Below are positions 1-64,000 of a stretch of DNA of 64,000 nt, piece after piece. The notes under the pieces were generated by a model that was not told the DNA's origin, made no database searches, and worked only from the letters and a program-made list of their open reading frames with translations. The DNA is taken from contig NZ_CP030082.1 in NCBI RefSeq assembly GCF_006874645.1, forward strand, positions 1,798,001 through 1,862,000. The letters are read 5' to 3'. The position numbers and the translations under genes were made by a program. This DNA is from Bdellovibrio sp. ZAP7 (GTDB lineage: Bacteria > Bdellovibrionota > Bdellovibrionia > Bdellovibrionales > Bdellovibrionaceae). Within the stretch, counting starts at the first letter, position 1, and each line of letters starts with the position of its first letter.

Positions 1-3000
1 GTGTGGCAAAAGAGGTGGGTACTGAAGGAAAGCTAGGTGGTCAGGCTGACGTAAAAGGTGTGTCGGGGACCTGGAAAGACTTAACCGATAACGTGAATAG
101 CTTGGCCGGAAATTTGACCGATCAAGTACGTAACATCGCGAAAGTAACCACCGCGGTTGCCAAAGGTGACTTGTCCCAAAAAATCACCGTTGATGCCAAG
201 GGCGAAATCTTTGAACTAAAAAATACCATCAACGTCATGGTGGATCAGCTGAACTCGTTCGCAGCCGAGGTAACTCGTGTTGCCAAGGAGGTAGGTACCG
301 AAGGAAAACTGGGTGGTCAGGCCGAAGTAAAAGGTGTTTCCGGTACCTGGAAAGACTTAACGGATAACGTAAATGGTCTTGCCGGAAATCTAACAGCCCA
401 GGTTCGTAATATCGCGAAGGTAACCACTGCGGTGGCGAACGGGGACTTGTCACAAAAAATTACCGTCGATGCCCGAGGAGAAATCCTGGAGGTAAAAAAC
501 ACTATCAACTCGATGGTGGATCAGCTGAATTCATTTGCAGCCGAGGTAACCCGTGTGGCGAAAGAGGTAGGTACCGAAGGAAAACTGGGTGGTCAGGCTG
601 AAGTACGTGGAGTATCTGGTACTTGGAAAGACTTAACTGATAATGTAAATTTCATGGCGTCGAATTTGACGAAACAAGTACGTGGTATCGTGAAGGTCGT
701 AACGGCCGTAGCCAACGGCGACTTGAATCAAAAATTCGTCCTGGAAGCAAAAGGGGAAGTTGCGGCCCTTGCGGAAACAATCAACTCGATGACCGATACC
801 CTTAGAACCTTTGCCGATCAGGTAACGACAGTTGCCCGCGAAGTGGGTATCGAAGGAAAGCTGGGAGCGCAAGCCCGCGTGCCCGGTGTTGCCGGAACTT
901 GGAAAGACTTAACCGACAACGTAAACTTCATGGCCTCCAATTTGACGACGCAAGTACGTGGTATCGTCAAAGTCGTAACCGCGGTTGCCAATGGGGACTT
1001 GGAACAAAAATTCGTTCTTGAAGCCAAAGGGGAAGTTGCGGCCCTTGCCGAAACAATTAACTCGATGACTGATACCTTAAGAACATTCGCTGATCAGGTA
1101 ACGACCGTGGCCCGTGAGGTGGGTATCGAAGGTAAGCTGGGTGGTCAGGCAAGCGTTCCGGGTGCTTCTGGTACTTGGAAAGACTTAACGGATAACGTGA
1201 ATCAGCTGGCCGGAAACTTAACAGCCCAGGTTCGTGCTATTGCGGAAGTATCCACAGCCGTAACCAAGGGAGACCTCACTCGTTCCATCTCGGTTGAGGC
1301 TGAGGGCGAGGTTGCAGCTCTGTCTGAAAATATCAATCAGATGATCTCAAATCTGAAAGACACGACTCAGAAAAATAACGAGCAGGACTGGTTGAAAACC
1401 AATCTCGCGAAGTTCTCAGGGATGATGCAAGGTCAAAGAAGTATCACGTCGGTCGCGCAATTGATCATGTCGGAGCTGACTCCGCTGGTTGACGCCCGCC
1501 AAGGAACGTTCTTTATGCTTGATAGCGAAAGTAACGAGCCGACTTTGAATCTGATCGCAAGTTATGCATTCACAGAACGCCGTACCGTTTCAAATAAATA
1601 TAAACTTAAAGAAGGCCTGATTGGTCAGTGTGCCTTTGAGAAAAAACGCATTCTTCTGACGAACCCGCCAGATGATTATGTCGTGATCAGCTCTAGCATC
1701 GTGGAAGAAAAACCAAGAAACATTATTGTACTTCCGGTTCTTTTTGAGGGCGAGTTGAAAGCTGTAATTGAATTGGCGTCATTGCAGCCGTTTACTCAGA
1801 ACTATATCAACTTCCTGGATCAATTGATGGACTCCATGGGAGTTATCTTGAACATGATCTCGTCAAGTATGAGAACGGAAGAACTTTTGCAAGAGCTGAA
1901 ACGTTCCAACGTGGAGCTAGAAGCCCAAGCAAAAGAACTCGAAGACAAAGCAAAACTTCTGGAAGTCAAAAACCAAGAGGTCGAGCTTGCCAGCCGTTCC
2001 CTGGAAGAAAAAGCCGAACAGCTTTCTCTTATCTCTAAGTATAAATCAGAGTTCCTGGCGAACATGTCTCACGAGCTCAGAACACCGCTTAATAGCTTGT
2101 TGATCTTGTCTAAAACGTTGGCCGACAACCGCGAGAAAAATCTCAACGGGGAGCAGGTGAAGTTTGCAAGCACCGTACATTCTGCCGGTCAGGACTTATT
2201 GGCATTGATTAATGAGATTCTGGATCTTTCGAAAGTGGAAGCTGGTAAAATGCCAGTCACACCTAAGATCGTGGAAATCGCCGAAGTAAAAGAATACTTG
2301 GAGCAAACATTCCGTCCTGTGGCTGAGCACAAAGGATTGGAGTTTGTGATTACGGCGACACCAAATTTGCCAAAGACAATGGTCACTGATGAAAACCGTT
2401 TGCATCAGATCTTGAAAAATCTTTTGTCGAACGCCTTTAAGTTTACCGACAAGGGGCATGTGACTTTGGATGTGAAGCACGAATCTGGAAACATTGTTTA
2501 CCGTGTGACGGATACGGGAATTGGTATCCCGGCTGACAAACAGAAGCTGATCTTTGAAGCTTTTCAGCAGGCTGATGGAACAACCAGTCGTAAATACGGT
2601 GGTACTGGTTTAGGTCTAACGATCAGTCGTGAAATCGCGCGCCTTTTGGGTGGTGTGATCAGTGTTGAAAGTACTCCAGGGCAGGGGAGCAGTTTCACTT
2701 TGACTTTGCCGGTGAAGTATTCAGCGCCAGAGGGTGCTATGGTGAATATAGCCGATGAACAATCTGAAGTGACACCACTTCCGAATGATGCTGATTTTAC
2801 CGGCAAAAAAGTTTTGATCGTCGATGACGATGTTCGCAATGTTTTTGCACTGAGCAGCGTTTTGAAAATGCGCGGCATGAATGTGATCTTCGCTGAAAAC
2901 GGCAAGCAGGGTATTAAGACGCTTATGGAAAATCCAGATACCGATTTGGTGTTGATGGATACTATGATGCCGGAAATGGACGGATTGGAAGCGATTCAAG

Positions 3001-3188
3001 AAATTCGTTCTTTGGAACAATTCATGAGTTTGCCAATCATCTCGTTAACTGCGAAAGCCATGAAAGGTGATCGCGAGAAGTGTCTTTCTGCGGGGGCATC
3101 AGATTACGTCACTAAACCAGTGGATGAAATTCACTTGTTAGCTGTTATGTACTCGTGGTTGCCGCAAAAGAGTGTTTCGCTAAATTAG
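1..3188 (+). CDS. Poly-HAMP hybrid histidine kinase, 5' end outside window
   Basis: Partial gene: the frame is open at the left edge, so the N terminus lies outside. The visible part has five tandem HAMP-type units of exactly 92 residues (units begin at bases 3, 279, 555, 831 and 1107, each with an EGKLG core and a [11 protein letters not shown]-like stretch). Then come a GAF-like domain (visible residues about 473-616), a coiled coil, a HisKA domain with phospho-acceptor His690 in SHELRTPLN, a HATPase domain (N box near 806, DTGIGIP near 838) and a C-terminal receiver with Asp986 in [11 protein letters not shown]. Families of this type autophosphorylate on His and pass phosphate to the receiver. 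The repeat type is that of group III (Nik1/Os1-like) kinases known from fungi and some bacteria. The next kinase follows after 6 bases, so the two are probably co-transcribed. The signal is unknown. Confidence 0.93.
3..1370 (+). repeat. Five in-frame tandem repeats of 276 bases encoding HAMP units
   Basis: Near-identical DNA blocks recur with an exact 276-base period (starts 3, 279, 555, 831, 1107). Units 1-3 resemble each other most and units 3-5 share a second subtype ([16 protein letters not shown]), so the array looks built from at least two ancestral units. The period equals 92 codons with no frame change, which fits a selected protein repeat. The array may have more units upstream of the window. 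Confidence 0.9.
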
Positions 3189-3194
3189 GATGAG

Positions 3195-5255
3195 ATGACC
3201 ATGAAAACAGTGGATGTTCTTATTGTCGACGATCGCATGGATGGATTGCTTGCGTTGCAAGCAGTTCTGAGTATGCCCCAAGTAAATCTGGTGAAAGCGC
3301 AATCAGGCCCAGAGGCTTTGTCGCTTCTGGATGGTTACGAGTTCGCGGTGATTCTTTTGGATGTGCAAATGCCGGGGATGGATGGCTTTGAAACCGCCCG
3401 CCAGATTCGTCAAGACTCTAAAAATCGCCAAACTCCGATTATTTTTGTCACCGCGATCAATAAAGATGATCAATATATTTATCGCGGTTACGAAGCCGGT
3501 GCTGTGGATTATATTTTTAAACCCTTTGAGCCCAGTATTGTTCGCGCCAAGGTGAATGTCTTCGTTGAACTGTTCATAAAATCGAAACAGCTTGAAGAAC
3601 AGGCTGAATTGATTCGCGAAAGTGAAACGCGTGAGCGTTATTTACGCCTGGCTGAATTGGAAGTCGAAAACTTGCGTCGTTACCGTAGTCTTGCAGATGC
3701 GATTCCTCATATTATCTGGCGCGCTAAGGCTGATGGGACTTTTGATTATTTTAACAAAGGCTGGACCGATTACACGGGGCTGACAATTGAACAAAGTCTG
3801 GGAAGTGGTTGGCAAAGTGTGGCCGTCGAAGAAGACTTACGTGAATTCTTAAAAACTTGGATGATGGCGATGAGTGACGGTCGTTCCTTTGAAACCGAGT
3901 GTCGCATGGTCAATAAAGAGGGCGAGGCGCGTTGGTTCTGGGTTCGCGCCGTTTCTGAAACTAATTTCTTGGGCCAGGTGGTTGCCTGGATTGGTACTTG
4001 TACCGATATTCACGATCGCAAAAAAATTGAATTGAAGCTGATCGAGGCTGAGCAGAAAGCCAATGCAGCGAGCGTTTCGAAAACTAATTTCCTGGCAAAT
4101 ATGAGTCATGAAATTCGCACTCCTATGAATGCTATCTTGGGATTTACGGAGTTGATGCTGGATGAAGAGCAAACAGCTGAAGAACGACATAAATGGATTC
4201 ACACAGTGCAAAGAAATGGTGATCAGCTTTTAAAAATTATCGATGAAATTCTGGATATTTCGAAAGTGGAATCTGGTCGCTTGCAAATCGAGAAAGTCGA
4301 TGTGGACGTCGAAGGTGTCCTGGAAGATATTCGCTCCCTTTTAAGATTGCAGGCCCTGGATAAGGCTTTGGATTTCAGAATTGATTTGGATACGCACATT
4401 CCTAAAATAATCACTTCCGATCCAACAAGGCTGCGCCAGATTCTGCTAAACTTAATTGGCAATGCCATCAAGTTCACCAGTGCAGGACACGTTCACGTGG
4501 ACGTGGAGTGGAAGCCGCGTGGTTCTCTGGATCTGCACAGTAAAATGCAGTTTTATATTTCAGACTCAGGGGTGGGAATCAATCCTGCTCATGCAAATCA
4601 CTTATTCCAGCCGTTCGTGCAAGAAGACAGTGCGACGACCCGTAACTTCGGAGGCACCGGCTTGGGGTTGGCCTTGTCTCGCCAGTTGGCGCGAGCTATG
4701 GGGGGCGATGTCACACTAGTCAGTAGTGTTCCTGGTCAGGGCAGTACCTTTTTGGTTGAAGTGAATGCCGACCCTGTCGATGGAACTATTTTTGTCGAGT
4801 CTTTAAGTTCAGAAGTTCCTCAGAATGACAAAGAGGCTCTTTATAAAGAGCGCAAAAAGCTTTCGGGTATGAAGATCTTGTTAGTGGAGGACGTCGAGGA
4901 CAATCAAGCGCTTATCGCTCATTTCTTGGGAGCGGTGGGAGCGAGTGTCGATTTTGCTGACAATGGACGAGAGGGAGTCGAATCTGCACTTAAAAATGAA
5001 TACGATGCTGTCCTGATGGATATCCAAATGCCCATTATGGATGGATACGAAGCCACGCGAAGATTGCGTGCGCAAGGGTATGATAAGCCGATCATTGCTT
5101 TGACGGCACACGCACTTAAGGAGGAGACGGTGAAAAGTATGAATGCGGGATGTACATGTCATTTGTCCAAGCCTGTGAATTTTAATCAGTTAATCGAAGT
5201 TCTAGCGAACATTCATCGGGACAGAGGGCACCGGGAGGATCATTGTGCCATTTGA
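3195..5255 (+). CDS. Hybrid histidine kinase REC-PAS-HisKA-HATPase-REC
   Basis: 686 residues. An N-terminal receiver has Asp56 in LLDVQMPGMDG and the conserved KPF near 99. A short coiled coil leads to a PAS/PAC domain (about 165-280, with WRAKADGTFDYFNKGW). HisKA has His305 in SHEIRTPMN, and a HATPase domain follows with GGTGLGL near 480. A C-terminal receiver has Asp609 in LMDIQMPIMDG. The N-terminal receiver suggests the kinase is itself a target of an upstream kinase, most simply the poly-HAMP kinase just before it. No membrane segment is seen, so it is probably cytoplasmic. ATG 3195 follows an AGGATGAG-like site; ATG 3201 is an alternative. The gene overlaps the next start by 11 bases, implying translational coupling. 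Confidence 0.93.
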   Translation: MTMKTVDVLIVDDRMDGLLALQAVLSMPQVNLVKAQSGPEALSLLDGYEFAVILLDVQMPGMDGFETARQIRQDSKNRQTPIIFVTAINKDDQYIYRGYEAGAVDYIFKPFEPSIVRAKVNVFVELFIKSKQLEEQAELIRESETRERYLRLAELEVENLRRYRSLADAIPHIIWRAKADGTFDYFNKGWTDYTGLTIEQSLGSGWQSVAVEEDLREFLKTWMMAMSDGRSFETECRMVNKEGEARWFWVRAVSETNFLGQVVAWIGTCTDIHDRKKIELKLIEAEQKANAASVSKTNFLANMSHEIRTPMNAILGFTELMLDEEQTAEERHKWIHTVQRNGDQLLKIIDEILDISKVESGRLQIEKVDVDVEGVLEDIRSLLRLQALDKALDFRIDLDTHIPKIITSDPTRLRQILLNLIGNAIKFTSAGHVHVDVEWKPRGSLDLHSKMQFYISDSGVGINPAHANHLFQPFVQEDSATTRNFGGTGLGLALSRQLARAMGGDVTLVSSVPGQGSTFLVEVNADPVDGTIFVESLSSEVPQNDKEALYKERKKLSGMKILLVEDVEDNQALIAHFLGAVGASVDFADNGREGVESALKNEYDAVLMDIQMPIMDGYEATRRLRAQGYDKPIIALTAHALKEETVKSMNAGCTCHLSKPVNFNQLIEVLANIHRDRGHREDHCAI

Positions 5256-5625
5256 TGAGGCGGGTGACATTTCGATCGAGCTTAAAAACTTTATCAGACG
5301 TCACATTCACTCGATCGCAATTTTAGATGTTTTGTTTTTTTTGAAGCATCGCGAGTATAAGGCCTGGACTCCGCAGGAAGTCAGTGTGGAAATGCGTTCC
5401 AATCCCGGGTATGCCAAATCTCAACTAGAAGAACTGTTGAATTTGGGAATTGTGAGTTGTGAAGGGGCGGCCTATCGCTATCAAGTGTCTGATTCAGATA
5501 CAACGATAGATAAGCTTGAGATACTTTATAATACGCGGCGATCCACTGTGATGAATTATATCTATTCACAACCGATCGATAACATTCGCGACTTTGCGAA
5601 TGCATTTAAAATTAAAAAGGACTGA
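5245..5625 (+). CDS. Small winged-helix-like protein, function unknown
   Basis: 126 residues, starting with GTG inside the end of the preceding kinase gene. The middle part (about 25-80: a helix, then TPQEVSVEMRSNPGYAKSQLEELLNLG, then a short strand pair) reads like a winged helix-turn-helix, and the C terminus is helical. No catalytic motif and no signal peptide are visible. Its overlap with a hybrid kinase and its closeness to two small membrane proteins suggest it belongs to the same pathway, perhaps as a DNA-binding or adaptor output. The fold is inferred by eye only. Confidence 0.75.
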   Translation: MPFDEAGDISIELKNFIRRHIHSIAILDVLFFLKHREYKAWTPQEVSVEMRSNPGYAKSQLEELLNLGIVSCEGAAYRYQVSDSDTTIDKLEILYNTRRSTVMNYIYSQPIDNIRDFANAFKIKKD

Positions 5626-5627
5626 TC

Positions 5628-5885
5628 GTGGCGTTCTATGTTTATTTATTGTGTTCGATCACCAGCTTCGGCTGCGCCCTTTGTTTAGGTCGGGCTTACT
5701 TCCGTAGTAAGACCCGATTGCTTTTTTGGAGCAGCATTTGTTTTGTCGGTGTAGCTCTGAATAATATCCTATTGTCAGTGGATTTTATGCTGGGGCCAGC
5801 CTATGATCTGTCGCTCTTTCGCGCCTGGATTATTCTTCTTGGAATGTTAGCCATGGTTTACGGCCTTATTTGGGATACGGTGTAA
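5628..5885 (+). CDS. Small membrane protein, DUF5985-like
   Basis: 85 residues with three hydrophobic segments (about 3-21, 30-50, 62-82) and a basic loop FRSKTRLLFW. It starts with GTG two bases after the preceding stop. Its pattern (hydrophobic helix, Arg-rich loop with a W, two more helices) matches the next gene, so the two look like diverged paralogues. The family name is from memory of similar small proteins near kinase genes and is not proven. The function is unknown; a sensory or regulatory membrane partner of the kinases is an inference from context. Confidence 0.75.
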   Translation: MAFYVYLLCSITSFGCALCLGRAYFRSKTRLLFWSSICFVGVALNNILLSVDFMLGPAYDLSLFRAWIILLGMLAMVYGLIWDTV

Positions 5886-5886
5886 A

Positions 5887-6153
5887 ATGAGTGCAGATAT
5901 TTTGAAGCAATTTATTTATGGTGCGGTGATGATGGCTTCTTTCACTTCGGGTGTTTTCTTTTTAAAATTTTGGAGAAAAACCCGAGATCGTTTCTTTATG
6001 CTTTTTGCGGCAGCCTTTCTGATCCTGGCGGCGGAACGTTGGTTTTTTATTTTTCTGCCGAACTCGGATGAAGAAAACGCGTGGATCTTTTCAATGAGGC
6101 TGTTGGCGTTTCTTTTGATTATCGGTGCAGTGATTGATAAGAATCGCGAGTAA
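5887..6153 (+). CDS. Small membrane protein, DUF5985-like, paralogue of the previous gene
   Basis: 88 residues with three hydrophobic segments (about 9-27, 36-56, 68-83) separated by the basic loop FWRKTRDRFF. The start lies one base after the previous stop, making a five-gene run from the poly-HAMP kinase. The 3' end overlaps the convergent acetyltransferase gene by 35 bases, so no separate terminator is visible between them. The function is unknown. Confidence 0.78.
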   Translation: MSADILKQFIYGAVMMASFTSGVFFLKFWRKTRDRFFMLFAAAFLILAAERWFFIFLPNSDEENAWIFSMRLLAFLLIIGAVIDKNRE

Positions 6154-6652
6154 GCTCGTAGAGGTTTAAAAGCACCTCTTTTTGTAAGACTTTGTCTAGC
6201 TGCGAGTACTGCTTTACAAAGGCAAAGCCTGATTTTTCCAGAACACGGATGGATTGAGTATTTTTAGCATCCGTGACAGCACTAAGACCTGGATAGTTCA
6301 ACTCCACCAGTGCCAGGTGAATCAGTCTTTGGCAGGCCTCGGCCGTATAACCTTGGCCCCAATGTCTTTGCACGATCATAAACCCCAGCTCCACGAACGG
6401 CAGATCCCGTTGCAGAAGCATCAACCAACCCACAAAGTCAGAACCGTCAGCCAGTTCCGCGGCCCAGATGCCTAGCGGAGCGCGAGAGGCTTCATTATCG
6501 ATCATCGCTTGCAGCCGTTCCTGGATTTTTTCATCAGGTAGTGGAAAGCGGTGAGGGCTGTTGCACATCACATCGGGATTTGCTTCCAGCTCCCGCATGT
6601 TAGCGAAATCATTTAAATTGAATCGGCGAAGATTTAACCGGAGAGTTTTCAT
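6119..6652 (-). CDS. GNAT N-acetyltransferase, RimJ/RimL type
   Basis: 177 residues. The N terminus (TLRLNLRRFNLNDFANMRELEANPDV) and the core (FVELGFMIVQRHWGQGYTAEACQRLI, then ALVELNYPGLSAVTDAKNTQSIRVLEKSGF) fit the RimJ/RimL branch of GNAT acetyltransferases. These transfer acetyl from acetyl-CoA to an amine, often a protein N terminus or an antibiotic. The HWGQGYT stretch is the acetyl-CoA pyrophosphate loop and NTQSIRVLEKSGF the usual C-terminal element. The start overlaps the stop of the upstream gene by one base, so the two are probably co-transcribed. The substrate cannot be told from sequence. Confidence 0.88.
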   Translation of the reverse strand: MKTLRLNLRRFNLNDFANMRELEANPDVMCNSPHRFPLPDEKIQERLQAMIDNEASRAPLGIWAAELADGSDFVGWLMLLQRDLPFVELGFMIVQRHWGQGYTAEACQRLIHLALVELNYPGLSAVTDAKNTQSIRVLEKSGFAFVKQYSQLDKVLQKEVLLNLYELTRDSYQSLHR

Positions 6653-7302
6653 CAGTACGCGGGTGAGTCTGGTGGACGAATGACATTTAAAAGGAATGTT
6701 CTTTGGCGCAGGTACATTTTATTGCCTTCCCAAGGAGTGAAGTATGGGGGATTGCGCCCGATAATAACCAAGCCTGCAAGTTGCTCTAAATTCAACTCTT
6801 GCAGATTCTTTTTGAAATAATAAGGGCTGGCGTTTTGATAACCACTCATTTCCTTACCTTCAATCATTCCAAAGGGATAACGATTGATCAATTGTTCAAT
6901 CTGATCGTTATAGCTGTACTTTAAAAATAAGCGTATGAAAGCCAATTGATCTTCATACATTTTGATGAAGCTTCCCTGATTACCTGCCGGCATCAGAATT
7001 TTGATTAACTCCCAGGTCAGGGCACAGTCCGGGTGCAATTGAGGAGTGTCTGAAAAAGCGCGCTCGAGTCCCGACCATTCATGGCACATCGCGGACTGAG
7101 GGTATTCCACATCATTGATAATTTTTACGAGAACTGGAGGCAATTGGGCATAAGAGACATAGGGATGAGGCTTGAATGCCATAGCGCGGTCTAAATTTTT
7201 ACTGACTCGACGGTATTCTATCAGCGCAAAAAAGGACATTGCTGCCGCCAGAAACAGGGAACCGACTAAAAAAAATGTCACCGTGAACTTAACTGATCTC
7301 AT
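6652..7302 (-). CDS. Membrane-anchored, degenerate GT51 (transglycosylase)-like protein
   Basis: 216 residues from ATG 7302; a longer TTG start at 7344 is possible but less natural. One N-terminal membrane anchor (about 5-25) precedes a domain recalling family 51 peptidoglycan glycosyltransferases: LPPVLVKIIND, then INRYPFG, then YYFKKNLQELNLEQLAGL followed by a NPP turn. In active enzymes the first motif reads ED..F..H.G; here it is NDVEYPQSAMCHEWSG, so the catalytic Glu-Asp pair is not intact. It is also much shorter than bifunctional penicillin-binding proteins. It may be a non-catalytic or strongly altered cell-wall protein. The GT51 link rests on the middle motifs only. Confidence 0.7.
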   Translation of the reverse strand: MRSVKFTVTFFLVGSLFLAAAMSFFALIEYRRVSKNLDRAMAFKPHPYVSYAQLPPVLVKIINDVEYPQSAMCHEWSGLERAFSDTPQLHPDCALTWELIKILMPAGNQGSFIKMYEDQLAFIRLFLKYSYNDQIEQLINRYPFGMIEGKEMSGYQNASPYYFKKNLQELNLEQLAGLVIIGRNPPYFTPWEGNKMYLRQRTFLLNVIRPPDSPAY

Positions 7303-7394
7303 GTTGTAAGCACGCTCCGGGATAAGAGGAGAATAGCAAAGCAACGGGAAAATACATAGCTTTTAAGAAAAATAATTTCCTATGAAACACCTCG

Positions 7395-7424
7395 CTGTCG
7401 TTGGTCGTGAGGAATCGACGACAG
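7395..7424 (-). terminator. Possible hairpin after the surface-repeat gene
   Basis: Arms CTGTCGT and ACGACAG (7 base pairs) enclose a 16-base loop, 27 bases past the stop of the minus-strand surface-repeat gene. There is no T tract immediately after it on the minus strand, so intrinsic termination is doubtful. Confidence 0.3.
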
Positions 7425-7450
7425 GAGGGGCTAAGGAGAGTTTTCTAGAG

Positions 7451-8050
7451 TTAGAAACCTACATTGAGGATCGGAGAAACTTTGAAAACGCCGGTGTTAT
7501 TGAAATTAACTAGACCAATTTGCAAGCCATGAAGGTTGTCAGTGATATTTACCAACCCCAACTGAATCCCGTAAACTGATTTAGCACGATTATATACGCC
7601 CAGCTGAGCGCCATATACAGACGTATTCGTGCTTAAGTTCGTTACCGCTAACTGCACACCATAGACATTGCTTTCAGCGACGTTGATGTTACTGATGAGA
7701 GCGGCCTGCAAACCTACGACATTTGTCTTTTGTTGATTGTAGTTACCCAATCCTGCCAACTGGAGACCTATGATATTTGTGGAACCATAAGTGGCATTGA
7801 ATCCACCTGCGATACCAATACCCACGAAGTCTTGATCAGTGATATTGCCCAGGACACCAAAATCCAAACCATAAACATCACGATGGTGGCCCCACAGAGC
7901 ACTCAAACGAATCCCGGTAATGGAGAAGTCCTGAGGAGGAAATTGAACGGGTGGAGCAATAGCCACGGAAATCGGTGTGACTGCTGCAAAGCTTGCAGAG
8001 GCAGAACAAACGATAGTGAAAATGAGGGAAAGAAGGATATTTTTTTTCAT
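7451..8050 (-). CDS. Exported surface-repeat protein (LA_2272-like repeats)
   Basis: 199 residues. A clear signal peptide (MKKNILLSLIFTIVCSASASFA) is followed after about residue 45 by 6-7 degenerate repeats of about 18-20 residues built on (V/L)(Y/H/V)G(I/L/V)Q(L/I)(G/A)L.N. Examples are VYGVQLAVTNLS, VYGAQLGVYNRA, VYGIQLGLVNIT and LHGLQIGLVN. This alternating pattern is that of LA_2272-type surface-repeat proteins, expected to form a beta-rich surface or outer-membrane structure. The function is unknown; the gene stands alone in its strand run. Confidence 0.82.
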   Translation of the reverse strand: MKKNILLSLIFTIVCSASASFAAVTPISVAIAPPVQFPPQDFSITGIRLSALWGHHRDVYGLDFGVLGNITDQDFVGIGIAGGFNATYGSTNIIGLQLAGLGNYNQQKTNVVGLQAALISNINVAESNVYGVQLAVTNLSTNTSVYGAQLGVYNRAKSVYGIQLGLVNITDNLHGLQIGLVNFNNTGVFKVSPILNVGF

Positions 8051-8161
8051 ATCCCCATTCTAGAAACAGACTGTGCTTTGCCGCAAATATTCGACAAAGA
8101 TCAAGACTTTGGTAACTGGACAATTGCAGTGTTATGGAAACCACTGGAGCATATGAGGTCA

Positions 8162-8629
8162 TTACTCGAGGCAAAGTTTCATTTCAATATTGCATCTCTC
8201 ATAATCAGGATGGGCGCCCAAATGCACTGTTTGAAAGCCGTGCTTTTTGTATAGTGAAATCGCTGGTTCAAGAATAGTATTCGACAGCAGACTGATTTCT
8301 GCCGCTCCTTTCTGACGAGCCCACGCGATCGCGGTCTCCATTAATAAATCTCCCAAACCTTGACCTTTATATTTTGGAGAAACTGCCATCTTCGCAAGTT
8401 CAAAGGAATTCTTACCGTGTGGAACAAGAGCGCAAGTTGCGACGGCCTGATCCTGATCAAGAATAAAGAAAATCTCTCCACCGATATCTAAAATACTTTC
8501 TTTCGCTTGATTCAGTTGCAGCAGATCCATGGTTTCTAGGCGAAAATAGTGTTCAATCCATTGCCTATTCAAGTCGACGAAGGCTTGGTGGTATTCCGGT
8601 TTATAAATAGTGGTGGAAAATTTTGACAT
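8162..8629 (-). CDS. GNAT N-acetyltransferase
   Basis: 155 residues. The core LAKMAVSPKYKGQGLGDLLMETAIAWARQKG is the classic acetyl-CoA-binding motif of GNAT enzymes (V, then Q/R-x-x-G-x-G/A as KGQGLG), followed by ISLLSNTILEPAISLYKKHGF. It is cytoplasmic with no signal peptide. It is divergent from the HxlR-family regulator gene 120 bases away, and the shared intergenic region carries a palindrome, so the regulator may control it. The acceptor substrate is unknown. Confidence 0.9.
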   Translation of the reverse strand: MSKFSTTIYKPEYHQAFVDLNRQWIEHYFRLETMDLLQLNQAKESILDIGGEIFFILDQDQAVATCALVPHGKNSFELAKMAVSPKYKGQGLGDLLMETAIAWARQKGAAEISLLSNTILEPAISLYKKHGFQTVHLGAHPDYERCNIEMKLCLE

Positions 8630-8700
8630 GAAGTTCTCCTGGTTGACGAGGGGATGTTATCACAACTATTTTGACGAGGAATAATAGTTAATTCTAAGTA

Positions 8701-8722
8701 CTAGTATTATCTATGATACTAG
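8701..8722. promoter_or_regulatory. Palindromic candidate operator with a -10-like element
   Basis: Perfect inverted repeat CTAGTAT, 8-base spacer, ATACTAG, lying 28 bases before the HxlR-family start. The right half overlaps TATGAT (8712-8717), a good -10 hexamer for the regulator gene. A dimeric HxlR-type protein binding here would block its own promoter. This is inferred from position and symmetry only. Confidence 0.55.
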
Positions 8723-8749
8723 ATGTATTTTAAAGATTAGGACGAGCCC

Positions 8750-9106
8750 ATGAATTTTAAAAAGAGAAAATTTAATTGCCCTGCGGAATTAACGGCGACG
8801 TTGCTTCAGGGAAAGTGGAAAGTCATTTTGTTGTACAACCTGCGAAAAGCGCCCAAAAGATTCGGTGAACTTCGCCGCCTGACTCCGGGAATTACTCAAG
8901 CAACTTTAACGAAGCAGCTGAAAGAGCTGGAAAACTCTGGCATTGTGAAGCGTTCTGTTCTGGGGAAAGACAAACTCTCTGGTGTGGAATATGAATTAAC
9001 CAATGTCGGAGCGGAATTAAAGCCAGTCCTGTATGCGATGATTCGCTGGGGGCTGGCTCACCAAAAGGACTATGTCGCTGGATCTTTTGTAATGCTGGGA
9101 ACTTAG
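8750..9106 (+). CDS. HxlR-family transcriptional regulator
   Basis: 118 residues. The winged-helix signature of the HxlR family is clear: CPAELTATLLQGKWKVILLYNL, then RFGELRRLTPGITQATLTKQLKELENSGIV, then the wing and a C-terminal dimerisation helix ending in MIRWGLAH. Members bind inverted repeats and often sense oxidants or aldehydes through a Cys near the N terminus; a Cys is present at residue 8. The start follows AGGACGAGCCC. The gene is divergent from a GNAT acetyltransferase and has a palindrome upstream, which suggests autoregulation and control of the neighbour. Confidence 0.93.
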   Translation: MNFKKRKFNCPAELTATLLQGKWKVILLYNLRKAPKRFGELRRLTPGITQATLTKQLKELENSGIVKRSVLGKDKLSGVEYELTNVGAELKPVLYAMIRWGLAHQKDYVAGSFVMLGT

Positions 9107-9108
9107 AT

Positions 9109-10044
9109 CTACTTTTTCTTTTTAAGCAAAGCCGCGGATTCTGTTTTTATCCACGAGCGATAAGGAACGATGTTTGTGTAGACTGTAGATGTTGCGCAAC
9201 CCATCTCGCTGCGGCTGGTGAGTCCCCACACGAAATAGTCAGAACCGGATTTTACAAAGGCCGGGCCTCCGGAATCACCCGAGCAAGGACCGTGTCTTTG
9301 ATCGTGAAGCAAGATTGCCTCAAAGGCATTTGGAAAGCTTCCGATATTTACAGAAGTGTATTTCAGAATCGCCGGTCCGTCCATTTCTTCAGTGAAGCAT
9401 CGAGTTTCCTTAATCTCCATATCAAAGTCGCAAACAACTGTGCCGTCTTTCACCAGAGCTTGCAGTTCCTCGGGAGGAGTCTGCTTGGTATCAATTTCCA
9501 CCAGATTGTCCGTCTCAACGCCATATCCCGCAATCAACGTCTCCGCACCTTCTTTTAATGAAGCGGCGTTATTAAGGATTTGTGCGGGCATATAGCCTTT
9601 AGGAATGGTGCCATTGAATTTCAAAAGAGCGATGTCGTGAGTGGCCTGGTTTGGCTCTTCCAGATCCGCGACGTTTTTGTATTTGTCATTGATAACTCCC
9701 GCACTGGCTCTACGAGTCAGGGGAGATTTGCGGATTTTGTCGTAATCCGTCAGCAGAGATTCCATGTCAGGAGAAAATACGATGAAGGTTTCGCTGATAT
9801 CGTCTGATTGCACGCAGTGAGCGGCGGTCAGGATAATATTATTTTCTAAAAGAATGCCAGTGCAGACAGCGCCTATGTTCGCATTGAAAATACCCACTGT
9901 GCTCTTAGCAACGCGGGAGTCTTTTTTTACCACAGTTCCGCCGATAATAGCGTCGCCTTGGGCTTTCAACTCGCGATCTTTCTCCGGAGTGCAGGCCACC
10001 GCTGAAATCATTAATGTGAACGCCAATATTCCGGCAAGCTTCAT
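9109..10044 (-). CDS. Trypsin-like serine protease, lipoprotein (S1A)
   Basis: 311 residues from ATG 10044, which has AAGGA at good spacing; ATG 10053 would sit directly on that site. A lipoprotein-type signal ends in AVAC, so Cys18 is probably lipidated. The S1 fold begins at DAIIGGTVV, with catalytic His76 (TAAHC), Asp137 (THDIALL) and Ser258 (GDSGGP). The residue before IIGG is Ala, not Arg/Lys, so activation would not be tryptic if cleavage occurs there. It is paralogous to the protease at 10691-11611. A role in extracellular or periplasmic proteolysis is inferred. Confidence 0.92.
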   Translation of the reverse strand: MKLAGILAFTLMISAVACTPEKDRELKAQGDAIIGGTVVKKDSRVAKSTVGIFNANIGAVCTGILLENNIILTAAHCVQSDDISETFIVFSPDMESLLTDYDKIRKSPLTRRASAGVINDKYKNVADLEEPNQATHDIALLKFNGTIPKGYMPAQILNNAASLKEGAETLIAGYGVETDNLVEIDTKQTPPEELQALVKDGTVVCDFDMEIKETRCFTEEMDGPAILKYTSVNIGSFPNAFEAILLHDQRHGPCSGDSGGPAFVKSGSDYFVWGLTSRSEMGCATSTVYTNIVPYRSWIKTESAALLKKKK

Positions 10045-10268
10045 AAGAAACATTCCTTAGGTAAAGTGGTATTTTAGCGTTAATTCAGGTGTTTACCAGC
10101 CCCACAAAATTTTTACCAAGCAGCCCTCAAAACTGTCGAATGTCTCCACAGGGGGAGGGGAAAACCCTGTCAAAACTGTTAGTTAGGCTGGGATTTGTGG
10201 GCTCTTTTATAAAGCGTTTGCCCCTCGTTCCTGGATACTCGAGAATCAAAAAATAGTGAGGAGTCCCT
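10045..10268. other. Divergent intergenic region, 224 bases
   Basis: Separates the divergent genes for the first trypsin-like lipoprotein and a small exported protein, so it should hold both promoters. A short inverted repeat (ACAGGG 10148-10153 with CCCTGT 10165-10170) is visible, but no convincing -35/-10 pair was found and no small gene is seen. Confidence 0.5.
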
Positions 10269-10643
10269 ATGAAAACAGCTTTAAGCCTCTTTGCAGTCGT
10301 TTTTATGTTGATCAGCATATCGGGGGCGCAAGAGCCCGGGCCGTATTTTGAAAACACCATCGTACCCCGACAGGGCCGTTTATTTGCGATCGATTTTGAT
10401 GCGGGCTCAAGAACGGTGCGAGTCTCTGCTGTGGGTAAGACAATAAAAGGTCTTAGCTCCTCTCGTTATGCGGTTTCCGCTGAAACAACAGATGCCGAAG
10501 GGATGGCGCGACAGTTGGATTTGGTATCGGTCGCTAGCGGCGGCTATCAGTTTAAAGATAAATTAGAGCCTAAAAAAGATGTGAAAATTAAGGTGCAAGA
10601 TAAGCAAAGTAAAGAGACTGAAATTTTCTTGTTAAAACCTTAA
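10269..10643 (+). CDS. Small exported protein of unknown function
   Basis: 124 residues. The signal peptide (MKTALSLFAVVFMLISISGA) is followed by a soluble, strand-rich region with alternating hydrophobic residues (GRLFAIDF, RTVRVSAVG, DVKIKVQD), suggesting a small beta-sandwich. GTGAGGAGTCCCT before the ATG gives a good ribosome site. No known motif is recognised. A strong hairpin terminator follows. Confidence 0.8.
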   Translation: MKTALSLFAVVFMLISISGAQEPGPYFENTIVPRQGRLFAIDFDAGSRTVRVSAVGKTIKGLSSSRYAVSAETTDAEGMARQLDLVSVASGGYQFKDKLEPKKDVKIKVQDKQSKETEIFLLKP

Positions 10644-10667
10644 GAAGCATATTCCTGAAAAAGAAAA

Positions 10668-10692
10668 GGCGGCTCGTAAGCCGCCTTTTTTT
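10668..10692. terminator. Bidirectional intrinsic terminator
   Basis: Stem GGCGGCT/AGCCGCC (7 base pairs, loop CGTA) followed by eight T on the plus strand; on the minus strand the same stem is followed by TTTTCTTTTT. It lies between convergent genes and touches the stop codon of the minus-strand protease, so it can end both transcripts. Confidence 0.9.
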
Positions 10693-11611
10693 ATTTTGCA
10701 CCGAAAGATTTCGCAGTGTCTTTGATCCAAGTCGCGTAGTGCAGGATGTTCATGTAGATGATGTCGTTATTGCAGCCAATACCGCTACGGCTCGTCACGC
10801 CCCAAAGTTGAACTTCGTCACCAACTTGAATGTAGGCTGGGCCCCCAGAATCACCAGAGCAAGCCGCTTTGCCGCCTCTTTGATCCAGAATCACTTCGCC
10901 ATCGTTCGGGCTGTATTTGATTTTTACTGTCACAGCTTTCAAAATCGCAGGACCGCTGATTTCTTCACGGATGCAGGTCGTGGCTTTTCGAGCGTCGTCG
11001 TTGTTACAGAAAACTTCGCCCTTATCGATCAGGTCTTGAAGGTTTTCAGTTTTCTTTGGATCAACTGGGATCACTTCTGCGTAATCCACGCCATAACCGG
11101 CAAGAATTGTTGTAGCGCCCGTTTTCAAAGCCGCTGGGTCCGTTAGGATCTTTGCAGTTTGATAGCCTTTTGGAGTTTCGCCTTCGTACATCATCAGGCC
11201 CACGTCGTTACCTGGGAAAGCCGCGTTTGCTTGGCCTGGATTCCAGTCTTTGTTTGCCTTCATCTGCACAACTTGGCGCACGGCTGGGGAGTTTTTGAAA
11301 TTATTACCCATGTTCAGGATGGATTCCATGTCAGGGTGAAAGACGATGTAAACGCCAGACGTTTTTTTGCCGATGCAATGAGCGGCTGTTAAAACCAGAT
11401 TTCCTGGAAGTAAAGAGCCTGTGCAAGTGTAACCTTCGTTGTCGTCGTAAATACCAACAACGCTTTGAGCGAGAGCAGTGCCCTCTTTCACCAGTTGGCC
11501 ACCGATGATTGAATCGCTGTTTTTAGCAGTCAAATTGTTAGAATTTACAGATGATCCGCAACCAGCCGTGATCAATGCAACAGTCAAAAATAGAGAGCTT
11601 AAAACTTTCAA
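10691..11611 (-). CDS. Trypsin-like serine protease, lipoprotein (S1A), second copy
   Basis: 306 residues from TTG 11611, chosen because GAGGA lies 7 bases before it and because the protein then begins with a lipoprotein signal ending in ITAGC. The longer frame to 11674 adds a non-signal-like leader through a hairpin. The mature domain starts at DSIIGGQLV. Catalytic His78 (TAAHC), Asp136 (GNDVGLMM) and Ser255 (GDSGGP) are intact. As in its paralogue at 9109-10044, the residue before IIGG is not basic (Ser). Both end with a conserved Trp-Ile segment near the C terminus. It is probably anchored in a membrane and acts outside the cytoplasm. Confidence 0.9.
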   Translation of the reverse strand: MKVLSSLFLTVALITAGCGSSVNSNNLTAKNSDSIIGGQLVKEGTALAQSVVGIYDDNEGYTCTGSLLPGNLVLTAAHCIGKKTSGVYIVFHPDMESILNMGNNFKNSPAVRQVVQMKANKDWNPGQANAAFPGNDVGLMMYEGETPKGYQTAKILTDPAALKTGATTILAGYGVDYAEVIPVDPKKTENLQDLIDKGEVFCNNDDARKATTCIREEISGPAILKAVTVKIKYSPNDGEVILDQRGGKAACSGDSGGPAYIQVGDEVQLWGVTSRSGIGCNNDIIYMNILHYATWIKDTAKSFGAK

Positions 11612-11624
11612 CTCAGTGTCCTCG

Positions 11625-11662
11625 CAATAAAAAAGTATGGGGGCTCCTTTTATAGAACCCCC
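11625..11662 (-). terminator. Probable intrinsic terminator after kdsA
   Basis: On the minus strand, GGGGGTTC pairs with GAGCCCCC (8 base pairs with one G-T, 8-base loop), then ATACTTTTTT. It lies between the kdsA stop and the TTG start of the second protease, so it can separate the two transcripts. Confidence 0.6.
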
Positions 11663-11718
11663 ACGCATTTGCAAGAAAAATTAAAGACCTGCAATAAATT
11701 ATTTTTTATCGTTTTCGA

Positions 11719-12666
<948 letters not shown>

Positions 12667-14985
12667 TTAAAAGATGCGCGAGCAGGGTTCTCCTTTGTCC
12701 TTAAACTCTTTGTGAAAGATCCAATTGCTGAATATACGGCACTTTTTATCGATTGCGGGGGACTTTAAAGCTGCCTCTTGGTCGACCTGCTCGTAAAGCT
12801 TAAAATACTGAACAATATTGTCCCTGGTTTGATCGCCGACCCAGCCAGGAGGGCGTTGCGCAACCAAAACATCCATGTACGGCTGGTCTAAGGTGTTCAT
12901 CGGGGCATTTGGATTTTGTGGCGTGGTATTTACGGCGGGGAATCGCAGGGCTTCAAAAAAATCGGCATAACTTCTGGTGTCTGTCTGCATTAAATTTGCA
13001 GCGGCTGAGGGATGTTCATGCAAGGTAAGAGGGTGGTCACCCTTGCTGCAGACCAAGCTATAGAAATTAAACTGCAGATAAAACATATCACAGTGTTTAA
13101 ACAGGTCTTGAGATGTTTGCAGGAGAATGTTTACGCTCTCTAAACTAAGCTCCCCATCCAGCCACTGGGCAAAGATGCCATCGTCTTCCAAGGAGTCGTA
13201 GACGCCCTCTAGGGCTTCTCGACTCCACAGTTTTGCTGCTGCAAAATAAACCGGAGAAGGGACATTGTTGATGATAAGATCATAGCGGCGTTTTTGGGTA
13301 CGGAGAAAAGTCAGGCCATCTGCCTCGGTGAATTTAACATTCTTAGATTTAACTTTTTCAGCGACCAGAGGCATGAAGTCCAAGACTTTTAGCATCGTCG
13401 GGTCCAAGTCGACGACATCCACGTGCGAGAACAGCTCAGCAGCACCCATGACGGTTGTTCCTGTTCCTAAGCCAATGACGAGTGCATTGCCGTGTTTGTT
13501 TGTATAAGACAAAGGGGTGAGGCCCATAAAGGTATCCGCGGGGGAGTAGGACCTCCATGACGGCAGGTTGATCGAATGATGGCCATTCATAATCATGAGT
13601 TTATGGGAATGATCCAGCTCGACAAAGTTTACTTCGCTGGAGTTGTGTTTGAAAACTTTGACGTCCGTCACACTGCGGCTGTCTTTGACCCAGCGAGTGA
13701 GATTTCTATGGGAATAACTGCCCAAGGCCCACGAGAAATCAGTGACTAAAAAGTAAGTCAGCGTACACAATACAACGCTGACACCAGCGGTTAGAATACG
13801 CATTTTGTTTTCTTTGTTAGCAAAGATCAAACAAAGCAAACCCAATAAGGTCCACAACTGAAATATACCGGTTGCTTCGAACAGGATTGAAATAAACAGC
13901 AGAATTCCTACAGCATTCCCACTGCAGTTCACCGCAAGATACGTTCCCAATGGAATTTGATTATTCTCTTTTTTAACCAAAGGGAGAAGGCTGCCAAAGA
14001 AAAAGCCCGTCGGAAGTATCAAACCCACGCAAAACAAAGACCGTTGGAGGAATGTTGCCGTTGCGCTATCAGGCCATGAAATGAGCTCCATAATAGCAGC
14101 CCAAAAGACGGGCCACGAAAGACTCCAAACGAGGAGTGATAGAATAAGAACGGCGGAATGTTTTTTAAAACTATTCCAATTTAAAAATTCATAACCGCGC
14201 TTGCCTCGGAACCACAAGCTGGCCATGGCCCAACTTAAAATTAATGCTGCCAAATAAAGCGAATAGTGAAATGCCAATGGAGCCAGAACGTTTTGAATTT
14301 GGCGATAAAGAATGGATTGTATAATTCCGCTAACCACCGAAAAAGTAAATAACGGCAACAGTAGCGAAGGGAAGTGTCGTAGGTCCTCTTTAAAGGAACT
14401 TGTGGGAATCACTAAAGCTGTCGTCCTGGAGTGCTTCCACCAGTACATCGCCCAAATCCACTCCATGGCACATAAGGACAGTAAAATCTTGTTAAGTCCC
14501 CAAGTATGTAAAATGCCGAGCTCCATGTACACCAATACGACAACCACCAGGAGATGAAAGTAGAAATAGATTTTATTGAAGGCTGAGACCTCTTCCAGTC
14601 CTCGGCTTCGTTGCTCTTCAAAATAAAGAGGCAACAATAATGACGAAACAAAAGAGATCGCAAAAAACAAAATAAACCCGAAAATAAGGCTCATAGTGGG
14701 GAAAGCTAAAAGTTCTGAGCTTGCCTGGTCGAATCCAATAAGGAGCAAAATAAGGCCGAACATAAGGCCATGACTCTTGGCGAGGTTCAGTTTTAAACGA
14801 AGGCTTAGATAAGAACCTAAGGCTGTTCCTAAATAAGCCACAGCAATCAAAAAAAGCTGAATAAAAAATAGACTGCCAAAAACCTGGGTCAAAATTCTAG
14901 AGATAAGAATTTGATAAAGTAAGACGGGAGCGCCAAACCAAATTAAATAAAGAAACTCTATTTGAGCATTACGCAGTTTTATCAT
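12667..14985 (-). CDS. Membrane protein with C-terminal spermidine-synthase-like domain (copy 1)
   Basis: 772 residues. The first 430 or so residues form about 10-12 hydrophobic segments; the C-terminal part is a Rossmann domain like spermidine synthases and related methyltransferases, with VIGLGTGTT, then VVDLDPTML, then EADGLTFLRTQKRRYDLIINN. It corresponds to the fused membrane/aminopropyltransferase-like proteins found in many bacteria, whose substrates are mostly unknown. The start overlaps the upstream HTTM-like gene by 17 bases. Two more members lie nearby (16323-18566 and 18563-20737). Whether it makes a polyamine is not shown by the sequence. Confidence 0.83.
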   Translation of the reverse strand: MIKLRNAQIEFLYLIWFGAPVLLYQILISRILTQVFGSLFFIQLFLIAVAYLGTALGSYLSLRLKLNLAKSHGLMFGLILLLIGFDQASSELLAFPTMSLIFGFILFFAISFVSSLLLPLYFEEQRSRGLEEVSAFNKIYFYFHLLVVVVLVYMELGILHTWGLNKILLSLCAMEWIWAMYWWKHSRTTALVIPTSSFKEDLRHFPSLLLPLFTFSVVSGIIQSILYRQIQNVLAPLAFHYSLYLAALILSWAMASLWFRGKRGYEFLNWNSFKKHSAVLILSLLVWSLSWPVFWAAIMELISWPDSATATFLQRSLFCVGLILPTGFFFGSLLPLVKKENNQIPLGTYLAVNCSGNAVGILLFISILFEATGIFQLWTLLGLLCLIFANKENKMRILTAGVSVVLCTLTYFLVTDFSWALGSYSHRNLTRWVKDSRSVTDVKVFKHNSSEVNFVELDHSHKLMIMNGHHSINLPSWRSYSPADTFMGLTPLSYTNKHGNALVIGLGTGTTVMGAAELFSHVDVVDLDPTMLKVLDFMPLVAEKVKSKNVKFTEADGLTFLRTQKRRYDLIINNVPSPVYFAAAKLWSREALEGVYDSLEDDGIFAQWLDGELSLESVNILLQTSQDLFKHCDMFYLQFNFYSLVCSKGDHPLTLHEHPSAAANLMQTDTRSYADFFEALRFPAVNTTPQNPNAPMNTLDQPYMDVLVAQRPPGWVGDQTRDNIVQYFKLYEQVDQEAALKSPAIDKKCRIFSNWIFHKEFKDKGEPCSRIF

Positions 14986-15748
14986 TATTTCTATTCACCC
15001 ATTCTGGCAGTGCGAAAAGATACAACACTACAAAAAGATGCAGGAAGTATCGATACCCAAAAATTTCTTCGATACCAACATGAAACCCAATAAGCCCCAG
15101 TAGCCAGGTACGTCGCAGCCAACGATGGCCAAACAATAAAAAAGACCCGCACTCTAATAATAAAATCCCTGCCTGCAGAAATCGCGCGAAATCAACGTTC
15201 TGTAAAATCAGATCGCGTAGTAAGGACTGTCCACGGCCCGTGTAATGCACAAATATCTGAAGACTCGTTCCATTAACCCACGACAGCCCTGAAAAAAATA
15301 TTTTCTCCCAACCCGCTAAAAAGTAAAATGAAACAGTAATGGATGCAGCTACCGGAAAAAAATAGTTCACTAACAGTCGATATTCACGGGCAGCAAGAGC
15401 CATCAAGAGTAAGCAAAATACAGACTGGCGATGATCGCCAAAGGGTTCGTTTTGCAAATAAAGTGATGTCGAGAAGATGAAAAGAGCGATTGTTAATACG
15501 GAGGCAAGTCGAGGCTTTAATTTAAACAGCCATAGCGTTGCACTAAGAATAGCCGCCAGCGTGACGCCTTGGAAAAGAGGATGGGAACTCATGATGTTTT
15601 CCGGCATCCATCCGGCGAAGGAGACAACGCGTATTTCGCCCCCTGAATGCCAAGGAATGAAAAGTTGATCAAATAAAAGAGCGATCGCTGATAGGATCGT
15701 TAGAACGCGAAAGCCTTGAAAATACTTTTCATGAGTAGGCCACTTCAT
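14969..15748 (-). CDS. Multi-pass membrane protein, HTTM/gamma-carboxylase-like
   Basis: 259 residues with about seven hydrophobic segments. The order of features (a GFRVLTILSAIALLFDQL first helix, the QNEPFGDHRQSVF loop, a FLAGWEKIF helix, FHVGIEEIFGYRYFLHLF near the end) recalls the HTTM domain of vitamin K-dependent gamma-carboxylase relatives. The match is by pattern only. It is coupled by overlaps to its neighbours (one base with the gene upstream, 17 bases with the one downstream), so the three genes should form one unit. The function is unknown. Confidence 0.7.
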   Translation of the reverse strand: MKWPTHEKYFQGFRVLTILSAIALLFDQLFIPWHSGGEIRVVSFAGWMPENIMSSHPLFQGVTLAAILSATLWLFKLKPRLASVLTIALFIFSTSLYLQNEPFGDHRQSVFCLLLMALAAREYRLLVNYFFPVAASITVSFYFLAGWEKIFFSGLSWVNGTSLQIFVHYTGRGQSLLRDLILQNVDFARFLQAGILLLECGSFLLFGHRWLRRTWLLGLIGFHVGIEEIFGYRYFLHLFVVLYLFALPEWVNRNNDKTA

Positions 15749-16227
15749 TACTGTACTCCAGCGCTATGGCCGCACATGGATTTAACTATATTCTGATCTG
15801 CAGTAAGCTGTTGGTTTGCCCAGGTTAAACTTTCGGTAGTGACTGCGCCAAATGTTTTGTCAGGTTGAGTGCCCCAGATTGTGCGGGTTATGCAAAGGAC
15901 CGGAAATTGCGAGATCACTCCCGAGCGAGGTGATTTGAAGTGTTCCTGAAGTTCGGCAACACTTAAAATGTGACTCCATTTATATGCGGTGGTTGGGTGT
16001 CGACCCACTGAATAAGTTGGATCACCGTCGTAAATGTTTTGCAGGTTGAATGATTGAGGTAAAAGCTCAAGGCCTTCTGGAGTTGTGATCAAATACGTCT
16101 CGTAAGATAAAGGCGCATCAGCAAAGAGTGGATAGCGCTGCACCGGAAATAACGGGTGCGCAAAAAAGCAGATGAAAAAAAAGGCCGCGCAACAAAAAAT
16201 AATAGTGAGTTCGGCTCTTTTAGTCAT
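15748..16227 (-). CDS. Membrane-anchored protein of unknown function
   Basis: 159 residues from ATG 16227, preceded by GGAA. The longer frame to 16305 would overlap the ribosome site of the divergent gene. One hydrophobic N-terminal segment (about 7-25) anchors an outside domain without recognised motifs. The domain has three Cys and short patches such as RYPLFADAPLSYETY and HPTTAYKWSHIL. It is the first gene of a three-gene run with the HTTM-like protein and a spermidine-synthase-like membrane protein. Similar short proteins beside HTTM genes suggest a partner role, which is inference. Confidence 0.7.
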   Translation of the reverse strand: MTKRAELTIIFCCAAFFFICFFAHPLFPVQRYPLFADAPLSYETYLITTPEGLELLPQSFNLQNIYDGDPTYSVGRHPTTAYKWSHILSVAELQEHFKSPRSGVISQFPVLCITRTIWGTQPDKTFGAVTTESLTWANQQLTADQNIVKSMCGHSAGVQ

Positions 16228-16283
16228 TGCACATTTCCATAGAAATAAGGCTAGACCATTGATAGCATCTTTGACAAGTAAAC

Positions 16284-16298
16284 AAGGAGGAGATTCTG
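16284..16298 (+). promoter_or_regulatory. Strong ribosome site pointing to a possible CTG start
   Basis: AAGGAGGAG is ideally placed for CTG 16296 (or ATT 16293), not for ATG 16323. An in-frame TGA at 16272 shuts the frame upstream, and no ATG, GTG or TTG occurs between the two. Confidence 0.5.
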
Positions 16299-16322
16299 AA
16301 ATCAAAAATATTCAGACTGGGT

Positions 16323-18566
16323 ATGATTGCCATGTTCCTGACTGGTTTTTCGGGACTTCTTTATCAGGTTCTTTGGATTCGCCTGTTTTCTTCCTTACTG
16401 GGTGGTACCACGCTTTCGATTTCCTGCGTGATCGCCCATTTTATGCTGGGTTTGGGGTTGGGCACAGCATCAGCTCCCAAATTTTTGCAGCGAGATTCTA
16501 AAAAACAAATTCCCCTGTATTCTTTGTGTGAAATTGCGATTGTGGTGGTGATTGGGGTTGGAGCGCTGTTTTTATTTGGAGCCCATGAAGGGTTGGCGCA
16601 TGTCTTGAAAAGCAGTCCTTTGCCGAAACTTCTGAATCACTTTATTATGTCTGGAATTTTTATTTTTCCAGCGACTTTCTTGATGGGGCTTTCTTACCCG
16701 TTCATGAGTTATAAATTTCCATCCCCTAAAGAACATCAATGGCTTTATGCAGCGAATTGCCTGGGGGGAGCCTTTGGGGCATTGTGCTCATATGTTGTTC
16801 TTATTTATAATTTCGGACTTTCTGGAACTTTGATTTTTGGATTTGTTCTGAATCTTCTTGCGGCCGTTTTATTTTTTAAAGAAAAGTACACTTTTACTTC
16901 GAGAGCGGAAAATAAAATAGACGGAAACATGCCGTCAGCTGAAACCGGGGAGTTTTCTCCGGGCAAACTAAAAGTTTGGGCCATGTCATTGAGTGCTTTA
17001 AGTGGTTTTTTTGTTTTAAGTTTAGAGCAAATTTGGTTTCGACTGGCGCATTTGTTTTTGGGTGGTCGTGTGTACGTGCACACACTGGTCCTGGCGGTCC
17101 TTTTGTTGACCTTGGCTGCCGGAGCATTCTTAAGTCCTAAACTTTCAAAACTCTCGTCCGAGATTCAGTTGAAAGCGGTCTTGTTTATTCTGCGCTTAAC
17201 CGGGGTTTTTGCAGCCCTGGGATTCATTTTTTTACCGTCAGGGATCGCTCAGGGAGTTGATTTAGACCATCCCTATGCGAAAACAATCAAAGCTGTTTAT
17301 TTTGCAGTTTTGATATTTATTGCCGTTCTTCCTGGTTTTGTTCTGGGGCTTTGTTTTCCGTTGTCACTTGAGGTGATTCAAACGGGAATGAAAACAGCTT
17401 TACAAAAAACGCGCAGTCTGTCGCACGCGGTTTATATCAATACATTTGCATCTGTGTTGGGAAGTCTTTTGACGACCTATCTTTTATTTTCCTGGCTGGG
17501 AACGATTGGAAGTTTAAAACTGCTTTATATAACGCTATTAAGTTTAGGCTTGATTGGAACGTTATTGTTTGTACGTGGACCTGCGCGGATTTCTTCAGTC
17601 ATTGTTTCAATTTTGTTGATTGGTTTTATTGGGACTCGTTCCACAAGTTTGAATCCCGCCGGCTCGGCACTTTTTGAAGCCGAGGATGAGTTTGGGTATT
17701 TGAATGTCATTCCTTTAATTCAGAATGAAAAAAACAAAATGGATCGCTGGGCCATGTTTCACAACTATACATCCTTAGTGGCTCCTTATGGATTTGGCGA
17801 AACCTCAACAGTGCAGCGAAGTTTGGCGTTATTCCCGACGGCTTTTGCGAAAGATATAAATGACGTTCTGGTTGTAGGCATGGGGTACGGAATTACCACG
17901 GAGGCTTTTAGTCGTATTCCGGATATTAATAAAATAACCAGTGTGGATATCCTGCCTTTGGTGATGAAGGCTCAAAGTGCACTGACCTTTAAAGATAATT
18001 CTTATCTGCAAGACCCTCGGGTAGAGAACGTCGCTGATGATGGCCGAAGTTTTATCGCTCTCTCAGACAGAAAATGGGATATCATCACTGTGAATGTTGA
18101 TCCCTATGGGCCGGGCACCACATATTTGATGTCTCGGGAATTTTACAAGATCGTGCGTGGACATTTAAAACCCGGGGGTATTTATGCCCAGCTTATTTTT
18201 GGGGCGAATCGAGATCTAGTTTCCCTGCTTCATACCTTAAGCTCTTCATTTCCTTATTACCGGATTATGCCAGGATATTCCTATGATGGCTTGATCGTCA
18301 TCGCAAGCGAAACTCCGTTGCCGGAGTGGTCTGAGGCCTCATTGCAAAGAGTGAAGCCCTTGCTGCCGATTGGGAGCTGGGATGGGGCTTCCCTAGAGAA
18401 AAACTCTGACTTCGCCTTAGCTGAATCGGTGGCTCGTGGTTGGGTGGAATACGTGCAGCGTGAAGTGCCTGGTCCTTGGAAGTTAATAACGGATGATAAT
18501 CTTTTGGTTGAATCCAGTCGAACGAAGTTCACAGACCTCTTATTAACATATCCGAAAGACTACTAA
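16323..18566 (+). CDS. Membrane protein with C-terminal spermidine-synthase-like domain (copy 2)
   Basis: 747 residues from ATG 16323. The N terminus (MIAMFLTGFSGLLYQVLWIR) is the typical first helix of fused membrane spermidine-synthase-like proteins. About 12 hydrophobic segments fill residues 1-430, and a C-terminal Rossmann domain has VVGMGYGITTEAF, SVDILPLV and DDGRSFIALSDRKWDII. The best ribosome site, AAGGAGG at 16284-16290, is 32 bases before this ATG but only 5 bases before an in-frame CTG at 16296, so translation may start there and add nine residues including three basic ones. The 3' end overlaps the convergent copy 3 by four bases. The substrate is unknown. Confidence 0.83.
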   Translation: MIAMFLTGFSGLLYQVLWIRLFSSLLGGTTLSISCVIAHFMLGLGLGTASAPKFLQRDSKKQIPLYSLCEIAIVVVIGVGALFLFGAHEGLAHVLKSSPLPKLLNHFIMSGIFIFPATFLMGLSYPFMSYKFPSPKEHQWLYAANCLGGAFGALCSYVVLIYNFGLSGTLIFGFVLNLLAAVLFFKEKYTFTSRAENKIDGNMPSAETGEFSPGKLKVWAMSLSALSGFFVLSLEQIWFRLAHLFLGGRVYVHTLVLAVLLLTLAAGAFLSPKLSKLSSEIQLKAVLFILRLTGVFAALGFIFLPSGIAQGVDLDHPYAKTIKAVYFAVLIFIAVLPGFVLGLCFPLSLEVIQTGMKTALQKTRSLSHAVYINTFASVLGSLLTTYLLFSWLGTIGSLKLLYITLLSLGLIGTLLFVRGPARISSVIVSILLIGFIGTRSTSLNPAGSALFEAEDEFGYLNVIPLIQNEKNKMDRWAMFHNYTSLVAPYGFGETSTVQRSLALFPTAFAKDINDVLVVGMGYGITTEAFSRIPDINKITSVDILPLVMKAQSALTFKDNSYLQDPRVENVADDGRSFIALSDRKWDIITVNVDPYGPGTTYLMSREFYKIVRGHLKPGGIYAQLIFGANRDLVSLLHTLSSSFPYYRIMPGYSYDGLIVIASETPLPEWSEASLQRVKPLLPIGSWDGASLEKNSDFALAESVARGWVEYVQREVPGPWKLITDDNLLVESSRTKFTDLLLTYPKDY

Positions 18567-20737
18567 AAACATTCTTGTGAGCGGGGCAGGCCTGAGTACT
18601 CCGCAAATATATATTCATCTCGTTGGTAGATATTTTGAATAATATTACGGATCGAAGTCGCTTCCAAAATGGCACGATCCAGAGTGTTCATCTTGCCACC
18701 TAAATAAAGTGGAATGTCTCGGTAAATTGTATTGCACTTTAGATTGAAAATGGGTTTTTTCTTTAAAGTCTCGTTGTAAAAGTGTGCATCACTTTCACGA
18801 AGAAACGACTCCATGGGGCCTGTAGTTAAAGCGCGGCTTTCATTGTAGGCAATCAAGATGGGGTAGTATCCCGCGATAATATCGATATGTCTAAAGTGAG
18901 CTTGGATGGGAGCTAGGAAATTCGCCAATTGTTCAGTGTTGTGAACAGTTGAGCCGTCGAAATAGGTTTGATAGATGCCATTGGGTTTCAGACAATTTTT
19001 TACAAGTTCCACAAACTCCACCGTGTACAGTTTTGCGGCGTTGAAATTTCCAGGATAGGTCGCTGTGTTGACTATTAAGTCATAGCTCCCAACTGGGCAG
19101 TTTCTTAAATAGGACATTCCATCGATCAGGTGAATGGATTTGTGGGAACTGTTCGCAAGATCATTATTGTATTCTTTAAAGACCTTCAGATTTTTCAAAA
19201 CAGTCGGGGAGATTTCAATCAAATCCGTGTGCTCGCTGATTGCAGCAACACCCCAGGAAGTCTGCCCGGTACCGACACCAATGACTGCTGATTTTTCTAA
19301 AGTATCAGGAAAGTATCTTCGTGCATACAGTCCGATTAAATTTTCTGTGCCCCTGTCGATAATATGTGAACGATGTCCATCAATGATATAGTGATGGGAT
19401 ACTTGGTCGTCTGTAATGGGATCTTCCATGACAGCAATTGATGAAAAGGCTTCCGAGAAAATCTGCGAATTGATAGTGGCCGGTCTGATCTGCTTAACGA
19501 AGCGATTGTTAAATAATCCCGAAGCCTGATCTTTTTGAAATGCAAAAAAAGAAACAACAACAAGGGCCGCAATGCCCCAGGATGTTGAGACGTATTTTTT
19601 GTCAAAATAGGCCAGAATCACGGTGGCGACAATCACTATTGCCAGAGCGAGGGAAAAATAGAAATTCGTCCATAGGTACGGTGCCATGAGGGCAGCAAGC
19701 ACCATCCCCAAAATATTCCCCACGCATGCGATCGCATTCAGATACCCGCTCGCCTGGTCAACTGCAAAATCAATAGATAATTCTTGCGTGCTTTTGATGA
19801 ACACTAAACTGGATGCAAAAACGGGAAGTGTGAGGCAAAGAGCGAGTACCGAAGACCAAATAAAGTAGTTGGGCAGCTCGCCCGTAAAGTTCTCGGTGAT
19901 TAGCGCTGGGAGCGTGGAAAAACTTGCCTGGAGAGCGAGTAGAGCTGCAGCCCATGCAAAAAATAAGAAGGTCCGAGAAGCATTTTGCAGATGTTTTTCG
20001 CTAAATCCAGCAACCGTCATCCAAAAGAAAACTGCTGCCGAGATTAAAGTGGCATGCAGGCGAAACGCTTCAGTTAAGAACACCTGAGTTTTTAGCGCCC
20101 AAAAAACTTGATAGGAGCTCAATAGGGATATGAGAAAAACAGAGAGCGGTATAACAATGAGCTTCTTAGTTAGAAGCTTTCTCCATGCGCCTGGGGGGCT
20201 TTGGTCAAGGTGAAATATATCGTGATTCAACAGATAACCAAGGACGGCACCCAGGGTGATCTGACCTAAGGAAAGCGCCAACAACGAAGCCTTAACCGAG
20301 AGGCCATAGGTAAAATAAATTTCAAAAGCCAACAGACCAATGATGGCTCCGCCATGATATAGGCCATAGATAAAATTAAAGCGAATTTGGCGTAGGTAGT
20401 AGCTGTACAGGGGAAGTTGAATGCCCAGTGATATTGCCGGTATCAAAAGTCCCAGAACAACCACGAATTGTGGAAGTTGGGTTTTATAAAAGTCTAAGGA
20501 AAGTGCCAGGAATAAACAGAGGTTGTAAAGACCCGTCAGAATTTCAACCCAAGGTAAAAAGCGACGGACTTTCGCGCTAAGTAGGCTTCCCAGTGCAGTT
20601 CCCGTAATGAAAGTCAGGGTGACCAATAAGAACGTAATATAAAGATCGCCCAAGGTCATTGAGACGATCTTTTGATAAAGGATTTGAGATGATAAATTGA
20701 GTAGCCCTGAGACCAGGGCTACGAAACTTAAAAACAT
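18563..20737 (-). CDS. Membrane protein with C-terminal spermidine-synthase-like domain (copy 3)
   Basis: 724 residues. About 12 hydrophobic segments (residues 1-410) precede a Rossmann domain with VIGVGTGQTSWGV, LIEISPTVLKNL, IDGMSYLRN and YDLIVNTATYPGNFNAAKLYT. The acidic residue after strand 2 is Glu (LIEIS), where copies 1 and 2 have Asp. The ATG shares one base with the stop of the exported coiled-coil gene upstream, so it is translationally coupled to a run that includes prepilin set A. This differs from copies 1 and 2, which stand with other partners or alone. The substrate and product are unknown. Confidence 0.82.
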   Translation of the reverse strand: MFLSFVALVSGLLNLSSQILYQKIVSMTLGDLYITFLLVTLTFITGTALGSLLSAKVRRFLPWVEILTGLYNLCLFLALSLDFYKTQLPQFVVVLGLLIPAISLGIQLPLYSYYLRQIRFNFIYGLYHGGAIIGLLAFEIYFTYGLSVKASLLALSLGQITLGAVLGYLLNHDIFHLDQSPPGAWRKLLTKKLIVIPLSVFLISLLSSYQVFWALKTQVFLTEAFRLHATLISAAVFFWMTVAGFSEKHLQNASRTFLFFAWAAALLALQASFSTLPALITENFTGELPNYFIWSSVLALCLTLPVFASSLVFIKSTQELSIDFAVDQASGYLNAIACVGNILGMVLAALMAPYLWTNFYFSLALAIVIVATVILAYFDKKYVSTSWGIAALVVVSFFAFQKDQASGLFNNRFVKQIRPATINSQIFSEAFSSIAVMEDPITDDQVSHHYIIDGHRSHIIDRGTENLIGLYARRYFPDTLEKSAVIGVGTGQTSWGVAAISEHTDLIEISPTVLKNLKVFKEYNNDLANSSHKSIHLIDGMSYLRNCPVGSYDLIVNTATYPGNFNAAKLYTVEFVELVKNCLKPNGIYQTYFDGSTVHNTEQLANFLAPIQAHFRHIDIIAGYYPILIAYNESRALTTGPMESFLRESDAHFYNETLKKKPIFNLKCNTIYRDIPLYLGGKMNTLDRAILEATSIRNIIQNIYQRDEYIFAEYSGLPRSQECF

Positions 20738-21555
20738 TACTTATTAGAACCCGATGATGAAGAGCAGACCTTTCTCCCTGCAACGCAACCAGAACTTGAT
20801 CTGCCTGGTGCAGAGAAGGAGTACAAACTGTTTCCATTCGAGCAGGCGTAATACCTAGTGGACGTTGTGTAACCCGCATTCTTGGACGTTTGCACGTAAT
20901 TACTTTCCGTACAAGTCGGAGTCGCTGAACATCCTGAGCATGTCGGATTTCTTTTTTCCTCTTCCTCTTTGGCCTTTTTCTCCGCCGCAATTCGCGCCGC
21001 TTCTGCTTCTGCGGCTTTGCGTTGTTCTTCCGCGATTCTTGCTGCTTCCTCTGCTTTGCGTTTTTCCTCGGCTAGGCGCGCTTCTTCTTCCGCGCGGGCT
21101 TGAGCTGCCGTTTTGGCCACGCAATTCGCAGATTCAAGGATTGTCGTTCCATTGACACATCTAACGTTCAACTTTCCAGATGTCGTCGGATAACCATCCA
21201 TATTTCTCATGGTTGGCTGAGCCGCCGTGCACTCGAATTCGGCTGCATCGCCATTTTTTAAGCGTCCCACAGTCAGACGGGACTTACCTTGGTCGCTTGG
21301 GCTATCGAACACTGTGTTCATCAATAGAACCGAATCGCGACAAGGAGCATTGCCACTGCCCGTATTCACAGGCGAAGCTGGGGCGACGGGCTCATTTTGT
21401 GTCGTTGAAGACGTCTTTGCCGGGGTGTCTTGTTGATAGCGATATTCATAGCGGTTTCCCGACTTCTCTCTTGAAAAACCTGTTTCTGATATCACTGCGA
21501 TTACGAATAACAGCAAAACACCGGATGCTAATTTATAATGAGTTTGCCTTTTCAT
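20737..21555 (-). CDS. Exported protein with Ala/Glu/Lys-rich coiled coil and Cys-rich C terminus
   Basis: 272 residues. The N-terminal hydrophobic segment (about 8-27) looks like a signal or anchor. Next come a low-complexity stretch (about 40-70), a small domain with two or three Cys (about 72-148), a highly charged helix of about 55 residues (AAQARAEEEARLAEEKRK and similar) and a Cys/Ser-rich tail with CSGCSATPTC. The start has an excellent GGAGG site. It lies 30 bases after the EF-hand gene of prepilin set A and is coupled by one base to the spermidine-synthase-like gene. A periplasmic or surface structural role is likely; nothing more specific is supported. Confidence 0.75.
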   Translation of the reverse strand: MKRQTHYKLASGVLLLFVIAVISETGFSREKSGNRYEYRYQQDTPAKTSSTTQNEPVAPASPVNTGSGNAPCRDSVLLMNTVFDSPSDQGKSRLTVGRLKNGDAAEFECTAAQPTMRNMDGYPTTSGKLNVRCVNGTTILESANCVAKTAAQARAEEEARLAEEKRKAEEAARIAEEQRKAAEAEAARIAAEKKAKEEEEKRNPTCSGCSATPTCTESNYVQTSKNAGYTTSTRYYACSNGNSLYSFSAPGRSSSGCVAGRKVCSSSSGSNK

Positions 21556-21585
21556 GGAATCCTCCCAGAAAAAATGCTATCTCAA

Positions 21586-22794
21586 TTAGGGAACAATTTT
21601 AAGAAAAATATCCCAGACGCGGCCTTTCTTAATGTCGCCTTTTTTAGTTCGGTAAGTAAACTCGCCCGGGCCGACCACCTTAGCATGATTGTTTAGGTCC
21701 TGCGTGGTGTTTTCGTACTTCAAGGAAATGGATTCTACGCCCATATCTTTAAGTGTTTTAATTTCTTTTGCACTGCTTTTACCATCCTGATTGGAGTCTC
21801 TCCAAAGGCGGAGATGAGCCCAGATCGGGTCTTTAGCGTCAATGACTCCATCTTTGTTTTCATCGTAAGCGGCAAGGTTTTTGAAACCATCTTGGTAGTT
21901 ATTAATATCACCGAAGAGCTCGGAGCCTGCGTCGACTTTGCCATTTTTATTCGCGTCATACGTCAACAAGTAGGTTTCGCTCTTAAATGTCGGCCAAGAG
22001 ATCTTATGGGGCTTACCTTCAAACAATGGGAAGTAAGAGGTATCATTAACCACGGGAAGACTCTCGTCGTCGAACTTCAGTACGATCGGGGAGAAGTAAC
22101 CGCCGCAAAAGCGATTTTCACCTGGGAATGATGCAAGCATCGTCAGGGTCTTGCCATTCTCTGAAACATACCATTGGCTAGAGGCCGTCACCGGACCATT
22201 GAACGCCATAAATTGGGAAGGAGTTGTAGCTACTTCCTGTCTGAAGCTGATATCTTTAAGGAATTCAGATTTGACCGCAAATTCAGAAAGCTTTGTAAAG
22301 TCCGTCCCTGAAGCTAAGACGTCAACGGGGATGGTTTTGGCTTCTGAAAGGTTGATGCGAATCAGGTTTCCCTTCAACGATGCATCCAAATGAACCTTCG
22401 CATCGCCATTGACTACCGTATTATTTGTTATATTTTGAGCGGCACCAGCACCATAAGTGTTCATCGTTGCAGTTGCCGGAAATTGGATCTCAACTTGTTT
22501 ATAAGCGCCACTCACAGTCAAGTATCTTAGCTTCGCAAATAGCTGCGAGTACTCGGAGATCGGGTTGGGCACGGAGCGCAGATTCGTTCCAAAGCAACTA
22601 ACATAAATATCGAGTGTAGTAAGGGCTCCGCTAGAGCCGCTTACTACCAATTGCGAATCCAAGACCACGTCATTTAGATTCGGACCTGTGAAAGGCAGAA
22701 CACTTGTCGTTGCAGCTTTTGTATCCGCAGCAAACGCAGATGAACTTAGCAAGGAACTCATTGTAAGGAGTGTTGTTAGGAATTTAGGTGTCAT
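21586..22794 (-). CDS. Secreted EF-hand-like calcium-loop protein of prepilin set A
   Basis: 402 residues. A signal peptide (to about residue 22, ending SAFA) is followed by a beta-rich N-terminal domain with CFGTNLRSVPNP, and a C-terminal module with three DxNxDG loops near residues 280, 311 and 333 (DANKNGKVDAGSELFGD, DENKDGVIDAKD, DSNQDGKSSAKE). The spacing, with SELFGD and LRLW.D between loops, is the EF-hand-like module often seen in secreted RTX-type calcium-binding proteins. The start overlaps the J-like prepilin stop (ATGA). It is homologous to 55663-56934 and 61744-63015 by the shared CFGTNLR, FCGG..SP, LFGD and WDIF/YDIW motifs. A role as a calcium-stabilised partner of the pilin-like complex is inferred. 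Confidence 0.8.
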   Translation of the reverse strand: MTPKFLTTLLTMSSLLSSSAFAADTKAATTSVLPFTGPNLNDVVLDSQLVVSGSSGALTTLDIYVSCFGTNLRSVPNPISEYSQLFAKLRYLTVSGAYKQVEIQFPATATMNTYGAGAAQNITNNTVVNGDAKVHLDASLKGNLIRINLSEAKTIPVDVLASGTDFTKLSEFAVKSEFLKDISFRQEVATTPSQFMAFNGPVTASSQWYVSENGKTLTMLASFPGENRFCGGYFSPIVLKFDDESLPVVNDTSYFPLFEGKPHKISWPTFKSETYLLTYDANKNGKVDAGSELFGDINNYQDGFKNLAAYDENKDGVIDAKDPIWAHLRLWRDSNQDGKSSAKEIKTLKDMGVESISLKYENTTQDLNNHAKVVGPGEFTYRTKKGDIKKGRVWDIFLKIVP

Positions 22795-23828
22795 CTGATG
22801 ACCTCCATACTAATAAGCGGAAGCGTCACTGATTTACGAACTAAAGTGACGGACTTCAAGTCTGAAAGAAGCATGTTTTTATCAACATATTGACCTTGTT
22901 GATAAGTTTGGAAAACCAGATCATATTTGTTAGTCTTCGCATTCAATCGGATGGTCAATCGCGATAAATTAACGGGCTCAACCTTTACGAATGGGGCTGC
23001 GCCCCCCACTGGAGGCAGCGTGCGCAAAAAGATGTCTGCATTATTATAGCTCGCATTCGTTACCGGATGCGTATTTTGAAAATTGACCGATGCCAGTGCT
23101 GGCGTCATAGGGATAAGATCGTTACCCGCAACTCGTCCCAGAAAAGAAGCAAAACGTGGAGCGGTTAAGATATCAATTCCACCAGCGCTATTCAAGGGAC
23201 GCAAGTAAGTTGGGCAGGAGAGCAAGAACAGCTTGCCGTCGGCCCAGCGAGTGGAAAAAACTTTGGTCATAGTGCCCGAGTTCGGACCTCCGGCAGTACC
23301 CGTCACATTCGCTATGGAATTTAGACCCACATATTGAATCGATCCGTTGTTCATGAGGTCCGGCGAATTGCCAGCATTCTTATAAGCAAACATTGGGTCA
23401 TATACCAAAGAGTCAAATTGGTCTTCCTCAGTCTGCAAGAGATAAAAATACTTACCAGGAGTTAAGGTAAACTTTCTTTCCGCAATATTCGCTTTGTTCA
23501 AAGTCGAGTAAGGCACGTCAGGATAGTAGTCATAAAAGTTTTTACCAGTATCATCTGTCATGGAAAGCTTATTGAAACTTGCTGCCGATTTTTTTAGGAT
23601 GTTGACCGTTGCGATATTCAACGTTGAAAGATCCGCCTCGCCCTCAGAACGTGCCGTTTGTTTTTTTAAAGCGGTCGTAAAGTCAGCAATAAACTTGGCA
23701 TTACCCAAGGCCACAACGCCGATCATGCCGACGACAACCATTAATTCAGTAACCGTCATCCCGCGTTTATTATGAAGAGGATTAAATTTAGCTATTTTAC
23801 AGTGATGAAGTAAGTGTACTTTTTCCAC
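22791..23828 (-). CDS. GspJ/PilW-like prepilin, set A
   Basis: 345 residues from GTG 23828, chosen because GGAGG lies 4 bases before it and no later start precedes the cleavage site. A basic leader of about 24 residues ends in KRG, then MTVTELMVVVGMIGVVALG: a class III prepilin signal with Gly at -1 and Glu at +5. A large C-terminal domain follows with no known catalytic motif. The counterparts at 54615-55616 and 60706-61722 share GKNFYDYYPDVPYS-like text, PVGGA/PSVGGG and a C-terminal VTLVRKSV/VLFRRDSV segment. It would be processed by a prepilin peptidase and inserted in the inner membrane before assembly. It overlaps the I-like gene by 37 bases. Confidence 0.82.
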   Translation of the reverse strand: MEKVHLLHHCKIAKFNPLHNKRGMTVTELMVVVGMIGVVALGNAKFIADFTTALKKQTARSEGEADLSTLNIATVNILKKSAASFNKLSMTDDTGKNFYDYYPDVPYSTLNKANIAERKFTLTPGKYFYLLQTEEDQFDSLVYDPMFAYKNAGNSPDLMNNGSIQYVGLNSIANVTGTAGGPNSGTMTKVFSTRWADGKLFLLSCPTYLRPLNSAGGIDILTAPRFASFLGRVAGNDLIPMTPALASVNFQNTHPVTNASYNNADIFLRTLPPVGGAAPFVKVEPVNLSRLTIRLNAKTNKYDLVFQTYQQGQYVDKNMLLSDLKSVTLVRKSVTLPLISMEVIR

Positions 23829-24262
23829 TGATCCTCCTTCCATTTGTTCGCAAGAATGTTTTGGCTTGCGAGGGCGATTTTAATGTCCACCTGATATAAA
23901 TTTCGAACGAATAAACTTGGGATGATAACGTATCCAAAATAGGCCTGGCAGCCATCCTTCGCACATTGAGCTCGCGGAATTAAGTTGCCATTGGAAATTC
24001 CGAAGGGAAGCTTGTCAGCAGCCAGTAACGCATCTTCCTTTTTAACATTGGTTTCAAATGTCACTTGGTACATGGAAAGATTAAAGCGAATGCTTTCAAC
24101 GATCGCTTGAACATTGTCGTTCGCAACACGCGATAGTTTAAGTTGAGAAGTCATATTCGCGACGTAACTGATATAATAATATGTAGAGTAGCTGACGATA
24201 ATGCCGACTGCTACAGCCGCCAATAATTCGATCATTGTGAATCCGCGATTACCGAGTTTCAT
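23792..24262 (-). CDS. GspI/PilV-like prepilin, set A
   Basis: 156 residues. The leader MKLGNRG precedes FTMIELLAAVAVGIIVSYSTYYYIS: a standard prepilin site with Gly -1, Phe +1 and Glu +5, followed by the hydrophobic helix. The globular part has a CAKDGCQAYFGYV motif matching CDRCQGTYGYV and CDTCQGTYGYL in sets B and C, so a conserved Cys pair probably forms a disulfide. It ends with YTYFITVK, like NFIVSAK in the others. It starts one base after the stop of the large K-like gene. Role: minor pilin or pseudopilin joining the tip complex, by analogy with GspI. Confidence 0.85.
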   Translation of the reverse strand: MKLGNRGFTMIELLAAVAVGIIVSYSTYYYISYVANMTSQLKLSRVANDNVQAIVESIRFNLSMYQVTFETNVKKEDALLAADKLPFGISNGNLIPRAQCAKDGCQAYFGYVIIPSLFVRNLYQVDIKIALASQNILANKWKEDQWKKYTYFITVK

Positions 24263-24263
24263 A

Positions 24264-26765
24264 CTATAAACCCTTTCCGCGGCTCACTTCTTTGATCAAG
24301 AAGCGATTAGTTTGTTTTTTACATTTAACCAAAGAATCTTTTGCAGATACAATTCCGCAATCTGGATCCACTGTTGTCCATTTGAAGGGGTCCGATGTTC
24401 TTAAGCTTACAGGATTACAAATCCAGTGCTGGTACCTGTCGTTGACACCGATATTCGATTGCCACAATGGAGCAAGGGTGTTGGAGCAACCTAGGTAGTT
24501 GCCAGCTTTATCCTGGCCTAAGATCTTTGCATTGATAAGTTCTTGAACCGCTTGAGGTTGATAGATGCTGCTCCAACGAATGCCCGCAGTGTAGGCGGTC
24601 GGATGGATATTAAGTTGATTGGTGATGACTGTGCCGATGATACGTAGTGGTTGGGTACGCTGATTGATCGTCAGTTTTTCACAGACAAAGAAGCCGGTGA
24701 TAAAAGTTTGATCTTGTGTGATCACGCAGTTAGCCACCAATGAATCGGTACGGAATCTACCACCGGAAAGATTTACGGTTCCCTCGTTGTAGCCCGGATC
24801 ATTATTGTTAGCATAGGCAGGATTAAACTTCCAGGCGTGACGAGCTTGATCAGCGAAAGATGTATTCCATTTTGCAGCTGGGAACGCAGAATAGTCGGCG
24901 CCAGCATTGCCGGGATCTGGTGAGGCAAAACAACGGTCATCGAACTCCGCCAGATTCGTAGCGATTTCTGAAGGGCGGTGAAGTTTGTCATAATCAGCTT
25001 CATTTGGCATCGGATATTGAGGATCGTCTTGCCCCGTCATACCAGAAAAGTTAACCCATCTTGCCGGCGTCATGCCGTTGGGAAGTGCCCCGGTCAGTAC
25101 CATGGCACTTCCGGACTTTGTAAATGTCACGCCGTTTGTTTTTCTATAAAATTCACTCGTCGTGTTTTGGCGTAAGTTTTCCCCATCCAAGTAACCATAA
25201 TCGTAGGCTTCAAAAAGAAACTTAATACTTGGAGCCGATTTCACGTTGTTGTTAGCGGCACCGTTAGAATACGGTGCAAGATTCGGTTCGCCGTTAAAGG
25301 TAAATTTAAGATCCACTTGGTTGAACTGCTGACGTCCGGCGACGACCAAGGGAGTAGATTGAATGACGATTGAAGCGCCACCCATGCCGGAAGGATAAAG
25401 CGTAACTTGTCCTTCGCGGTGAACGTAAAATTCAGTATAGTAAATTCCGCGGTTTCCGGTTGGGCCTTGAAGGCCGTTATAGTAAACCTTTGCTTTCATG
25501 ATCGGGGTGCCCTGCGCGACAGTTACGGCGGCGTTCGCAAGAACTCCGGGTACATTCGTTTTTGAACTATATCCGTCCACTTGACCTTGTTCGATGAAGT
25601 TGTCGACGTTTCCTAAGTTAAATTGAACTACTGCTTTGTTCGATTCACTTAATGTCGGTCGCACCCACAATTGTGACGTTGTCGTTTGACTCAAATCATA
25701 AGATGCCATGATACGCTTACGGCACATTTTCTGAACGTCGAATACGCTTTCGCTGGCCTTGATGATATTGAACAGGTAATCAAGTCCTGTGTCGCGAGTC
25801 GCATCCAGTTCGAAACCACCTAACATGCCTGAAAAATTCGGCATGCTATAGTTGTACATATAGCCATCGCCGCCGGCCGTTTTCACGATGTAGGGAGCAT
25901 TGTCCATCTTGATGGTACCACCACCAAGAACAACTTTGTCTACAAAGATAACGTTGTTCATTGCTGGAGTTGTGTTGCTTGGAGGAAGACTTAAATCTCC
26001 ATTAATAAAAACCGGACTTTCAAAGCGCAGACCACCATTGGTATTTTGTACGCCAATATTATCCAGGCGGATATTTCCCGTCCCTGCATCGTTAGTTCCA
26101 GAACCCAAATTCAAGTTGTTTGAAACAATCAAAGCGAAATAGGTGAGCTCCCGTGGATAAACGATATTTCTGGAAGTTAAAGTTTGATTTAACTCAGGGT
26201 TGGTTTTGTGCTTCAAGAACACAGTGATTCGTAATGGTACCTCGCGACCACGAACGGCGGAGATGGCTGTGGAATCGCGGTCGATCGTGATGTTGGCAGA
26301 TTCAAATTCGTCAATAATAGGCGTCACCACGGAATAAAGCGGATGGCTGTTCGTCAAAGTGCTGAAATTAATATTACCCGTGATATTCATCAGGCGAGTG
26401 CTTGCCAATGGTTCGGGATGTGGAGTCTCAGAGTTTTTAATGAATAAAAGAGTTTCATCAGAAAGAAGAAGACGTTGAGTATAGCCTGCGTTTGTAAGAC
26501 CACAGTTCATATCCTGCGACCAGTTGGGCGATAAGCACCAGCTCTGTTTAATCGCATTGACCGTATAAGAATAAACCCCATCCAAAACCACCCGGTGGTC
26601 AGTCTTAGTCGCGGCCTTGTTTAATACTTTTGCCTGAGTTTCGATATAGGCAATGGAGGCAAAGAACATAATGCAAATCACCACCCCACCAATCAATGTG
26701 GTGAGGAGCACGGAGCCCTGTTGCGAGCGCAACAATCGCTTATGAAACGCACTTTGCTGGTTCAA
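24264..26765 (-). CDS. Large GspK/PilX-like prepilin protein, set A
   Basis: 833 residues from TTG 26765, chosen because AAAGGGG lies 6 bases upstream and because only then is the leader short. The frame stays open to 26891, but that leader would be 60 residues. The leader ends in RSQQG, then SVLLTTLIGGVVICIMFFASIAYI: a prepilin-like helix with Gly at -1 but Thr, not Glu, at +5, as in GspK/PilX minor subunits. The large body shares with the set B and C proteins YPREL..FAL, a [18 protein letters not shown] region, a WSSIYQPQ segment and a terminal DPFKWTTVDPDCG. It lacks their coiled-coil and Pro/Ser/Thr insertion. Proposed role: tip subunit of a pilus-like fibre. Confidence 0.78.
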   Translation of the reverse strand: MNQQSAFHKRLLRSQQGSVLLTTLIGGVVICIMFFASIAYIETQAKVLNKAATKTDHRVVLDGVYSYTVNAIKQSWCLSPNWSQDMNCGLTNAGYTQRLLLSDETLLFIKNSETPHPEPLASTRLMNITGNINFSTLTNSHPLYSVVTPIIDEFESANITIDRDSTAISAVRGREVPLRITVFLKHKTNPELNQTLTSRNIVYPRELTYFALIVSNNLNLGSGTNDAGTGNIRLDNIGVQNTNGGLRFESPVFINGDLSLPPSNTTPAMNNVIFVDKVVLGGGTIKMDNAPYIVKTAGGDGYMYNYSMPNFSGMLGGFELDATRDTGLDYLFNIIKASESVFDVQKMCRKRIMASYDLSQTTTSQLWVRPTLSESNKAVVQFNLGNVDNFIEQGQVDGYSSKTNVPGVLANAAVTVAQGTPIMKAKVYYNGLQGPTGNRGIYYTEFYVHREGQVTLYPSGMGGASIVIQSTPLVVAGRQQFNQVDLKFTFNGEPNLAPYSNGAANNNVKSAPSIKFLFEAYDYGYLDGENLRQNTTSEFYRKTNGVTFTKSGSAMVLTGALPNGMTPARWVNFSGMTGQDDPQYPMPNEADYDKLHRPSEIATNLAEFDDRCFASPDPGNAGADYSAFPAAKWNTSFADQARHAWKFNPAYANNNDPGYNEGTVNLSGGRFRTDSLVANCVITQDQTFITGFFVCEKLTINQRTQPLRIIGTVITNQLNIHPTAYTAGIRWSSIYQPQAVQELINAKILGQDKAGNYLGCSNTLAPLWQSNIGVNDRYQHWICNPVSLRTSDPFKWTTVDPDCGIVSAKDSLVKCKKQTNRFLIKEVSRGKGL

Positions 26766-26991
26766 ACAATCCCCTTTGTTCCATATTAATATCGGCAGAA
26801 ATGTTCCCTTATGTGAGGAACGGCTGACAAAAAAATCCGACCGTTTTGTCTGGGATTGAGACATAATATTTTTAGGCGTGCTATATGCCATCTGAGGATT
26901 GCGAATAAGTATTCATATTCCGGTCTTGAGGTCGGTTCCTCGATTGAGCTTCCTTGGTAGTCTAAAGAGACCATACAAAAGGGAGGTCCCT
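26766..26991. other. Divergent intergenic region, 226 bases
   Basis: Separates prepilin set A (minus) from a small basic protein gene (plus). Apart from the GCCGATAT element for set A and the GGGAGG ribosome site of the small gene, I see no further gene or strong signal. A minus-strand frame stays open through 26891 but reads as an unlikely leader of the large protein. Confidence 0.5.
26789..26796 (-). promoter_or_regulatory. Sigma-28-like -10 element before set A
   Basis: GCCGATAT on the minus strand, 7 of 8 bases matching the FliA -10 consensus GCCGATAA. It lies 24 bases before TTG 26765, the same distance as CCGATAA elements before sets B and C. No good -35 is seen at the standard spacing, though CATAAGG lies a little further upstream. 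Confidence 0.4.
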
Positions 26992-27171
26992 ATGTCTCGC
27001 CATAATAAGGGAAAAGGATTTAGTCAGACCAGTAAACGTTATGATGGAAACCTCAAGGAGCAGCGTCGTGCCGCCCATAATAAACAGATGGATCATTCTT
27101 CAGATGTTCAAGAGGAAGCACAGAGTGAGAACCGAGGTGGTGGTGAGAAAAACTCTACCAGCAGCCGCTGA
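26992..27171 (+). CDS. Small hydrophilic basic protein
   Basis: 59 residues from ATG 26992, which has a strong GGGAGG site 6 bases upstream. The sequence (SRHNKGKGFSQTSKRYDG, then a Gln/Glu/Arg-rich and Gly/Asn-rich tail) is charged and probably disordered, with no hydrophobic segment. A good terminator 32 bases after the stop supports a real short transcript. The function is unknown. Confidence 0.65.
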   Translation: MSRHNKGKGFSQTSKRYDGNLKEQRRAAHNKQMDHSSDVQEEAQSENRGGGEKNSTSSR

Positions 27172-27195
27172 GAATAAGTTCCGATAAATTAAATT

Positions 27196-27576
27196 TTAGG
27201 TAGAGCCTTGGCGGGAGCCAGGGCTTTTCTTTTTCGGAGATTTAGCTTTTTTCCCCGTCGATTTTTTCACGCTGGCGCTGTTACGAATTTTCTTTTTGGA
27301 AGCCGTTTTGCTGTTCGATTTTTTGGACTTTTTGCGGGACTTTTCAGCTCCGTACTTCTTTTTTGCTTCCTTCCGAATGGTGGCGTTTTCCTGAATGTAC
27401 GGAAGCATTCCTTGATAGCCCGTAACAGGTTCTGCAGCAGAAGTGGGAGCAGTTTCAGCCGGTGCTGTTACTGGGCCAGCTGCCGGAGCTGAGGTTTCTT
27501 GCGCCAACGCTTGAGTGAAAAATAATGCCGAAAATGAAATCACCAGGGTGTTCTTCAGAAGCTGTTTTATGTTCAT
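27196..27576 (-). CDS. Small exported Lys/Ser-rich protein
   Basis: 126 residues from ATG 27576. The signal peptide (about 1-24, ending TQALA) precedes an Ala/Pro/Thr-rich linker, a short segment around YQGMLPYIQENATIRKEAKKKYG, and a very basic tail rich in Lys and Ser (KKSNSKTASKKK, KKAKSPKKKSPG). The tail could bind nucleic acid, LPS or peptidoglycan, but that is inference. The 3' end contains the terminator of the convergent small gene. Confidence 0.72.
   Translation of the reverse strand: MNIKQLLKNTLVISFSALFFTQALAQETSAPAAGPVTAPAETAPTSAAEPVTGYQGMLPYIQENATIRKEAKKKYGAEKSRKKSKKSNSKTASKKKIRNSASVKKSTGKKAKSPKKKSPGSRQGST
27204..27234 (+). terminator. Intrinsic terminator after the small basic gene
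   Basis: AGCCTTGGC pairs with GCCAGGGCT (9 base pairs with one T-G, loop GGGA), followed by TTTCTTTTT. It is embedded in the last codons of the convergent exported Lys-rich protein gene. Confidence 0.75.
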
Positions 27577-27611
27577 GAGCAAAGATTAACGTGAATTTTC
27601 TGTAAGCTCAA

Positions 27612-28754
27612 CTATTTCCACACAGCTAATTCATCCCACGCACTGCGATTTTCAATCTGGCTGAAGTCATATACATCAATATGTGGAACATTTTTGGAGA
27701 TCACCTGCAGACTTTGTTGAAACTCTTCCAGATTCGGAGTGACAGTGCTGTGCTGTCCTCGCCACGGGGAGATTTCAATATGAATGATGGAATCACTTCG
27801 GTTCGCGACCAGATTTTCAAACTCTTTTGAGGCGGGCAAAGTCCATTGTGGAGTAAATACTGGAGTGCCATATTCCGCGCGCCACTGTTGCCACAAAAGT
27901 TCACCCACAATGAAGTCGATTTTCTGCTGTTTTTTTAAACTCAAAATTTCATTCAAATCAAAACCCACAGCATCACGCATTTTTTCGGACGTAAATAAAT
28001 GGCCTTCTGATTCCGCAGGCCAAGTTTGCACAACACCGGCTTTGATATTTTGCTGATGACTGATCTCAGCCATCATTCCTAAAAGTTCTGTCACACCTAA
28101 AGCACGCACCTTTTTCCAGTTTTCATCTCCTAATTTTCCAGAGGGAAAACGGGCAAAAAAAGCTTTATTGGCTTCGGAATTAAAATCGGCTTCGCCACGC
28201 CAGTAACAATCCACCGTGGGTTCGACAGCTTCCACCGCGTAAAGTTCGGGAAAGCGCATAACCAGATCTTGTAAAAATCCTTTCAGCCACACGCGATACT
28301 CTGGATGCCATGCTGAAAGAAAATAAGTCTGTGGCATCGGTTTATAATCATGACCCAAATTATTTTTTGAGCGCCATTCAGGACGAGCGTCCCAAACAGT
28401 TTTGTAATCGGTCAGTGAAATAACGGCGACAACTTTAAAGCCGTTAGCGCGGGCTAAATTATAAAGTTCGAGAAAAATATTTTTCTCTCCAAAGTGAGTT
28501 TCAACTTCCGTCAAAGGATACTCGGTTGGATAAAAGGCTCCATGATTTGAAACATAGGCATAAACGAACAATGTATTCACATGGGCTTCTTGCGCTCGAG
28601 AAATCACTTTTTGCGCAATTTCAGCAGCTGAAAGATGGGGATATAGTTCGTAAAAGTAGGAGGGGTCTACTCGCAGGCCGCGCAAAGATTCGCTGGCCCA
28701 TACGAAAGAAGGAAGAAAGAAAAGTAAGAAGGCAGAGATCCATCTCGTCATCAT
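27612..28754 (-). CDS. Exported TIM-barrel hydrolase-like protein
   Basis: 380 residues. The signal peptide (to about residue 20, ending FVWA) is followed by RGLRVDPSYFYELYP, then NTLFVYAYVSNHGAFYPTEY, HPEYRVWLKGFLQDLVMRFP, and AVEAVEPTVDCYWRG with acidic residues placed as at the ends of barrel strands. This order resembles the glycosyl-hydrolase-like GHL10/DUF187 and PgaB C-terminal type of TIM barrels, which act on surface or cell-wall glycans. The assignment is by pattern. Acting outside the cytoplasm is supported by the signal peptide. No operon partner is obvious; a short exported Cys-rich protein gene lies upstream on the same strand. Confidence 0.7.
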   Translation of the reverse strand: MMTRWISAFLLFFLPSFVWASESLRGLRVDPSYFYELYPHLSAAEIAQKVISRAQEAHVNTLFVYAYVSNHGAFYPTEYPLTEVETHFGEKNIFLELYNLARANGFKVVAVISLTDYKTVWDARPEWRSKNNLGHDYKPMPQTYFLSAWHPEYRVWLKGFLQDLVMRFPELYAVEAVEPTVDCYWRGEADFNSEANKAFFARFPSGKLGDENWKKVRALGVTELLGMMAEISHQQNIKAGVVQTWPAESEGHLFTSEKMRDAVGFDLNEILSLKKQQKIDFIVGELLWQQWRAEYGTPVFTPQWTLPASKEFENLVANRSDSIIHIEISPWRGQHSTVTPNLEEFQQSLQVISKNVPHIDVYDFSQIENRSAWDELAVWK

Positions 28755-28809
28755 GAGCTCCTAAAAGGGTCATGGTAACGAGGCTTAGTTTAGGAATCTA
28801 CCGGCGATG

Positions 28810-29283
28810 CTATGGTATTTGACAAGCGCGACGAAGCAGGTCTGCTTCACGCCAAGTTTGTAGGTCGCGAAGCGCGCCTTTTAAGTACCACATGATTTTA
28901 AATTGCTCATTAAACGGAAGCTGACAAAAACCTGTGTCGACATAGCAGCTCACATGATCATCAATGGCTTTGGTTTTAATGTCCCCACATTGCAAGCCTT
29001 CAACAGTTTCACGAAGTCGCTCCTGCAAACACAGGCGAACATCTTGCAGCCACAACTGACTGGAGATCTTAAATTTGGGCTCGTCCTTGACGAAAAGTTC
29101 GCAGTAAGGAATTCCGAAATTCTGCCAGTAGCCTTTTTTACCACAAGGATGTTCCTGTTCCATGCAGTGATAAAACTCACAGGATTTATTAGAGATCGGG
29201 CAGTCCAAGCCGCTGGCTTTGGCAGCTAAGGGCAGGGTGAAACTTGAAATAAGAATAAGGATCCAATTTTTAAGCATTTTCAT
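28810..29283 (-). CDS. Small exported Cys-rich protein
   Basis: 157 residues. The signal peptide (about 1-23, ending AAKA) is followed by a domain with about ten Cys (for example LDCPISNKSCEFYHCMEQEHPCG, then YCELF, VRLCLQ, LQCGD, VSCYVDTGFC), which suggests several disulfides and an oxidising compartment. The segment CGKKGYWQNFGIPYC is notable. No family is recognised. The gene is divergent from queA. Confidence 0.75.
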   Translation of the reverse strand: MKMLKNWILILISSFTLPLAAKASGLDCPISNKSCEFYHCMEQEHPCGKKGYWQNFGIPYCELFVKDEPKFKISSQLWLQDVRLCLQERLRETVEGLQCGDIKTKAIDDHVSCYVDTGFCQLPFNEQFKIMWYLKGALRDLQTWREADLLRRACQIP

Positions 29284-29433
29284 GAGATACCCGGGACTTT
29301 CTCAAAGAAGGGGCTTTTTAGCAATTTCGGAGGACCTGGTGGGAAATAACTATCGAATTTTCCAGGTTTTTGACAGGTAAAAGTTACTTCCGGAGCTTCA
29401 TTCCCGCAGGGAGCTGTGGTAAGAAAGCCCCCT

Positions 29434-31598
<2,165 letters not shown>

Positions 31599-31662
31599 CT
31601 GACATAACTATTGATTCTTCCATGGAATAATGCTGAATTTTAGCGTCATCATTGGAGGAATC

Positions 31663-32004
31663 ATGTTATTCAGACTACTAGTTAATGCAGCATTCGCGCA
31701 ATCTGCTCCAGCAGCAGGCGGCCAACCATCCACTCTTGAGATGTTTGTCCCATTCATCTTTATCTTCGTTATTTTCTATTTCCTTATTATCCGACCTCAA
31801 TCAAAACGCCAAAAAGAACATCAGAAGTTTTTGACTGAACTTAAGCGCGGTGACGAAGTCATCACGTCTTCTGGTATTTTGGGTCGTCTTGAAGGCATCA
31901 CTGACCAATTCGTGACTGTAGAGATCGCGGATGGCGTGAAAGTTAAAATGCTTCGTACTCAAATCGCGACAACTCAGAAAGCAGCAACAGAGGAAAAGAA
32001 ATAA
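31663..32004 (+). CDS. yajC: Preprotein translocase subunit YajC
   Basis: 113 residues from ATG 31663, preceded by TTGGAGGAATC. One membrane helix (VPFIFIFVIFYFLIIRP) is followed by the family signature SKRQKEHQKFLTELKRGDEVITSSGILG and a KMLRTQIA segment. YajC associates with SecDF and supports Sec-dependent export. The stop codon shares one base with the secD start, showing coupling. Confidence 0.96.
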   Translation: MLFRLLVNAAFAQSAPAAGGQPSTLEMFVPFIFIFVIFYFLIIRPQSKRQKEHQKFLTELKRGDEVITSSGILGRLEGITDQFVTVEIADGVKVKMLRTQIATTQKAATEEKK

Positions 32005-33692
32005 TGGAAGGACTACGTTGGAGAACCATCGGCGCGGCCGCTGGTATCGTATTGGCTCTCGTATGGTTTATGCCGAATATCGCTAACTTCGGTAATTCTT
32101 GGTGGCCATCTAAGCAAAAAATGAACTATGGCTTGGACATTCAAGGTGGTTTGCATCTTGTAATGGGTGTTGACGTTGATGGCGTGGTGAAAGAATCCAC
32201 GACTCGTTTAATGGCATCCATTAAAGCAGACACTGCGAAAGACAACATCGCATTGACTGACGTTAAATCTGAAAAGCCTGAGTCAGGCGAGTTGACTCTG
32301 CATTTTGCGGCGGGAGACAAAGCTAAAGTTCTTAAATACATGGCTGATAAACATCCTGCAGACCTGCAAGAGGTTGGCACGACGGATACAACAGCGACTT
32401 ATCGTTATTTCGATGCCTATTTGAATGACTATAAAAATCGCGTGATCCAGCAGGCGATTGAAACGATCCGTAACCGTATCGATGAGTTCGGTGTGGCGGA
32501 GCCTTCAATCTCTCAACAAGGTGCAAATCGTATCCTGGTTCAATTGCCGGGTATGGCCGACGCTGAAAAAGCAAAACAGTTGATCAATACAACTGCGAAA
32601 CTTGATTTCATGATCGTGTCTCACGAAAAAACTCCTCAAGAACTTCAAGTTTTGATTGCTGAAGCTGAAAAAGCTGGCGGTTATAAATTGGAAGGCATGA
32701 AGTACTCTGACTACGTCACTCGTATCAATAACGACCTTAAAGGTAAATTGCCTGAAAAGTCTGTTGTGTACTTCGAGAAATCTTCGAATGCCGCGACAAT
32801 GGAAGCTGGCGCCGTTCCGTATCTTCTTAAAACAGATACAGATCTAACTGGCTCTGCCTTGGATGACGCTTCTGTTGGTTATGACCAATATGGCGCTCCG
32901 ATGGTAACTCTTCGTTTCAACTCTGCGGGCGCGACTAAGTTCAGCGACCTGACGGGTGCAAACGCTGGTAAGCAAATGGCGATCGTTCTGGATAAAATCA
33001 TCAAATCTGCTCCAAGCATTCGAGAGCGTATTGGGGGTGGTTCTGCAACTATCACTTTGGGCGGCGGTCGTGACCGTAACCAAATGATGGATGAAGCGAA
33101 AATGATTTCCACAGCTCTTCGTGCGGGTGCATTGCCTGCGTCTTTGGAGCAATTGGAAGAACGTCGCGTAGGTCCTACATTGGGAGCTGACTCTATCAAT
33201 AAAGCTAAAATGGGTGCCTATATCGGTGCTGCACTGATCGTTCTATTTATGCTTATGTACTACAAAGGCATGGGTGTTGTGGCGACTGTTGCTTTGGCTG
33301 TGAACGTTTTGGGTGTTTTGGCGCTTCTAACTTCATTCGGTGCAACTCTGACTCTTCCGGGTATCGCCGCGATCGCCTTAACGGTCGGTTTTGCGGTGGA
33401 TGCGAACGTTCTGATCAATGAGCGCATTAAGGAAGAATTGGCAGCTGGTCACAGTTTGAAAGTGGCGATCAAAGAAGGCTACAACCGTGCGATGTCTGCG
33501 ATCATCGACTCCAACGTAACGACGGGTGCGACAGCTGTGGTGCTTTTGTACTTCGGTACGGGCCCAGTGCGTGGTTTCGCGGTGAACTTGTTGATCGGTA
33601 TCGTTACGACTTTGTTCGCGAACGTATTCTTCTCCAAAGTGATCGTGGATCAATTGGTTTACAAATTTAACGTGAAAAAGTTGTCAATCTAG
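32004..33692 (+). CDS. secD: Protein translocase subunit SecD
   Basis: 562 residues. N-terminal helix, then NYGLDIQGGLHLVMGVD (the D1 signature), a periplasmic P1 domain with IETIRNRIDEFGVAEPSISQQG, and a membrane half with LGGGRDRN, TLGADSINKAKMGAYIGAALIVLFM, and ALTVGFAVDANVLINERIKEEL with the conserved acidic D..V...R motif. SecDF uses the proton gradient to pull exported proteins through SecYEG. The start overlaps yajC by one base; secF follows after 14 bases. Confidence 0.97.
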   Translation: MEGLRWRTIGAAAGIVLALVWFMPNIANFGNSWWPSKQKMNYGLDIQGGLHLVMGVDVDGVVKESTTRLMASIKADTAKDNIALTDVKSEKPESGELTLHFAAGDKAKVLKYMADKHPADLQEVGTTDTTATYRYFDAYLNDYKNRVIQQAIETIRNRIDEFGVAEPSISQQGANRILVQLPGMADAEKAKQLINTTAKLDFMIVSHEKTPQELQVLIAEAEKAGGYKLEGMKYSDYVTRINNDLKGKLPEKSVVYFEKSSNAATMEAGAVPYLLKTDTDLTGSALDDASVGYDQYGAPMVTLRFNSAGATKFSDLTGANAGKQMAIVLDKIIKSAPSIRERIGGGSATITLGGGRDRNQMMDEAKMISTALRAGALPASLEQLEERRVGPTLGADSINKAKMGAYIGAALIVLFMLMYYKGMGVVATVALAVNVLGVLALLTSFGATLTLPGIAAIALTVGFAVDANVLINERIKEELAAGHSLKVAIKEGYNRAMSAIIDSNVTTGATAVVLLYFGTGPVRGFAVNLLIGIVTTLFANVFFSKVIVDQLVYKFNVKKLSI

Positions 33693-33706
33693 GATCGGTA
33701 GAAAAA

Positions 33707-34660
33707 ATGGCTAATAATAATACAAAAACTACGGCAACTGAATTTTCTGGCAAATACGACTTTATCGGTAAAGTAAACCTTTTCACTGGTATCTCGGTTT
33801 TGTTGGTAGTTATTTCTTTGGTTTACTTGGGCGTGAAAGGCATCAACTACGGTATCGACTTTAAGGGCGGTACCGAGTTCCAGGTAAAATTTGATAAAGG
33901 TGTTTCCATTGATCAGGTTCGTAAATCTGTTGATGAATTGCACCTAGGTGAAGTGGGCGTTCAATCTTTTGGTGATAATGATGAATTCATCATCCGTTTC
34001 CAAGGTAAGCAAGGTGCTACTGATAAAGAAACGAATGAAATCTTGAATGCAGATATCGCTAAGATTAAGGACATCGTTCTTAAAACATTCGCAGCAAACA
34101 ATCCTGAAATTCGCCGTGTTGATACGGTAGGTCCTCAGGTGGGTGCAGAATTGAAACGTAACGGATTGCTAGCGGTATTCTATTGCTTGCTTGTGATCTT
34201 GATCTACGTGGCACTTCGCTTCGACTATAAATACGCGCCGGGTGCAGTATTTTGCTTGTTCCATGATGCGGTGATCACTTTGGCGATCTTCGTGGCTGTG
34301 GGTAAAGAAGTAAACGTACCTATCTTGGCGGCGATTCTGACATTGATCGGTTACTCGCTGAATGACACGATCGTCGTGTTCGACCGTATCCGTGAAACTG
34401 ACTCGCACTACCACGATAAAGGTTATGCCTTCATCATCAATAAAGCGATTAACGACATGTTACACCGTACATTGATGACTTCCGGAACAGTATTCACTTC
34501 AGCATTGTGTTTGTGGTTGTTCTCCGGTGGTACAGTTGGTGATATCGCCTTTGCGATCTGCGTGGGTATCGTGTTCGGTACTTACTCATCTATCTACGTG
34601 GCAGCTCCGGTTGTCTTGATGATGGATAAATTGACGGGTAAGAAAACAGCTAAAGCTTAG
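33707..34660 (+). CDS. secF: Protein translocase subunit SecF
   Basis: 317 residues. NYGIDFKGGTEFQVKF near residue 45 is the SecF counterpart of the SecD motif; the second half has six helices with VALRFDYKYAPGAVFCLFHDAVIT, LIGYSLNDTIVVFDRIRET and TLMTSGTVFTSALCLWLFSGG. It pairs with SecD. A hairpin follows the stop. Confidence 0.97.
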   Translation: MANNNTKTTATEFSGKYDFIGKVNLFTGISVLLVVISLVYLGVKGINYGIDFKGGTEFQVKFDKGVSIDQVRKSVDELHLGEVGVQSFGDNDEFIIRFQGKQGATDKETNEILNADIAKIKDIVLKTFAANNPEIRRVDTVGPQVGAELKRNGLLAVFYCLLVILIYVALRFDYKYAPGAVFCLFHDAVITLAIFVAVGKEVNVPILAAILTLIGYSLNDTIVVFDRIRETDSHYHDKGYAFIINKAINDMLHRTLMTSGTVFTSALCLWLFSGGTVGDIAFAICVGIVFGTYSSIYVAAPVVLMMDKLTGKKTAKA

Positions 34661-34672
34661 TTAATAAAAACC

Positions 34673-34694
34673 AAAGGCCCCTTACGGGGCCTTT
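34673..34694 (+). terminator. Hairpin after secF
   Basis: AAAGGCCCC and GGGGCCTTT form a 9-base-pair stem with loop TTAC, 12 bases after the secF stop. Only TTT ends the stem and GTGC follows, so it may attenuate rather than fully stop transcription into recJ. Confidence 0.6.
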
Positions 34695-34709
34695 GTGCTT
34701 GGAGAATTT

Positions 34710-36437
34710 GTGAATCCATTGTGGAAGTTAAGAGAATCAGATACCGAGGTGGCGACACCTGAGAAAGTCGAGGGGCAATGGCCATCCTTGATCGGTAAGC
34801 TCTTGGCTGCGCGTGGATTCACTCAACCTCAAGAAGTTGAAAAGCTGTTATTTCCAAAGCTCGTAGATTTGAAAGATCCTCTTTTGTTAAAGGGGATGTC
34901 TCAAGCACTGGAGCGTCTGGGACAAGCTTATCTCAATAAAGAAAAGATCTGCATTTATGCGGATTTCGATTTGGATGGGACTTCAGGACTCGCTCTTTTA
35001 AAAACCGGTATGCAGGCTTTGGGTTTTACCGAAGTGTTGCACTATCAGCCCAAGCGCTTGTCTGAAGGTTACGGCTTTCATGCGGCAGCGGTGGAAGAGT
35101 TAAAGTCCCAGGGTGTGTCTTTAATTATCACTGTCGACGTCGGGATCACCGCTCATGCGGCGATCGATAAGGCTCGGGAGTTGGGTGTGGATGTGATCCT
35201 TACGGACCATCACTTGCCAGCAGAAACTTTGCCTCAAGCTTACGTGATCATTAATCCCAATCAGGGAACTTGCGAAAGTGGTTTAGGTTATTTATGTGGT
35301 GCGGGAGTTGCATTTTATCTGCTTCGCGGATTGAAAAGATACTTTCATGATCACGCCGAACTGCCTAAAAACAATTGGGATTTAAAAGAAGTCTTAGATT
35401 ACTTCACGATCGGTACTTTGACCGATATGGTCCCGTTGGTTGACGATAATCGCGTGTTGGTAAAACACGGTTTGGTTAAACTTGCCGAGACGAAAAGAGC
35501 CGGACTTCGAGCATTACTTGAAGAGTTGGATCTGCAAGATCGTGCTTTAACCAGCCAAGACGTGGCGATTCGCTTTGCCCCCAAATTAAATGCACTTTCC
35601 AGAATGGAATCGGGGATTCTTCCGATTGATATTTTTCTTTTAGATGATGTTTCTAAAGCTCGCGATATGGTTCGTCAGGTGATGAAGAACAACTCGACGC
35701 GCGTTCAGCTTCAAAGTGATGCAGAAACAGAAGCTCAAGAATTACTTAAAGAGTGGCCACATAAAGACTTTGTATTTGTGGCTTCTCCAAATTTCCACCG
35801 CGGTGTTGTCGGTTTGATCGCGACGAAGCTGACTCAAGTCTATAACAAACCAGCCTTCGTCGGTTCTGTGGGTGATGACGGTATGATCGTCGGATCCGCT
35901 CGTTTGCCACAAGGTCAGGAAGCATGTCTGGTCGAGGCGATGGGTTCGGCAGCAGAGTTGATGAGCCGTTTTGGTGGTCACTCGGCGGCAGCGGGATTTG
36001 AAATCGCAGAAACGAAAGTCGCTCAGTTTGTGGATCGTTTGAGCGGGCATTTTTCGGATCTTCGCGAAAAGCCAAAGCCGTTAGAAATCTTTTACGATGT
36101 TCAAGCAAGTCTTCCCGAAGTCAGCGCCAGCCTAATGAAGTGGTATGATTTTGTCGGTCCTTTTGGGGCAGGCTTTGCGATTCCATTAATTCATTTTTCA
36201 AATATTCAGATTTTATCCAAACGCGAGCTTAAGGGTGGTCATCTGCGCTTAAAGCTGTTTGATCCTGATAGCAACGCGACGATGGAAGCCCTGTTATTTA
36301 CACCGACTCCTCGTCAGGTGGAAACTTTGCACACGGTGCCGGGTTTTTATGATATCTTAGGGGAGCTTCAGTGGAATTACTTTGCTGGGCAAAAAACAAT
36401 ACAAATCCTGATTCGTGATCTGAAGGCCATGTCATGA
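34710..36437 (+). CDS. recJ: Single-stranded-DNA exonuclease RecJ
   Basis: 575 residues from GTG 34710, which has GGAG 5 bases upstream. RecJ degrades single-stranded DNA 5' to 3' in recombination and mismatch repair. DHH-family motifs: ICIYADFDLDGTSG (motif I), LIITVDVGI (II), LTDHHLP (III), then INPNQ, and after a linker the DHHA1 region RGVVGLIATKL and SRFGGHSAAAGFEI. It is coupled to queC by a four-base overlap (ATGA). Confidence 0.95.
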   Translation: MNPLWKLRESDTEVATPEKVEGQWPSLIGKLLAARGFTQPQEVEKLLFPKLVDLKDPLLLKGMSQALERLGQAYLNKEKICIYADFDLDGTSGLALLKTGMQALGFTEVLHYQPKRLSEGYGFHAAAVEELKSQGVSLIITVDVGITAHAAIDKARELGVDVILTDHHLPAETLPQAYVIINPNQGTCESGLGYLCGAGVAFYLLRGLKRYFHDHAELPKNNWDLKEVLDYFTIGTLTDMVPLVDDNRVLVKHGLVKLAETKRAGLRALLEELDLQDRALTSQDVAIRFAPKLNALSRMESGILPIDIFLLDDVSKARDMVRQVMKNNSTRVQLQSDAETEAQELLKEWPHKDFVFVASPNFHRGVVGLIATKLTQVYNKPAFVGSVGDDGMIVGSARLPQGQEACLVEAMGSAAELMSRFGGHSAAAGFEIAETKVAQFVDRLSGHFSDLREKPKPLEIFYDVQASLPEVSASLMKWYDFVGPFGAGFAIPLIHFSNIQILSKRELKGGHLRLKLFDPDSNATMEALLFTPTPRQVETLHTVPGFYDILGELQWNYFAGQKTIQILIRDLKAMS

Positions 36438-37129
36438 AGAATAAGAAAAAAGTCGTTGTCCTTTTGTCGTCGGGCTTAGACTCGACTGTTAATATTTTTG
36501 AAGCGATCAAGCACCATCACGAAGTGGTGCTGGCTTTGACGTTTAATTATGGTCAAAAGGCAGCAAAAAAGGAAATCGAGCAGTCTGCTAAAATTGCGAA
36601 ATTCTTAGGTGTGCCCCATAAAGTTTTGGATGTGACTTGGTTTAAGGAATTTAACAAGTCCTCTTTGCTGGTCGATGATCAAAAAGTTCCCACAGGCAAT
36701 GATGTTGAAATCGACAATATGGAAAAATCTGCGGAATCTGCAAAATCTGTTTGGGTTCCCAATCGCAATGGGATTTTCCTAAATATCGCTGCTGCTTATG
36801 CAGAAGCCTTGGGTGCAGACTCCGTGATTCCGGGATTCAATGCTGAAGAAGCCGCGACCTTCCCTGATAACTCAATTGATTATCTAAAAGCGGCAACTCA
36901 CGCGTTCTCATTTTCCACTTCCAACAAAGTGACAGTGGGTTGTTATACGGCTCACTTAAATAAACCTGCGATCGTTCTTTTAGGGCAAGGCCTGGATGTT
37001 CCTTGGGAATTGACCTGGCCATGTTATTTCGCCGGGGACGAGTGGTGCGGGCAGTGTGAATCTTGTAAGCGTGCGAAGCGCGCCTTTGCCTCGGCAAATG
37101 TTGACGTGAAAAACCTCTTTAAGGAGTAG
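36434..37129 (+). CDS. queC: 7-cyano-7-deazaguanine synthase
   Basis: 231 residues. QueC converts 7-carboxy-7-deazaguanine to preQ0 with ATP and ammonia. The PP-loop appears as LLSSGLDSTVNIFEA, where the usual SGG is SSG. Further motifs: LTFNYGQKAAKKEIEQSAKIA, VPNRNGIFLNIAAAYAEALG, and GFNAEEAATFPDNS. The zinc site CGQCESCKRAKRAF lies near the C terminus. It overlaps recJ by four bases and precedes a DUF366 gene, joining it physically to the queA-tgt region about 6 kb upstream. Confidence 0.96.
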   Translation: MKNKKKVVVLLSSGLDSTVNIFEAIKHHHEVVLALTFNYGQKAAKKEIEQSAKIAKFLGVPHKVLDVTWFKEFNKSSLLVDDQKVPTGNDVEIDNMEKSAESAKSVWVPNRNGIFLNIAAAYAEALGADSVIPGFNAEEAATFPDNSIDYLKAATHAFSFSTSNKVTVGCYTAHLNKPAIVLLGQGLDVPWELTWPCYFAGDEWCGQCESCKRAKRAFASANVDVKNLFKE

Positions 37130-37134
37130 TCGCC

Positions 37135-37704
37135 ATGGAAATGCATTTTATTGAAAAAAAATTCGCTTACGATGGCAGTCAGCTTCATTCCTTGTTTGCG
37201 TATCTGGAGCACGGGGTTTTGGGGCCTTCCATTATTTCCTGGATCGGCCGCTGTGATATTCCGTTTTCTCATATGGTCGACGGAGAGGATTTGCTGGCGA
37301 ACGCCGTGATCGCTGGCGATGAGATGCTTCACTTCATTATTGAAGTGTTCGATCGTGATCTGTTTAGTGGAGTGGCGTTGCAACGCCTGTTTGCCTCGAT
37401 TGCCCGCGATTATATGCAGGCCCATGCGGGGAGTGCTTTAAAAACTGAAACACTGATCCGCGATGGTGACGACATCTATTGGGGAGATCGCAAACTTTCC
37501 ATCAGTATCGCCACTCGTTCGCCGGTTTCTACGATGGTGCATTTTGCGATGAATATCACGAATGAAGGCACTCCGGTAAAAACAGCCTGTCTGAATGACT
37601 GGAAAGTAGATCCCCGCAGAACTGCGGAGGATCTAATGACTTTATTTAAAAAAGAATACGAGACGATTGTTACGGCGACTCAAAAAGTTCGCCCTGTTCC
37701 TTAG
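37135..37704 (+). CDS. DUF366-family protein, possibly linked to deazaguanine metabolism
   Basis: 189 residues, starting six bases after the queC stop with AGGAG upstream. The sequence is soluble, with IGRCDIPFSHMVDGEDLLANAVIAGDEMLHFIIEVFD, then LFASIARDYMQAHAG and DIYWGDRKLSISIATRSP. This is the pattern I associate with DUF366, a family seen in archaea and some bacteria; the name is from memory. Conserved His, Asp and Glu residues in the first half could bind a metal. Tight linkage to queC suggests a step or accessory role in preQ0/queuosine metabolism; that is inference. Confidence 0.75.
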   Translation: MEMHFIEKKFAYDGSQLHSLFAYLEHGVLGPSIISWIGRCDIPFSHMVDGEDLLANAVIAGDEMLHFIIEVFDRDLFSGVALQRLFASIARDYMQAHAGSALKTETLIRDGDDIYWGDRKLSISIATRSPVSTMVHFAMNITNEGTPVKTACLNDWKVDPRRTAEDLMTLFKKEYETIVTATQKVRPVP

Positions 37705-38141
37705 TGTCGAGAATGATCTACCGCCGGGACACCCGTGGTCTCGGTGAATTTTTTTAAAGGTAGATCATAGACGACTTCATGACCCACAGCATTTTCACGA
37801 ACAGCTTTGATTTTCAGCTGGCCTTGGCCTGATATTTTTCCTTGCGGCACGCAGTGAAAATGATTTCCGCCCATGATTCCACATTTGTATGCGATCACTT
37901 TTGCGCGGCCTTTTCCTTGGAAAACCGCCGTCACTGAAGAGTTTTGAACAGTGGGATTTTTAAATTCCATGTCCAATAAGAAAATATGAGCACCTTGAAC
38001 TGGGTCGATTTCAAGCTCGGTATGAAAAGGTCCTGGCATTTTTATGTGCCCGCCATTGGGACCAGGGCTATCTTCGCCGTGGGCTTGGACTAAAAGAGGA
38101 GAGGTGGCTAAGGCAATGGTAAGTAGGGTTTTATAAAACAT
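37701..38141 (-). CDS. Small periplasmic His-rich protein, possible metal handling
   Basis: 146 residues. The signal peptide (MFYKTLLTIALATSPLLVQA) leaves a mature protein beginning HGEDSPGPNGGHIKMPGPFHTELE and ending DHSRH; a CGIMGGNHFHC loop lies near residue 104. His-rich ends and a strand-rich core are typical of small periplasmic proteins encoded near metal efflux genes, and copA lies about 3.5 kb downstream. Copper or other metal binding is inferred. It converges with the DUF366 gene, overlapping by four bases. Confidence 0.75.
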   Translation of the reverse strand: MFYKTLLTIALATSPLLVQAHGEDSPGPNGGHIKMPGPFHTELEIDPVQGAHIFLLDMEFKNPTVQNSSVTAVFQGKGRAKVIAYKCGIMGGNHFHCVPQGKISGQGQLKIKAVRENAVGHEVVYDLPLKKFTETTGVPAVDHSRH

Positions 38142-38197
38142 GGCGGGCTCCTTATCCTGTAATAGGAATCAGGAGCTTACTTTGTGACAGCGAATTT

Positions 38198-41100
38198 TTA
38201 TTTTGCGGGACTGGTCGCTGGAGAAGCTGCGGATACCGCTGGTGCGACCGGAGGCGCAGCTGGAGTCTTAACTCCAGCAGGTGTCGCACTCGCAGCCGGA
38301 ACTTGAGCTGGTGTTGGCGGTGTTACGCTAGCTGGAGCTTTTGAGGGAGACTCAGCAGGGGCTGGGGGCGGTGGTACTGCAGGTGCCGTAACTGCCGGAG
38401 TCGACTTCGGAGCTTCTGTCGTCGGAACCATTGGCGCTGGTGCAGTTACGCTCGCTGGTGTTTTATTCGGTACGATGGCGACTGTCGGTGATGGCGATGG
38501 CGGCTTAGGTGGTTCTGCTTGAACCATGTGAACCGGTGTTGAAGAAGTCACCTGGTTTGCTAAAGCTGCGGCCTTATCTTTTGGCATCGAGCGCAGTGTG
38601 CCGGAGACAATCATATTCAAAGTGTTTCTCATCGGGATGAAAGCCTCTGAACTGATTTTTTTGCCGGCAATAGCTTTATCGATATAGCGCAAGGACTTTT
38701 GCGCCGTCATTGGATTGAAATCGGTCATCGCTCTTGCAAAATAAACCTCTGCCAGTCCCTTCAGACATTTTTCATTGTCAGGCGAGTGAGAAAGACCCTT
38801 GGCATAAAGCTGTTCAGCCGTATCTAAAGACTTCGCTTGATCCAGGGGATTCTTAGCCGCTTGAGTGCGGATATTTGTACCCTTGCCCGCATAGGCATCG
38901 GCTAAAGATTTCTTCGCCATGCCGTAGGGATTTGTTTTCACAACTTCTTCGCCCACGGAGATGGCATCATCCCAGCGGCCAAGTTGCTGAATGTAAGCCG
39001 TGAAATTACCAGCAAGCCAAGAATTACCTGGGTCGGCCTTGATCGCGTATTTATAAAATGCGATTCCATTTTCGACTTTACCTTGTTGAATTAACAACTC
39101 ACCCAAGGCAGCACCAGCACGGGCTTTGTCGGCATTGTTATGGGCAATCTCAAGTGCTTTATTGTAAGAGCCAATGGCCGCCTGATTTTGATTTAATTCT
39201 TCCAGAACCTTTCCGCCCAGGAAATACAAATCAAAATCTTTTTGAGAGGCCTTATAGGTCTGATTGAAAGTATTAGAAAGACTTGATTTATCGTCCCGAG
39301 ACAAAAGAATCCACGTTTTCTGTTGCAGAATTTTTGGATCATTCGGGTAAGCGCTATTAAGCTTGTCTACAATTTGCGACGCCAGGTCCAAGTATTCTTT
39401 TCTATCCACACCGTTATGAATATAGTTGATGCGTCTTAGGGCGCGAGCTTTAACTAGCAAAGCGTCCTTGTTTTCAGAATCTCTGTCTAAGATCTGGTTT
39501 GCGATGTGATAAGCATCATGGGCGCCTTGAATTGATTTTGGTCCACCGATGTCGAGTTTTTCGTTGGCCTTAACGATCGTGTAGTCTTCCAGACGGCTTT
39601 GCAGGGTTGCTGCCGGTGCAATCGGGTTGATTAAAACCTGGCGGCCTTTAAAGCACTCGGGGATATCTCCCGTCATATATTGGAATTTTTCTGAATTTAA
39701 ATCCTTAGCAGAGATGCGCACTTCATTGAAGGCGATATCATCGACGATTTTAAAACCACCGTCTTCTTTGATAAAGTCGCGGGAAATCGTGTACCAGGGG
39801 GTGAAAATCGAACAGCCTTCTTGATAGCCAACGAAATCAAAACCTTTCACGTGAGTGATGGTTTTTTCCGAGTAACGTGCGATAAGATTCGCATCGGTCA
39901 CACGGTAACCCATAAGCGCCATCGTATATAAAACAGTCTGCGGGAATCCCGTGTCCAGATAAAGCTTTTGATCATGCCAAGTGGTGAGCTCTTCGCCAAT
40001 AGTCTTTTGAGTTCCAGAAATTTTATTGACGATACGATTTCGGAAGTTAACTCCCTCGTACATTCCTTTGGAGTTTTCAGGGTTCGAGCGCAAGTAAGTC
40101 ATGATTGTTTTCTTACCTGCGTCTTCGCTTTTTGCTAAGGAGGCTTCGATCATGTATTTTGCGTACTCGCCCGTCGCTTCAAACTTTGTTGTCGTGTCGG
40201 AGGTATTGTCTTGATTGATTTTGATTGTTTTATCAAATGTCAGAAGGGACTCGCCGGATTTTGGGTAGGGCAGGTATTCCAAAGCTTTCGCCTGGTCGCT
40301 GACTTCGATCGCATGTGAACCCGCGATATCCGCAAACACATAGCCAGAGTTGCTCACCATGTTGGTCGGATCCACCCAAAGGATGTTGTCTCCATCTTTA
40401 ACTTTTACGATCGCATGATTGAAAAGAGAAGGATTAACCAGCTCCGGAGCCGATAGTTCTGGTTTTAAACGAGACAATTCTTCCAGGCCTGAACGTTTAA
40501 CCAGGGCCACCTTCGCATCCAGCCCCAGGGCTCTTAACATCGCCGTCGTCGCTAAAGAGAAGTCTTTGCAGTCTCCGGTTTTAGTGCGAGCAATATCTTT
40601 TAACGGTTGCGCGATGTACATCTTCTCAAGACTTGTCCAGTTGCCTGAATAAGTCATGACGTTGGCAAGCTCTGACGTCACGATATCGATTTTTTCTGTC
40701 GTCGTTGCGGCTTTTTTGGCTTTATTCACAATGCGCGTGAACGGAGCTGGCAATGTTTTTACAGCCAGGATCTTTTCCCATTTTTGAGAAACGGGAGTGA
40801 TAAATTCAGCCCAGTTATTCATGGTGCTGACGTCAACACGGGAGATTTGGTCTTTGCGAAGGATCGCCAGGGCTTCTTCCGGAACTTTAAACAGAGGCTT
40901 AACTTGTTTAAATTCAAAAACGTAATATTCGCCCTCTTTGCTTTCTTTGGTTTCTAGAACTTTCCAAGGGTCGTTGACGTTCACGTACAGAGGCAGCAAA
41001 GACTTGATTTTTGCACGGCCAGCCCATTCCGGAGCGTGCACACCCATCACATAAGTTTGTTGAAAAAGACCTTTAACAAGGTTCTTTTTCGTTTTCATTT

Positions 41101-41515
41101 TTACTGTGTATTTAGTGATGGAGCCAATCTTGATGTTGTTAAAGGGAATGACCATTTCGCGAAGGTGATTGATGCCTTGTTGGGGGCCCTTGGCGCTTCT
41201 TGTTGTGACATCCTTGGGATTTACCGGTGACTCAACACCATCCGTGAAAGTGGAGCCTTTGATAAAAGTGACTGTGGCTGCATCCGGAGCAAAGGGAATG
41301 GTTTGTAATACCAATTCGTTACGACCTTTTTCATTCATCACTTTCATTTCCGATTCCAAAGTGGATTCGGCAAAACCATTTTTGTCGATGATGGCTTCAT
41401 GAGAGCTATTCACGATGGTGAACGGCATTTCTTGTTCTTGCATCCAATCAGCCTGGGCAGAAAATGACATAAACAAGAAAGCTAGCGATGTTAGTGAAAT
41501 CAGTCGTGTTTTCAT
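38198..41515 (-). CDS. Exported DUF3857/transglutaminase-like protein with TPRs and Pro/Ala-rich tail
   Basis: 1105 residues. The signal peptide (about 1-22, ending AQA) precedes a DUF3857-like beta domain (about 35-210), then a transglutaminase-like core with Cys316 (TGDCKDFS), His367 (NHAIV) and Asp382 (WVDPTN). All three catalytic positions are present. A further beta region (about 430-640) is followed by tetratricopeptide-type repeats (about 660-970) and a low-complexity tail rich in Pro, Ala, Ser and Thr (about the last 110 residues). Such proteins occur in the periplasm or on the surface with an unknown substrate. The gene is divergent from copA across 162 bases. Confidence 0.85.
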   Translation of the reverse strand: MKTRLISLTSLAFLFMSFSAQADWMQEQEMPFTIVNSSHEAIIDKNGFAESTLESEMKVMNEKGRNELVLQTIPFAPDAATVTFIKGSTFTDGVESPVNPKDVTTRSAKGPQQGINHLREMVIPFNNIKIGSITKYTVKMKTKKNLVKGLFQQTYVMGVHAPEWAGRAKIKSLLPLYVNVNDPWKVLETKESKEGEYYVFEFKQVKPLFKVPEEALAILRKDQISRVDVSTMNNWAEFITPVSQKWEKILAVKTLPAPFTRIVNKAKKAATTTEKIDIVTSELANVMTYSGNWTSLEKMYIAQPLKDIARTKTGDCKDFSLATTAMLRALGLDAKVALVKRSGLEELSRLKPELSAPELVNPSLFNHAIVKVKDGDNILWVDPTNMVSNSGYVFADIAGSHAIEVSDQAKALEYLPYPKSGESLLTFDKTIKINQDNTSDTTTKFEATGEYAKYMIEASLAKSEDAGKKTIMTYLRSNPENSKGMYEGVNFRNRIVNKISGTQKTIGEELTTWHDQKLYLDTGFPQTVLYTMALMGYRVTDANLIARYSEKTITHVKGFDFVGYQEGCSIFTPWYTISRDFIKEDGGFKIVDDIAFNEVRISAKDLNSEKFQYMTGDIPECFKGRQVLINPIAPAATLQSRLEDYTIVKANEKLDIGGPKSIQGAHDAYHIANQILDRDSENKDALLVKARALRRINYIHNGVDRKEYLDLASQIVDKLNSAYPNDPKILQQKTWILLSRDDKSSLSNTFNQTYKASQKDFDLYFLGGKVLEELNQNQAAIGSYNKALEIAHNNADKARAGAALGELLIQQGKVENGIAFYKYAIKADPGNSWLAGNFTAYIQQLGRWDDAISVGEEVVKTNPYGMAKKSLADAYAGKGTNIRTQAAKNPLDQAKSLDTAEQLYAKGLSHSPDNEKCLKGLAEVYFARAMTDFNPMTAQKSLRYIDKAIAGKKISSEAFIPMRNTLNMIVSGTLRSMPKDKAAALANQVTSSTPVHMVQAEPPKPPSPSPTVAIVPNKTPASVTAPAPMVPTTEAPKSTPAVTAPAVPPPPAPAESPSKAPASVTPPTPAQVPAASATPAGVKTPAAPPVAPAVSAASPATSPAK

Positions 41516-41677
41516 ATTATCTTTTTCGGATTTTAAGGGCCCAACTTAATTAGTTATCTGTTTATATTGTTCCTGGACCTACCGTTCTCAAATTGATTCG
41601 CTGATTTTTCTGTTTTTTGTATAGGAATCTGTCACAAACCTCGACCTTGTGCCCTAATATTACAGCAGGGAGATTTT

Positions 41678-43840
41678 ATGGAATCGCAGCAATCAGAACA
41701 TTCAAATTCAGTGACGGATCTTCAATTGGTGGGGATGTCTTGCGTAAACTGTGCTGCAAAGATTGAAAAAACACTTAATGCCATTCCTGGAGCTGTGGCC
41801 ACGGTGAATTTTGCGACTGAAAAAGCGCATATTGAACATTCAGAATCTGTGGCTCCAGAGGATTTGATAAAGGCGGTCCAAAAAGTTGGTTATCAAGCCT
41901 TTGAAATGAACTCGCCAACAGATGTTCAGGCTTTTAAAAATGAAGCCGCTGCGGAATATCGTCGTGATCTGACTCATTTTATCGTTTCCGCACTTTTAAC
42001 AGCTCCGTTTTTGCTGGAGATGGTGATGATGTTTTCCGGTCATCACGAATTTTTGCCTCGCTGGTTTCAGGTTGTTCTCGCGACCCCTGTTCAATTTTGG
42101 ATTGGCTGGCGTTTTTACCGGGGATCTTATTATGCGTTAAGGAATAAAAGTGCCAATATGGATGTTCTTGTCGCCTTAGGCACATCCATGGCCTATTTAT
42201 TGAGTGTGGTCGTGACCGTTTTAAACTGGCACGAACAGCATGTGTATTTTGAAGCCAGTACAGCAGTGATCACTCTGATTCTTTTAGGAAAATTGATGGA
42301 GTCCCGCGCGAAAGGAAAAACTTCTGAAGCGGTAGAAAGCTTGATTCGCCTGCAGCCAAAATCAGCGATGGTCAAAAAGGGCAGTGAGTGGGTCGCAACC
42401 TCCATTGAGCATGTTTTAGTGGGAGACGTCGTCCTGGTAAAAAACGCTGAGTCTATTCCTGTAGATGGCGTGGTGGTGGAAGGTTCATCGACCATCGATG
42501 AATCTATGTTGACCGGTGAAAGCATGCCCGTGGAAAAAAGTATTCAGGATCATGTTTTTGCGGCCACTCTAAATCAAGATGGAGTTTTGCAGGTTCGCGC
42601 TACGAGCGTGGGATCTAAGACTCAGCTTGAACAAATTATTAAAATCGTTTCAGCAGCTCAAGGATCCAAAGCCCCCATCCAAAGGCTTGCAGATAAGATT
42701 TCAGGAGTCTTTGTGCCCGTCGTGGTTGCAGTTAGCATTGTAACTTTCTTTGCAACTTGGTTGATTATGGGTGATTTGCAGGCGGCGTTTATTTCATCCG
42801 TATCAGTTCTGGTGATTGCTTGCCCGTGTGCTTTAGGTTTGGCAACGCCCACTGCAGTGGTGGTGGGGATCGGGAAGGCGGCTCCCCTAGGGATCTTATT
42901 CAAAGATGCAAAAGCCCTGGAGCAAGCTGAGAAAGTCAATTACGTGGTTTTAGATAAAACCGGAACGATCACGGAAGGACATCCCGTCGTAACAGCACAC
43001 ACCTCGGATGACGTATTGAAACTCGCAGCAAGTCTTGAGCGAGGTTCTTCGCATCCCTTGGCACATGCGATTATCTCCGAAGCGCAGCGCAAGGGTTTTG
43101 AATCGTATGAGGTGAAAGATTTCAAATCTGTGACCGGTCTTGGCGTCGAAGGCGTGATTGGAGGGTTGCATTACCGTCTGGGGCGTCCTCATTGGGTTTT
43201 GAATGGTCAGGGAATTGCTGCAGAAATGAAAGACGCTGAAAACAACGGGCAAACAGTGATGGTCCTAGCAAGCGAAACGAACGTATTAGGATTTATCGCC
43301 GTTGCCGATAAAGTCCGTGAAACCTCGAAGCAGGCTATTGCCGCATTAAAAGACCTGGGTATCACGGTGATAATGTTAACCGGGGATAACGAAGGAACCG
43401 CAAAAGAAATCGCTCGGCAAGTCGGAATCACTGAGTTTAGGTATGGTGTTAAACCAACTGACAAAGCCAATGTCATCGTATCCCTGAAACGTAAAAAACA
43501 CGTGGTCGCTATGGTGGGTGATGGAATCAATGATGCCCCAGCGCTGGCTATGGCGGACATAAGTTTTTCTATGTCGTCAGGAACGGATATCGCCATTGAA
43601 ACGGCGGATGTCACTTTGATGAATAACGATTTGATGTCTATTGTTCACGCAGTGAAACTTTCGCAAGTCACTTTAAAAAAGATTCGTCAGAATTTATTCT
43701 TCGCGTTTATTTATAATACTCTGGGTATTCCGCTCGCCGCATTAGGGATGTTAAATCCTGTGATCGCAGGGGCCGCGATGGCGATGAGCTCAGTTTCTGT
43801 AGTCAGCAATTCTCTATTGCTTAAGAAAAAGAAAGTTTAA
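41678..43840 (+). CDS. copA: Copper-translocating P-type ATPase
   Basis: 720 residues. An N-terminal heavy-metal domain has Cys22 and Cys25 in GMSCVNCA, followed by eight membrane helices with the CPC metal site at 382-384 (ACPCALGLATP). The phosphorylated Asp426 lies in DKTGTITEGHP, with later HP, TGDN and MVGDGINDAPALAMADI. CPC plus the C-terminal MxxSS segment (AMAMSSVSVVSNSLLL) fits Cu(I) export from the cytoplasm. GGGAG precedes the ATG. I looked for a CueR- or CsoR-type operator upstream and did not see a convincing one. The 3' end overlaps the convergent gene by four bases. Confidence 0.95.
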   Translation: MESQQSEHSNSVTDLQLVGMSCVNCAAKIEKTLNAIPGAVATVNFATEKAHIEHSESVAPEDLIKAVQKVGYQAFEMNSPTDVQAFKNEAAAEYRRDLTHFIVSALLTAPFLLEMVMMFSGHHEFLPRWFQVVLATPVQFWIGWRFYRGSYYALRNKSANMDVLVALGTSMAYLLSVVVTVLNWHEQHVYFEASTAVITLILLGKLMESRAKGKTSEAVESLIRLQPKSAMVKKGSEWVATSIEHVLVGDVVLVKNAESIPVDGVVVEGSSTIDESMLTGESMPVEKSIQDHVFAATLNQDGVLQVRATSVGSKTQLEQIIKIVSAAQGSKAPIQRLADKISGVFVPVVVAVSIVTFFATWLIMGDLQAAFISSVSVLVIACPCALGLATPTAVVVGIGKAAPLGILFKDAKALEQAEKVNYVVLDKTGTITEGHPVVTAHTSDDVLKLAASLERGSSHPLAHAIISEAQRKGFESYEVKDFKSVTGLGVEGVIGGLHYRLGRPHWVLNGQGIAAEMKDAENNGQTVMVLASETNVLGFIAVADKVRETSKQAIAALKDLGITVIMLTGDNEGTAKEIARQVGITEFRYGVKPTDKANVIVSLKRKKHVVAMVGDGINDAPALAMADISFSMSSGTDIAIETADVTLMNNDLMSIVHAVKLSQVTLKKIRQNLFFAFIYNTLGIPLAALGMLNPVIAGAAMAMSSVSVVSNSLLLKKKKV

Positions 43841-45432
43841 GCAGAGTCTTTTTCTTTGGATTTAATATAGGCGTCCACCAACCACAGACGAATGTGTTTA
43901 AGGTAGGCGTCCTTCATTCCGAAAAAGACGAAATGGTTTAAATAACCTTCATCAGTTTTGTTTTCTTCAGAATAATTGACCGTCGCGATGATTTCAGGAT
44001 TTTGATGTTCTTCCATACGCCATAAGATGAATTCGCGGAAAGCTCCCGTGCTGATTGCACGGTGATATTTCATCACAACTCCAGCTTCAGAGATTTGCGT
44101 GATTTCAACAGGATTCGCTACTTTCGCATCAAGCTCTGCTTTAACATATGGAAGCGTTGTCGGTTCCACGGTGGTGATCGCAAAGTTCGTGATAAGTTTC
44201 TTTGCAATATACATTTTGTCCAGCGGTGTGAAGTAAATGTCTTTACACCAGCGACTCATGTCAGCCACTTCTGGTGGATTAATTTTAGTGCGGGAAACAA
44301 TAATCAGCTGGGGAGTTTCTTTCCACTCCGTGCTGTGTTTTTTTGCGCGTTCTTTCATTTTTTCAACCAGCGCGTTCCAAGTTTTCTCTTTCTCGATATC
44401 CAGCATGTGATAGTTGATGATGACCAAATCAGGATTGATTGGAGGATTTTGGCGTTCTTTGCTGTCTAAATCCTGCAGGTCAGAAAGAAGTTGCCCCTGG
44501 CTTTTATAGCTAAAGACTTCCACATTTTGAAAGCGCTGATTGAGCATCGTTTTAAACTCGATATCCAAGGGCTCGTCATCATTCAAAAGAATGATGCGAG
44601 TTTTCAAATTCCCCAGGGGAGTTTGTAAATCCAAGGTTTGATGGTTTTTATTTTGCAAAATGTCCCGTCGGATCTTGGCGATTTGGGCTGGATCCGCAGC
44701 GACAAATTGGAAGGTGCAAAGATACTCTTTGATCGAGATTTCTTTACAAGCGACACAAACAGCCAGCAAACTTTTCTTGCTATCAGAAGAAAAGGAATCG
44801 CTATAGTACTTGGTAATCGCACCAATTTTAATCTCGTGATTGTTCAAACTTGTAAACCCAATCTCAGACAATGACTGCAACTGAATATCTTTAAGCATTT
44901 CAATAGTCGCTGATATCTTCGCAGCAGTCAGTGTTGAGCTTGTCACAGGGTGGTGACCCGTCAAAGCGTATTGCAGATGCTCTTTGACGATTAATTTATC
45001 AAACGGCTTATAAAGGACGTTATTGATAATGCGATCTTCGGCAAGCTTGATATCAAAAGTAGGGCTTTCAAAAGCCGTCAAAATCAAAGCGGTGGGTTCT
45101 TGTTCAGAACACATTTTTTTACGAATGAAAAAGTCACGGGCGCGCCGAACAAGGCCCAAATTTTTAGTGCCCAGGAATTCATCTTTTGCAATGACCAGAC
45201 GAAGTTCATCCGCGATGGAGGGCTCGGTTAAGTCGGAAAGGTCTGAGGGGTGTTTCGTGCCAGCACCAGCTAAAGCCTTAGCGCCTTCATGCACGGCAAT
45301 TTTCAGAAATTCATGGAAGCTTGCAAGATTCTTGAAGAAGCGAATATGAAGCTGAGGATCTATACTTTTCAGGCTTTCATATAGATCCTGACTTGTTCTC
45401 TCATCATCTTCGAGTATCAGGATAAACTTCAT
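43837..45432 (-). CDS. Double receiver-like protein with PilZ-like C terminus
   Basis: 531 residues. The first receiver-like domain begins LILEDDERTSQDL and has a later LYKPFDK. The second (about 285-420) begins RIILLNDDEPLDIEF, but its phospho-acceptor position reads LVIINYHMLD, with Asn in place of Asp, and the usual Lys-Pro reads TP (YFTPLDK), so it looks like a pseudo-receiver. The last part (VEITQISEAGVVMKYHR and beyond) recalls a PilZ domain. The region between the receivers (about 165-280) also contains an ISEIGF strand pattern. It probably works as a non-canonical regulator; a c-di-GMP link is speculative. Confidence 0.75.
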   Translation of the reverse strand: MKFILILEDDERTSQDLYESLKSIDPQLHIRFFKNLASFHEFLKIAVHEGAKALAGAGTKHPSDLSDLTEPSIADELRLVIAKDEFLGTKNLGLVRRARDFFIRKKMCSEQEPTALILTAFESPTFDIKLAEDRIINNVLYKPFDKLIVKEHLQYALTGHHPVTSSTLTAAKISATIEMLKDIQLQSLSEIGFTSLNNHEIKIGAITKYYSDSFSSDSKKSLLAVCVACKEISIKEYLCTFQFVAADPAQIAKIRRDILQNKNHQTLDLQTPLGNLKTRIILLNDDEPLDIEFKTMLNQRFQNVEVFSYKSQGQLLSDLQDLDSKERQNPPINPDLVIINYHMLDIEKEKTWNALVEKMKERAKKHSTEWKETPQLIIVSRTKINPPEVADMSRWCKDIYFTPLDKMYIAKKLITNFAITTVEPTTLPYVKAELDAKVANPVEITQISEAGVVMKYHRAISTGAFREFILWRMEEHQNPEIIATVNYSEENKTDEGYLNHFVFFGMKDAYLKHIRLWLVDAYIKSKEKDSA

Positions 45433-45498
45433 AGTACTATTGTATCTTGAAATGGGACCAAAAACCAGATGGCTGGATTTTGGTCTCGAAATGAGAGT

Positions 45499-45837
45499 TT
45501 AGCGAAACAGGAAGTACACCGCTCCCACGAGACAAAGCCCCGCATAGAGGTAATCCATCTTAAGTGGTTGACCCATATACCAATAAGAAAATCCCGCAAA
45601 GACCACCATCGTAATGACTTCCTGGATGATCTTTAGTTGCGGCAAAGTATAAACTTGGGAACCCAATCTGTTAGCCGGTACCTGGAAAATATACTCAAAC
45701 AGGGCGATACCCCAGCTGACCGCGATGGCGATCCAAAGGGCTGAGCTCTTAAGACTTTTCAAATGCCCGTACCATGCGAAGGTCATAAAGATATTGGAAA
45801 TCAACAGCAGGACAAGAGGGCTTACGTATTGAAGCAT
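45499..45837 (-). CDS. DUF486-family small membrane protein
   Basis: 112 residues with four hydrophobic helices and the family pattern LLISNIFMTFAWYGHLK, then AVSWGIALFEYIFQVPANRLG, YTLPQLKIIQEVITMVVFAGFSYWYMG, LYAGLCLVGAVYFLFR. DUF486 proteins are small transporters-like membrane proteins of unproven substrate, related to the DMT group. The start shares one base with the stop of the Na/Pi transporter-like gene, so the two are coupled. Confidence 0.88.
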   Translation of the reverse strand: MLQYVSPLVLLLISNIFMTFAWYGHLKSLKSSALWIAIAVSWGIALFEYIFQVPANRLGSQVYTLPQLKIIQEVITMVVFAGFSYWYMGQPLKMDYLYAGLCLVGAVYFLFR

Positions 45838-47444
45838 TACTTATGGGTCCTTTGATTGTAGGCGTGATTGCACAGAAGACTTGCGATGCGACGATACTCA
45901 CTCAATAAATCCAAATGGATCGAGCTGGTATTGATCGAAGTATTCAGGCCGCGATTCAAGCGGCTGATATGATTTTCGCGCAAAGAAATTTCAAGCTTCG
46001 CCAAATCCCGTTTCAGCTGAATGGCTTCCTCGCAGAGCTCACGGTTTTGATAAGCGTTGACCGCCATCGCAGCAACCTTCACAACTTGTTCGTGCATTTC
46101 GCGAATTTCAGCCCAGCCTTCACCAGAAAACTCCAGTTTTAAAGCATTCTTTTTAATCGCAAGCGCCAAAATGTTGATGTCAATTGCATCCGCCGCACGT
46201 TCTGCGTCACTTAGAAACATGATCATGTTCATGATGTTTTGATGAACTACGGTGCTGGATTTATTAGCATGGTCCAATAAGAACATTTTTGTTTCGCGGT
46301 AAAGGAAGTCGACCTTGTTGTCGCGATCTTTGATCGAATCAAAAACCTTTGGATCATTGGTTTCAAAAAGTTTGATCGAATCCTTGATCATGCCGATCAC
46401 GATATCGGCCGTGCGCATGATTTCGCGGTTCGCATAAGACACTGCCAGGGCCGAACTCTGGTAGTTGTTCATGTTTACGAACTCTGTACCAAATTCCTCA
46501 GAGGCGGCTTTCGGGAACATTTTCTCAATCCACTGAGCCCCTTTATCGATGAACGGATAAAAAAGGATCGCTGAAATAATATTGAAAATCAAATGGGCGT
46601 TCGCAATCGAACGCTCCACAGTCGAGTCAAAGGTCATTAAGAAATCAATAAAGAGCTGCGTAAAGGGGTAAAAGATCACGACACTTATGGTTTTGTAAAA
46701 GAAATGGGCCCAGGCGACCTGACGCCCGATGTAGTTGCCGCCCGCTGCGGAAATCAATGCAACCGACGTCGTTCCGATATTAGCTCCGTAAACCCAGATC
46801 ATGGCATCGTAAAAAGTGATCGCTTTCACCGCTGCCAAACTCATCGCCAGGCCGATCGTGATCGCAGAGCTTTGCACAAACGCGCAGAACACGATAGAAA
46901 TCATCAACGAGTACCCAGGATTGTCACGAACACTTTGGAAGAACTCCGTTAGCATCGGATTTTCTGCAAAGTGATGAGAGGCCGTGGATACCAGCTTAAG
47001 ACCTAGAAACAATAATCCAAAACCCATGCAGGCCAGTGCCAGATTTCTGAAAACAGTCTTTTTGGCTTTAAAATAAAACGCAAATGAAATTGCAAAAACG
47101 GGAAGTGCATACTGAGTCAGATCAAAAGAGATCAATTGTACGGTCAAAGTGGTACCAATCGCGGTCCCAATGATAACACCCATGACCTGACGTAAGTTAA
47201 TGACTCTAGCGGAGCCCAGGCCCACAAGCATGGAGGTCGCAGCGCCCGAACTTTGCATCAGAGTGGTGAGGCCCACTCCGGTCAGGATGGCCAAAATTTT
47301 ACTTTGGGAAAGATGATTTAAAAGGCTTGTGATCTTACCAGCCATCAACTTTTCCAGCGACGAACTGGTGATAGACATTCCGTATAGGAAGAGCGCAACA
47401 CCGCTGACAAGTAAAATAAAGAAGGAATTCTCTGTATTGATCAT
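45837..47444 (-). CDS. Na+/phosphate cotransporter-like protein with PhoU-like domain
   Basis: 535 residues. Two inverted membrane halves carry the family's QSS signatures: LMQSSGAATSMLVGLGSA and FVQSSAITIGLAMSLAAV, the latter followed by YGANIGTTSVAL. Nine or so helices end near 310; the C-terminal 200 residues form a helical PhoU-like domain. Homologues carry phosphate with sodium through the inner membrane, though many bacterial members are unassigned and could move other ions. Divergent from the NUDIX gene. Its stop overlaps the DUF486 start. Confidence 0.9.
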   Translation of the reverse strand: MINTENSFFILLVSGVALFLYGMSITSSSLEKLMAGKITSLLNHLSQSKILAILTGVGLTTLMQSSGAATSMLVGLGSARVINLRQVMGVIIGTAIGTTLTVQLISFDLTQYALPVFAISFAFYFKAKKTVFRNLALACMGFGLLFLGLKLVSTASHHFAENPMLTEFFQSVRDNPGYSLMISIVFCAFVQSSAITIGLAMSLAAVKAITFYDAMIWVYGANIGTTSVALISAAGGNYIGRQVAWAHFFYKTISVVIFYPFTQLFIDFLMTFDSTVERSIANAHLIFNIISAILFYPFIDKGAQWIEKMFPKAASEEFGTEFVNMNNYQSSALAVSYANREIMRTADIVIGMIKDSIKLFETNDPKVFDSIKDRDNKVDFLYRETKMFLLDHANKSSTVVHQNIMNMIMFLSDAERAADAIDINILALAIKKNALKLEFSGEGWAEIREMHEQVVKVAAMAVNAYQNRELCEEAIQLKRDLAKLEISLRENHISRLNRGLNTSINTSSIHLDLLSEYRRIASLLCNHAYNQRTHK

Positions 47445-47527
47445 AAAGAATTATTTTAGCAGCATTTTTTTAGTTTTAGGAAGCAGCAATTCTGATTTAT
47501 GCTGAGTCTACCTCGAAGGAGTTTCCG

Positions 47528-47941
47528 ATGTTGGATCTAAAAAAGCCCGTTTTGGTAGTGGCTGCAGTCATTCGTAAAGAAAATGACTCGGATAAGCGCA
47601 TTTTGCTAGTGCGTCGAGGCCCCGAACAAAGCGGTGCAGGATTTTGGGAGTTCCCCGGGGGAAAAGTGGAGCCTTCAGAGTCGCCCGAGCAAGCGCTTCG
47701 GCGTGAAATTGATGAAGAACTCGGAATTGCTATCACCGTAGGCAAGTTTATTGGTGAGCAGGATTTCGCTTATCCTTCGAAAACCATTCGTCTGAGAGTT
47801 TACGAAGCATTGACTATGAGTTCAGAGATTATTTTAACTGAGCACGATGCGATGAAATGGTTAAAGGCCGATGAAATCGTCAAAGAAGAGCTCTCAGCCG
47901 CGGATCGACCTTTTGTAGAGATGCTTCAAGGTAAAAGATAA
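47528..47941 (+). CDS. NUDIX hydrolase, MutT-like
   Basis: 137 residues with a complete NUDIX box: GGKVEPSESPEQALRREIDEE, written here as GG, five residues, E, seven residues, REIDEEL. The N terminus (PVLVVAAVIRKENDSDKRILLVRRGP) and the FWEFPGG strand match MutT-type enzymes that hydrolyse oxidised nucleoside triphosphates such as 8-oxo-dGTP. GAAGGAG precedes the ATG. The 3' end overlaps the convergent DCC gene by 16 bases. Confidence 0.93.
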   Translation: MLDLKKPVLVVAAVIRKENDSDKRILLVRRGPEQSGAGFWEFPGGKVEPSESPEQALRREIDEELGIAITVGKFIGEQDFAYPSKTIRLRVYEALTMSSEIILTEHDAMKWLKADEIVKEELSAADRPFVEMLQGKR

Positions 47942-48315
47942 GTTCGTTCATTTGGAGTGGGAAGGCGGCAAAAGTCTCTTTTTCCAAACCATGAATAGCG
48001 ATTTTTTGCGACAAGTTTGTAGAGACTGTCTCGGATAAATCCAGGGAGGACCCACCCAAGTCGAGACAGACCATAGACTCCACCCAAACCCGAAAGAATT
48101 TTAAGTACCGCCGCAGATCGGTGATAGATCTTACCTGACTCATAGTAGATCACTGTATCCAGGTTCTCGCGATCTTGAGCGGGAAGAAGCGCCTCCGCCG
48201 TCGAACCTTGGAGTGGGGCGAACAAAAAACGATGCTGTGGATCGCGAGTAATGACAGCATCCACAAAGCCATTACAAAGATGGCAGACGCCGTCGAAAAA
48301 CACCACATTTCTCAT
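47926..48315 (-). CDS. DCC-family (DUF393) thiol-disulfide oxidoreductase-like protein
   Basis: 129 residues from ATG 48315, preceded by GGAAG; ATG 48336 is an alternative with a weaker site. The signature VVFFDGVCHLCNGFVDAV near the start is the family motif with two Cys in a CHLC arrangement, followed by FLFAPLQG and IYHRSAAVLKILSGLGG. DCC proteins are thioredoxin-like but their substrates are mostly unknown. Cytoplasmic. Confidence 0.9.
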   Translation of the reverse strand: MRNVVFFDGVCHLCNGFVDAVITRDPQHRFLFAPLQGSTAEALLPAQDRENLDTVIYYESGKIYHRSAAVLKILSGLGGVYGLSRLGWVLPGFIRDSLYKLVAKNRYSWFGKRDFCRLPTPNERTYLLP

Positions 48316-48392
48316 TTTTACATCTTCCTTTTCCATAGCAATCCCAGGCTACAATCATTATACTACTTAAACAAGCTGTGGGGGCCTCACGA

Positions 48393-49010
48393 ATGGAAGT
48401 ATTTTTGTTTCCTTTGGTCAATGTGACGTTGTTTCCGCATACGACCAAACCCCTAAATATTTTTGAGCCTCGATATCTGACCATGGTGAAAAATGCTGTG
48501 GCCAATAATATTCCGATCGCCATGGGTTATATCGAGGATCCATCCAAAGTTGCTCCGGTTCCTCCGGGTGAGCCAGTGCCTTTTGTCCGTGAAATCGCTG
48601 GCTACGGCTATGCCCAAATTATCGAAGAACGAGTGAATGGAACTCTTCTGGTCTTTTTGCAGGGGCAAGGCAAGTTACGTTTGAAACATACTGTGGATTA
48701 CAAAACTCCCTACATCGTTTGTCAGTCTGAAATCATTCCTGAGCAAACAATCGTCGATCCACATCACCTAGTGCGCCTGCATGCGCTTAATAAAGTTCTT
48801 ATTCGCTGGATTCACACACACATCCCAGATCCTGCTCAGCGGGACATGTTTTTGCGAAATCTAAATCGCCCCGAAGAAGTTGTGGGAGCCTTTGCCTCTT
48901 ACATGGTGCGCGATTACGACTTGCAGCAGATGGTGCTTGAGTACAACGATATTAACGAAAAGGTGGATTTTCTCCACCGTCTGACTGAATCAAATGAACT
49001 GACGACTTAA
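48393..49010 (+). CDS. LON N-terminal (substrate-binding) domain protein
   Basis: 205 residues from ATG 48393; a GTG at 48378 lies inside the likely ribosome site. The start VFLFPLVNVTLFPHTTKPLNIFEPRYLTMVKNAVA is the typical opening of a stand-alone Lon substrate-binding-like domain, followed by GYGYAQIIEERVNGTLLVFLQGQGK and a helical second half. The ATPase and protease parts of Lon are absent. Such proteins are of unknown function. Confidence 0.88.
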   Translation: MEVFLFPLVNVTLFPHTTKPLNIFEPRYLTMVKNAVANNIPIAMGYIEDPSKVAPVPPGEPVPFVREIAGYGYAQIIEERVNGTLLVFLQGQGKLRLKHTVDYKTPYIVCQSEIIPEQTIVDPHHLVRLHALNKVLIRWIHTHIPDPAQRDMFLRNLNRPEEVVGAFASYMVRDYDLQQMVLEYNDINEKVDFLHRLTESNELTT

Positions 49011-49013
49011 GGT

Positions 49014-49931
49014 TTAAGTCGTCGTCGGCGCAGGATTGCGCGTGAAGAAAACCCATTGAAGTAAAACCACCCAAATCACCTGCGCCAAGCAAAGGTGCGT
49101 GATTTTCATCCAGGTAGGCGCGTGTAAAAAGAGCGTGCTGAAGCCAAACAGAATTTGCACAATCAAGATCACACTCATCTGTACAGATTTTTTCTTTAGC
49201 AGAACGTTTTCCGTGGTCTGCGCTTTAAGCCAGAAAAACAAAGCCAGGCTTCCTGCCCCCACAACCGCAAGAACCGGGTGAAGTCCGCGCAGGCGAATTA
49301 GATAGTGAGAGTCTGAAGACAAATCCGCAAGCAAACCTTCCATAATATTATCAGTCGGGAACAGGGAATTTGAAAGGGCCGCCCAGGCACCGGTCGTACC
49401 AAGAGCTACGATAATCCAGGGAAGCAGTTTATACTTTTTGTAGTTCGCAAGGGGAGTCGGTGTCGTGTCATTCAAAGCGGCTGCTGCATAAGCCAAAGCC
49501 ACAGCCCCCGTTAACATAAATGAATTCACCTGATGCAGGGCCATCACGAAGGCACGATAAGGTGTATCGTTCGTTGTCACGAGTTTAAAAAGAACAAGCT
49601 TTGCTCCCAGGAGCGCTTCGGTGACCATGAAAATCAGCGTTGCCACGGCGGCTTTACGTGCAAAGTGACCGACTGGATAAAGTTTTCGCGCCATCCAGAA
49701 AAAGTAAATCACGACAAAACCATAAATACCCGACATCAGGCGATGACCATACTCGACCCAGGTTTTCCCGCGTTGGGCTTCAGGAATCAACTGGCCGTGG
49801 CATAGTGGCCACGTATCGCCACAACCGTCGCCAGAGTGAGAAATACGCACCCAAGCGCCCCACAGAATCACCAGAATCGTGTAAATCAAAAGCCCAAATG
49901 CAAGTTTCTTGTATTGAGTTCGTGTCATCAT
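49014..49931 (-). CDS. ctaA: Heme A synthase-like protein (CtaA/COX15 family)
   Basis: 305 residues from ATG 49931 (ATG 49928 equal; a TTG at 49967 would add a hydrophilic leader). Eight membrane helices. Family residues: WVRISHSGDGCGDTWPLCHG, EYGHRLMSG, a helix with MALHQVNSF, RGLHPVLA and a final KITHLCLAQVIW. The His residues in these helices bind heme. The enzyme oxidises heme O to heme A for aa3-type oxidases, implying aerobic respiration. It stands alone here. Confidence 0.9.
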   Translation of the reverse strand: MMTRTQYKKLAFGLLIYTILVILWGAWVRISHSGDGCGDTWPLCHGQLIPEAQRGKTWVEYGHRLMSGIYGFVVIYFFWMARKLYPVGHFARKAAVATLIFMVTEALLGAKLVLFKLVTTNDTPYRAFVMALHQVNSFMLTGAVALAYAAAALNDTTPTPLANYKKYKLLPWIIVALGTTGAWAALSNSLFPTDNIMEGLLADLSSDSHYLIRLRGLHPVLAVVGAGSLALFFWLKAQTTENVLLKKKSVQMSVILIVQILFGFSTLFLHAPTWMKITHLCLAQVIWVVLLQWVFFTRNPAPTTT

Positions 49932-49988
49932 GGGCAAAGGGCTATCACGGGCTTGAAACTCGGTCAATAAACGGCTCTAATAGACCGC

Positions 49989-50918
49989 ATGAGTAATCAA
50001 CATCACCATCATCATCACAGTCATAGCTCAGGCCATCATCACCATCACAGCCATGGAGCTGTCATCGGACGTATGCGCTTTGCATTCATTCTCAACCTGG
50101 GGTTTGCCTTGGTGGAGTTGGTGGGTGGCTATTTGACGAACTCCGTTGCAATCATGAGTGATGCTCTTCATGACTTTGGGGATGCGTTGGCGATGATTAT
50201 TGCTATTGTGATGGAGAAAGTTTCTCACAAAACCAGTGATCAGAAATTTTCCTATGGCTATCGTCGTTTTTCTGTTTTAGGCGCTGTTATTACGGGCATG
50301 GTGTTGATCATCGGCTCCGTTTTTATTTTGATTGAAGCGGTCCCTCGTCTTTTGAACCCGCAGCAGGTTCATGCTGATGGGATGTTGATTCTTGCGGTGT
50401 TCGGAGTGGCCATCAATGGTTTTGCGGCACTGCGAGTTTCCAAAGGCACTTCATTGAATGAACGCATGTTAATGTGGCACATGATCGAAGACGTTTTGGG
50501 TTGGGTTTTGGTTTTGATCGGCGCCTTGGTAATGAAGTTTTGGGATGTTCCTCAAGTGGATGCGGGACTTGCCGTGACATTGTCGCTGTGGATTTTATTT
50601 AACGTCTTTAAAAACCTGCGTGAAGCAATGAAGGTTTTCTTGATGGCTTCCCCAACGGGGGCCTCTGTTGAATCTGTCTCTGACAATATCAAAATGAACC
50701 CGCTTGTCGTGGATGTTCATCACGCGCATCTATGGTCTTTAGATGGAGAAAATCACGTTTTTACCGCTCACGTAGTTCTAAAAGGGGATGCAACTCCGGC
50801 CGATATGGAAGCTGTGAAACACCAGATTAAAAAACAAGTGAAAGAATTTGGGATCATAGAAGCGACTATTGAAACAGAACTTATGGGCGTTTCCTGTGTC
50901 GATCCTCATCACGCCTAG
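49989..50918 (+). CDS. Cation diffusion facilitator (zinc-type) with His-rich N terminus
   Basis: 309 residues. The N terminus is very His-rich (two HHHHH runs in the first 24 residues). Six helices follow: FALVELVGGYLTNSVAIMSDALHDFGDALAM carries the SDALHD metal site and MLMWHMIEDVLGWV the second site. The C-terminal domain has HHAHLWSLDGENHVFTAHVVL. This is the CzcD/ZitB type that exports zinc and related ions in exchange for protons. The ATG lies 57 bases from the divergent heme A synthase start. Confidence 0.93.
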   Translation: MSNQHHHHHHSHSSGHHHHHSHGAVIGRMRFAFILNLGFALVELVGGYLTNSVAIMSDALHDFGDALAMIIAIVMEKVSHKTSDQKFSYGYRRFSVLGAVITGMVLIIGSVFILIEAVPRLLNPQQVHADGMLILAVFGVAINGFAALRVSKGTSLNERMLMWHMIEDVLGWVLVLIGALVMKFWDVPQVDAGLAVTLSLWILFNVFKNLREAMKVFLMASPTGASVESVSDNIKMNPLVVDVHHAHLWSLDGENHVFTAHVVLKGDATPADMEAVKHQIKKQVKEFGIIEATIETELMGVSCVDPHHA

Positions 50919-51013
50919 GCTGAAACATTGTTCTCATTATATTCGGAACCTTCTATAAGGATCTGAAAAATCACGACAACTCGCGGATGTTCGTGGTGTC
51001 TTGTTTGTTTTGT

Positions 51014-51021
51014 TCCGATAA
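51014..51021 (+). promoter_or_regulatory. Sigma-28-like -10 element before set B
   Basis: TCCGATAA, 7 of 8 bases of the FliA -10 consensus, 23 bases before ATG 51044. A GTTTG sits upstream, but a -35 at standard spacing is poor. The support is the matching position of similar octamers before sets A and C. Confidence 0.45.
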
Positions 51022-51043
51022 GGAGCGATCAAACGAGGCTTCT

Positions 51044-54000
51044 ATGTCGGTGAAAAACAAGTCAGGGAACGCTATATTGCAGGTGCTTGCCGCGATCGTG
51101 GTTATGGGCATCAGTTTCTATTTCTTGTCGGCCTACGTAATCGCTCAACGAAAACAAATCGTAAAAACTAAAAATGTGGTGACGTTGAAATTCGCAGTGA
51201 ATAGTGCGATGGACTACGTCGTATTCGGTGTTCGTCAAAAGTATTGCTTCGACAACGGAACGATTTTGCAAAACATCGATGCTTGTAATTGGAAGCACGC
51301 AGGGAATGTTGAACGCCTGGTTATGTCAGATGAGCAACTTCAATCTTTAAGAGAGATGGTCGCAGCCGGTGCCAATATCGGACCGCATGATGCCGATATG
51401 AGTAAGCTGCGCCTGGATAAGATTGACCTGATGTTAAACTTTCCGGTCTCTCCAGCACATCCCTTGTTTCCGATCGTGGATGCTTTAAAAACAGTTGTGA
51501 ATGAAACAAACGGTCAAGTGATCAAGGTTAAAGGAATTCACATCGTACTTAATCGTCCTGAAAACAGTGGCTATTTACCCAAGGCAGGACGCGAAGTTTA
51601 CATAATGGCCGAAGCTTCGTTATTAGATGATGGCAACGAAGTGATCCAAGTGGGACGCGTACCTTTAAGTGTTCGATCACAGATTGCGATTTATCCCCGG
51701 GAAATGGGTTCCTTCGCTTTGGTGCTGCCTAAGGATCTTCATATGGATCAGTCGTGGAATGCATCTACGACAAACGGCGACGTGATTCTTCACAAGTTTA
51801 ATGACCGAGCCTCACTCGGTACAAGCACGGGGCTTGTCTTTAATAGTCCGGTGTTTGTGAACGGTAACATCTATTTACCGAATGACACCGGAGATGCAGG
51901 GACTTCGAACTATGCTGCGGTTACATTTGCAGACCGAGTTTATATGGGGAATGGGTGGATATTAAAGTCCGACGGAAATCCCTATGCTCCTGCGACCCTG
52001 GGTGGCTTGCCAGACCGGTATTGGTCGGACTCTCGCGTGTTTGGTGGTTTTTTAAATGGAATTGAAAATGACGGAAGTTCTGATGCCGGATTGGAAGTGA
52101 TGTCTGGGCAAGTGAGTAATTTGCCCGCCGGCGATTTTGACTGGAATCGTATTTGTGCCGATTATAATAAAAAGACAGTCGACATTGGCACCATGAAAGT
52201 TTCTAAGATCAAAGCAAAAATGGTTGATGATTCAACTGACGGTTCCACGCAAAAATCCAAATATAAAATTACTTTGAGTAACTATAATCAGTACTATCCG
52301 CAAAAAAATCCGATTCCAGCTCCGAATGTTGAAAAGTGGAAGCCGGGGACAGCCTCTGTCACGAATATTAATAAGTATGGTGATGCAACGACCACGGGGG
52401 CAGTAACTTCCATCATTCTGGCCTACGGGATTGGATCAGACTATCGCGAAGTGATATTTGATATGACGAAATACGGGACAGCTGTTTTGCAGCCGCAGGT
52501 TGTAAATGAAGATCGTCGTAAAAATTTGGAAGCGGCTCTTAAAGAAGCTAACGATACGATCAATAAGTCCTCTGACAAAACGAATGCTCTGCAATCTGAT
52601 TTAAATAAATCGAATACTGATTTAGCCGCTGCAAATACAGATTTAGCAAAAAAGAAAGATGAATTGAATGCAGAATTGGCAAAACCAGTTTACGCAAGCC
52701 CTTCTCCGAGTCCGACCGTAAGTCCAAGCCCCACGGCAAGTCCGAGTGCCAGCCCAACTGTGAGTCCTTCTCCGACGGCTTCACCATCTGTATCTCCGAC
52801 CGTATCTCCTTCGGTAACTCCGACAGCGTCGGCCAGTGTGACTCCTTCACCATCAGCGACAACAAGTCCTTCTCCAAGTCCTTCTCCAACTCCAACTCCG
52901 ACAGCAACCGTGGGAGATCCATCCCTGTATCAAAATCCTGATACGATAGCTAAGCTGAACCAGGAGATCGATGCTTTAAACAAAAAGATCAATGATCTGC
53001 AGGCGCATATTGCTGATTTAAAAAATGTTCAGATTCCAGCGAATGATAAAAACAATTCGGAAGCAAAGGCCACTGTGTCTTCAGCTACAGCGGCCCTGGC
53101 CGATTATCAGCAAATGATCGACAATCCTCCGAAATTTACGATTGAGATGGATGCGATGAAAACGGGAAGTGGTCGTGAATATCTGGACCGCGCCTATTTA
53201 TCTGTGAACCTAACAAATGCAGCTAACTTACGCGACACTGATGGAAATAAGATCACCGTTTTTTCGGTCCGTTTTAAAGCCTATGATGGAACTTATTGGA
53301 ATAGTATACCGGTTGCGCCCGATGCAAACAGCCCCACGCATTTGCTTGGTTATCTCAATTATTCTATTGATAGTGCTGGTAATATCACAAGACCTTCGGG
53401 GCTTTCTGCCACAGCTAACACCTCTGGCACAGAAGAAGATGAGTCCGGTAATTCAACCGACATTGCGCAAGCCTGTGAAGATTTTTACGACAACATGAAC
53501 TCTCAATCCTTCGGAGCCGCAAACTGGGGAACAAGCTTTGCCGGAGGTACACGTTCTTCATGGAATTTTGCGGGTGTTGATAGTTCCGTTCCTAAAGAAA
53601 AGGGACACGAAAGTGAACCGATCTTGGAAGAAAGAATATTTAATTCAGACAGTACTGAATTCTTAGTGAATTCCATCGTTGGAAATTGTGTCATTAAAGC
53701 CGGTACAAACTTTGTCACGGGTTTTTATACTTGTGACAATTTGACTATCGAGGGTGGACGTACGAAGCCTCTGACAATCATTGGGACTTTTATCATTGGT
53801 AAGACTTTGAAAATCAATGAACAGGCCATTCGTATCGGAATTCAGTGGAGTAGCATTTATCATCCGCAATCTACGCGTATCTTGCGTTCACGAAAAATTT
53901 TGAAACCCATGACTGAGCCAGATAACGTCGCGAAGTGTGATAATTTACCATCTCCCATTTGGCATCCCATTCCTTCCATTCAAGAAACTGCAGATCGCAT

Positions 54001-54169
54001 GGCTTGTAACGTGATCAGTCTGCGTGCGAAGGCGGATCCTTTCAAGTGGACGGCGGTGGATCCTGATTGTGGAGTGGATCCGGCAAAACAACAGACAGTT
54101 CCAACATGCAAACGTCGTATTATTCGTTATTTCGTGGTTGAGCAATCCAGAGAAGGGTTGGGAATGTAA
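51044..54169 (+). CDS. Large GspK/PilX-like prepilin protein, set B
   Basis: 1041 residues from ATG 51044 with GAGG 5 bases before it. A short leader ends in KNKSG, then [24 protein letters not shown], with Gly -1 but Gln at +5 instead of Glu. The body (to about 487) matches sets A and C. A predicted helix (about 488-549), a Pro/Ser/Thr/Ala-rich run (about 552-623) and a second helix (about 629-694) follow, then a conserved C-terminal region ([47 protein letters not shown]). Proposed: tip subunit of a pilus-like complex, exposed outside and possibly adhesive. It overlaps the next gene by one base. Confidence 0.8.
52697..52913 (+). repeat. Pro/Ser/Thr/Ala-rich coding micro-repeat, set B
   Basis: Short degenerate DNA repeats of the type TCTCCGAGTCCG or ACTCCGACAGC encode about 72 residues of almost only Pro, Ser, Thr, Ala and Val (for example [13 protein letters not shown]). 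It is flanked by two helical segments and is absent from set A. Such repeats can change length by slippage. Confidence 0.85.
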
Positions 54170-54618
54170 TGAAAAAACTTAATTCTCGGGGACAAACAAT
54201 AGTTGAATCTCTGGTGGCGTTGGGATTGATTTCCTTTATCGGTCTTATCTTTTTTGGTGGTTTGGTGCAGCTTCGTAAAACGACGTCTGATAGTTTGCTG
54301 GATTCCGCTACGGATAGGCAGATTGCTGATATCGCTGAAAACATCAAGGCGGGCGTACAAAAGTACCAGGTGAATTTCAATCTTGATAAAGCAGCGCTAG
54401 AAACTTTATTAAAGCCGGAAAATCTTCCCATGGTGTGGGATGTCGGTGTGGTGGCTGAAAAAGGTCAGTGTGATCGATGTCAGGGAACCTATGGGTATGT
54501 CATTCAGCCTTTCGACAAGTATCGGGGTCTTTACATGGTGACCCTTCGTCTTTCACATAAAAGCTGGCTCCCGCATGAGACCTATCGTGACTACAACTTT
54601 ATAGTGAGTGCGAAGTGA
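54169..54618 (+). CDS. GspI/PilV-like prepilin, set B
   Basis: 149 residues. The leader MKKLNSRG precedes QTIVESLVALGLISFIGLIFFGGL, giving Gly -1 and Glu +5. The short globular part has a CDRCQGTYGYV motif, probably a disulfide, and ends NFIVSAK. The start overlaps the large protein's stop by one base, so the subunits are made together. It is close to the set C counterpart (60251-60709) over its whole length. Confidence 0.87.
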   Translation: MKKLNSRGQTIVESLVALGLISFIGLIFFGGLVQLRKTTSDSLLDSATDRQIADIAENIKAGVQKYQVNFNLDKAALETLLKPENLPMVWDVGVVAEKGQCDRCQGTYGYVIQPFDKYRGLYMVTLRLSHKSWLPHETYRDYNFIVSAK

Positions 54619-55616
54619 TGTTTAGAAATCAAAAAGGCTTAACTTTAGTGGAAATGATGCTCGGGATCGGTTTATTCGCGATCGTGATTTCTATTATTGT
54701 TTCAGTTCAGGTGAAAATGTCTCAACAACAGGTCGAGATGATTAGAAAACTGGATGATTCCGTTGATCAGCATTTGGCTGAAAGGATCCTATTCAAAGAT
54801 TTAAGTGGCATCGATATTTCCTACAATAATCTTATCGTTAAAGACGACCATGGAAATAACTTTTATGATTTTTATCCCGATATCACAGAGAACATTTTAA
54901 AAGTTCGGGCCGATCGCGAATTGAATTTAAAGCTAGGTGGGAAGGATTCATTTTTCGTTTTCTCTCAAAATTCAGCGGCAGGCCCACTTTTAACCTATGA
55001 CCCTATGTGGGCCTATGATGTCGGTCCAGAACCCGCAGATCCAAATACTCCAGCAACACTGGAATTCAATGGTGAAAAAAATAGGAAATGGATTTCAAAT
55101 GAAAGTAATGGCGGTCGTCCTGGCTTTTGGAAAGTCGGGCACCTTTTGTTTTATGATACTCCCAGCCGTATTCGTCCCAGTGTTGGGGATGTCATTGATA
55201 AAACGATTCCACCACGAAGTTCATTTTATTTGGGCGCTGTTATTTCTGGAAGCGATCTTTTACAAAATGTTTCAGGTGAGGCTGCAGGGCTTTTTAATAT
55301 GACTGAACCAGACAGCGGGGATGCGATCCCGAGCCTTGACGGTTTTTTAAGAAATGTACCTTCTGTGGGGGGCGGTCAGACGGTGGTGCGTGTGCGTGCT
55401 GCTAGACTTGTAAAGTATTACATCGAACCTGATACGAAAAAAAATGCAGATCTTTATAAGCTTGCTCCAGCGAATTTTTTTATGGCGGAGTATCGCGATG
55501 GTCAGTTTGAAAAGCCCACATTGCTTGCTGACGGTGTGGGGCGAGTTTTGTTTCGTCGTGATTCAGTGGTCAAAAAAATGATTTACTTCAAAATTGAAAA
55601 AGCAGAGTTGAAATAG
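54615..55616 (+). CDS. GspJ/PilW-like prepilin, set B
   Basis: 333 residues from GTG 54615; ATG 54618 is an equal alternative. The leader ends RNQKG, then LTLVEMMLGIGLFAIVISIIVS, with Glu +5. The globular domain includes GNNFYDFYPDITENIL, RKWISNESNGGRPGFWK, LLFYDTPSRIRPS, PSVGGGQTVVRVR and VLFRRDSV near the end. It matches the set C protein closely and set A more weakly. It overlaps the preceding gene by four bases. Expected to be cleaved by a prepilin peptidase and assembled with its two partners. Confidence 0.87.
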   Translation: MMFRNQKGLTLVEMMLGIGLFAIVISIIVSVQVKMSQQQVEMIRKLDDSVDQHLAERILFKDLSGIDISYNNLIVKDDHGNNFYDFYPDITENILKVRADRELNLKLGGKDSFFVFSQNSAAGPLLTYDPMWAYDVGPEPADPNTPATLEFNGEKNRKWISNESNGGRPGFWKVGHLLFYDTPSRIRPSVGDVIDKTIPPRSSFYLGAVISGSDLLQNVSGEAAGLFNMTEPDSGDAIPSLDGFLRNVPSVGGGQTVVRVRAARLVKYYIEPDTKKNADLYKLAPANFFMAEYRDGQFEKPTLLADGVGRVLFRRDSVVKKMIYFKIEKAELK

Positions 55617-55662
55617 AATGAATTTGGATAGTTCAGGACGTTTTTTGCGCAAGGGGAGCGTT

Positions 55663-56934
55663 ATGAAAAAAAGTATTTGCTTGATAGCTATCGTCGCGTG
55701 GTATTCCGCAGTTGCTCACGCTGATCAAGCGTCCGTGGTGACGGTCGGTAAAGACGTACCTATGGCGGTCAACTCTGTTTCCACTGGTGAATCCCTATCG
55801 GGTGCTCCAGCCTCTGGAACAGTGACTCGTTCGGGAAAAAGCACCATGACAGTTCGCTTGATCAACTCCTGCTTTGCAACGAATTTGCGGGCGGTTTCAA
55901 ATCCGTTGGCGAAAAGCTCGCTGATTAATGCTGATATCGATATCATGGTGGGTGGTACCAAGTACCATCTGTTTGCAGAATATCCCGCTGCCCTCGTGGG
56001 TGCTGGCGGAAGTGGTGTTCCAGCTTCTGGGACCGTGTCGAACTTTAATGCTTCTAAAGCCAGTGTCGATCCTGTCGGGGGGACCGTTTCGGCGTTTGGT
56101 AATATTGTCGAATTCAGAACGAAAATACCTACGGCGGTTACCGTTGATAATGAAGCTAATATCACGATTTCGAAAGATTCAGTTTCTTTAGGAAAGATGT
56201 CTTTCCTGCAAACGGTTCAAGACTGCAATGCGGGACCTGTGTTTGGTGATTATGGTTGGTCATCTAAAATGCCGACTTATAAATGTGGTGCATTCATGGG
56301 GAAAGACGGGGATATAACCGCAACATTTGGTGGTTTTAACGTTGCTCCCGACCGTTCCTTGGTTGAACTTTTCATCAGCTTTCCGGGCGAGACGGGTTTT
56401 TGTGGAGGGTTCTGGTCACCGTTGATGGTATTCTTTGATGATAAACTTCCTAAGTTTAATACTCTTTCTGATTTCCCTTTAAACCCAGGGGGAAAAGTCT
56501 ATTGGCCAGATGCAAAGAGCCCTGGATTTTTTCTGGCGATGGATCGCGATCGCAACGGAAAGATCGATCAAAAGGATGAACTTTTTGGTGATAACAATTC
56601 GGCTATTAATGGCTTTGAGTCTTTGAAGAAACTCGATAGCAATCATGATGGTTTCATTGATGCTAAAGACAAAGACTTTGCAAAATTAGTCTTATGGAAT
56701 GACGAAAATGCAGATGGTATCAGTCAACCTCGGGAACTGACAAAAGCAGGATTGAAACTTACTAGAATTTCTTTGAAATACCGTGTGAGTGCAGAAAGTT
56801 TAGGAAACGCGGAAATTCGCGAGCGTGCAAAGTTCTGGTACACCGATTCGAAAGGAAAGGTGCGCGCGGGTAATATTTATGACATTTGGCTTGCACCTCA
56901 TATTCCGAGCCGTCTTGCAGAAACGAAATTATGA
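55663..56934 (+). CDS. Secreted EF-hand-like calcium-loop protein, set B
   Basis: 423 residues from ATG 55663, which has AAGGGGAG upstream and gives the same length as the set C protein; a frame open from 55618 adds a leader. The signal peptide ends near AVAHA. Shared N-terminal text with set C is VPMAVNSVSTGES, GAPASGTVTRSG, then CFATNLRAVSNPLAKSSL. Three calcium loops start near residues 294, 325 and 347 (DRDRNGKIDQKDELFGD, DSNHDGFIDAKD, DENADGISQPREL). It should act outside the cytoplasm, probably with the pilin-like subunits encoded just before it. Confidence 0.83.
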   Translation: MKKSICLIAIVAWYSAVAHADQASVVTVGKDVPMAVNSVSTGESLSGAPASGTVTRSGKSTMTVRLINSCFATNLRAVSNPLAKSSLINADIDIMVGGTKYHLFAEYPAALVGAGGSGVPASGTVSNFNASKASVDPVGGTVSAFGNIVEFRTKIPTAVTVDNEANITISKDSVSLGKMSFLQTVQDCNAGPVFGDYGWSSKMPTYKCGAFMGKDGDITATFGGFNVAPDRSLVELFISFPGETGFCGGFWSPLMVFFDDKLPKFNTLSDFPLNPGGKVYWPDAKSPGFFLAMDRDRNGKIDQKDELFGDNNSAINGFESLKKLDSNHDGFIDAKDKDFAKLVLWNDENADGISQPRELTKAGLKLTRISLKYRVSAESLGNAEIRERAKFWYTDSKGKVRAGNIYDIWLAPHIPSRLAETKL

Positions 56935-57140
56935 GATGACAGGTCTCATGAAGAGACGTTTCCTATATTAGGATTTCAGTGCAAATTTTGAAATGTCTTT
57001 AAATGAAACAGAAGGACGTTTTTATTGATACAAAAGTGCGCAGATACTTAGCGTAATTACCTAAAATTCCTTGAAAAGTCCGGTTGTTCCATAAGGTTTG
57101 TCGGGTTCTTTACCGATAAGTTCTCACAGGAGCCATCGGT
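56935..57140. other. Intergenic region between sets B and C, 206 bases
   Basis: Holds a weak hairpin straddling the set B stop (ATGAGA 56931-56936 with TCTCAT 56944-56949, no T tract) and the sigma-28-like promoter of set C at 57092-57119. No small gene is seen. Confidence 0.55.
57092..57119 (+). promoter_or_regulatory. Sigma-28 (FliA)-like promoter of set C
   Basis: TAAGGTTT (57092-57099), 12-base spacer, ACCGATAA (57112-57119). The consensus is TAAAGTTT, 11 bases, GCCGATAA, so each element matches 7 of 8 with one extra spacer base. The start codon is 22 bases further on, preceded by AGGAG. Confidence 0.6.
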
Positions 57141-60100
57141 ATGTTTATGAAAACGAGTAAACAAAAAGGTAACGCAATTCTGCAGGTGCTTACCGCTATC
57201 GCGGTCATGAGCATTAGTTTTTATTTCCTGTCTGCGTACGTTATCTCTCAACGAAGACAAGTAGTTAAAACTAAAAACGTAGTAAACCTAAAATTCGCAG
57301 TAAATAGCGCGATGGACTACGTGGTGTTTGGTATCCGTCAAAAGTATTGCTTTGATAATGGATCACTTTTGCAAAACACCACCAGCTGCGACTGGAACAA
57401 CCCAGGTAACGTCGAACGTTTGGTGATGTCAGATGAACAGTTGGCATCCCTTAAGGGAATGGTGGCTGCTGGCGCGAATATTGGTCCCCATGATTCCAAT
57501 TTGGATAAATTACGCCTTGATGCCATTGATATGACATTGAACTTTCCGGTGTCCTCAGCCCATCCCTTATTTCCGGTCGTGAACAATTTGAAACGTGTCG
57601 TGGATGAGCAAACGGGTAAAGAAATTCCCGTTCAAGGTATTCGTATGTATTTGAGTCGTCCAGCTAACTCCGGTTATTTGCCGAAAGCGGGACGTGAAGT
57701 TTACATCTCGGCACAGATTTCATTGATCGATAAAAACAAAACGGTCATCCAAATCGGAAGTGCACCTCTTGAAGTGCGTGCGCAAATCGCTATCTATCCA
57801 CGCGAGCTAGGTTCCTTTGCGCTGGTTCTTCCCGGTGACCTTCGCATGGACCGTACGTGGGATTCCGTTCCGCCGAAAAATGGCGACGTTATTTTCCATA
57901 AATTTGCAAACAAAGCAACCATGGGCACAAGCCCCGGCATGATTTTTAAAAGCCCCGTTTTCGTAAACGGTAACATCAACTTACCTGTGGATAGCGGCAA
58001 TGCTTCTAACTCGAACTACGCTGGCGTAACCTTTGCGGATCGCGTGTACATGGGGAATGGTTGGATTTTAAAACCCGACAACTCTCCGTATAATCCACCA
58101 ACTCAGGGTGCACTTCCTGACCGTTATTGGTCTGATTCCCGCGTGTTTGGCGGTTTCCTAAGAGGTATCGAAAACGATGGTATGCGTGACTTGGGTCTTG
58201 ACGTTATGTCAGGAACTGCCAGTGGCTCATCTGGTACTGAATTTGACCTTAATAAGATTTGTGCGGAACTTAATCAAAAAAGTACACAACTTGAATCCAT
58301 GGAGGCGTCTAATATTAAGGCCACTCCTGGAACGAATCCAGACGACCCATATCGTGTTGTTCTTACGAATTACAATACGTTCTATCCTCAAAAAAATCAG
58401 TTGCCGTCTCCAACCACGTCAGGAGACTGGAGTACTGGTAAGTGGTCTGTTGATAATAAGAATAAGTTAACGGGTGCTATTATGAACGTTGAATTTTCAT
58501 ACGGTACAGGTGCTGATGCCCGTTCATTTAGTGTCGATCTGGTTAAGGACGGGAATGTTACAATTTACCCTCCTGTTCTAAATCCAGCGAGAAAAGCAGC
58601 AATCGTCGCAAGCTTAAATCAGGCTAACACTGATTATAAGAACGCAAAAAATGCAGACACATCGAATGCAGATAGCTTAACTAAGCTAAAAAATAAGTTA
58701 AATACCGCAGAATCGGAGTTAAGAAATTTAGAAGATCAATTAGATGCAGAGCAAGCGAAGCCAGTGGAGCCAGTGGCAACACCGTCTCCTTCACCGACGG
58801 CTACGGCAACAGTTTCGCCAAGTCCGACGGCAACAGCTACGGCAACGGCATCTCCGACTGCCACGGCTTCACCGACAGCTTCACCGACAGCTTCACCGAC
58901 AGCAACAGCTACGGCATCTGCTTCGCCGACAGCGACAGCGTCGGCTTCTCCAACAGCAACAGCCTCGGCTTCTCCAACAGCCACAGCAACAGCAAGTGCT
59001 ACAGCATCACCAACAGTTTCTCCGACAGTGACACCTCCTCCAGGTGGGTACCAGGATTCAGATAAGATCAAAGACTTAAAGACTCAGATTTCAGTCAAAA
59101 AATCGGAAATTTCTGATTTGAAAAATCAGATCAGTGCTGCTGAAACAAATTCGACGAATTATTCCAAGGCCATGACAGACGCCCAAAATAATATTGCGAA
59201 GTATACGGCACAGCTTGATGCCTATACGGCTTTGGAAAAAAATCCTCCGTCATTCGAAATTGACTTGGACAAAGCTTACAGCTGGACAGGAAAAGAATAT
59301 AAAGATCGTCTGGATGTTTTTATCAGTATCAATAATGGGTTGTACCTAATGAACAGTGCGGGTGTCCGTATTGCTGATTTCTCAATTCGTCTTAAAGGTT
59401 ACGACGGTACTTACTTTAATAGTATTCCGGTCCGTTCAACAGCGGATCCCGCCCATCTGCGTGGTTATTTAAACTACCATATCGGAGCTAGTGGTAATAT
59501 CACTCGTCCTACCGGTCTTTCCTCAACGTCTTCAGCAGGTGTTACGTCCGATGAGACGGCAGATATGGCTGCAAAGTGCGAAGACTACTATAATATGATT
59601 AACTCCCAGTCTTTCGGTGCTGCGAACTGGGGTGTGAGCTTCTCTCCAGGTACAAGAAAATCTTGGAACTTCGCAGGTGATTTGAACGCGACCGCGGCTG
59701 ACCCTGTGGTGCCAACAAGAGTTTGGCAAGTCGATGATCAAGACTTCTATGTTCGCTCGATCGTTAAAGACTGCGTGATTACTCCTAAGGCGAACTTTGT
59801 GGCTGGATTCTATACTTGTGACAACTTGACGATCCAAGGCGGTCGTACGAAACCATTGCGCATCATCGGTACCTTTATCATTGGTAAGACTCTGAAAATC
59901 GATGAACAGGCGATTCGCACGGGTATCGTTTGGAGCAGTATCTACTATCCTCAGGCGACTCAAGAATTGAGAGAGCGTGGAATTTTGCATCCATTATCAG
60001 AGCCTAGCAATATTACGAAATGTGATAATTTGCCGTCACCGATCTGGCATCCGATGCCGTCTATCCAAGAAACAGCGGATCGTATGGCTTGTAACGTGAT

Positions 60101-60254
60101 CAGTTTACGCGCGAAAGCAGATCCATTTAAGTGGACAGCAGTGGATCCGGATTGTGGTATCCCGGTAGGGGCGACACAAACCGTTCCGACTTGTAAACGT
60201 CGTATCTACCACTATTTCGTTGTCGAGCAGTCTAGGGAAGGTTCAGGACTATGA
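57141..60254 (+). CDS. Large GspK/PilX-like prepilin protein, set C
   Basis: 1037 residues from ATG 57141 with AGGAG 8 bases upstream. The leader ends SKQKG, then [24 protein letters not shown], Gln at +5. The N-terminal 480 residues are very close to set B ([63 protein letters not shown]). A helix (about 484-540), a Pro/Thr/Ala/Ser run (about 545-635) and another helix (about 639-698) follow, with little sequence in common with set B in this insert. The C terminus ([35 protein letters not shown]) is again strongly conserved. It overlaps the next start by four bases. Confidence 0.8.
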   Translation: MFMKTSKQKGNAILQVLTAIAVMSISFYFLSAYVISQRRQVVKTKNVVNLKFAVNSAMDYVVFGIRQKYCFDNGSLLQNTTSCDWNNPGNVERLVMSDEQLASLKGMVAAGANIGPHDSNLDKLRLDAIDMTLNFPVSSAHPLFPVVNNLKRVVDEQTGKEIPVQGIRMYLSRPANSGYLPKAGREVYISAQISLIDKNKTVIQIGSAPLEVRAQIAIYPRELGSFALVLPGDLRMDRTWDSVPPKNGDVIFHKFANKATMGTSPGMIFKSPVFVNGNINLPVDSGNASNSNYAGVTFADRVYMGNGWILKPDNSPYNPPTQGALPDRYWSDSRVFGGFLRGIENDGMRDLGLDVMSGTASGSSGTEFDLNKICAELNQKSTQLESMEASNIKATPGTNPDDPYRVVLTNYNTFYPQKNQLPSPTTSGDWSTGKWSVDNKNKLTGAIMNVEFSYGTGADARSFSVDLVKDGNVTIYPPVLNPARKAAIVASLNQANTDYKNAKNADTSNADSLTKLKNKLNTAESELRNLEDQLDAEQAKPVEPVATPSPSPTATATVSPSPTATATATASPTATASPTASPTASPTATATASASPTATASASPTATASASPTATATASATASPTVSPTVTPPPGGYQDSDKIKDLKTQISVKKSEISDLKNQISAAETNSTNYSKAMTDAQNNIAKYTAQLDAYTALEKNPPSFEIDLDKAYSWTGKEYKDRLDVFISINNGLYLMNSAGVRIADFSIRLKGYDGTYFNSIPVRSTADPAHLRGYLNYHIGASGNITRPTGLSSTSSAGVTSDETADMAAKCEDYYNMINSQSFGAANWGVSFSPGTRKSWNFAGDLNATAADPVVPTRVWQVDDQDFYVRSIVKDCVITPKANFVAGFYTCDNLTIQGGRTKPLRIIGTFIIGKTLKIDEQAIRTGIVWSSIYYPQATQELRERGILHPLSEPSNITKCDNLPSPIWHPMPSIQETADRMACNVISLRAKADPFKWTAVDPDCGIPVGATQTVPTCKRRIYHYFVVEQSREGSGL
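58774..59045 (+). repeat. Pro/Thr/Ala/Ser-rich coding micro-repeat, set C
   Basis: About 90 residues of ASPTA/TATAS-type repeats encoded by short units such as TCACCGACAGCT and TCTCCAACAGCAACAGC. Blocks repeat almost exactly (for example around 58870-58905 and 58936-58980), suggesting recent expansion. It is longer than the set B run and different in unit. Confidence 0.87.
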
Positions 60255-60709
60255 TTAAAAAATCACTTCTTCAACAATCAAAAGGTCAATCCATCGTTGA
60301 AGCACTGGTTGCTTTAGGTCTGATCTCGGTGATCGGTCTGGCTTTTACGGGTGGACTGGTGCAGCTACGTAATACTTCAAGATCGAGCTTGCTGGCTTCT
60401 GCGACAGATCGTCAGGTGTCAGATATTTCCGAGAACATCAAAGCCGGAGTTCAAGACTATCAAGTGAACTTTGACTATGATCCTTCCCAAATCGATACCT
60501 ACCTGGCTTTGAACAATCTTCCAATGCAGTGGGATGTGGGCCGAGTTGCAGCCAAAGGGCAGTGCGATACTTGTCAGGGAACTTATGGATATTTGATTCA
60601 GCCGTATGAAAAATATCGTGGTCTTTATTTAGTGACCTTACGTATGACTCATAAAAGCTGGTTGCCTGAGAAATTTAGAGACTACACATTCGTGGTGAGT
60701 GCAAAATGA
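60251..60709 (+). CDS. GspI/PilV-like prepilin, set C
   Basis: 152 residues. The leader ends QQSKG, then QSIVEALVALGLISVIGLAF, Gly -1 and Glu +5. The soluble part shares with set B: ATDRQVSDISENIKAGVQ, MQWDVG, CDTCQGTYGYL and FVVSAK at the end. It overlaps both neighbours by four bases (ATGA-type), so the three pilin-like subunits are strictly coupled. Confidence 0.87.
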   Translation: MIKKSLLQQSKGQSIVEALVALGLISVIGLAFTGGLVQLRNTSRSSLLASATDRQVSDISENIKAGVQDYQVNFDYDPSQIDTYLALNNLPMQWDVGRVAAKGQCDTCQGTYGYLIQPYEKYRGLYLVTLRMTHKSWLPEKFRDYTFVVSAK

Positions 60710-61722
60710 TGATTCGAAATCAAAAGGGTCTATCACTAGCAGAGCTTCTGGTCGGGATAGGATTATCCGCGGTGGTTATTTCTGTTGTCGTTGCAGTGCA
60801 GGTCCAAATCACGAAAGAGCAAACAAAATTGACAAGACAACTGGACGATTCCATCGACCAGAATCTTGCCGAGCGTATTACATTTAAAAATCTAAATGGT
60901 GTGGAAGCTTCTTATAATAACATCGTCGTCAAAGACGATAACGGGAACAACTTTTACGATTATTACCCTGATATCACCGAAAATGTTCTAACTGGTAAAA
61001 CTGACCGTGATTTTACATTAATCTACTCTGGCAAAAGAGCATTTTACGTTGTCACTCAGGATATGGGAGCAGGGCCTCTTTTAACTTACGATCCGGTATG
61101 GGCGTATATCATCGGTACGGATCCTGGGGATCCCAATAAACCAGCGTCTCTTACTTTTAGTCCCGCGAATAACAGAAAATGGATTTCTAACGAAGCCAAT
61201 GGCGGACGCCCCGGGTTTTGGCGAGATGGAAATCTATTGATGTACGATACTCCAAGTCGCATTCGTCCTGCACCAGGGGGCGTGATAGATATGAAGATTC
61301 CACCACGCAGCCCCATCTATGTAGGCTCAGTTTCTACGGCAGCAGGTGATTCGTTGCAGGGATTGAATAATGAAGCAGCAAGCTTATTTAAGAATACACA
61401 ACCGTATAATGGTAAAGTGATTGATAGTTTAGATACGTTTTTACGTACCCTTCCATCTGTGGGTGGGGGACAAACTATCGTCCGTACAAGAGTTATTAAA
61501 ATCGCAAAATACTATGTTGAAATCGATGACAAGAAAAAGGCCAGCGAGTATCGCACGACGCCTTTAAATCTGTATGTCACAGAATACAGAAACGGCGGTT
61601 GGGAAAAACCGACGTTGCTTGCGGACGGGGTGGAAAAAATGATTTTCCGCCGCGATTCAGTCTTAAAAAGAATGATTTATTTTAAAATTTTTAAAGCGGA
61701 AAGATTAGACGGACAAAACTAG
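60706..61722 (+). CDS. GspJ/PilW-like prepilin, set C
   Basis: 338 residues (ATG 60706; ATG 60709 also possible). The leader ends RNQKG, then LSLAELLVGIGLSAVVISVVVA, Glu +5. Shared features with set B: GNNFYDYYPDITENVL, RKWISNEANGGRPGFWRDG, YDTPSRIRPAPGG, PSVGGGQTIVRTR, MIFRRDSVLKRMIYFKI. It lies between the I-like prepilin and the EF-hand gene, 21 bases from the latter. Confidence 0.87.
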   Translation: MMIRNQKGLSLAELLVGIGLSAVVISVVVAVQVQITKEQTKLTRQLDDSIDQNLAERITFKNLNGVEASYNNIVVKDDNGNNFYDYYPDITENVLTGKTDRDFTLIYSGKRAFYVVTQDMGAGPLLTYDPVWAYIIGTDPGDPNKPASLTFSPANNRKWISNEANGGRPGFWRDGNLLMYDTPSRIRPAPGGVIDMKIPPRSPIYVGSVSTAAGDSLQGLNNEAASLFKNTQPYNGKVIDSLDTFLRTLPSVGGGQTIVRTRVIKIAKYYVEIDDKKKASEYRTTPLNLYVTEYRNGGWEKPTLLADGVEKMIFRRDSVLKRMIYFKIFKAERLDGQN

Positions 61723-61743
61723 TATCCGCTTTAGGGGGACGTT

Positions 61744-63015
61744 ATGAAAACAATAGCTATTTTGGGAGGCGCGCTGGTCTTGTTGACTTCCAGTGCTTTT
61801 GCAGACCAAAACAACGTTGTGACAGTCAGTAAAGACGTGCCGATGGCAGTGAACTCGGTGAGTTCCGGGGAATCCGTTGTCGGAGCTCCAGCTTCTGGAA
61901 CAGTCACGCGGTCCGGCCGAGAAACGATGACGGTGCGTCTAGTGAATTCATGTTTCGGTACGAACCTTCGTGCTGTGACAAATCCACTGGCGAAGAGCTC
62001 ACTCATCACCGCAGATATTAATATTCTGGTCGGTGCCACAAACTATAATCTGGGTGTTGAGTATCCAGCCGTTATCGTAACTCCGGAAGGTACCGGGAAT
62101 GTCGGTAACGGTAGCGTGGGCAACATTAAAGCCTCTAAGGTAAGAATGACCCCGGCCGGCGGTACAGCTGCGGTCTACGGGAATATCGTTGAGTTTAAAA
62201 CGAAAATTCCTACGGGCGTGACAGTCGATAACCAAGCAAATATCTCCGTTTCAAAATCAAATGTTTCTTTAGGGAATATGAGTTTTGAGCAAGAGATCTT
62301 GGACTGTAAAACGGGCCCGGTTTTCGGGGATTATGGTTGGTCATCAAAAATGCCAACCTATGGTTGCGGAGACTTCATGGGTAAGGACGGAACCGTTACA
62401 GCCACTATTGGTGGCTTCAACGTTTCTCCAGACCGCTCGACAGTTGAAATCTTCATCAGCTTCCCAGGTGAAACAGGTTTTTGCGGCGGTTATTGGTCAC
62501 CTCTAATGGTGTTCTTTGATGACAACTTGCCAAAGTTTGAAAACGTAAGTTCATTTCCTCTGAATCCAGGCGGAAAAGTGTATTGGCCGAATGCCAATCA
62601 TCCAGGGTTTTTCTTAGCGATCGACCGCGACAAAAACGGCATGATCGATAAGAAAGACGAGCTTTTTGGGGACAACAACACGGCGATCAATGGTTTTGAA
62701 TCCTTGAAGAAATTCGATTCCAATAAAGACGGCGTGATTGATGCCAAGGATAAAGAATTTAAACGCTTGGTGCTTTGGAAAGACATCAACGGTGACGGCG
62801 TTTCCCAAAAAGGTGAACTGACGAAGGCCGCTTTGAAATTGGATAAGATTTCTTTGAACTATGAAAACTACGAGGAAGCTCGCGGTAAAAACGCTGAGAT
62901 TCGCCAGCGTGCGAAGTTCTGGTATACCGATGCCAAAGGTAAAAAGAAAACTGGAAACGTTTACGATATTTGGTTTGCACCGTATATCCAAACGAATCTC
63001 GCTGACACCAAATAG
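61744..63015 (+). CDS. Secreted EF-hand-like calcium-loop protein, set C
   Basis: 423 residues. The signal peptide ends near SSAFA. N-terminal domain as in set B (VPMAVNSVSSGES, CFGTNLRAVTNPLAKSSL, a VFGDYGWSSKMPTY motif, FCGGYWSP). Calcium loops start near 294, 325 and 347 (DRDKNGMIDKKDELFGD, DSNKDGVIDAKD, DINGDGVSQKGEL). A strong GGGGG site precedes the ATG. The stop codon directly abuts that of the convergent thioredoxin-like gene, and the terminator lies within the latter. Confidence 0.85.
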   Translation: MKTIAILGGALVLLTSSAFADQNNVVTVSKDVPMAVNSVSSGESVVGAPASGTVTRSGRETMTVRLVNSCFGTNLRAVTNPLAKSSLITADINILVGATNYNLGVEYPAVIVTPEGTGNVGNGSVGNIKASKVRMTPAGGTAAVYGNIVEFKTKIPTGVTVDNQANISVSKSNVSLGNMSFEQEILDCKTGPVFGDYGWSSKMPTYGCGDFMGKDGTVTATIGGFNVSPDRSTVEIFISFPGETGFCGGYWSPLMVFFDDNLPKFENVSSFPLNPGGKVYWPNANHPGFFLAIDRDKNGMIDKKDELFGDNNTAINGFESLKKFDSNKDGVIDAKDKEFKRLVLWKDINGDGVSQKGELTKAALKLDKISLNYENYEEARGKNAEIRQRAKFWYTDAKGKKKTGNVYDIWFAPYIQTNLADTK

Positions 63016-63510
63016 TTATTTCCCGTTCAGTAAGTCCTGAACGGTTTTCTCTAAAGCCTGTGCTTTCTTAGCGTCAAAGCCGCGAACGAAAGTCACAGGC
63101 TTTGTGTTTTTATCAAACACGAAAACCGTAGGAATCGCCACGACATCAAAGGAATTCATAAATTTTCGATCTGGATCTACAAAGACAGGAAACGGGTACG
63201 GAGATTTCTTTAAGTAAGCATTCCGTTCCTTTTCGTTGTCGTCTTCATTGACCGCTAAAACCACTAAGCCCTGGTTCTTATACTTCTTATAAAGCGCCGA
63301 ATAGTGGGGCAGGGCCTCTTTGCAGGGCTCACACCAGGTCGCCCAAAAATCCACCAGAACGACTTTGCCCTTTAAATCCTCAAAGCGAATCTTGTGTTCG
63401 TTAATTGAGTTTCCCGGAAGCTTATTAAATGAAATGTTCAAAGCCGTATCAGCAGCAAAAACCTGAAGCGAAATCAAAGAACCAAATACCAGGGCTAAGG
63501 CACGTAACAT
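63016..63510 (-). CDS. TlpA/ResA-like exported thioredoxin
   Basis: 164 residues. The signal peptide (to about residue 19, ending QVFA) is followed by a thioredoxin fold with the active-site motif WATWCEPCKEALP (CEPC) after GKVVLVDFWAT, then NQGLVVLAVNEDD, the cis-Pro region AIPTVFVFD, and a C-terminal helix. TlpA/ResA-type proteins reduce disulfides outside the cytoplasm, for example in cytochrome c maturation or for specific partners. The prepilin-like proteins nearby have Cys pairs, but a functional link is only a possibility. Confidence 0.9.
   Translation of the reverse strand: MLRALALVFGSLISLQVFAADTALNISFNKLPGNSINEHKIRFEDLKGKVVLVDFWATWCEPCKEALPHYSALYKKYKNQGLVVLAVNEDDNEKERNAYLKKSPYPFPVFVDPDRKFMNSFDVVAIPTVFVFDKNTKPVTFVRGFDAKKAQALEKTVQDLLNGK
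63023..63050 (+). terminator. Intrinsic terminator after set C
   Basis: Perfect 8-base-pair stem CCGTTCAG/CTGAACGG with loop TAAGTC, followed by TTTTCT. It lies eight bases after the set C stop and inside the last codons of the convergent thioredoxin-like gene. Confidence 0.78.
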
Positions 63511-63516
63511 AAAACA

Positions 63517-64000
63517 TCAATCCATTTTGTTTAAGTACTTAAGAAGCAAGTCGCGACCGCGCATTTTTGCTTTTAAGATTGATAGGAAAATAAAAACACC
63601 ACCGGTTTTGCGATCCAGAAAAATAATTTCCCGCGGTGGGGTTCTAAAAGAAAACTGACGGGCAATCTGAAAAACCTTTTTTGATAAGCGTTGCGGAAGA
63701 TCCGTATTTTTCCAGTCGTAATTACCTTGTTGGTCAATGACTCCCAAAGTATTGCGAGGATCATTAAACTCGATAAAGGGCTCGACCGTCTCAAAGCAGA
63801 AAGCTTCAAACACAGATTTTAATTCTGCGCTATCACCTTCTTTGATAAAGCCAAGCTTTAGGGCTGCTTCCGTGAACATCTCACGATTATTGAACAGGGA
63901 GCCTTTCACCATTTGGCGATAAGGAATCAAAAAGGAAGCGTCGTAAATGCGGGTTGCACCGAAATCCAGAAGGATCAATTGATCATGGCCTTGGGGATCG
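63517..64000 (-). CDS. AarF/UbiB (ABC1)-family kinase-like protein, partial at right edge
   Basis: The C-terminal 161 codons only; the frame is open through the window end. DPQGHDQLILLDFGATRIYD contains the DFG-type metal motif and the preceding D-P-x segment of atypical ABC1 kinases. A helical C-terminal domain follows with EAFCFETVEPFIEFND and RTPPREIIFLDRKTGGVF. The conserved LDRKTGGVF helix is typical of the family's C terminus. These proteins support ubiquinone synthesis or lipid metabolism; which one is unclear. It lies six bases upstream of the thioredoxin-like gene on the same strand, so the two may form an operon. Confidence 0.85.
   Translation of the reverse strand, partial: DPQGHDQLILLDFGATRIYDASFLIPYRQMVKGSLFNNREMFTEAALKLGFIKEGDSAELKSVFEAFCFETVEPFIEFNDPRNTLGVIDQQGNYDWKNTDLPQRLSKKVFQIARQFSFRTPPREIIFLDRKTGGVFIFLSILKAKMRGRDLLLKYLNKMD

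Follow-up and report, generated by a model that had tools for sequence, protein, structure and literature searches.

The giant prepilin-like proteins of Bdellovibrio sp. ZAP7 each open a four-gene set, K-I-J-S, which probably encodes a self-sufficient and interchangeable tip complex of a type IV filament, the type IVa pilus of the cell being the likeliest candidate. K is accompanied by two prepilins with Glu5 (I and J) and by S, a Sec-exported protein. The features observed are the gene content and order of the sets, the lack of Glu5 in K alone, the self-processing module (SPM) fold of S, an Asp-to-Ser change at its cleavage position, and the co-divergence of the four genes. All three sets lie in one window of 64,000 nucleotides within a 4.12 Mb single-contig genome.

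Giant prepilins and their co-encoded partners

Analysis of the window confirmed three giant open reading frames, A (24264-26891, minus strand), B (50987-54169, plus strand) and C (57141-60254, plus strand), and bore out their preliminary description as giant prepilin-like proteins with Gly-1, a pilin helix and either Thr5 (A) or Gln5 (B and C). The junctions read QQG↓SVLLT in K_A, KSG↓NAILQ in K_B and QKG↓NAILQ in K_C, so that each protein has the class III leader arrangement of Gly-1 followed by an uncharged helix. The open frame of K_A has 875 codons, and its start is probably the TTG at 26765, preceded by an AGGGGA box. The resulting preprotein of 833 residues (24264-26765, minus strand) agrees with the roughly 830 residues estimated earlier, and its mature form has 816 residues, compared to 1033 for K_B and 1027 for K_C.

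Among 56 non-redundant Pseudobdellovibrionaceae K proteins with a readable N terminus, the residue at +5 is Gln in 35, Thr in seven, Leu in five, Tyr and Met in three each, and Ala, Ser and Phe in one each, and is never Glu. At the more distant loci, read by eye, Glu is absent from +5 in 19 of 20 K proteins, the residues there including Met, Thr, Val, Phe, Gly, Ile, Leu and Gln; two cleavage frames are possible in three of these proteins (L098, L106 and L117), and the remaining N terminus (L101) was unreadable. By contrast, +5 is Glu or Asp in all 76 I proteins of the same cassettes and in 75 of 77 J proteins, the two exceptions being unreadable because the scan window stopped short of the prepilin motif. 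The type II secretion system (T2SS) operon of the same genome, used as a control, displays the same pattern, with Glu5 in GspG, GspH, GspI and GspJ, and Val5 in GspK. According to published work, the subunit that caps a tip complex has no Glu5 (PMC10191384), and Glu5 is likewise missing from the PilX proteins of Myxococcus xanthus (PMC7541494). The N-terminal sequences therefore support the earlier proposal that the missing Glu5 of K, in the presence of Glu5 in its partner prepilins, is the signature of a GspK/PilX capping subunit, with a predicted position at the tip.

The preliminary description had correctly placed the giant protein first in each set, but had overlooked S; the sets are four-gene units, and S is essential for understanding them. 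I is a small prepilin of about 140-150 mature residues, J has about 325 residues and S about 400. In cassette A, I_A (23792-24262, minus strand; RGFTMIEL) matches N_methyl above the cut-off and is followed by J_A (22791-23843, minus strand; RGMTVTEL), which has about 322 mature residues. The corresponding plus-strand genes are I_B (54169-54618; RGQTIVES) and J_B (54615-55616; KGLTLVEM) in cassette B, and I_C (60251-60709; KGQSIVEA) and J_C (60706-61722; KGLSLAEL) in cassette C. All six proteins have Glu5, and the K-I and I-J reading frames overlap in B and C. None of the cassettes contains an H/FimU-like adaptor, and no pilus machinery gene adjoins a cassette within the window.

Homologues gathered from 66 genomes of the family, and then from the order and the phylum, amount to 78 cassettes across Bdellovibrionota, with up to four per genome and two in an HD100-like genome; K is present in 64 of the 369 phylum genomes. 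The named relatives of the giant K are all Bdellovibrio or Bdellovibrionaceae metagenome-assembled genomes, placed by the tree in the family Pseudobdellovibrionaceae of the same phylum, and a scan of viral contigs yielded no further K sequence. Downstream of the 78 K genes, I was found in 76 cases, J in 77 and S in 70. In three further cassettes (L099, L106 and L110) S lies upstream instead, and two (L013 and L057) are cut by a contig end, the former retaining a partial S; no S was found for L072-L074, which all come from a single genus. In Mantel comparisons, K correlates with I at 0.92, with J at 0.96 and with S at 0.95, against a shuffled maximum of 0.24, although shared ancestry also contributes to these correlations. 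Every cassette of the window groups with the same relatives in all four genes. Cassettes B and C form a lineage-specific tandem duplicate, the sister duplication being visible in all four genes, and cassette A falls in an old clade apart from them.

Architecture of the K head

Alignment of 44 K proteins revealed nine invariant cysteines (C60, C331, C595, C663, C678, C743, C766, C786 and C798 in K_A) and a tenth present in 80% of them; exactly ten cysteines occur in 35 of the 44. Since the number is even and constant, the sequences suggest disulfides and an extracytoplasmic K head. The two C-terminal blocks pointed out in the preliminary description, WSSIY-P-Q and DPFKW-VDPDCG, are indeed common to A, B and C and recur throughout the phylum. 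In K_A, the first is WSSIYQPQ (mature residues 714-721; 24552-24575, minus strand), with conservation of 90% or more at the W, S and I of WSSIY, and the second is DPFKWTTVDPDCG (mature residues 775-787; 24354-24392, minus strand), whose P-D-C-G is invariant in 38 homologues. The suggestion that K might be an enzyme found no backing, as no catalytic family was detected and the blocks lie where the chain runs back to the last pilin strand.

Searches of K against Pfam, NCBIfam and PDB profiles gave only coiled-coil matches, which fall on the stalk described below. There was no match to the GspK (PF03934) or PilX_N families, and comparison with GspK of the same genome gave no significant match. 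A second GspK-like match in this genome (3200760) proved to be false, its frame resembling the transcription accessory protein Tex. The preliminary description could name no family for the C-terminal blocks; a structural neighbor of K was found, namely ComZ of Thermus thermophilus, by way of a weak model.

The AlphaFold2 model of mature K_A, built from only seven sequences, has a pLDDT of 52.8 and a pTM of 0.38. It begins with a helix of 55 residues and four pilin-like strands; a series of short strands and a beta-rich region come next, followed by a second series of strands and a last strand at residues 805-813. VIA-align placed ComZ (PDB 6QVI) at the top, with a Z score of 6.8 and an RMSD of 8.1 Å over 267 residues (model residues 40-816, chain residues 14-525). 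The next matches, with Z scores of at most 5.9, are restricted to K_A residues 340-540 and a common sandwich arrangement. ComZ leads the unrelated matches by a Z score of less than 1 and, for this model, is tied with those that follow by Z alone, but it is the only solved structure that spans nearly the whole of the model; we gave the match weight because of this coverage and because ComZ had been chosen for comparison before any fold search. Foldseek returned no match with an E-value below 0.001 and no pilin, as expected from the pLDDT.

ComZ is an oversized pilin with Gly5 in place of Glu5 and a GspK-like pilin domain, in which a beta-solenoid is placed between the penultimate and the last pilin strands; it is encoded beside a partner pilin, and its location at the tip was argued on structural grounds (PMC6561018). 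K is likewise an oversized pilin lacking Glu5, and in the weak K_A model a large insert precedes the last strand, a strand order that fits ComZ. However, no sequence similarity between K and ComZ was detected, and the two differ in several respects. K has 816-1369 residues, compared to 518 in the solved ComZ chain, and possesses the nine invariant cysteines and an additional beta-sandwich-like region (model residues 345-536). In addition, many K proteins carry a coiled-coil stalk, and K has a secreted partner of the SPM fold.

The stalk is an insert of 100-215 extra residues in the beta-rich region of B, C and many relatives, with coiled-coil-like helices, and is missing from A. In K_B (approximately 52505-53146, plus strand) it consists of a helix, a Ser/Pro/Thr run of 74 residues and a second helix, and in K_C (approximately 58578-59240, plus strand) the two helices flank an Ala/Ser/Pro/Thr run of 93 residues. 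The insert of the HD100-like genome contains a Gly/Thr-rich low-complexity run. The stalk of B and C resembles a reach or adhesion device.

S, an SPM-fold protein with a replaced catalytic residue

The S proteins are S_A (21586-22794, minus strand; signal ending AFAA), S_B (55618-56934, plus strand; AHA) and S_C (61744-63015, plus strand; AFA). S_A comprises an N-terminal beta domain and an SPM-fold domain (mature residues 210-379; 21589-22098, minus strand), the latter assigned by VIA-align, Foldseek and profile. A profile built from 29 S proteins matches the SPM of FrpC at 6e-28. The AlphaFold2 model of S_A (pLDDT 72.5) matches the SPM at 7e-11 in Foldseek and aligns with PDB 6SJW in VIA-align with a Z score of 20.1 and an RMSD of 2.1 Å over 152 residues (model residues 213-379, chain residues 1-172), which makes this predicted fold the strongest fold assignment of our analysis. 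The N-terminal half of S is beta-rich and gave only weak matches (Z score 4.0, to streptococcal pilins). No Pfam match to the PilY1 C-terminal domain (PF05567) was found in S_A, S_B or S_C.

Residue 1 of the 6SJW chain is Pro415, the first residue past the cleavage, so that the invariant mature Pro213 (Pro236 of the precursor) of S_A corresponds to the cleavage-site Pro and Ser235 to Asp414; Ser235-Pro236 (22087-22092, minus strand) thus takes the place of the scissile Asp414-Pro415 pair in FrpC. Ser-Pro occupies this position in 69 of 70 S proteins, and Asp-Pro occurs in one alone (L069). As the anhydride of FrpC is formed by Asp (PMC7078468), the Ser found here indicates that nearly all S proteins should be incapable of clip-and-link.

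Compared to the FrpC self-processing module (PDB 6SJW and 6SJX; PMC7078468), S has the same fold over the whole module, with three EF-hand-like loops, both core tryptophans and the invariant cleavage-site Pro. Besides the scissile Asp, S differs in not retaining the partial fourth calcium site (D419/D421/D423) in that form, and in being encoded in a pilin operon. Its length of about 400 residues and its Sec-type signals ending in AXA, as read from the sequence, set it apart from a large RTX/T1SS exoprotein. The EF-hand-like loops are conserved together with the Sec signal, and calcium binding is predicted. A role for S in trans, in which it would cut the Asp-Pro of the VDPDCG motif of K, was considered and set aside: the SPM works in cis, at the N terminus of the same chain, the Asp is missing from S, and the motif of K lies amid invariant cysteines.

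S thus has the SPM fold but not the catalytic feature by which the module is defined, and it is not PilY1. A search of the open-access literature for "self-processing module" together with "pilin" returned only a general RTX review. To our knowledge, no other SPM-fold protein is tied to a pilin operon, and S would be the first. The Asp-to-Ser change means that an SPM fold can persist for a purpose other than cleavage.

Proposed exchangeable pilus tips and alternative readings

We propose that the cell synthesizes K, I and J as prepilins, cleaves them behind the Gly and retains them in the inner membrane. With Glu5, I and J would be able to dock under another subunit and would couple K to the filament, whereas no subunit could dock above K, which would cap the filament like GspK or PilX. 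The large, probably disulfide-stabilized head of K may be inserted in the pilin fold ahead of the last strand, as in ComZ, and in B and C a coiled-coil hairpin, rich in Ser, Thr and Pro at its tip, would also project from the head. S would be exported separately via Sec, and its SPM domain would fold on calcium outside the cytoplasm. Having lost the cleaving Asp, this domain may serve as a calcium-dependent fold and not as a clip-and-link device. S might then sit on K as a terminal, probably adhesive cap in the role of PilY1, facing a putative ligand. Several cassettes per genome would provide alternative tips for one machine, similar to the minor pilin/PilY1 clusters of Myxococcus.

M. xanthus has three such clusters, each encoding four minor pilins and PilY1, which share one machine (PMC7541494), and its PilY1 binds calcium (PMC8833165). 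Multiple tips also exist for another pilus of this predator, the Kil Tad pilus (PMC12075869). The cassettes resemble the PilX/PilW/PilV/FimU-PilY1 clusters in their number per genome, in their minor prepilins, one of which lacks Glu5, and in a Sec-exported non-pilin per cluster, for which calcium binding is known in PilY1 and predicted in S. They differ in encoding three prepilins instead of four, and in that S has the SPM fold and lacks a PilY1 domain. In size, K far exceeds PilX. Genes for a prepilin peptidase and for PilB are present in the genome itself, as is a separate and complete T2SS that includes a GspK. Homologues of PilB and GspE occur in nearly all of the 369 phylum genomes, and because nearly all have both, this occurrence cannot separate the type IVa pilus from the T2SS. 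Most genomes with a pilus machine are without K, and the cassettes are therefore accessory and not a core priming complex.

A rather unlikely alternative is that the cassettes form alternative T2SS pseudopilus tips, in which K-I-J replace GspK-I-J and S is a dedicated substrate pushed by K through the secretin. Such tips would share the logic of three co-encoded prepilins of which K alone lacks Glu5, as in GspI-GspJ-GspK, including the GspK of this genome; PilY1 has been termed an analogue of T2SS substrates (PMC7541494), and a T2SS is present here, with GspE homologues almost throughout the phylum. However, the T2SS operon of this genome already has a full GspGHIJK, the heads of K show no sequence relationship to GspK and are unmatched by the T2SSK family, J matches GspJ over the N-terminal helix only, and the match of I to GspI is weak and covers 38 residues. 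The occurrence of as many as four cassettes in one genome fits interchangeable pilus tips better.

It is improbable that the tip acts as a DNA receptor for natural transformation like ComZ, which binds DNA (PMC6561018) and is the closest solved structure to K by whole-length alignment: this fold similarity is weak and says nothing on function, no counterpart has been described for an S partner with predicted calcium binding, K is patchy in distribution and multi-copy, and the stalk of B and C looks like a device for reach or adhesion. That K is simply a signal-anchored protein of the envelope, and no pilin, with an incidental Gly-1 would accord with the unmatched pilin models of Pfam and NCBIfam, but we regard it as very improbable, given that every readable K, across several families, has Gly right before an uncharged helix and that K is constantly linked to two clear prepilins with a complementary Glu5 pattern.

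Within the preferred reading of exchangeable pilus tips, K would work like GspK or PilX and looks like ComZ, yet matches none of their families by sequence. A more specific version, which we put forward tentatively, is that a disarmed clip-and-link module has replaced PilY1 and caps a giant pilin of the ComZ type in a calcium-switched manner, yielding exchangeable tips phylum-wide in these predatory bacteria, and that Asp-Pro members of the L069 type might weld the tip covalently to a target or neighbor.

Bdellovibrio invades its prey using pili (PMC3818213). Within the open-access literature, subscription papers and preprints being outside its scope, we found neither a minor-pilin tip complex nor a PilY1 equivalent for its type IVa pilus. 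The cassettes described here are concrete candidates for the type IVa pilus tip complex in Bdellovibrio.

Neighbours of cassettes A and C

Three proteins of 724-772 residues each, all with a spermine/spermidine-synthase domain, are clustered just downstream of cassette A (window 12667-14985, 16323-18566 and 18563-20737). At the end of cassette C, a thioredoxin-like protein (AhpC-TSA) is encoded convergently (window 63016-63510), which is possibly relevant to the cysteine-rich heads of the giant prepilins K, or is placed there by chance.

Other prepilin sets in the ZAP7 genome

A further giant prepilin frame of 973 codons lies at ~92 kb of the ZAP7 genome (locus L089, 6516-9437); it carries the motif GFSALEMM but, in contrast to K, possesses Glu5, and is adjoined by a GspJ-like prepilin. 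At ~3.17 Mb, two prepilins with Glu5 are arranged divergently to a 347-residue prepilin-like protein with Ser5 (locus L085, 6901-9946). These prepilins represent a minor-pilin set different from the K-I-J-S cassettes.

SPM domains and the Asp-Pro site

A fourth SPM-like domain of the ZAP7 genome (G000:C1:2719683-2720105) sits inside a 480-codon frame with no cassette around it, and genome G007, which lacks K, also has an SPM-like domain, in a 1133-codon frame. Among the 70 S proteins, the Asp-Pro pair of the SPM cleavage site survives only in that of locus L069 (genome G030), within the stretch SSDPLMIF; this protein may have retained self-cleavage.

Probable cassettes in B. bacteriovorus

Genome G003 (3,782,950 bases) has two cassettes, at loci L040 and L041. 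As we take this genome to be probably that of B. bacteriovorus HD100, two cassettes are expected in HD100.

Follow-up and report, generated by a model that had tools for sequence, protein, structure and literature searches.

Our study suggests that two neighbouring pilin-like proteins of Bdellovibrio, which we call B and C, each carry an antiparallel helical hairpin capped by a disordered loop, and that the arms of this hairpin are nearly fixed in length across the genus while the loop differs in length and chemistry from one lineage to another. The hairpin, the pairing of its arms, the disorder and variability of the loop, and the conservation of the gene cassette that encodes the protein are all supported by prediction and comparison. 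In our favoured reading, which we consider probable, B and C are tip pilins resembling ComZ and GspK, whose hairpin acts as a coiled-coil stalk with an exchangeable disordered apex.

The window, by which we mean the whole stretch of 64,000 nucleotides analysed, belongs to a Bdellovibrio genome of 4.12 Mb. It contains three homologous cassettes, A on the minus strand and the tandem pair B and C on the plus strand (Table 1). In each of them the large protein comes first, then two smaller pilins, one PilV-like and one PilW-like, and lastly a secreted protein that matches EF-hands weakly. This four-gene order (X-V-W-EF), and with it the presence of the two smaller pilins beside the large one, is held in nearly all of the 56 homologous cassettes, among those with enough contig to tell. 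The true start of B is probably an internal ATG at 51044, and the residue numbers given for B in the initial annotation of this DNA fit if the protein begins there.

Table 1. Position in the window of the three cassettes and of the hairpin elements of B and C
Feature	Position	Strand	Basis
Large tip-pilin-like protein B, 1060 aa	50987..54169	+	ORF; orthologue family of HD100 Bd2212
B hairpin helix 1, residues 508-564	52508..52678	+	AlphaFold2 of B fragment, pLDDT mostly 85-98
B apex loop, Pro/Ser/Thr/Ala-rich, residues 565-650	52679..52936	+	pLDDT ~40-46 over most; composition
B hairpin helix 2, residues 651-712	52937..53122	+	AlphaFold2 of B fragment
Cassette B PilV-like minor pilin	54169..54618	+	Cassette position, homology; weak N_methyl match below cut-off
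Cassette B PilW-like minor pilin	54615..55616	+	N_methyl PF07963 above cut-off; conserved neighbour
Cassette B secreted EF-hand-like protein	55618..56934	+	Weak EF-hand matches below cut-off; conserved neighbour
Large tip-pilin-like protein C, 1037 aa	57141..60254	+	ORF; AlphaFold2
C hairpin helix 1, residues 482-538	58584..58754	+	AlphaFold2 pLDDT 84-92
C apex loop, Pro/Ser/Thr/Ala-rich, residues 539-639	58755..59057	+	pLDDT ~26-41 over most; DNA repeats
C hairpin helix 2, residues 640-700	59058..59240	+	AlphaFold2
Cassette C PilV-like minor pilin	60251..60709	+	Pfam search; conserved neighbour
Cassette C PilW-like minor pilin	60706..61722	+	N_methyl match just below cut-off; conserved neighbour
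Cassette C secreted EF-hand-like protein	61744..63015	+	Weak EF-hand matches; conserved neighbour
Large protein A, same family without hairpin	24264..26891	-	Alignment, junction
Cassette A PilW-like protein	22791..23843	-	Pfam search; conserved neighbour
Cassette A fourth-gene (EF-hand-family) homologue	21586..22794	-	Conserved neighbour

The insert of B and C and its predicted fold

Between identical alignment columns there are 219 residues in B and 233 in C, against 13 in A, where one base strand runs straight into the other (GQVTLYP-SGMGGAS-IVIQ). The initial annotation had described an insert present in B and C and missing from A, laid out as a helix, a Pro/Ser/Thr/Ala run and a second helix; the alignment bears out the former, and AlphaFold2 and composition the latter, in both proteins. 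The same annotation overstated the similarity around the insert when it took the flanks to be close to identical: the two large proteins are 59% identical overall, 66% in the main N-terminal flank and 69% in the C-terminal one, and 30-37% within the 40 residues that border the insert on each side. Its remark that the ends of the insert are alike in layout and not in sequence holds for the arms, where B and C share 28-29% identity, but the loop-proximal arm ends are kept throughout the genus (...E-AKPV, loop, Y[QR][DN]...I..L). We considered A as the ancestral, insert-free state and dropped this idea, because distant relatives (G041, G055, G056) have hairpins too and forms without a hairpin turn up at more than one point. 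On these grounds, and in a tree without a fixed root, the hairpin is no less likely to have been lost in A than to have been absent from the start.

The structural models are single chains made from shallow alignments (17 sequences for C, 10 for the B fragment), with modest overall scores (pTM 0.45 and 0.59, respectively). In both proteins they predict, with high confidence, two helices of 57-62 residues with a disordered loop between them. In C, the loop has pLDDT below 50 from residue 543 to 635, and the hairpin stands on base strands at 472-476 and 704-713. We judged the pairing of the arms by structural alignment of the models to solved structures. Residues 479-703 of C align to the receptor-binding hairpin of colicin E3 (PDB 2B5U; Z 11.0, 132 residues, 2.3 A), and the C hairpin also aligns to that of colicin E9 (PDB 7NSU); the colicin hairpins are similar in length and superpose at 2.0-2.3 A over 128-132 residues, a resemblance only. 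Both helices of B align to Helicobacter pylori HP0958 (3na7; Z 12.3, 115 residues, 2.5 A), and also match colicins E9 and E3 and other hairpins. Since coiled coils match many unrelated hairpins, these Z values, all below 13, reflect a common arrangement and not kinship.

The structural matches rest wholly on this second aligner and not on Foldseek, which returned no match below E 0.001 for the B and C models against the PDB; absence from a match list was not counted against any fold. At the sequence level, a PDB search gave little beyond low-complexity matches to circumsporozoite repeats. Some Pfam helical families (phage scaffold, MscS porin, PUMA_CC) matched below their cut-offs, and we took them as a sign of helical heptads only. 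The Pfam search found no colicin translocation or cytotoxic domain in B or C, and the protein is pilin-like. In colicins the apex of the hairpin is a tight turn, in contrast to the predicted disordered loop of B and C. Residues 389-783 of the C model match immunoglobulin-like domains (Z ~4-5), an indication that the hairpin is a beta-sandwich turn drawn out in length.

Arm length and heptad periodicity among relatives

Hydrophobic-moment tests on single sequences were mostly not significant for heptad periodicity, and hydrophobicity therefore had to be averaged over the family. The mean period was then 3.5-3.6 in the aligned arms (p 0.029 and 0.007 for the two arms), and again 3.5-3.6 in the loopless paralogues (p 0.0003 and 0.010).

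We compared arm lengths in 25 Bdellovibrio homologues of the B/C type, with one representative per species. The first arm has 57 residues in 17 of the 25, 64 in seven and 56 in the remaining one. The second has 66 residues or nearly so, except in the same seven homologues with a 64-residue first arm, where it has 73 or 72. These seven form one well-supported clade, which includes the window, and in them both arms exceed the usual length by about a heptad, at roughly equal height. The extra seven residues are best placed ~29 residues from the apex in the first arm and ~24 in the second, which puts the two additions almost face to face if the arms pair antiparallel. As a single evolutionary event, the matched change is suggestive rather than statistical. 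In the paralogues of the Bd2726 type the hairpin spans 119-124 residues in total, near the sum of 57 and 66, and has no loop.

In these models, antiparallel pairing of two helices of similar length is well supported for both B and C. A stalk made of an antiparallel coiled coil and ending in a flexible loop, proposed earlier from the letters of the sequence, is thus well supported by the AlphaFold2 predictions, the alignments to solved hairpins, the fixed arms with their matched change and the loopless paralogues. That earlier interpretation also had the hairpin projecting from the tip, a part that draws on the likeness to ComZ and GspK considered below.

The cassette in HD100 and its likeness to filament tips

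The cassette of large pilin, PilV-like, PilW-like and EF-hand proteins is Bd2212-Bd2209 of strain HD100, as given by product lengths, a published coordinate, gene order and the tree. The products of two cassettes in genome G006 (995/153/328/414 and 901/162/325/384 residues) have lengths identical to those that PMC12034629 gives for Bd2212-Bd2209 and Bd2726-Bd2723, and HD100 position 2110823, published as lying in Bd2212 (PMC3013116), falls inside the G006 match at 2110075-2113059. The two sets are the same four-gene cassettes, with B and C belonging to the Bd2212 type and the Bd2726 type being a paralogue with a loopless hairpin. Unlike the case of the B. bacteriovorus complexes, the genome of the window has two tandem Bd2212-type cassettes together with the hairpin-less cassette A. 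The B cassette is preceded by a gene for a His-rich cation transporter, as in HD100.

The four-protein complex has already been published as a prediction, for both Bd2209-Bd2212 and Bd2723-Bd2726, in the part of PMC12034629 available to us, and that part describes neither a coiled-coil hairpin nor a variable loop. Our search of the literature on coiled-coil stalks in pilins found nothing relevant. According to PMC12034629, the transposon screen by Duncan et al. had tied Bd2210, Bd2211, Bd2212 and Bd2723 to a loss of predation. In that screen the Bd2210::tn mutant had defects in attachment, killing and rounding, and the attachment defect was confirmed by microscopy (PMC6561027). Bd2210 is the PilW-like gene of the HD100 cassette.

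Several traits of the large protein recall the pilins found at the tips of type IV filaments. The N-terminus of C has a short leader ending in Gly, followed by a long hydrophobic helix (residues 9-66 in the AlphaFold2 model), with Gln replacing Glu5 at position 5, and the Pfam search gave no N_methyl match for the large proteins. ComZ, at the tip of the competence pilus of Thermus thermophilus (PDB 6QVI), is likewise a very large pilin without the usual pilin sequence features, according to the accessible text of PMC6561018. ComZ combines a pilin fold with an inserted beta-solenoid, and residues 67-1001 of the C model align to it (6qvi_A; Z 8.5, 189 residues, 3.9 A), a match near background in a model of pTM 0.45. 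Ice-binding-protein solenoids are also among the structural matches of C, and the solenoid of ComZ is reported, in the same portion of PMC6561018, to match an ice-binding protein. There are differences too: a coiled-coil hairpin, present in B and C, is not described for ComZ in that portion, and nothing in our analysis points to DNA binding by B and C.

GspK, the tip pseudopilin of type II secretion, can be likened to the large protein by description, as a tip pilin accompanied by two smaller ones. Its pilin sheet also carries an insert (PMC6561018), a helical domain within the pilin fold, whereas the insert of B and C is a long hairpin on a beta-sandwich. KilL, KilM and KilN of the Myxococcus Kil pili also place a large pilin and two smaller ones at the pilus tip of a predator, and KilN4 combines two long helices with a beta-scaffold (PMC12075869); the same paper models a B. 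bacteriovorus tip too. Kil pili are of the Tad type, whereas here the PilW-like protein bears a type IV N-methylation motif.

From the pilin content of the cassette, the resemblance to ComZ and GspK, and the attachment phenotype in HD100, we infer that the complex is located at the tip, that the hairpin projects outward from it, and that it has a role in contact. B and C would then be minor pilins of large size, akin to GspK and ComZ, forming with their PilV-like, PilW-like and EF-hand partners the tip complex of the attack-phase Bdellovibrio pilus. The hairpin would grow out of one turn of an immunoglobulin-like beta-sandwich domain, measure ~8.5 nm, taking 57 residues at 0.15 nm each and helix throughout both arms, and be capped by the intrinsically disordered apex loop. 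The stalk would be the constrained part, and the loop a replaceable flexible cap or spacer, free in length and chemistry, which may serve for spacing or contact in prey attachment. A bolder version, which we put forward tentatively and with some doubt, is that a standardised coiled-coil mast presents an interchangeable disordered cap at first prey contact, the cap being tuned in each lineage and the mast nearly fixed, in a modular design distinct among type IV filament tips.

The first attachment of Bdellovibrio to its prey is still poorly understood. The hairpin and its apex loop make up a discrete, removable element in the largest protein of an attachment-linked cassette, and the opposition of a fixed stalk and a changing loop offers a way to tell which part makes the contact and which part holds it. 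The natural short-loop and loopless versions are ready comparisons.

Variation of the apex loop and alternative readings

Loop length spans 12 to 97 residues among the 25 homologues. Pro, Ser, Thr and Ala make up 84% of 82 residues in the B loop and 90% of 97 in the C loop, far from chance. Such loops are found in the window and in G022, G011 and G019, while others are rich in Gly/Thr or Gly/Ser (HD100, G023, G002) or in Ser/Thr (G018, G001, G020), and several orthologous loops are Gly-rich or have just 12-14 residues. The short loops occupy three separate positions in the tree (G003 with G013; G009; G004) and have almost no Ser or Thr, except in G004. Between the window and its nearest relative, G022, all gap columns (22 in B and 14 in C) are in the loop and none elsewhere. 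An insert constant in length and sequence and helices that do not pair, which would have spoken against the initial annotation, are not what we see: the insert varies across species, between close relatives its loop alone changes in length, and its helices are predicted to pair.

The strongest rival to a projecting stalk is that the hairpin is an internal element docking partner subunits (the EF-hand or PilW-like protein) within the tip complex, while the loop is a loose connection drifting neutrally. It is in line with the published AlphaFold-Multimer model, in which the three operon partners gather around the large protein as their hub (PMC12034629), and with the loops of 12-14 residues in some orthologues and their absence in paralogues. 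Similar Pro/Ser/Thr runs in other proteins of the genome, mostly exported-looking, also fit a generic linker material. Yet, the aligned loop residues of the window and G022 are 89-91% identical despite many synonymous codon changes, and long loops stay rich in Ser/Thr or Gly, so that loop composition looks maintained. The genus-wide conservation of the loop-proximal arm ends also weighs against this rival, and arms so much more divergent than the main flanks between B and C would be unexpected for a conserved face shared by similar partners. We therefore regard docking as unlikely, and retain a tip stalk with an exchangeable apex as the better account.

Two further readings concern the loop of this stalk, and both seem improbable. 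The Ser/Thr-rich loop might be an O-glycosylated, mucin-like cap shielding or modulating the tip, given that Ser/Thr is high in nearly all long loops and that the genome encodes two membrane proteins with a Wzy_C domain. However, this domain also marks O-antigen polymerases and ligases and has matches in 9 of 14 control genomes, which makes it non-discriminating, and the short-loop orthologues, G004 aside, nearly lack the residues to be modified. A search for PglL_A had no match in the genome, and none in the controls either. Just as doubtful is a recognition or decoy segment varying with prey or phage escape, as a contingency locus driven by repeat slippage: the wide variation of the loop, the confinement of gaps to it between close relatives and the imperfect 12- to 30-bp repeats in the C loop DNA would suit it, but the imperfection of these repeats and a reading frame open in all genomes save one draft (one TAG, G013) give no sign of on-off switching, and the same loop vocabulary recurs in unrelated proteins of the genome, in a comparison of one representative per species.

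Distribution of cassette types

The A-type cassette, which lacks the hairpin, co-occurs with Bd2212-type cassettes in G000, G022 (the nearest relative), G011, G021 and G010, and none of these five genomes has a match to the Bd2726-type, the paralogue with a loopless hairpin. Most other Bdellovibrio combine the Bd2212-type with the Bd2726-type, and G016 and G035 have mixed sets. A Ser-to-Phe change in Bd2212 (HD100 position 2110823) is one of the differences listed for a published host-independent isolate (PMC3013116).

Low-complexity runs in other proteins

Four unrelated proteins of the same genome (loci L005, L006, L007 and L008) have similar Pro/Ser/Thr runs: one of 711 aa with a CxxCH motif, a lipoprotein-like protein (367 aa), a RodZ-like protein and a cytochrome-like protein (162 aa). 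In the window, a TPR-like protein has a long C-terminal tail rich in Pro, Ala, Ser and Thr.

Other features of the window

The tandem repeats in the large sensor kinase code for repeated HAMP-like units. The clustered membrane proteins have spermidine-synthase-like C-terminal parts.

Cassettes and other features, in window coordinates
Feature	Position	Strand
Sensor kinase repeats, 276-bp unit	1-1202	
Three large membrane proteins	12667-20737	both
A-type cassette	21586-26891	-
TPR-like protein, 1105 aa	38198-41515	-
B and C cassettes (Bd2212-type)	50987-63015	+

Follow-up and report, generated by a model that had tools for sequence, protein, structure and literature searches.

The locus and its three gene sets

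The genome of Bdellovibrio sp. ZAP7 is a single contig of 4.12 Mb, of which the window, the whole stretch of 64,000 nucleotides analysed here, is a part. The four-gene set C occupies 57141-63015, and its large first gene carries the repeat run considered in this report. Set B (50987-56934) lies directly upstream of set C, and a third set, set A, is on the opposite strand. The genes needed for what follows are:

57141..60254 (+): set C large pilin-like protein, 1037 aa (ORF call; 46 aligned family members)
60251..60709 (+): set C small minor-pilin-like protein, 152 aa (N_methyl match below cut-off)
60706..61722 (+): set C second minor-pilin-like protein, 338 aa (N_methyl match below cut-off in one search, above it in another)
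61744..63015 (+): set C secreted-looking protein, 423 aa (weak EF-hand matches)
50987..54169 (+): set B large paralogue, 1060 aa (ORF call)
24264..26891 (-): set A large paralogue, 875 aa, without arm and linker altogether

At the start of the window (1-1202) there is also a 276-bp tandem repeat of 4.4 copies, inside the ORF 3-3188, which may represent serial HAMP domains.

The first three products of set C have pilin-type N-termini, and the fourth looks secreted. As in type IVa minor pilin sets (PilX/V/W-like), the N-terminus of the large protein is of the prepilin type, with a Gly before a long hydrophobic helix (KGNAILQVL...). The helix spans residues 9-66 in the structure model, and G10 is invariant in 12 sequences. 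The Glu at +5 is missing, which also holds for PilX/GspK. The large protein has no Pfam match above cut-off and no N_methyl match, and its NCBIfam matches are all far below cut-off and lie in the coiled-coil parts. N_methyl (PF07963) exceeds the cut-off in the 333-aa protein of set B and the 156-aa protein of set A, and stays below it in the small proteins of sets B and C. No Tad (PF13400) match was obtained in the large protein at E 0.1, nor at the locus; the sole match of the genome over the cut-off is at 3992064-3992204, away from the locus. PilY1 (PF05567) has no match in the large protein or the whole genome, an absence that is weakly controlled, with 0 of 14 control genomes over the cut-off. 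If that absence is real, another protein must serve as the pilus-tip adhesin.

The pilin-type N-terminus and the gene neighbours suggest that the large protein is exposed at the surface. A pilus-tip complex is consistent with the presence of three pilin-like genes in each set and with the size and inserted domains of the large first product. The large protein most likely belongs to a three-pilin tip complex, one per set.

The repeat run lies at the turn of a predicted coiled-coil arm

An AlphaFold2 model of the large set C protein (eight sequences) is of modest quality overall, with a mean pLDDT of 64 and a pTM of 0.45. Two long helices nevertheless flank the repeat run, mostly at pLDDT 74-92, and the run itself (residues 543-635) falls below 50. 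The elements concerned are:

58584..58754 (+): first long helix of the hairpin arm, residues 482-538 (model)
58767..59048 (+): variable S/T/P/A linker, 94 codons, residues 543-636, limits set by the flanking motifs AKPV and YQDS, predicted disordered
59058..59240 (+): second long helix of the hairpin arm, residues 640-700 (model)
52691..52927 (+): set B linker at the matching place, 79 codons, SP/TV-rich (derived coordinates)

Heptad periodicity is strong in both helices, at a level reached in 0 of 5000 shuffles for each. A relative with an 11-residue linker, modelled with similarly modest quality (mean pLDDT 64, pTM 0.42), has the matching helix pair at residues 485-534 and 553-607. The linker sits where a predicted coiled-coil hairpin arm turns back on itself. 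With a length of some 57 residues, the arm would measure about 85 angstrom by standard geometry (1.5 angstrom per residue).

VIA matches with Z about 4-5.5 to Ig-like domains, over residues 389-783 of the set C model, would suggest an arm inserted in an Ig-like domain, but are too weak to claim it. For the arm itself, the VIA matches reach Z 12.8 but represent helical hairpins of a generic kind, against which the program cautions when a model is helical, and we draw no relationship from them. Foldseek gave no match at E 0.001 for the set C model against the PDB, nor for the model of the 11-residue-linker relative against BFVD. A family-profile search of solved structures gave six matches at E at or below 0.1, the best being 8zvk, and all were set aside as coiled-coil or low-complexity.

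A graded family of arms

Some match to the set C protein occurs in 22 of 23 same-genus genomes; G008 has none, and that of G014 is a weak low-complexity match only. An alignment-based search found nine named family loci titled Bdellovibrio or Bdellovibrionaceae, where a single-protein query found none. The family alignment comprises 46 members. No sequence from G031 or G056 is included, nor are the set A-like copies of G010, G011, G021, G022 and G035 or the copies of G013, which lie on draft contigs; the long copy of G010 was kept although it ends at a contig end. The long copy of G013 (L022 / L052) has an in-frame TAG, either an error or a mark of a pseudogene.

The arm is absent in five of the 46 members, the set A protein of ZAP7 included. 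This set A paralogue shares both of its ends with the set C protein and is without the whole coiled-coil arm; therefore, the arm is a removable module. Where present, the arm is nearly constant. Its two helices measure 50-54 and 54-58 residues in 31 of the 41 hairpins, and in seven more both are about one heptad longer (61 and 64-65: G021 and the pairs from ZAP7, G022 and G011); the last three arms measure 26/34, 58/59 and 59/57. The lengths of the two helices correlate at 0.95 over the 41 hairpins, a value on which the one short arm (26/34) weighs heavily. Such joint change in length supports the pairing of the helices.

The turn, on the other hand, varies widely: 0-2 residues in 16 of the 41 hairpins, 9-11 in three and 46-94 in 22, the set C linker being the longest of the family. 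Linker chemistry also differs by lineage (SP/TA, GT/SG, T-rich or partly charged). A second paralogue was compared in 13 congeners, and in each of them a tight turn (0-1 residues) in one copy goes with a linker of 9-80 residues in the other. This graded family of arms is the more interesting result.

Repeats in the set C linker at the DNA level

The first-pass annotation had described a repeat run of near-exact ASPTA and TATAS blocks in set C, differing in unit and length from set B at the matching place, and had read it as recently expanded. The run is there and contains the ASPTA unit seven times and the TATAS unit six times; the 94-codon linker of set C indeed differs from the 79-codon, SP/TV-rich linker of set B in both respects. 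Tandem Repeats Finder (TRF) arrays, together with the two stretches discussed in the next section, are located as follows:

58866..58903 (+): perfect tandem tract, 12-nt unit x 3.2 (ASPT), 38 nt (TRF, 100% match)
58875..58939 (+): 30-nt tandem array x 2.2 (TRF, 77% match)
58903..58988 (+): 24-nt tandem array x 3.6 (TRF, 82% match)
58893..58904 (+): 12-nt stretch without counterpart in G022 (alignment, hand-counted, placement in the array approximate)
58938..58967 (+): 30-nt stretch without counterpart in G022 (alignment, hand-counted, placement approximate)

The 38-nt tract is the longest exact tandem tract of the window; of 469 segments of 272 nt, only the one containing it reaches that length. 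Shuffling synonymous codons within the linker produced a tract of at least 38 nt in 3 of 1000 trials, and drawing codons from the usage of the set C gene did so in 1 of 1000. The tract is therefore not just a by-product of a repetitive protein. The rest of the array behaves differently. Its synonymous codons are mixed throughout, and the summed repeat content of the linker shows no excess over the pooled own-codon null (396 of 1000 shuffles reach the observed value), so that most of the array is not near-exact at the DNA level.

The codon-shuffle test was applied, uncorrected, to twelve linkers, of which the set C linker had been named beforehand. The set B linker of ZAP7 has an excess as well (27 nt, 0 of 1000 under both nulls). 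In the set C linker of G022, the nearest relative of the set C protein (96% amino acid identity), there is none: its longest tract of 14 nt is reached by 450 and 386 of 1000 under the two nulls. For the other nine linkers, tract length always falls short of the 1% level when tested against the own-codon null; against the gene-codon null, only G019 attains it (1 of 1000). The set B linker of G022 is longer than that of ZAP7 and is without a long perfect tract, so a change in length need not leave a mark of recent slippage.

Hence the description as near-exact holds for the perfect tract and fails for most of the array. Likewise, the central tract, which beats both codon nulls and is absent in G022, looks recently duplicated; "recently expanded" fits this short central part of the linker only.

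The strand antisense to the linker has an open frame of 111 aa (window 58736-59071, -), probably a by-product of low-complexity DNA.

Length changes are in frame and confined to the linker

Between the set C proteins of ZAP7 and G022, there are no gaps in 953 aligned codons outside the linker. Inside it there are two in-frame indels, of 12 and 30 nt (14 gap columns), both in or beside TRF arrays; towards its two ends the linker can be matched position by position. The corresponding set B comparison has no gaps in 1008 codons outside the linker and three events (22 gap columns) inside. Although the two sets are neighbours, they differ in divergence: dS outside the linker is 1.04 for the set B pair, roughly double the 0.53 of the set C pair. 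Pooling four close pairs (ZAP7/G022 set C, ZAP7/G022 set B, G018/G001 and G023/G002) gives seven events in 342 linker columns against one in 3837 other columns (binomial p 1.8e-7); four further pairs above 86% identity were left out, since each shares a member with the pooled pairs. The G018/G001 pair, at a dS of 0.49, has no linker change, its single gap event being outside the linker. The compared genomes are one per species, the closest pairs standing at a dS of about 0.5, and indel counts at this distance may miss reversals. In-frame length change confined to the loop, over species-level time, is well supported, and the turnover of the linker proceeds at an ordinary pace.

In the set C pair, dN/dS is 0.11 in the linker and 0.037 elsewhere. 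Since the linker value is well below 1, its composition is under some constraint, and the linker may be more than a passive spacer.

Is this behaviour peculiar to the large pilin? Other proteins of the ZAP7 genome (L005, L006, L007 and L008) have long S/P/T/A linkers of like style. Compared with their counterparts in G022, two of them keep their linker length: L005/L049 and L007/L050 are free of linker gaps, with nucleotide identities of 0.927 and 0.937 in the remainder of the gene. In L006/L060, where that identity is 78%, there are 9 gap columns; L008 was left out, its match in G022 being just 48-69% identical. Because one of the three control linkers also varies in length, the property may belong to S/P/T/A linker DNA generally.

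These results bear out two expectations of the first-pass annotation, namely that slippage-sized changes would spare the reading frame and that the rest of the protein would stay conserved. The further proposal, surface variation of a single subunit, is not supported in that form, given that set B and the relatives carry such linkers and that a control linker varies too. Its strong form, rapid surface variation, is partly contradicted by the slow pace and the codon-degenerate array.

What is the loop for?

Pilus-tip complexes are a leading candidate for the means by which Bdellovibrio recognises its prey. We think it likely that the repeat run encodes a disordered, length-permissive spacer loop on the hairpin arm of a tip-type minor pilin, with in-frame turnover over species-level time. 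The loop would sit at the outer end of a stiff coiled-coil hairpin arm of a large minor pilin of the type IV pilus type. Nothing would fold around it there, so in-frame gains and losses of repeat units, by slippage or unequal recombination, would be tolerated. Across the family the loop would have drifted from 0 to 94 residues and through varied chemistries, kept only disordered and hydrophilic. As a flexible spacer or bristle, it may extend how far the arm can reach. The computation shows where the loop lies, that in-frame indels are confined to it, that the arm is close to constant and that disorder is predicted; the tip location, slippage as the mutational route and the spacer role are inferred.

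A rival proposal, possible if doubtful, is that the loop is a glycan-carrying bristle, O-glycosylated and selected for S/T density and not for sequence. Serine and threonine make up 43 of the 94 residues of the set C linker, and the constraint seen in its dN/dS would agree with such selection. In Neisseria, low-complexity regions are O-glycosylation sites, according to one report (PMC3643930). The ZAP7 genome has two proteins over the cut-off for Wzy_C, of the ligase/polymerase superfamily, but this match cannot separate a protein ligase from polysaccharide enzymes, and PglL_A has no match over the cut-off. Moreover, the linkers of some relatives are G-rich, partly charged or almost non-existent.

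It is tempting to go further and to see in the family pilus-tip arms of three grades (no arm, tight turn and long loop), often two per genome, with the loop as a length-evolving contact bristle, perhaps sugar-coated, that reaches through differing prey envelopes. This is speculative and, in our estimate, rather unlikely; if it were true, loop length would be an evolving determinant of prey attachment.

Linker length could also be adaptive in itself, tuned by prey or by envelope thickness. The prevalence of long linkers among the hairpins and the pairing of tight-turn with long-loop paralogues in the 13 congeners would be expected of selected reach, but G009 has a linker of 9 residues where the 90%-identical G001 has 80, which argues for loose constraint. 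We judge this explanation quite unlikely.

A contingency locus, in which frequent slippage would produce cells with differing loop lengths and thus rapid surface variation, we judge very unlikely. The in-frame units, the recent 38-nt perfect tract and the confinement of length changes to the array speak for it. However, the longest perfect tract has just 3.2 copies, the linker of G022 has no exact-repeat excess, and its outer parts match those of ZAP7 one to one. The 12- and 30-nt differences are in frame and switch neither frame nor promoter. A fast switch is disfavoured because the array is codon-degenerate and because about two events have accumulated per dS of 0.5, with none in the G018/G001 pair; the variation belongs to species-level time. 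This corrects a tempting reading: a gene for a surface protein can be rich in repeats without acting as a switch.

Finally, low-complexity DNA aligns poorly and repeats can collapse in assembly, but an artefact is hardly credible, since ordinary reads exceed the length of the arrays, each of which is below 100 nt, the ZAP7 and G022 genomes are single contigs, and length differences also occur in set B and many other genomes.

The spacer loop on a pilin arm, the reading preferred here, offers a defined, removable and naturally length-graded part (loops of 0 to 94 residues) of a candidate for prey recognition, for which the tight-turn paralogues within the same genomes are built-in controls.

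Comparison with known systems

Simple-sequence contingency loci have tandem repeats inside genes. Set C resembles them in having tandem repeats inside the gene for a probable surface protein, and differs in its short perfect tracts, frame-neutral units and slow pace.

Among the matches listed, no open-licence paper on length variation of a Bdellovibrio pilin was found. In the hit locus of Bdellovibrio, Bd0108, a disordered pilus-linked protein, carries an in-frame deletion of 42 bp (PMC4267844). In that case a small regulator has acquired a lifestyle mutation under selection, whereas set C exhibits length drift in a pilin.

Two large pilin-like proteins come closer. ComZ of Thermus thermophilus (PDB 6qvi) has a big insert in the pilin fold, a beta-solenoid in pilins of the ComZ type, and its tip location was proposed on structure; the passages considered here mention no coiled-coil arm or low-complexity loop (PMC6561018). 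VIA aligns the set C model with ComZ at Z 7.8 and an rmsd of 6.6 over 268 residues (model 46-1000), in the zone of common arrangements, and ComZ is not among the 50 matches listed for the model of the 11-residue-linker relative.

The Kil (Tad) tip complexes of Myxococcus, KilLMN, are described in PMC12075869 as encoded by three pilin-like genes, with several paralogous sets in one predator, and a Bdellovibrio tip is predicted there by structure. In the large component, KilN, a pair of long helices and a beta scaffold form part of the distal domain. The likeness to the sets described here thus concerns both the three-gene organisation and the several paralogous sets per predator; in addition, the set C model has two long helices and many strands, a resemblance to KilN that is one of description only. 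KilLMN are TadE/F/G-like, whereas the set C locus is without a Tad (PF13400) match. On these comparisons, ComZ and KilN appear to be the nearest precedents for the large set C protein.
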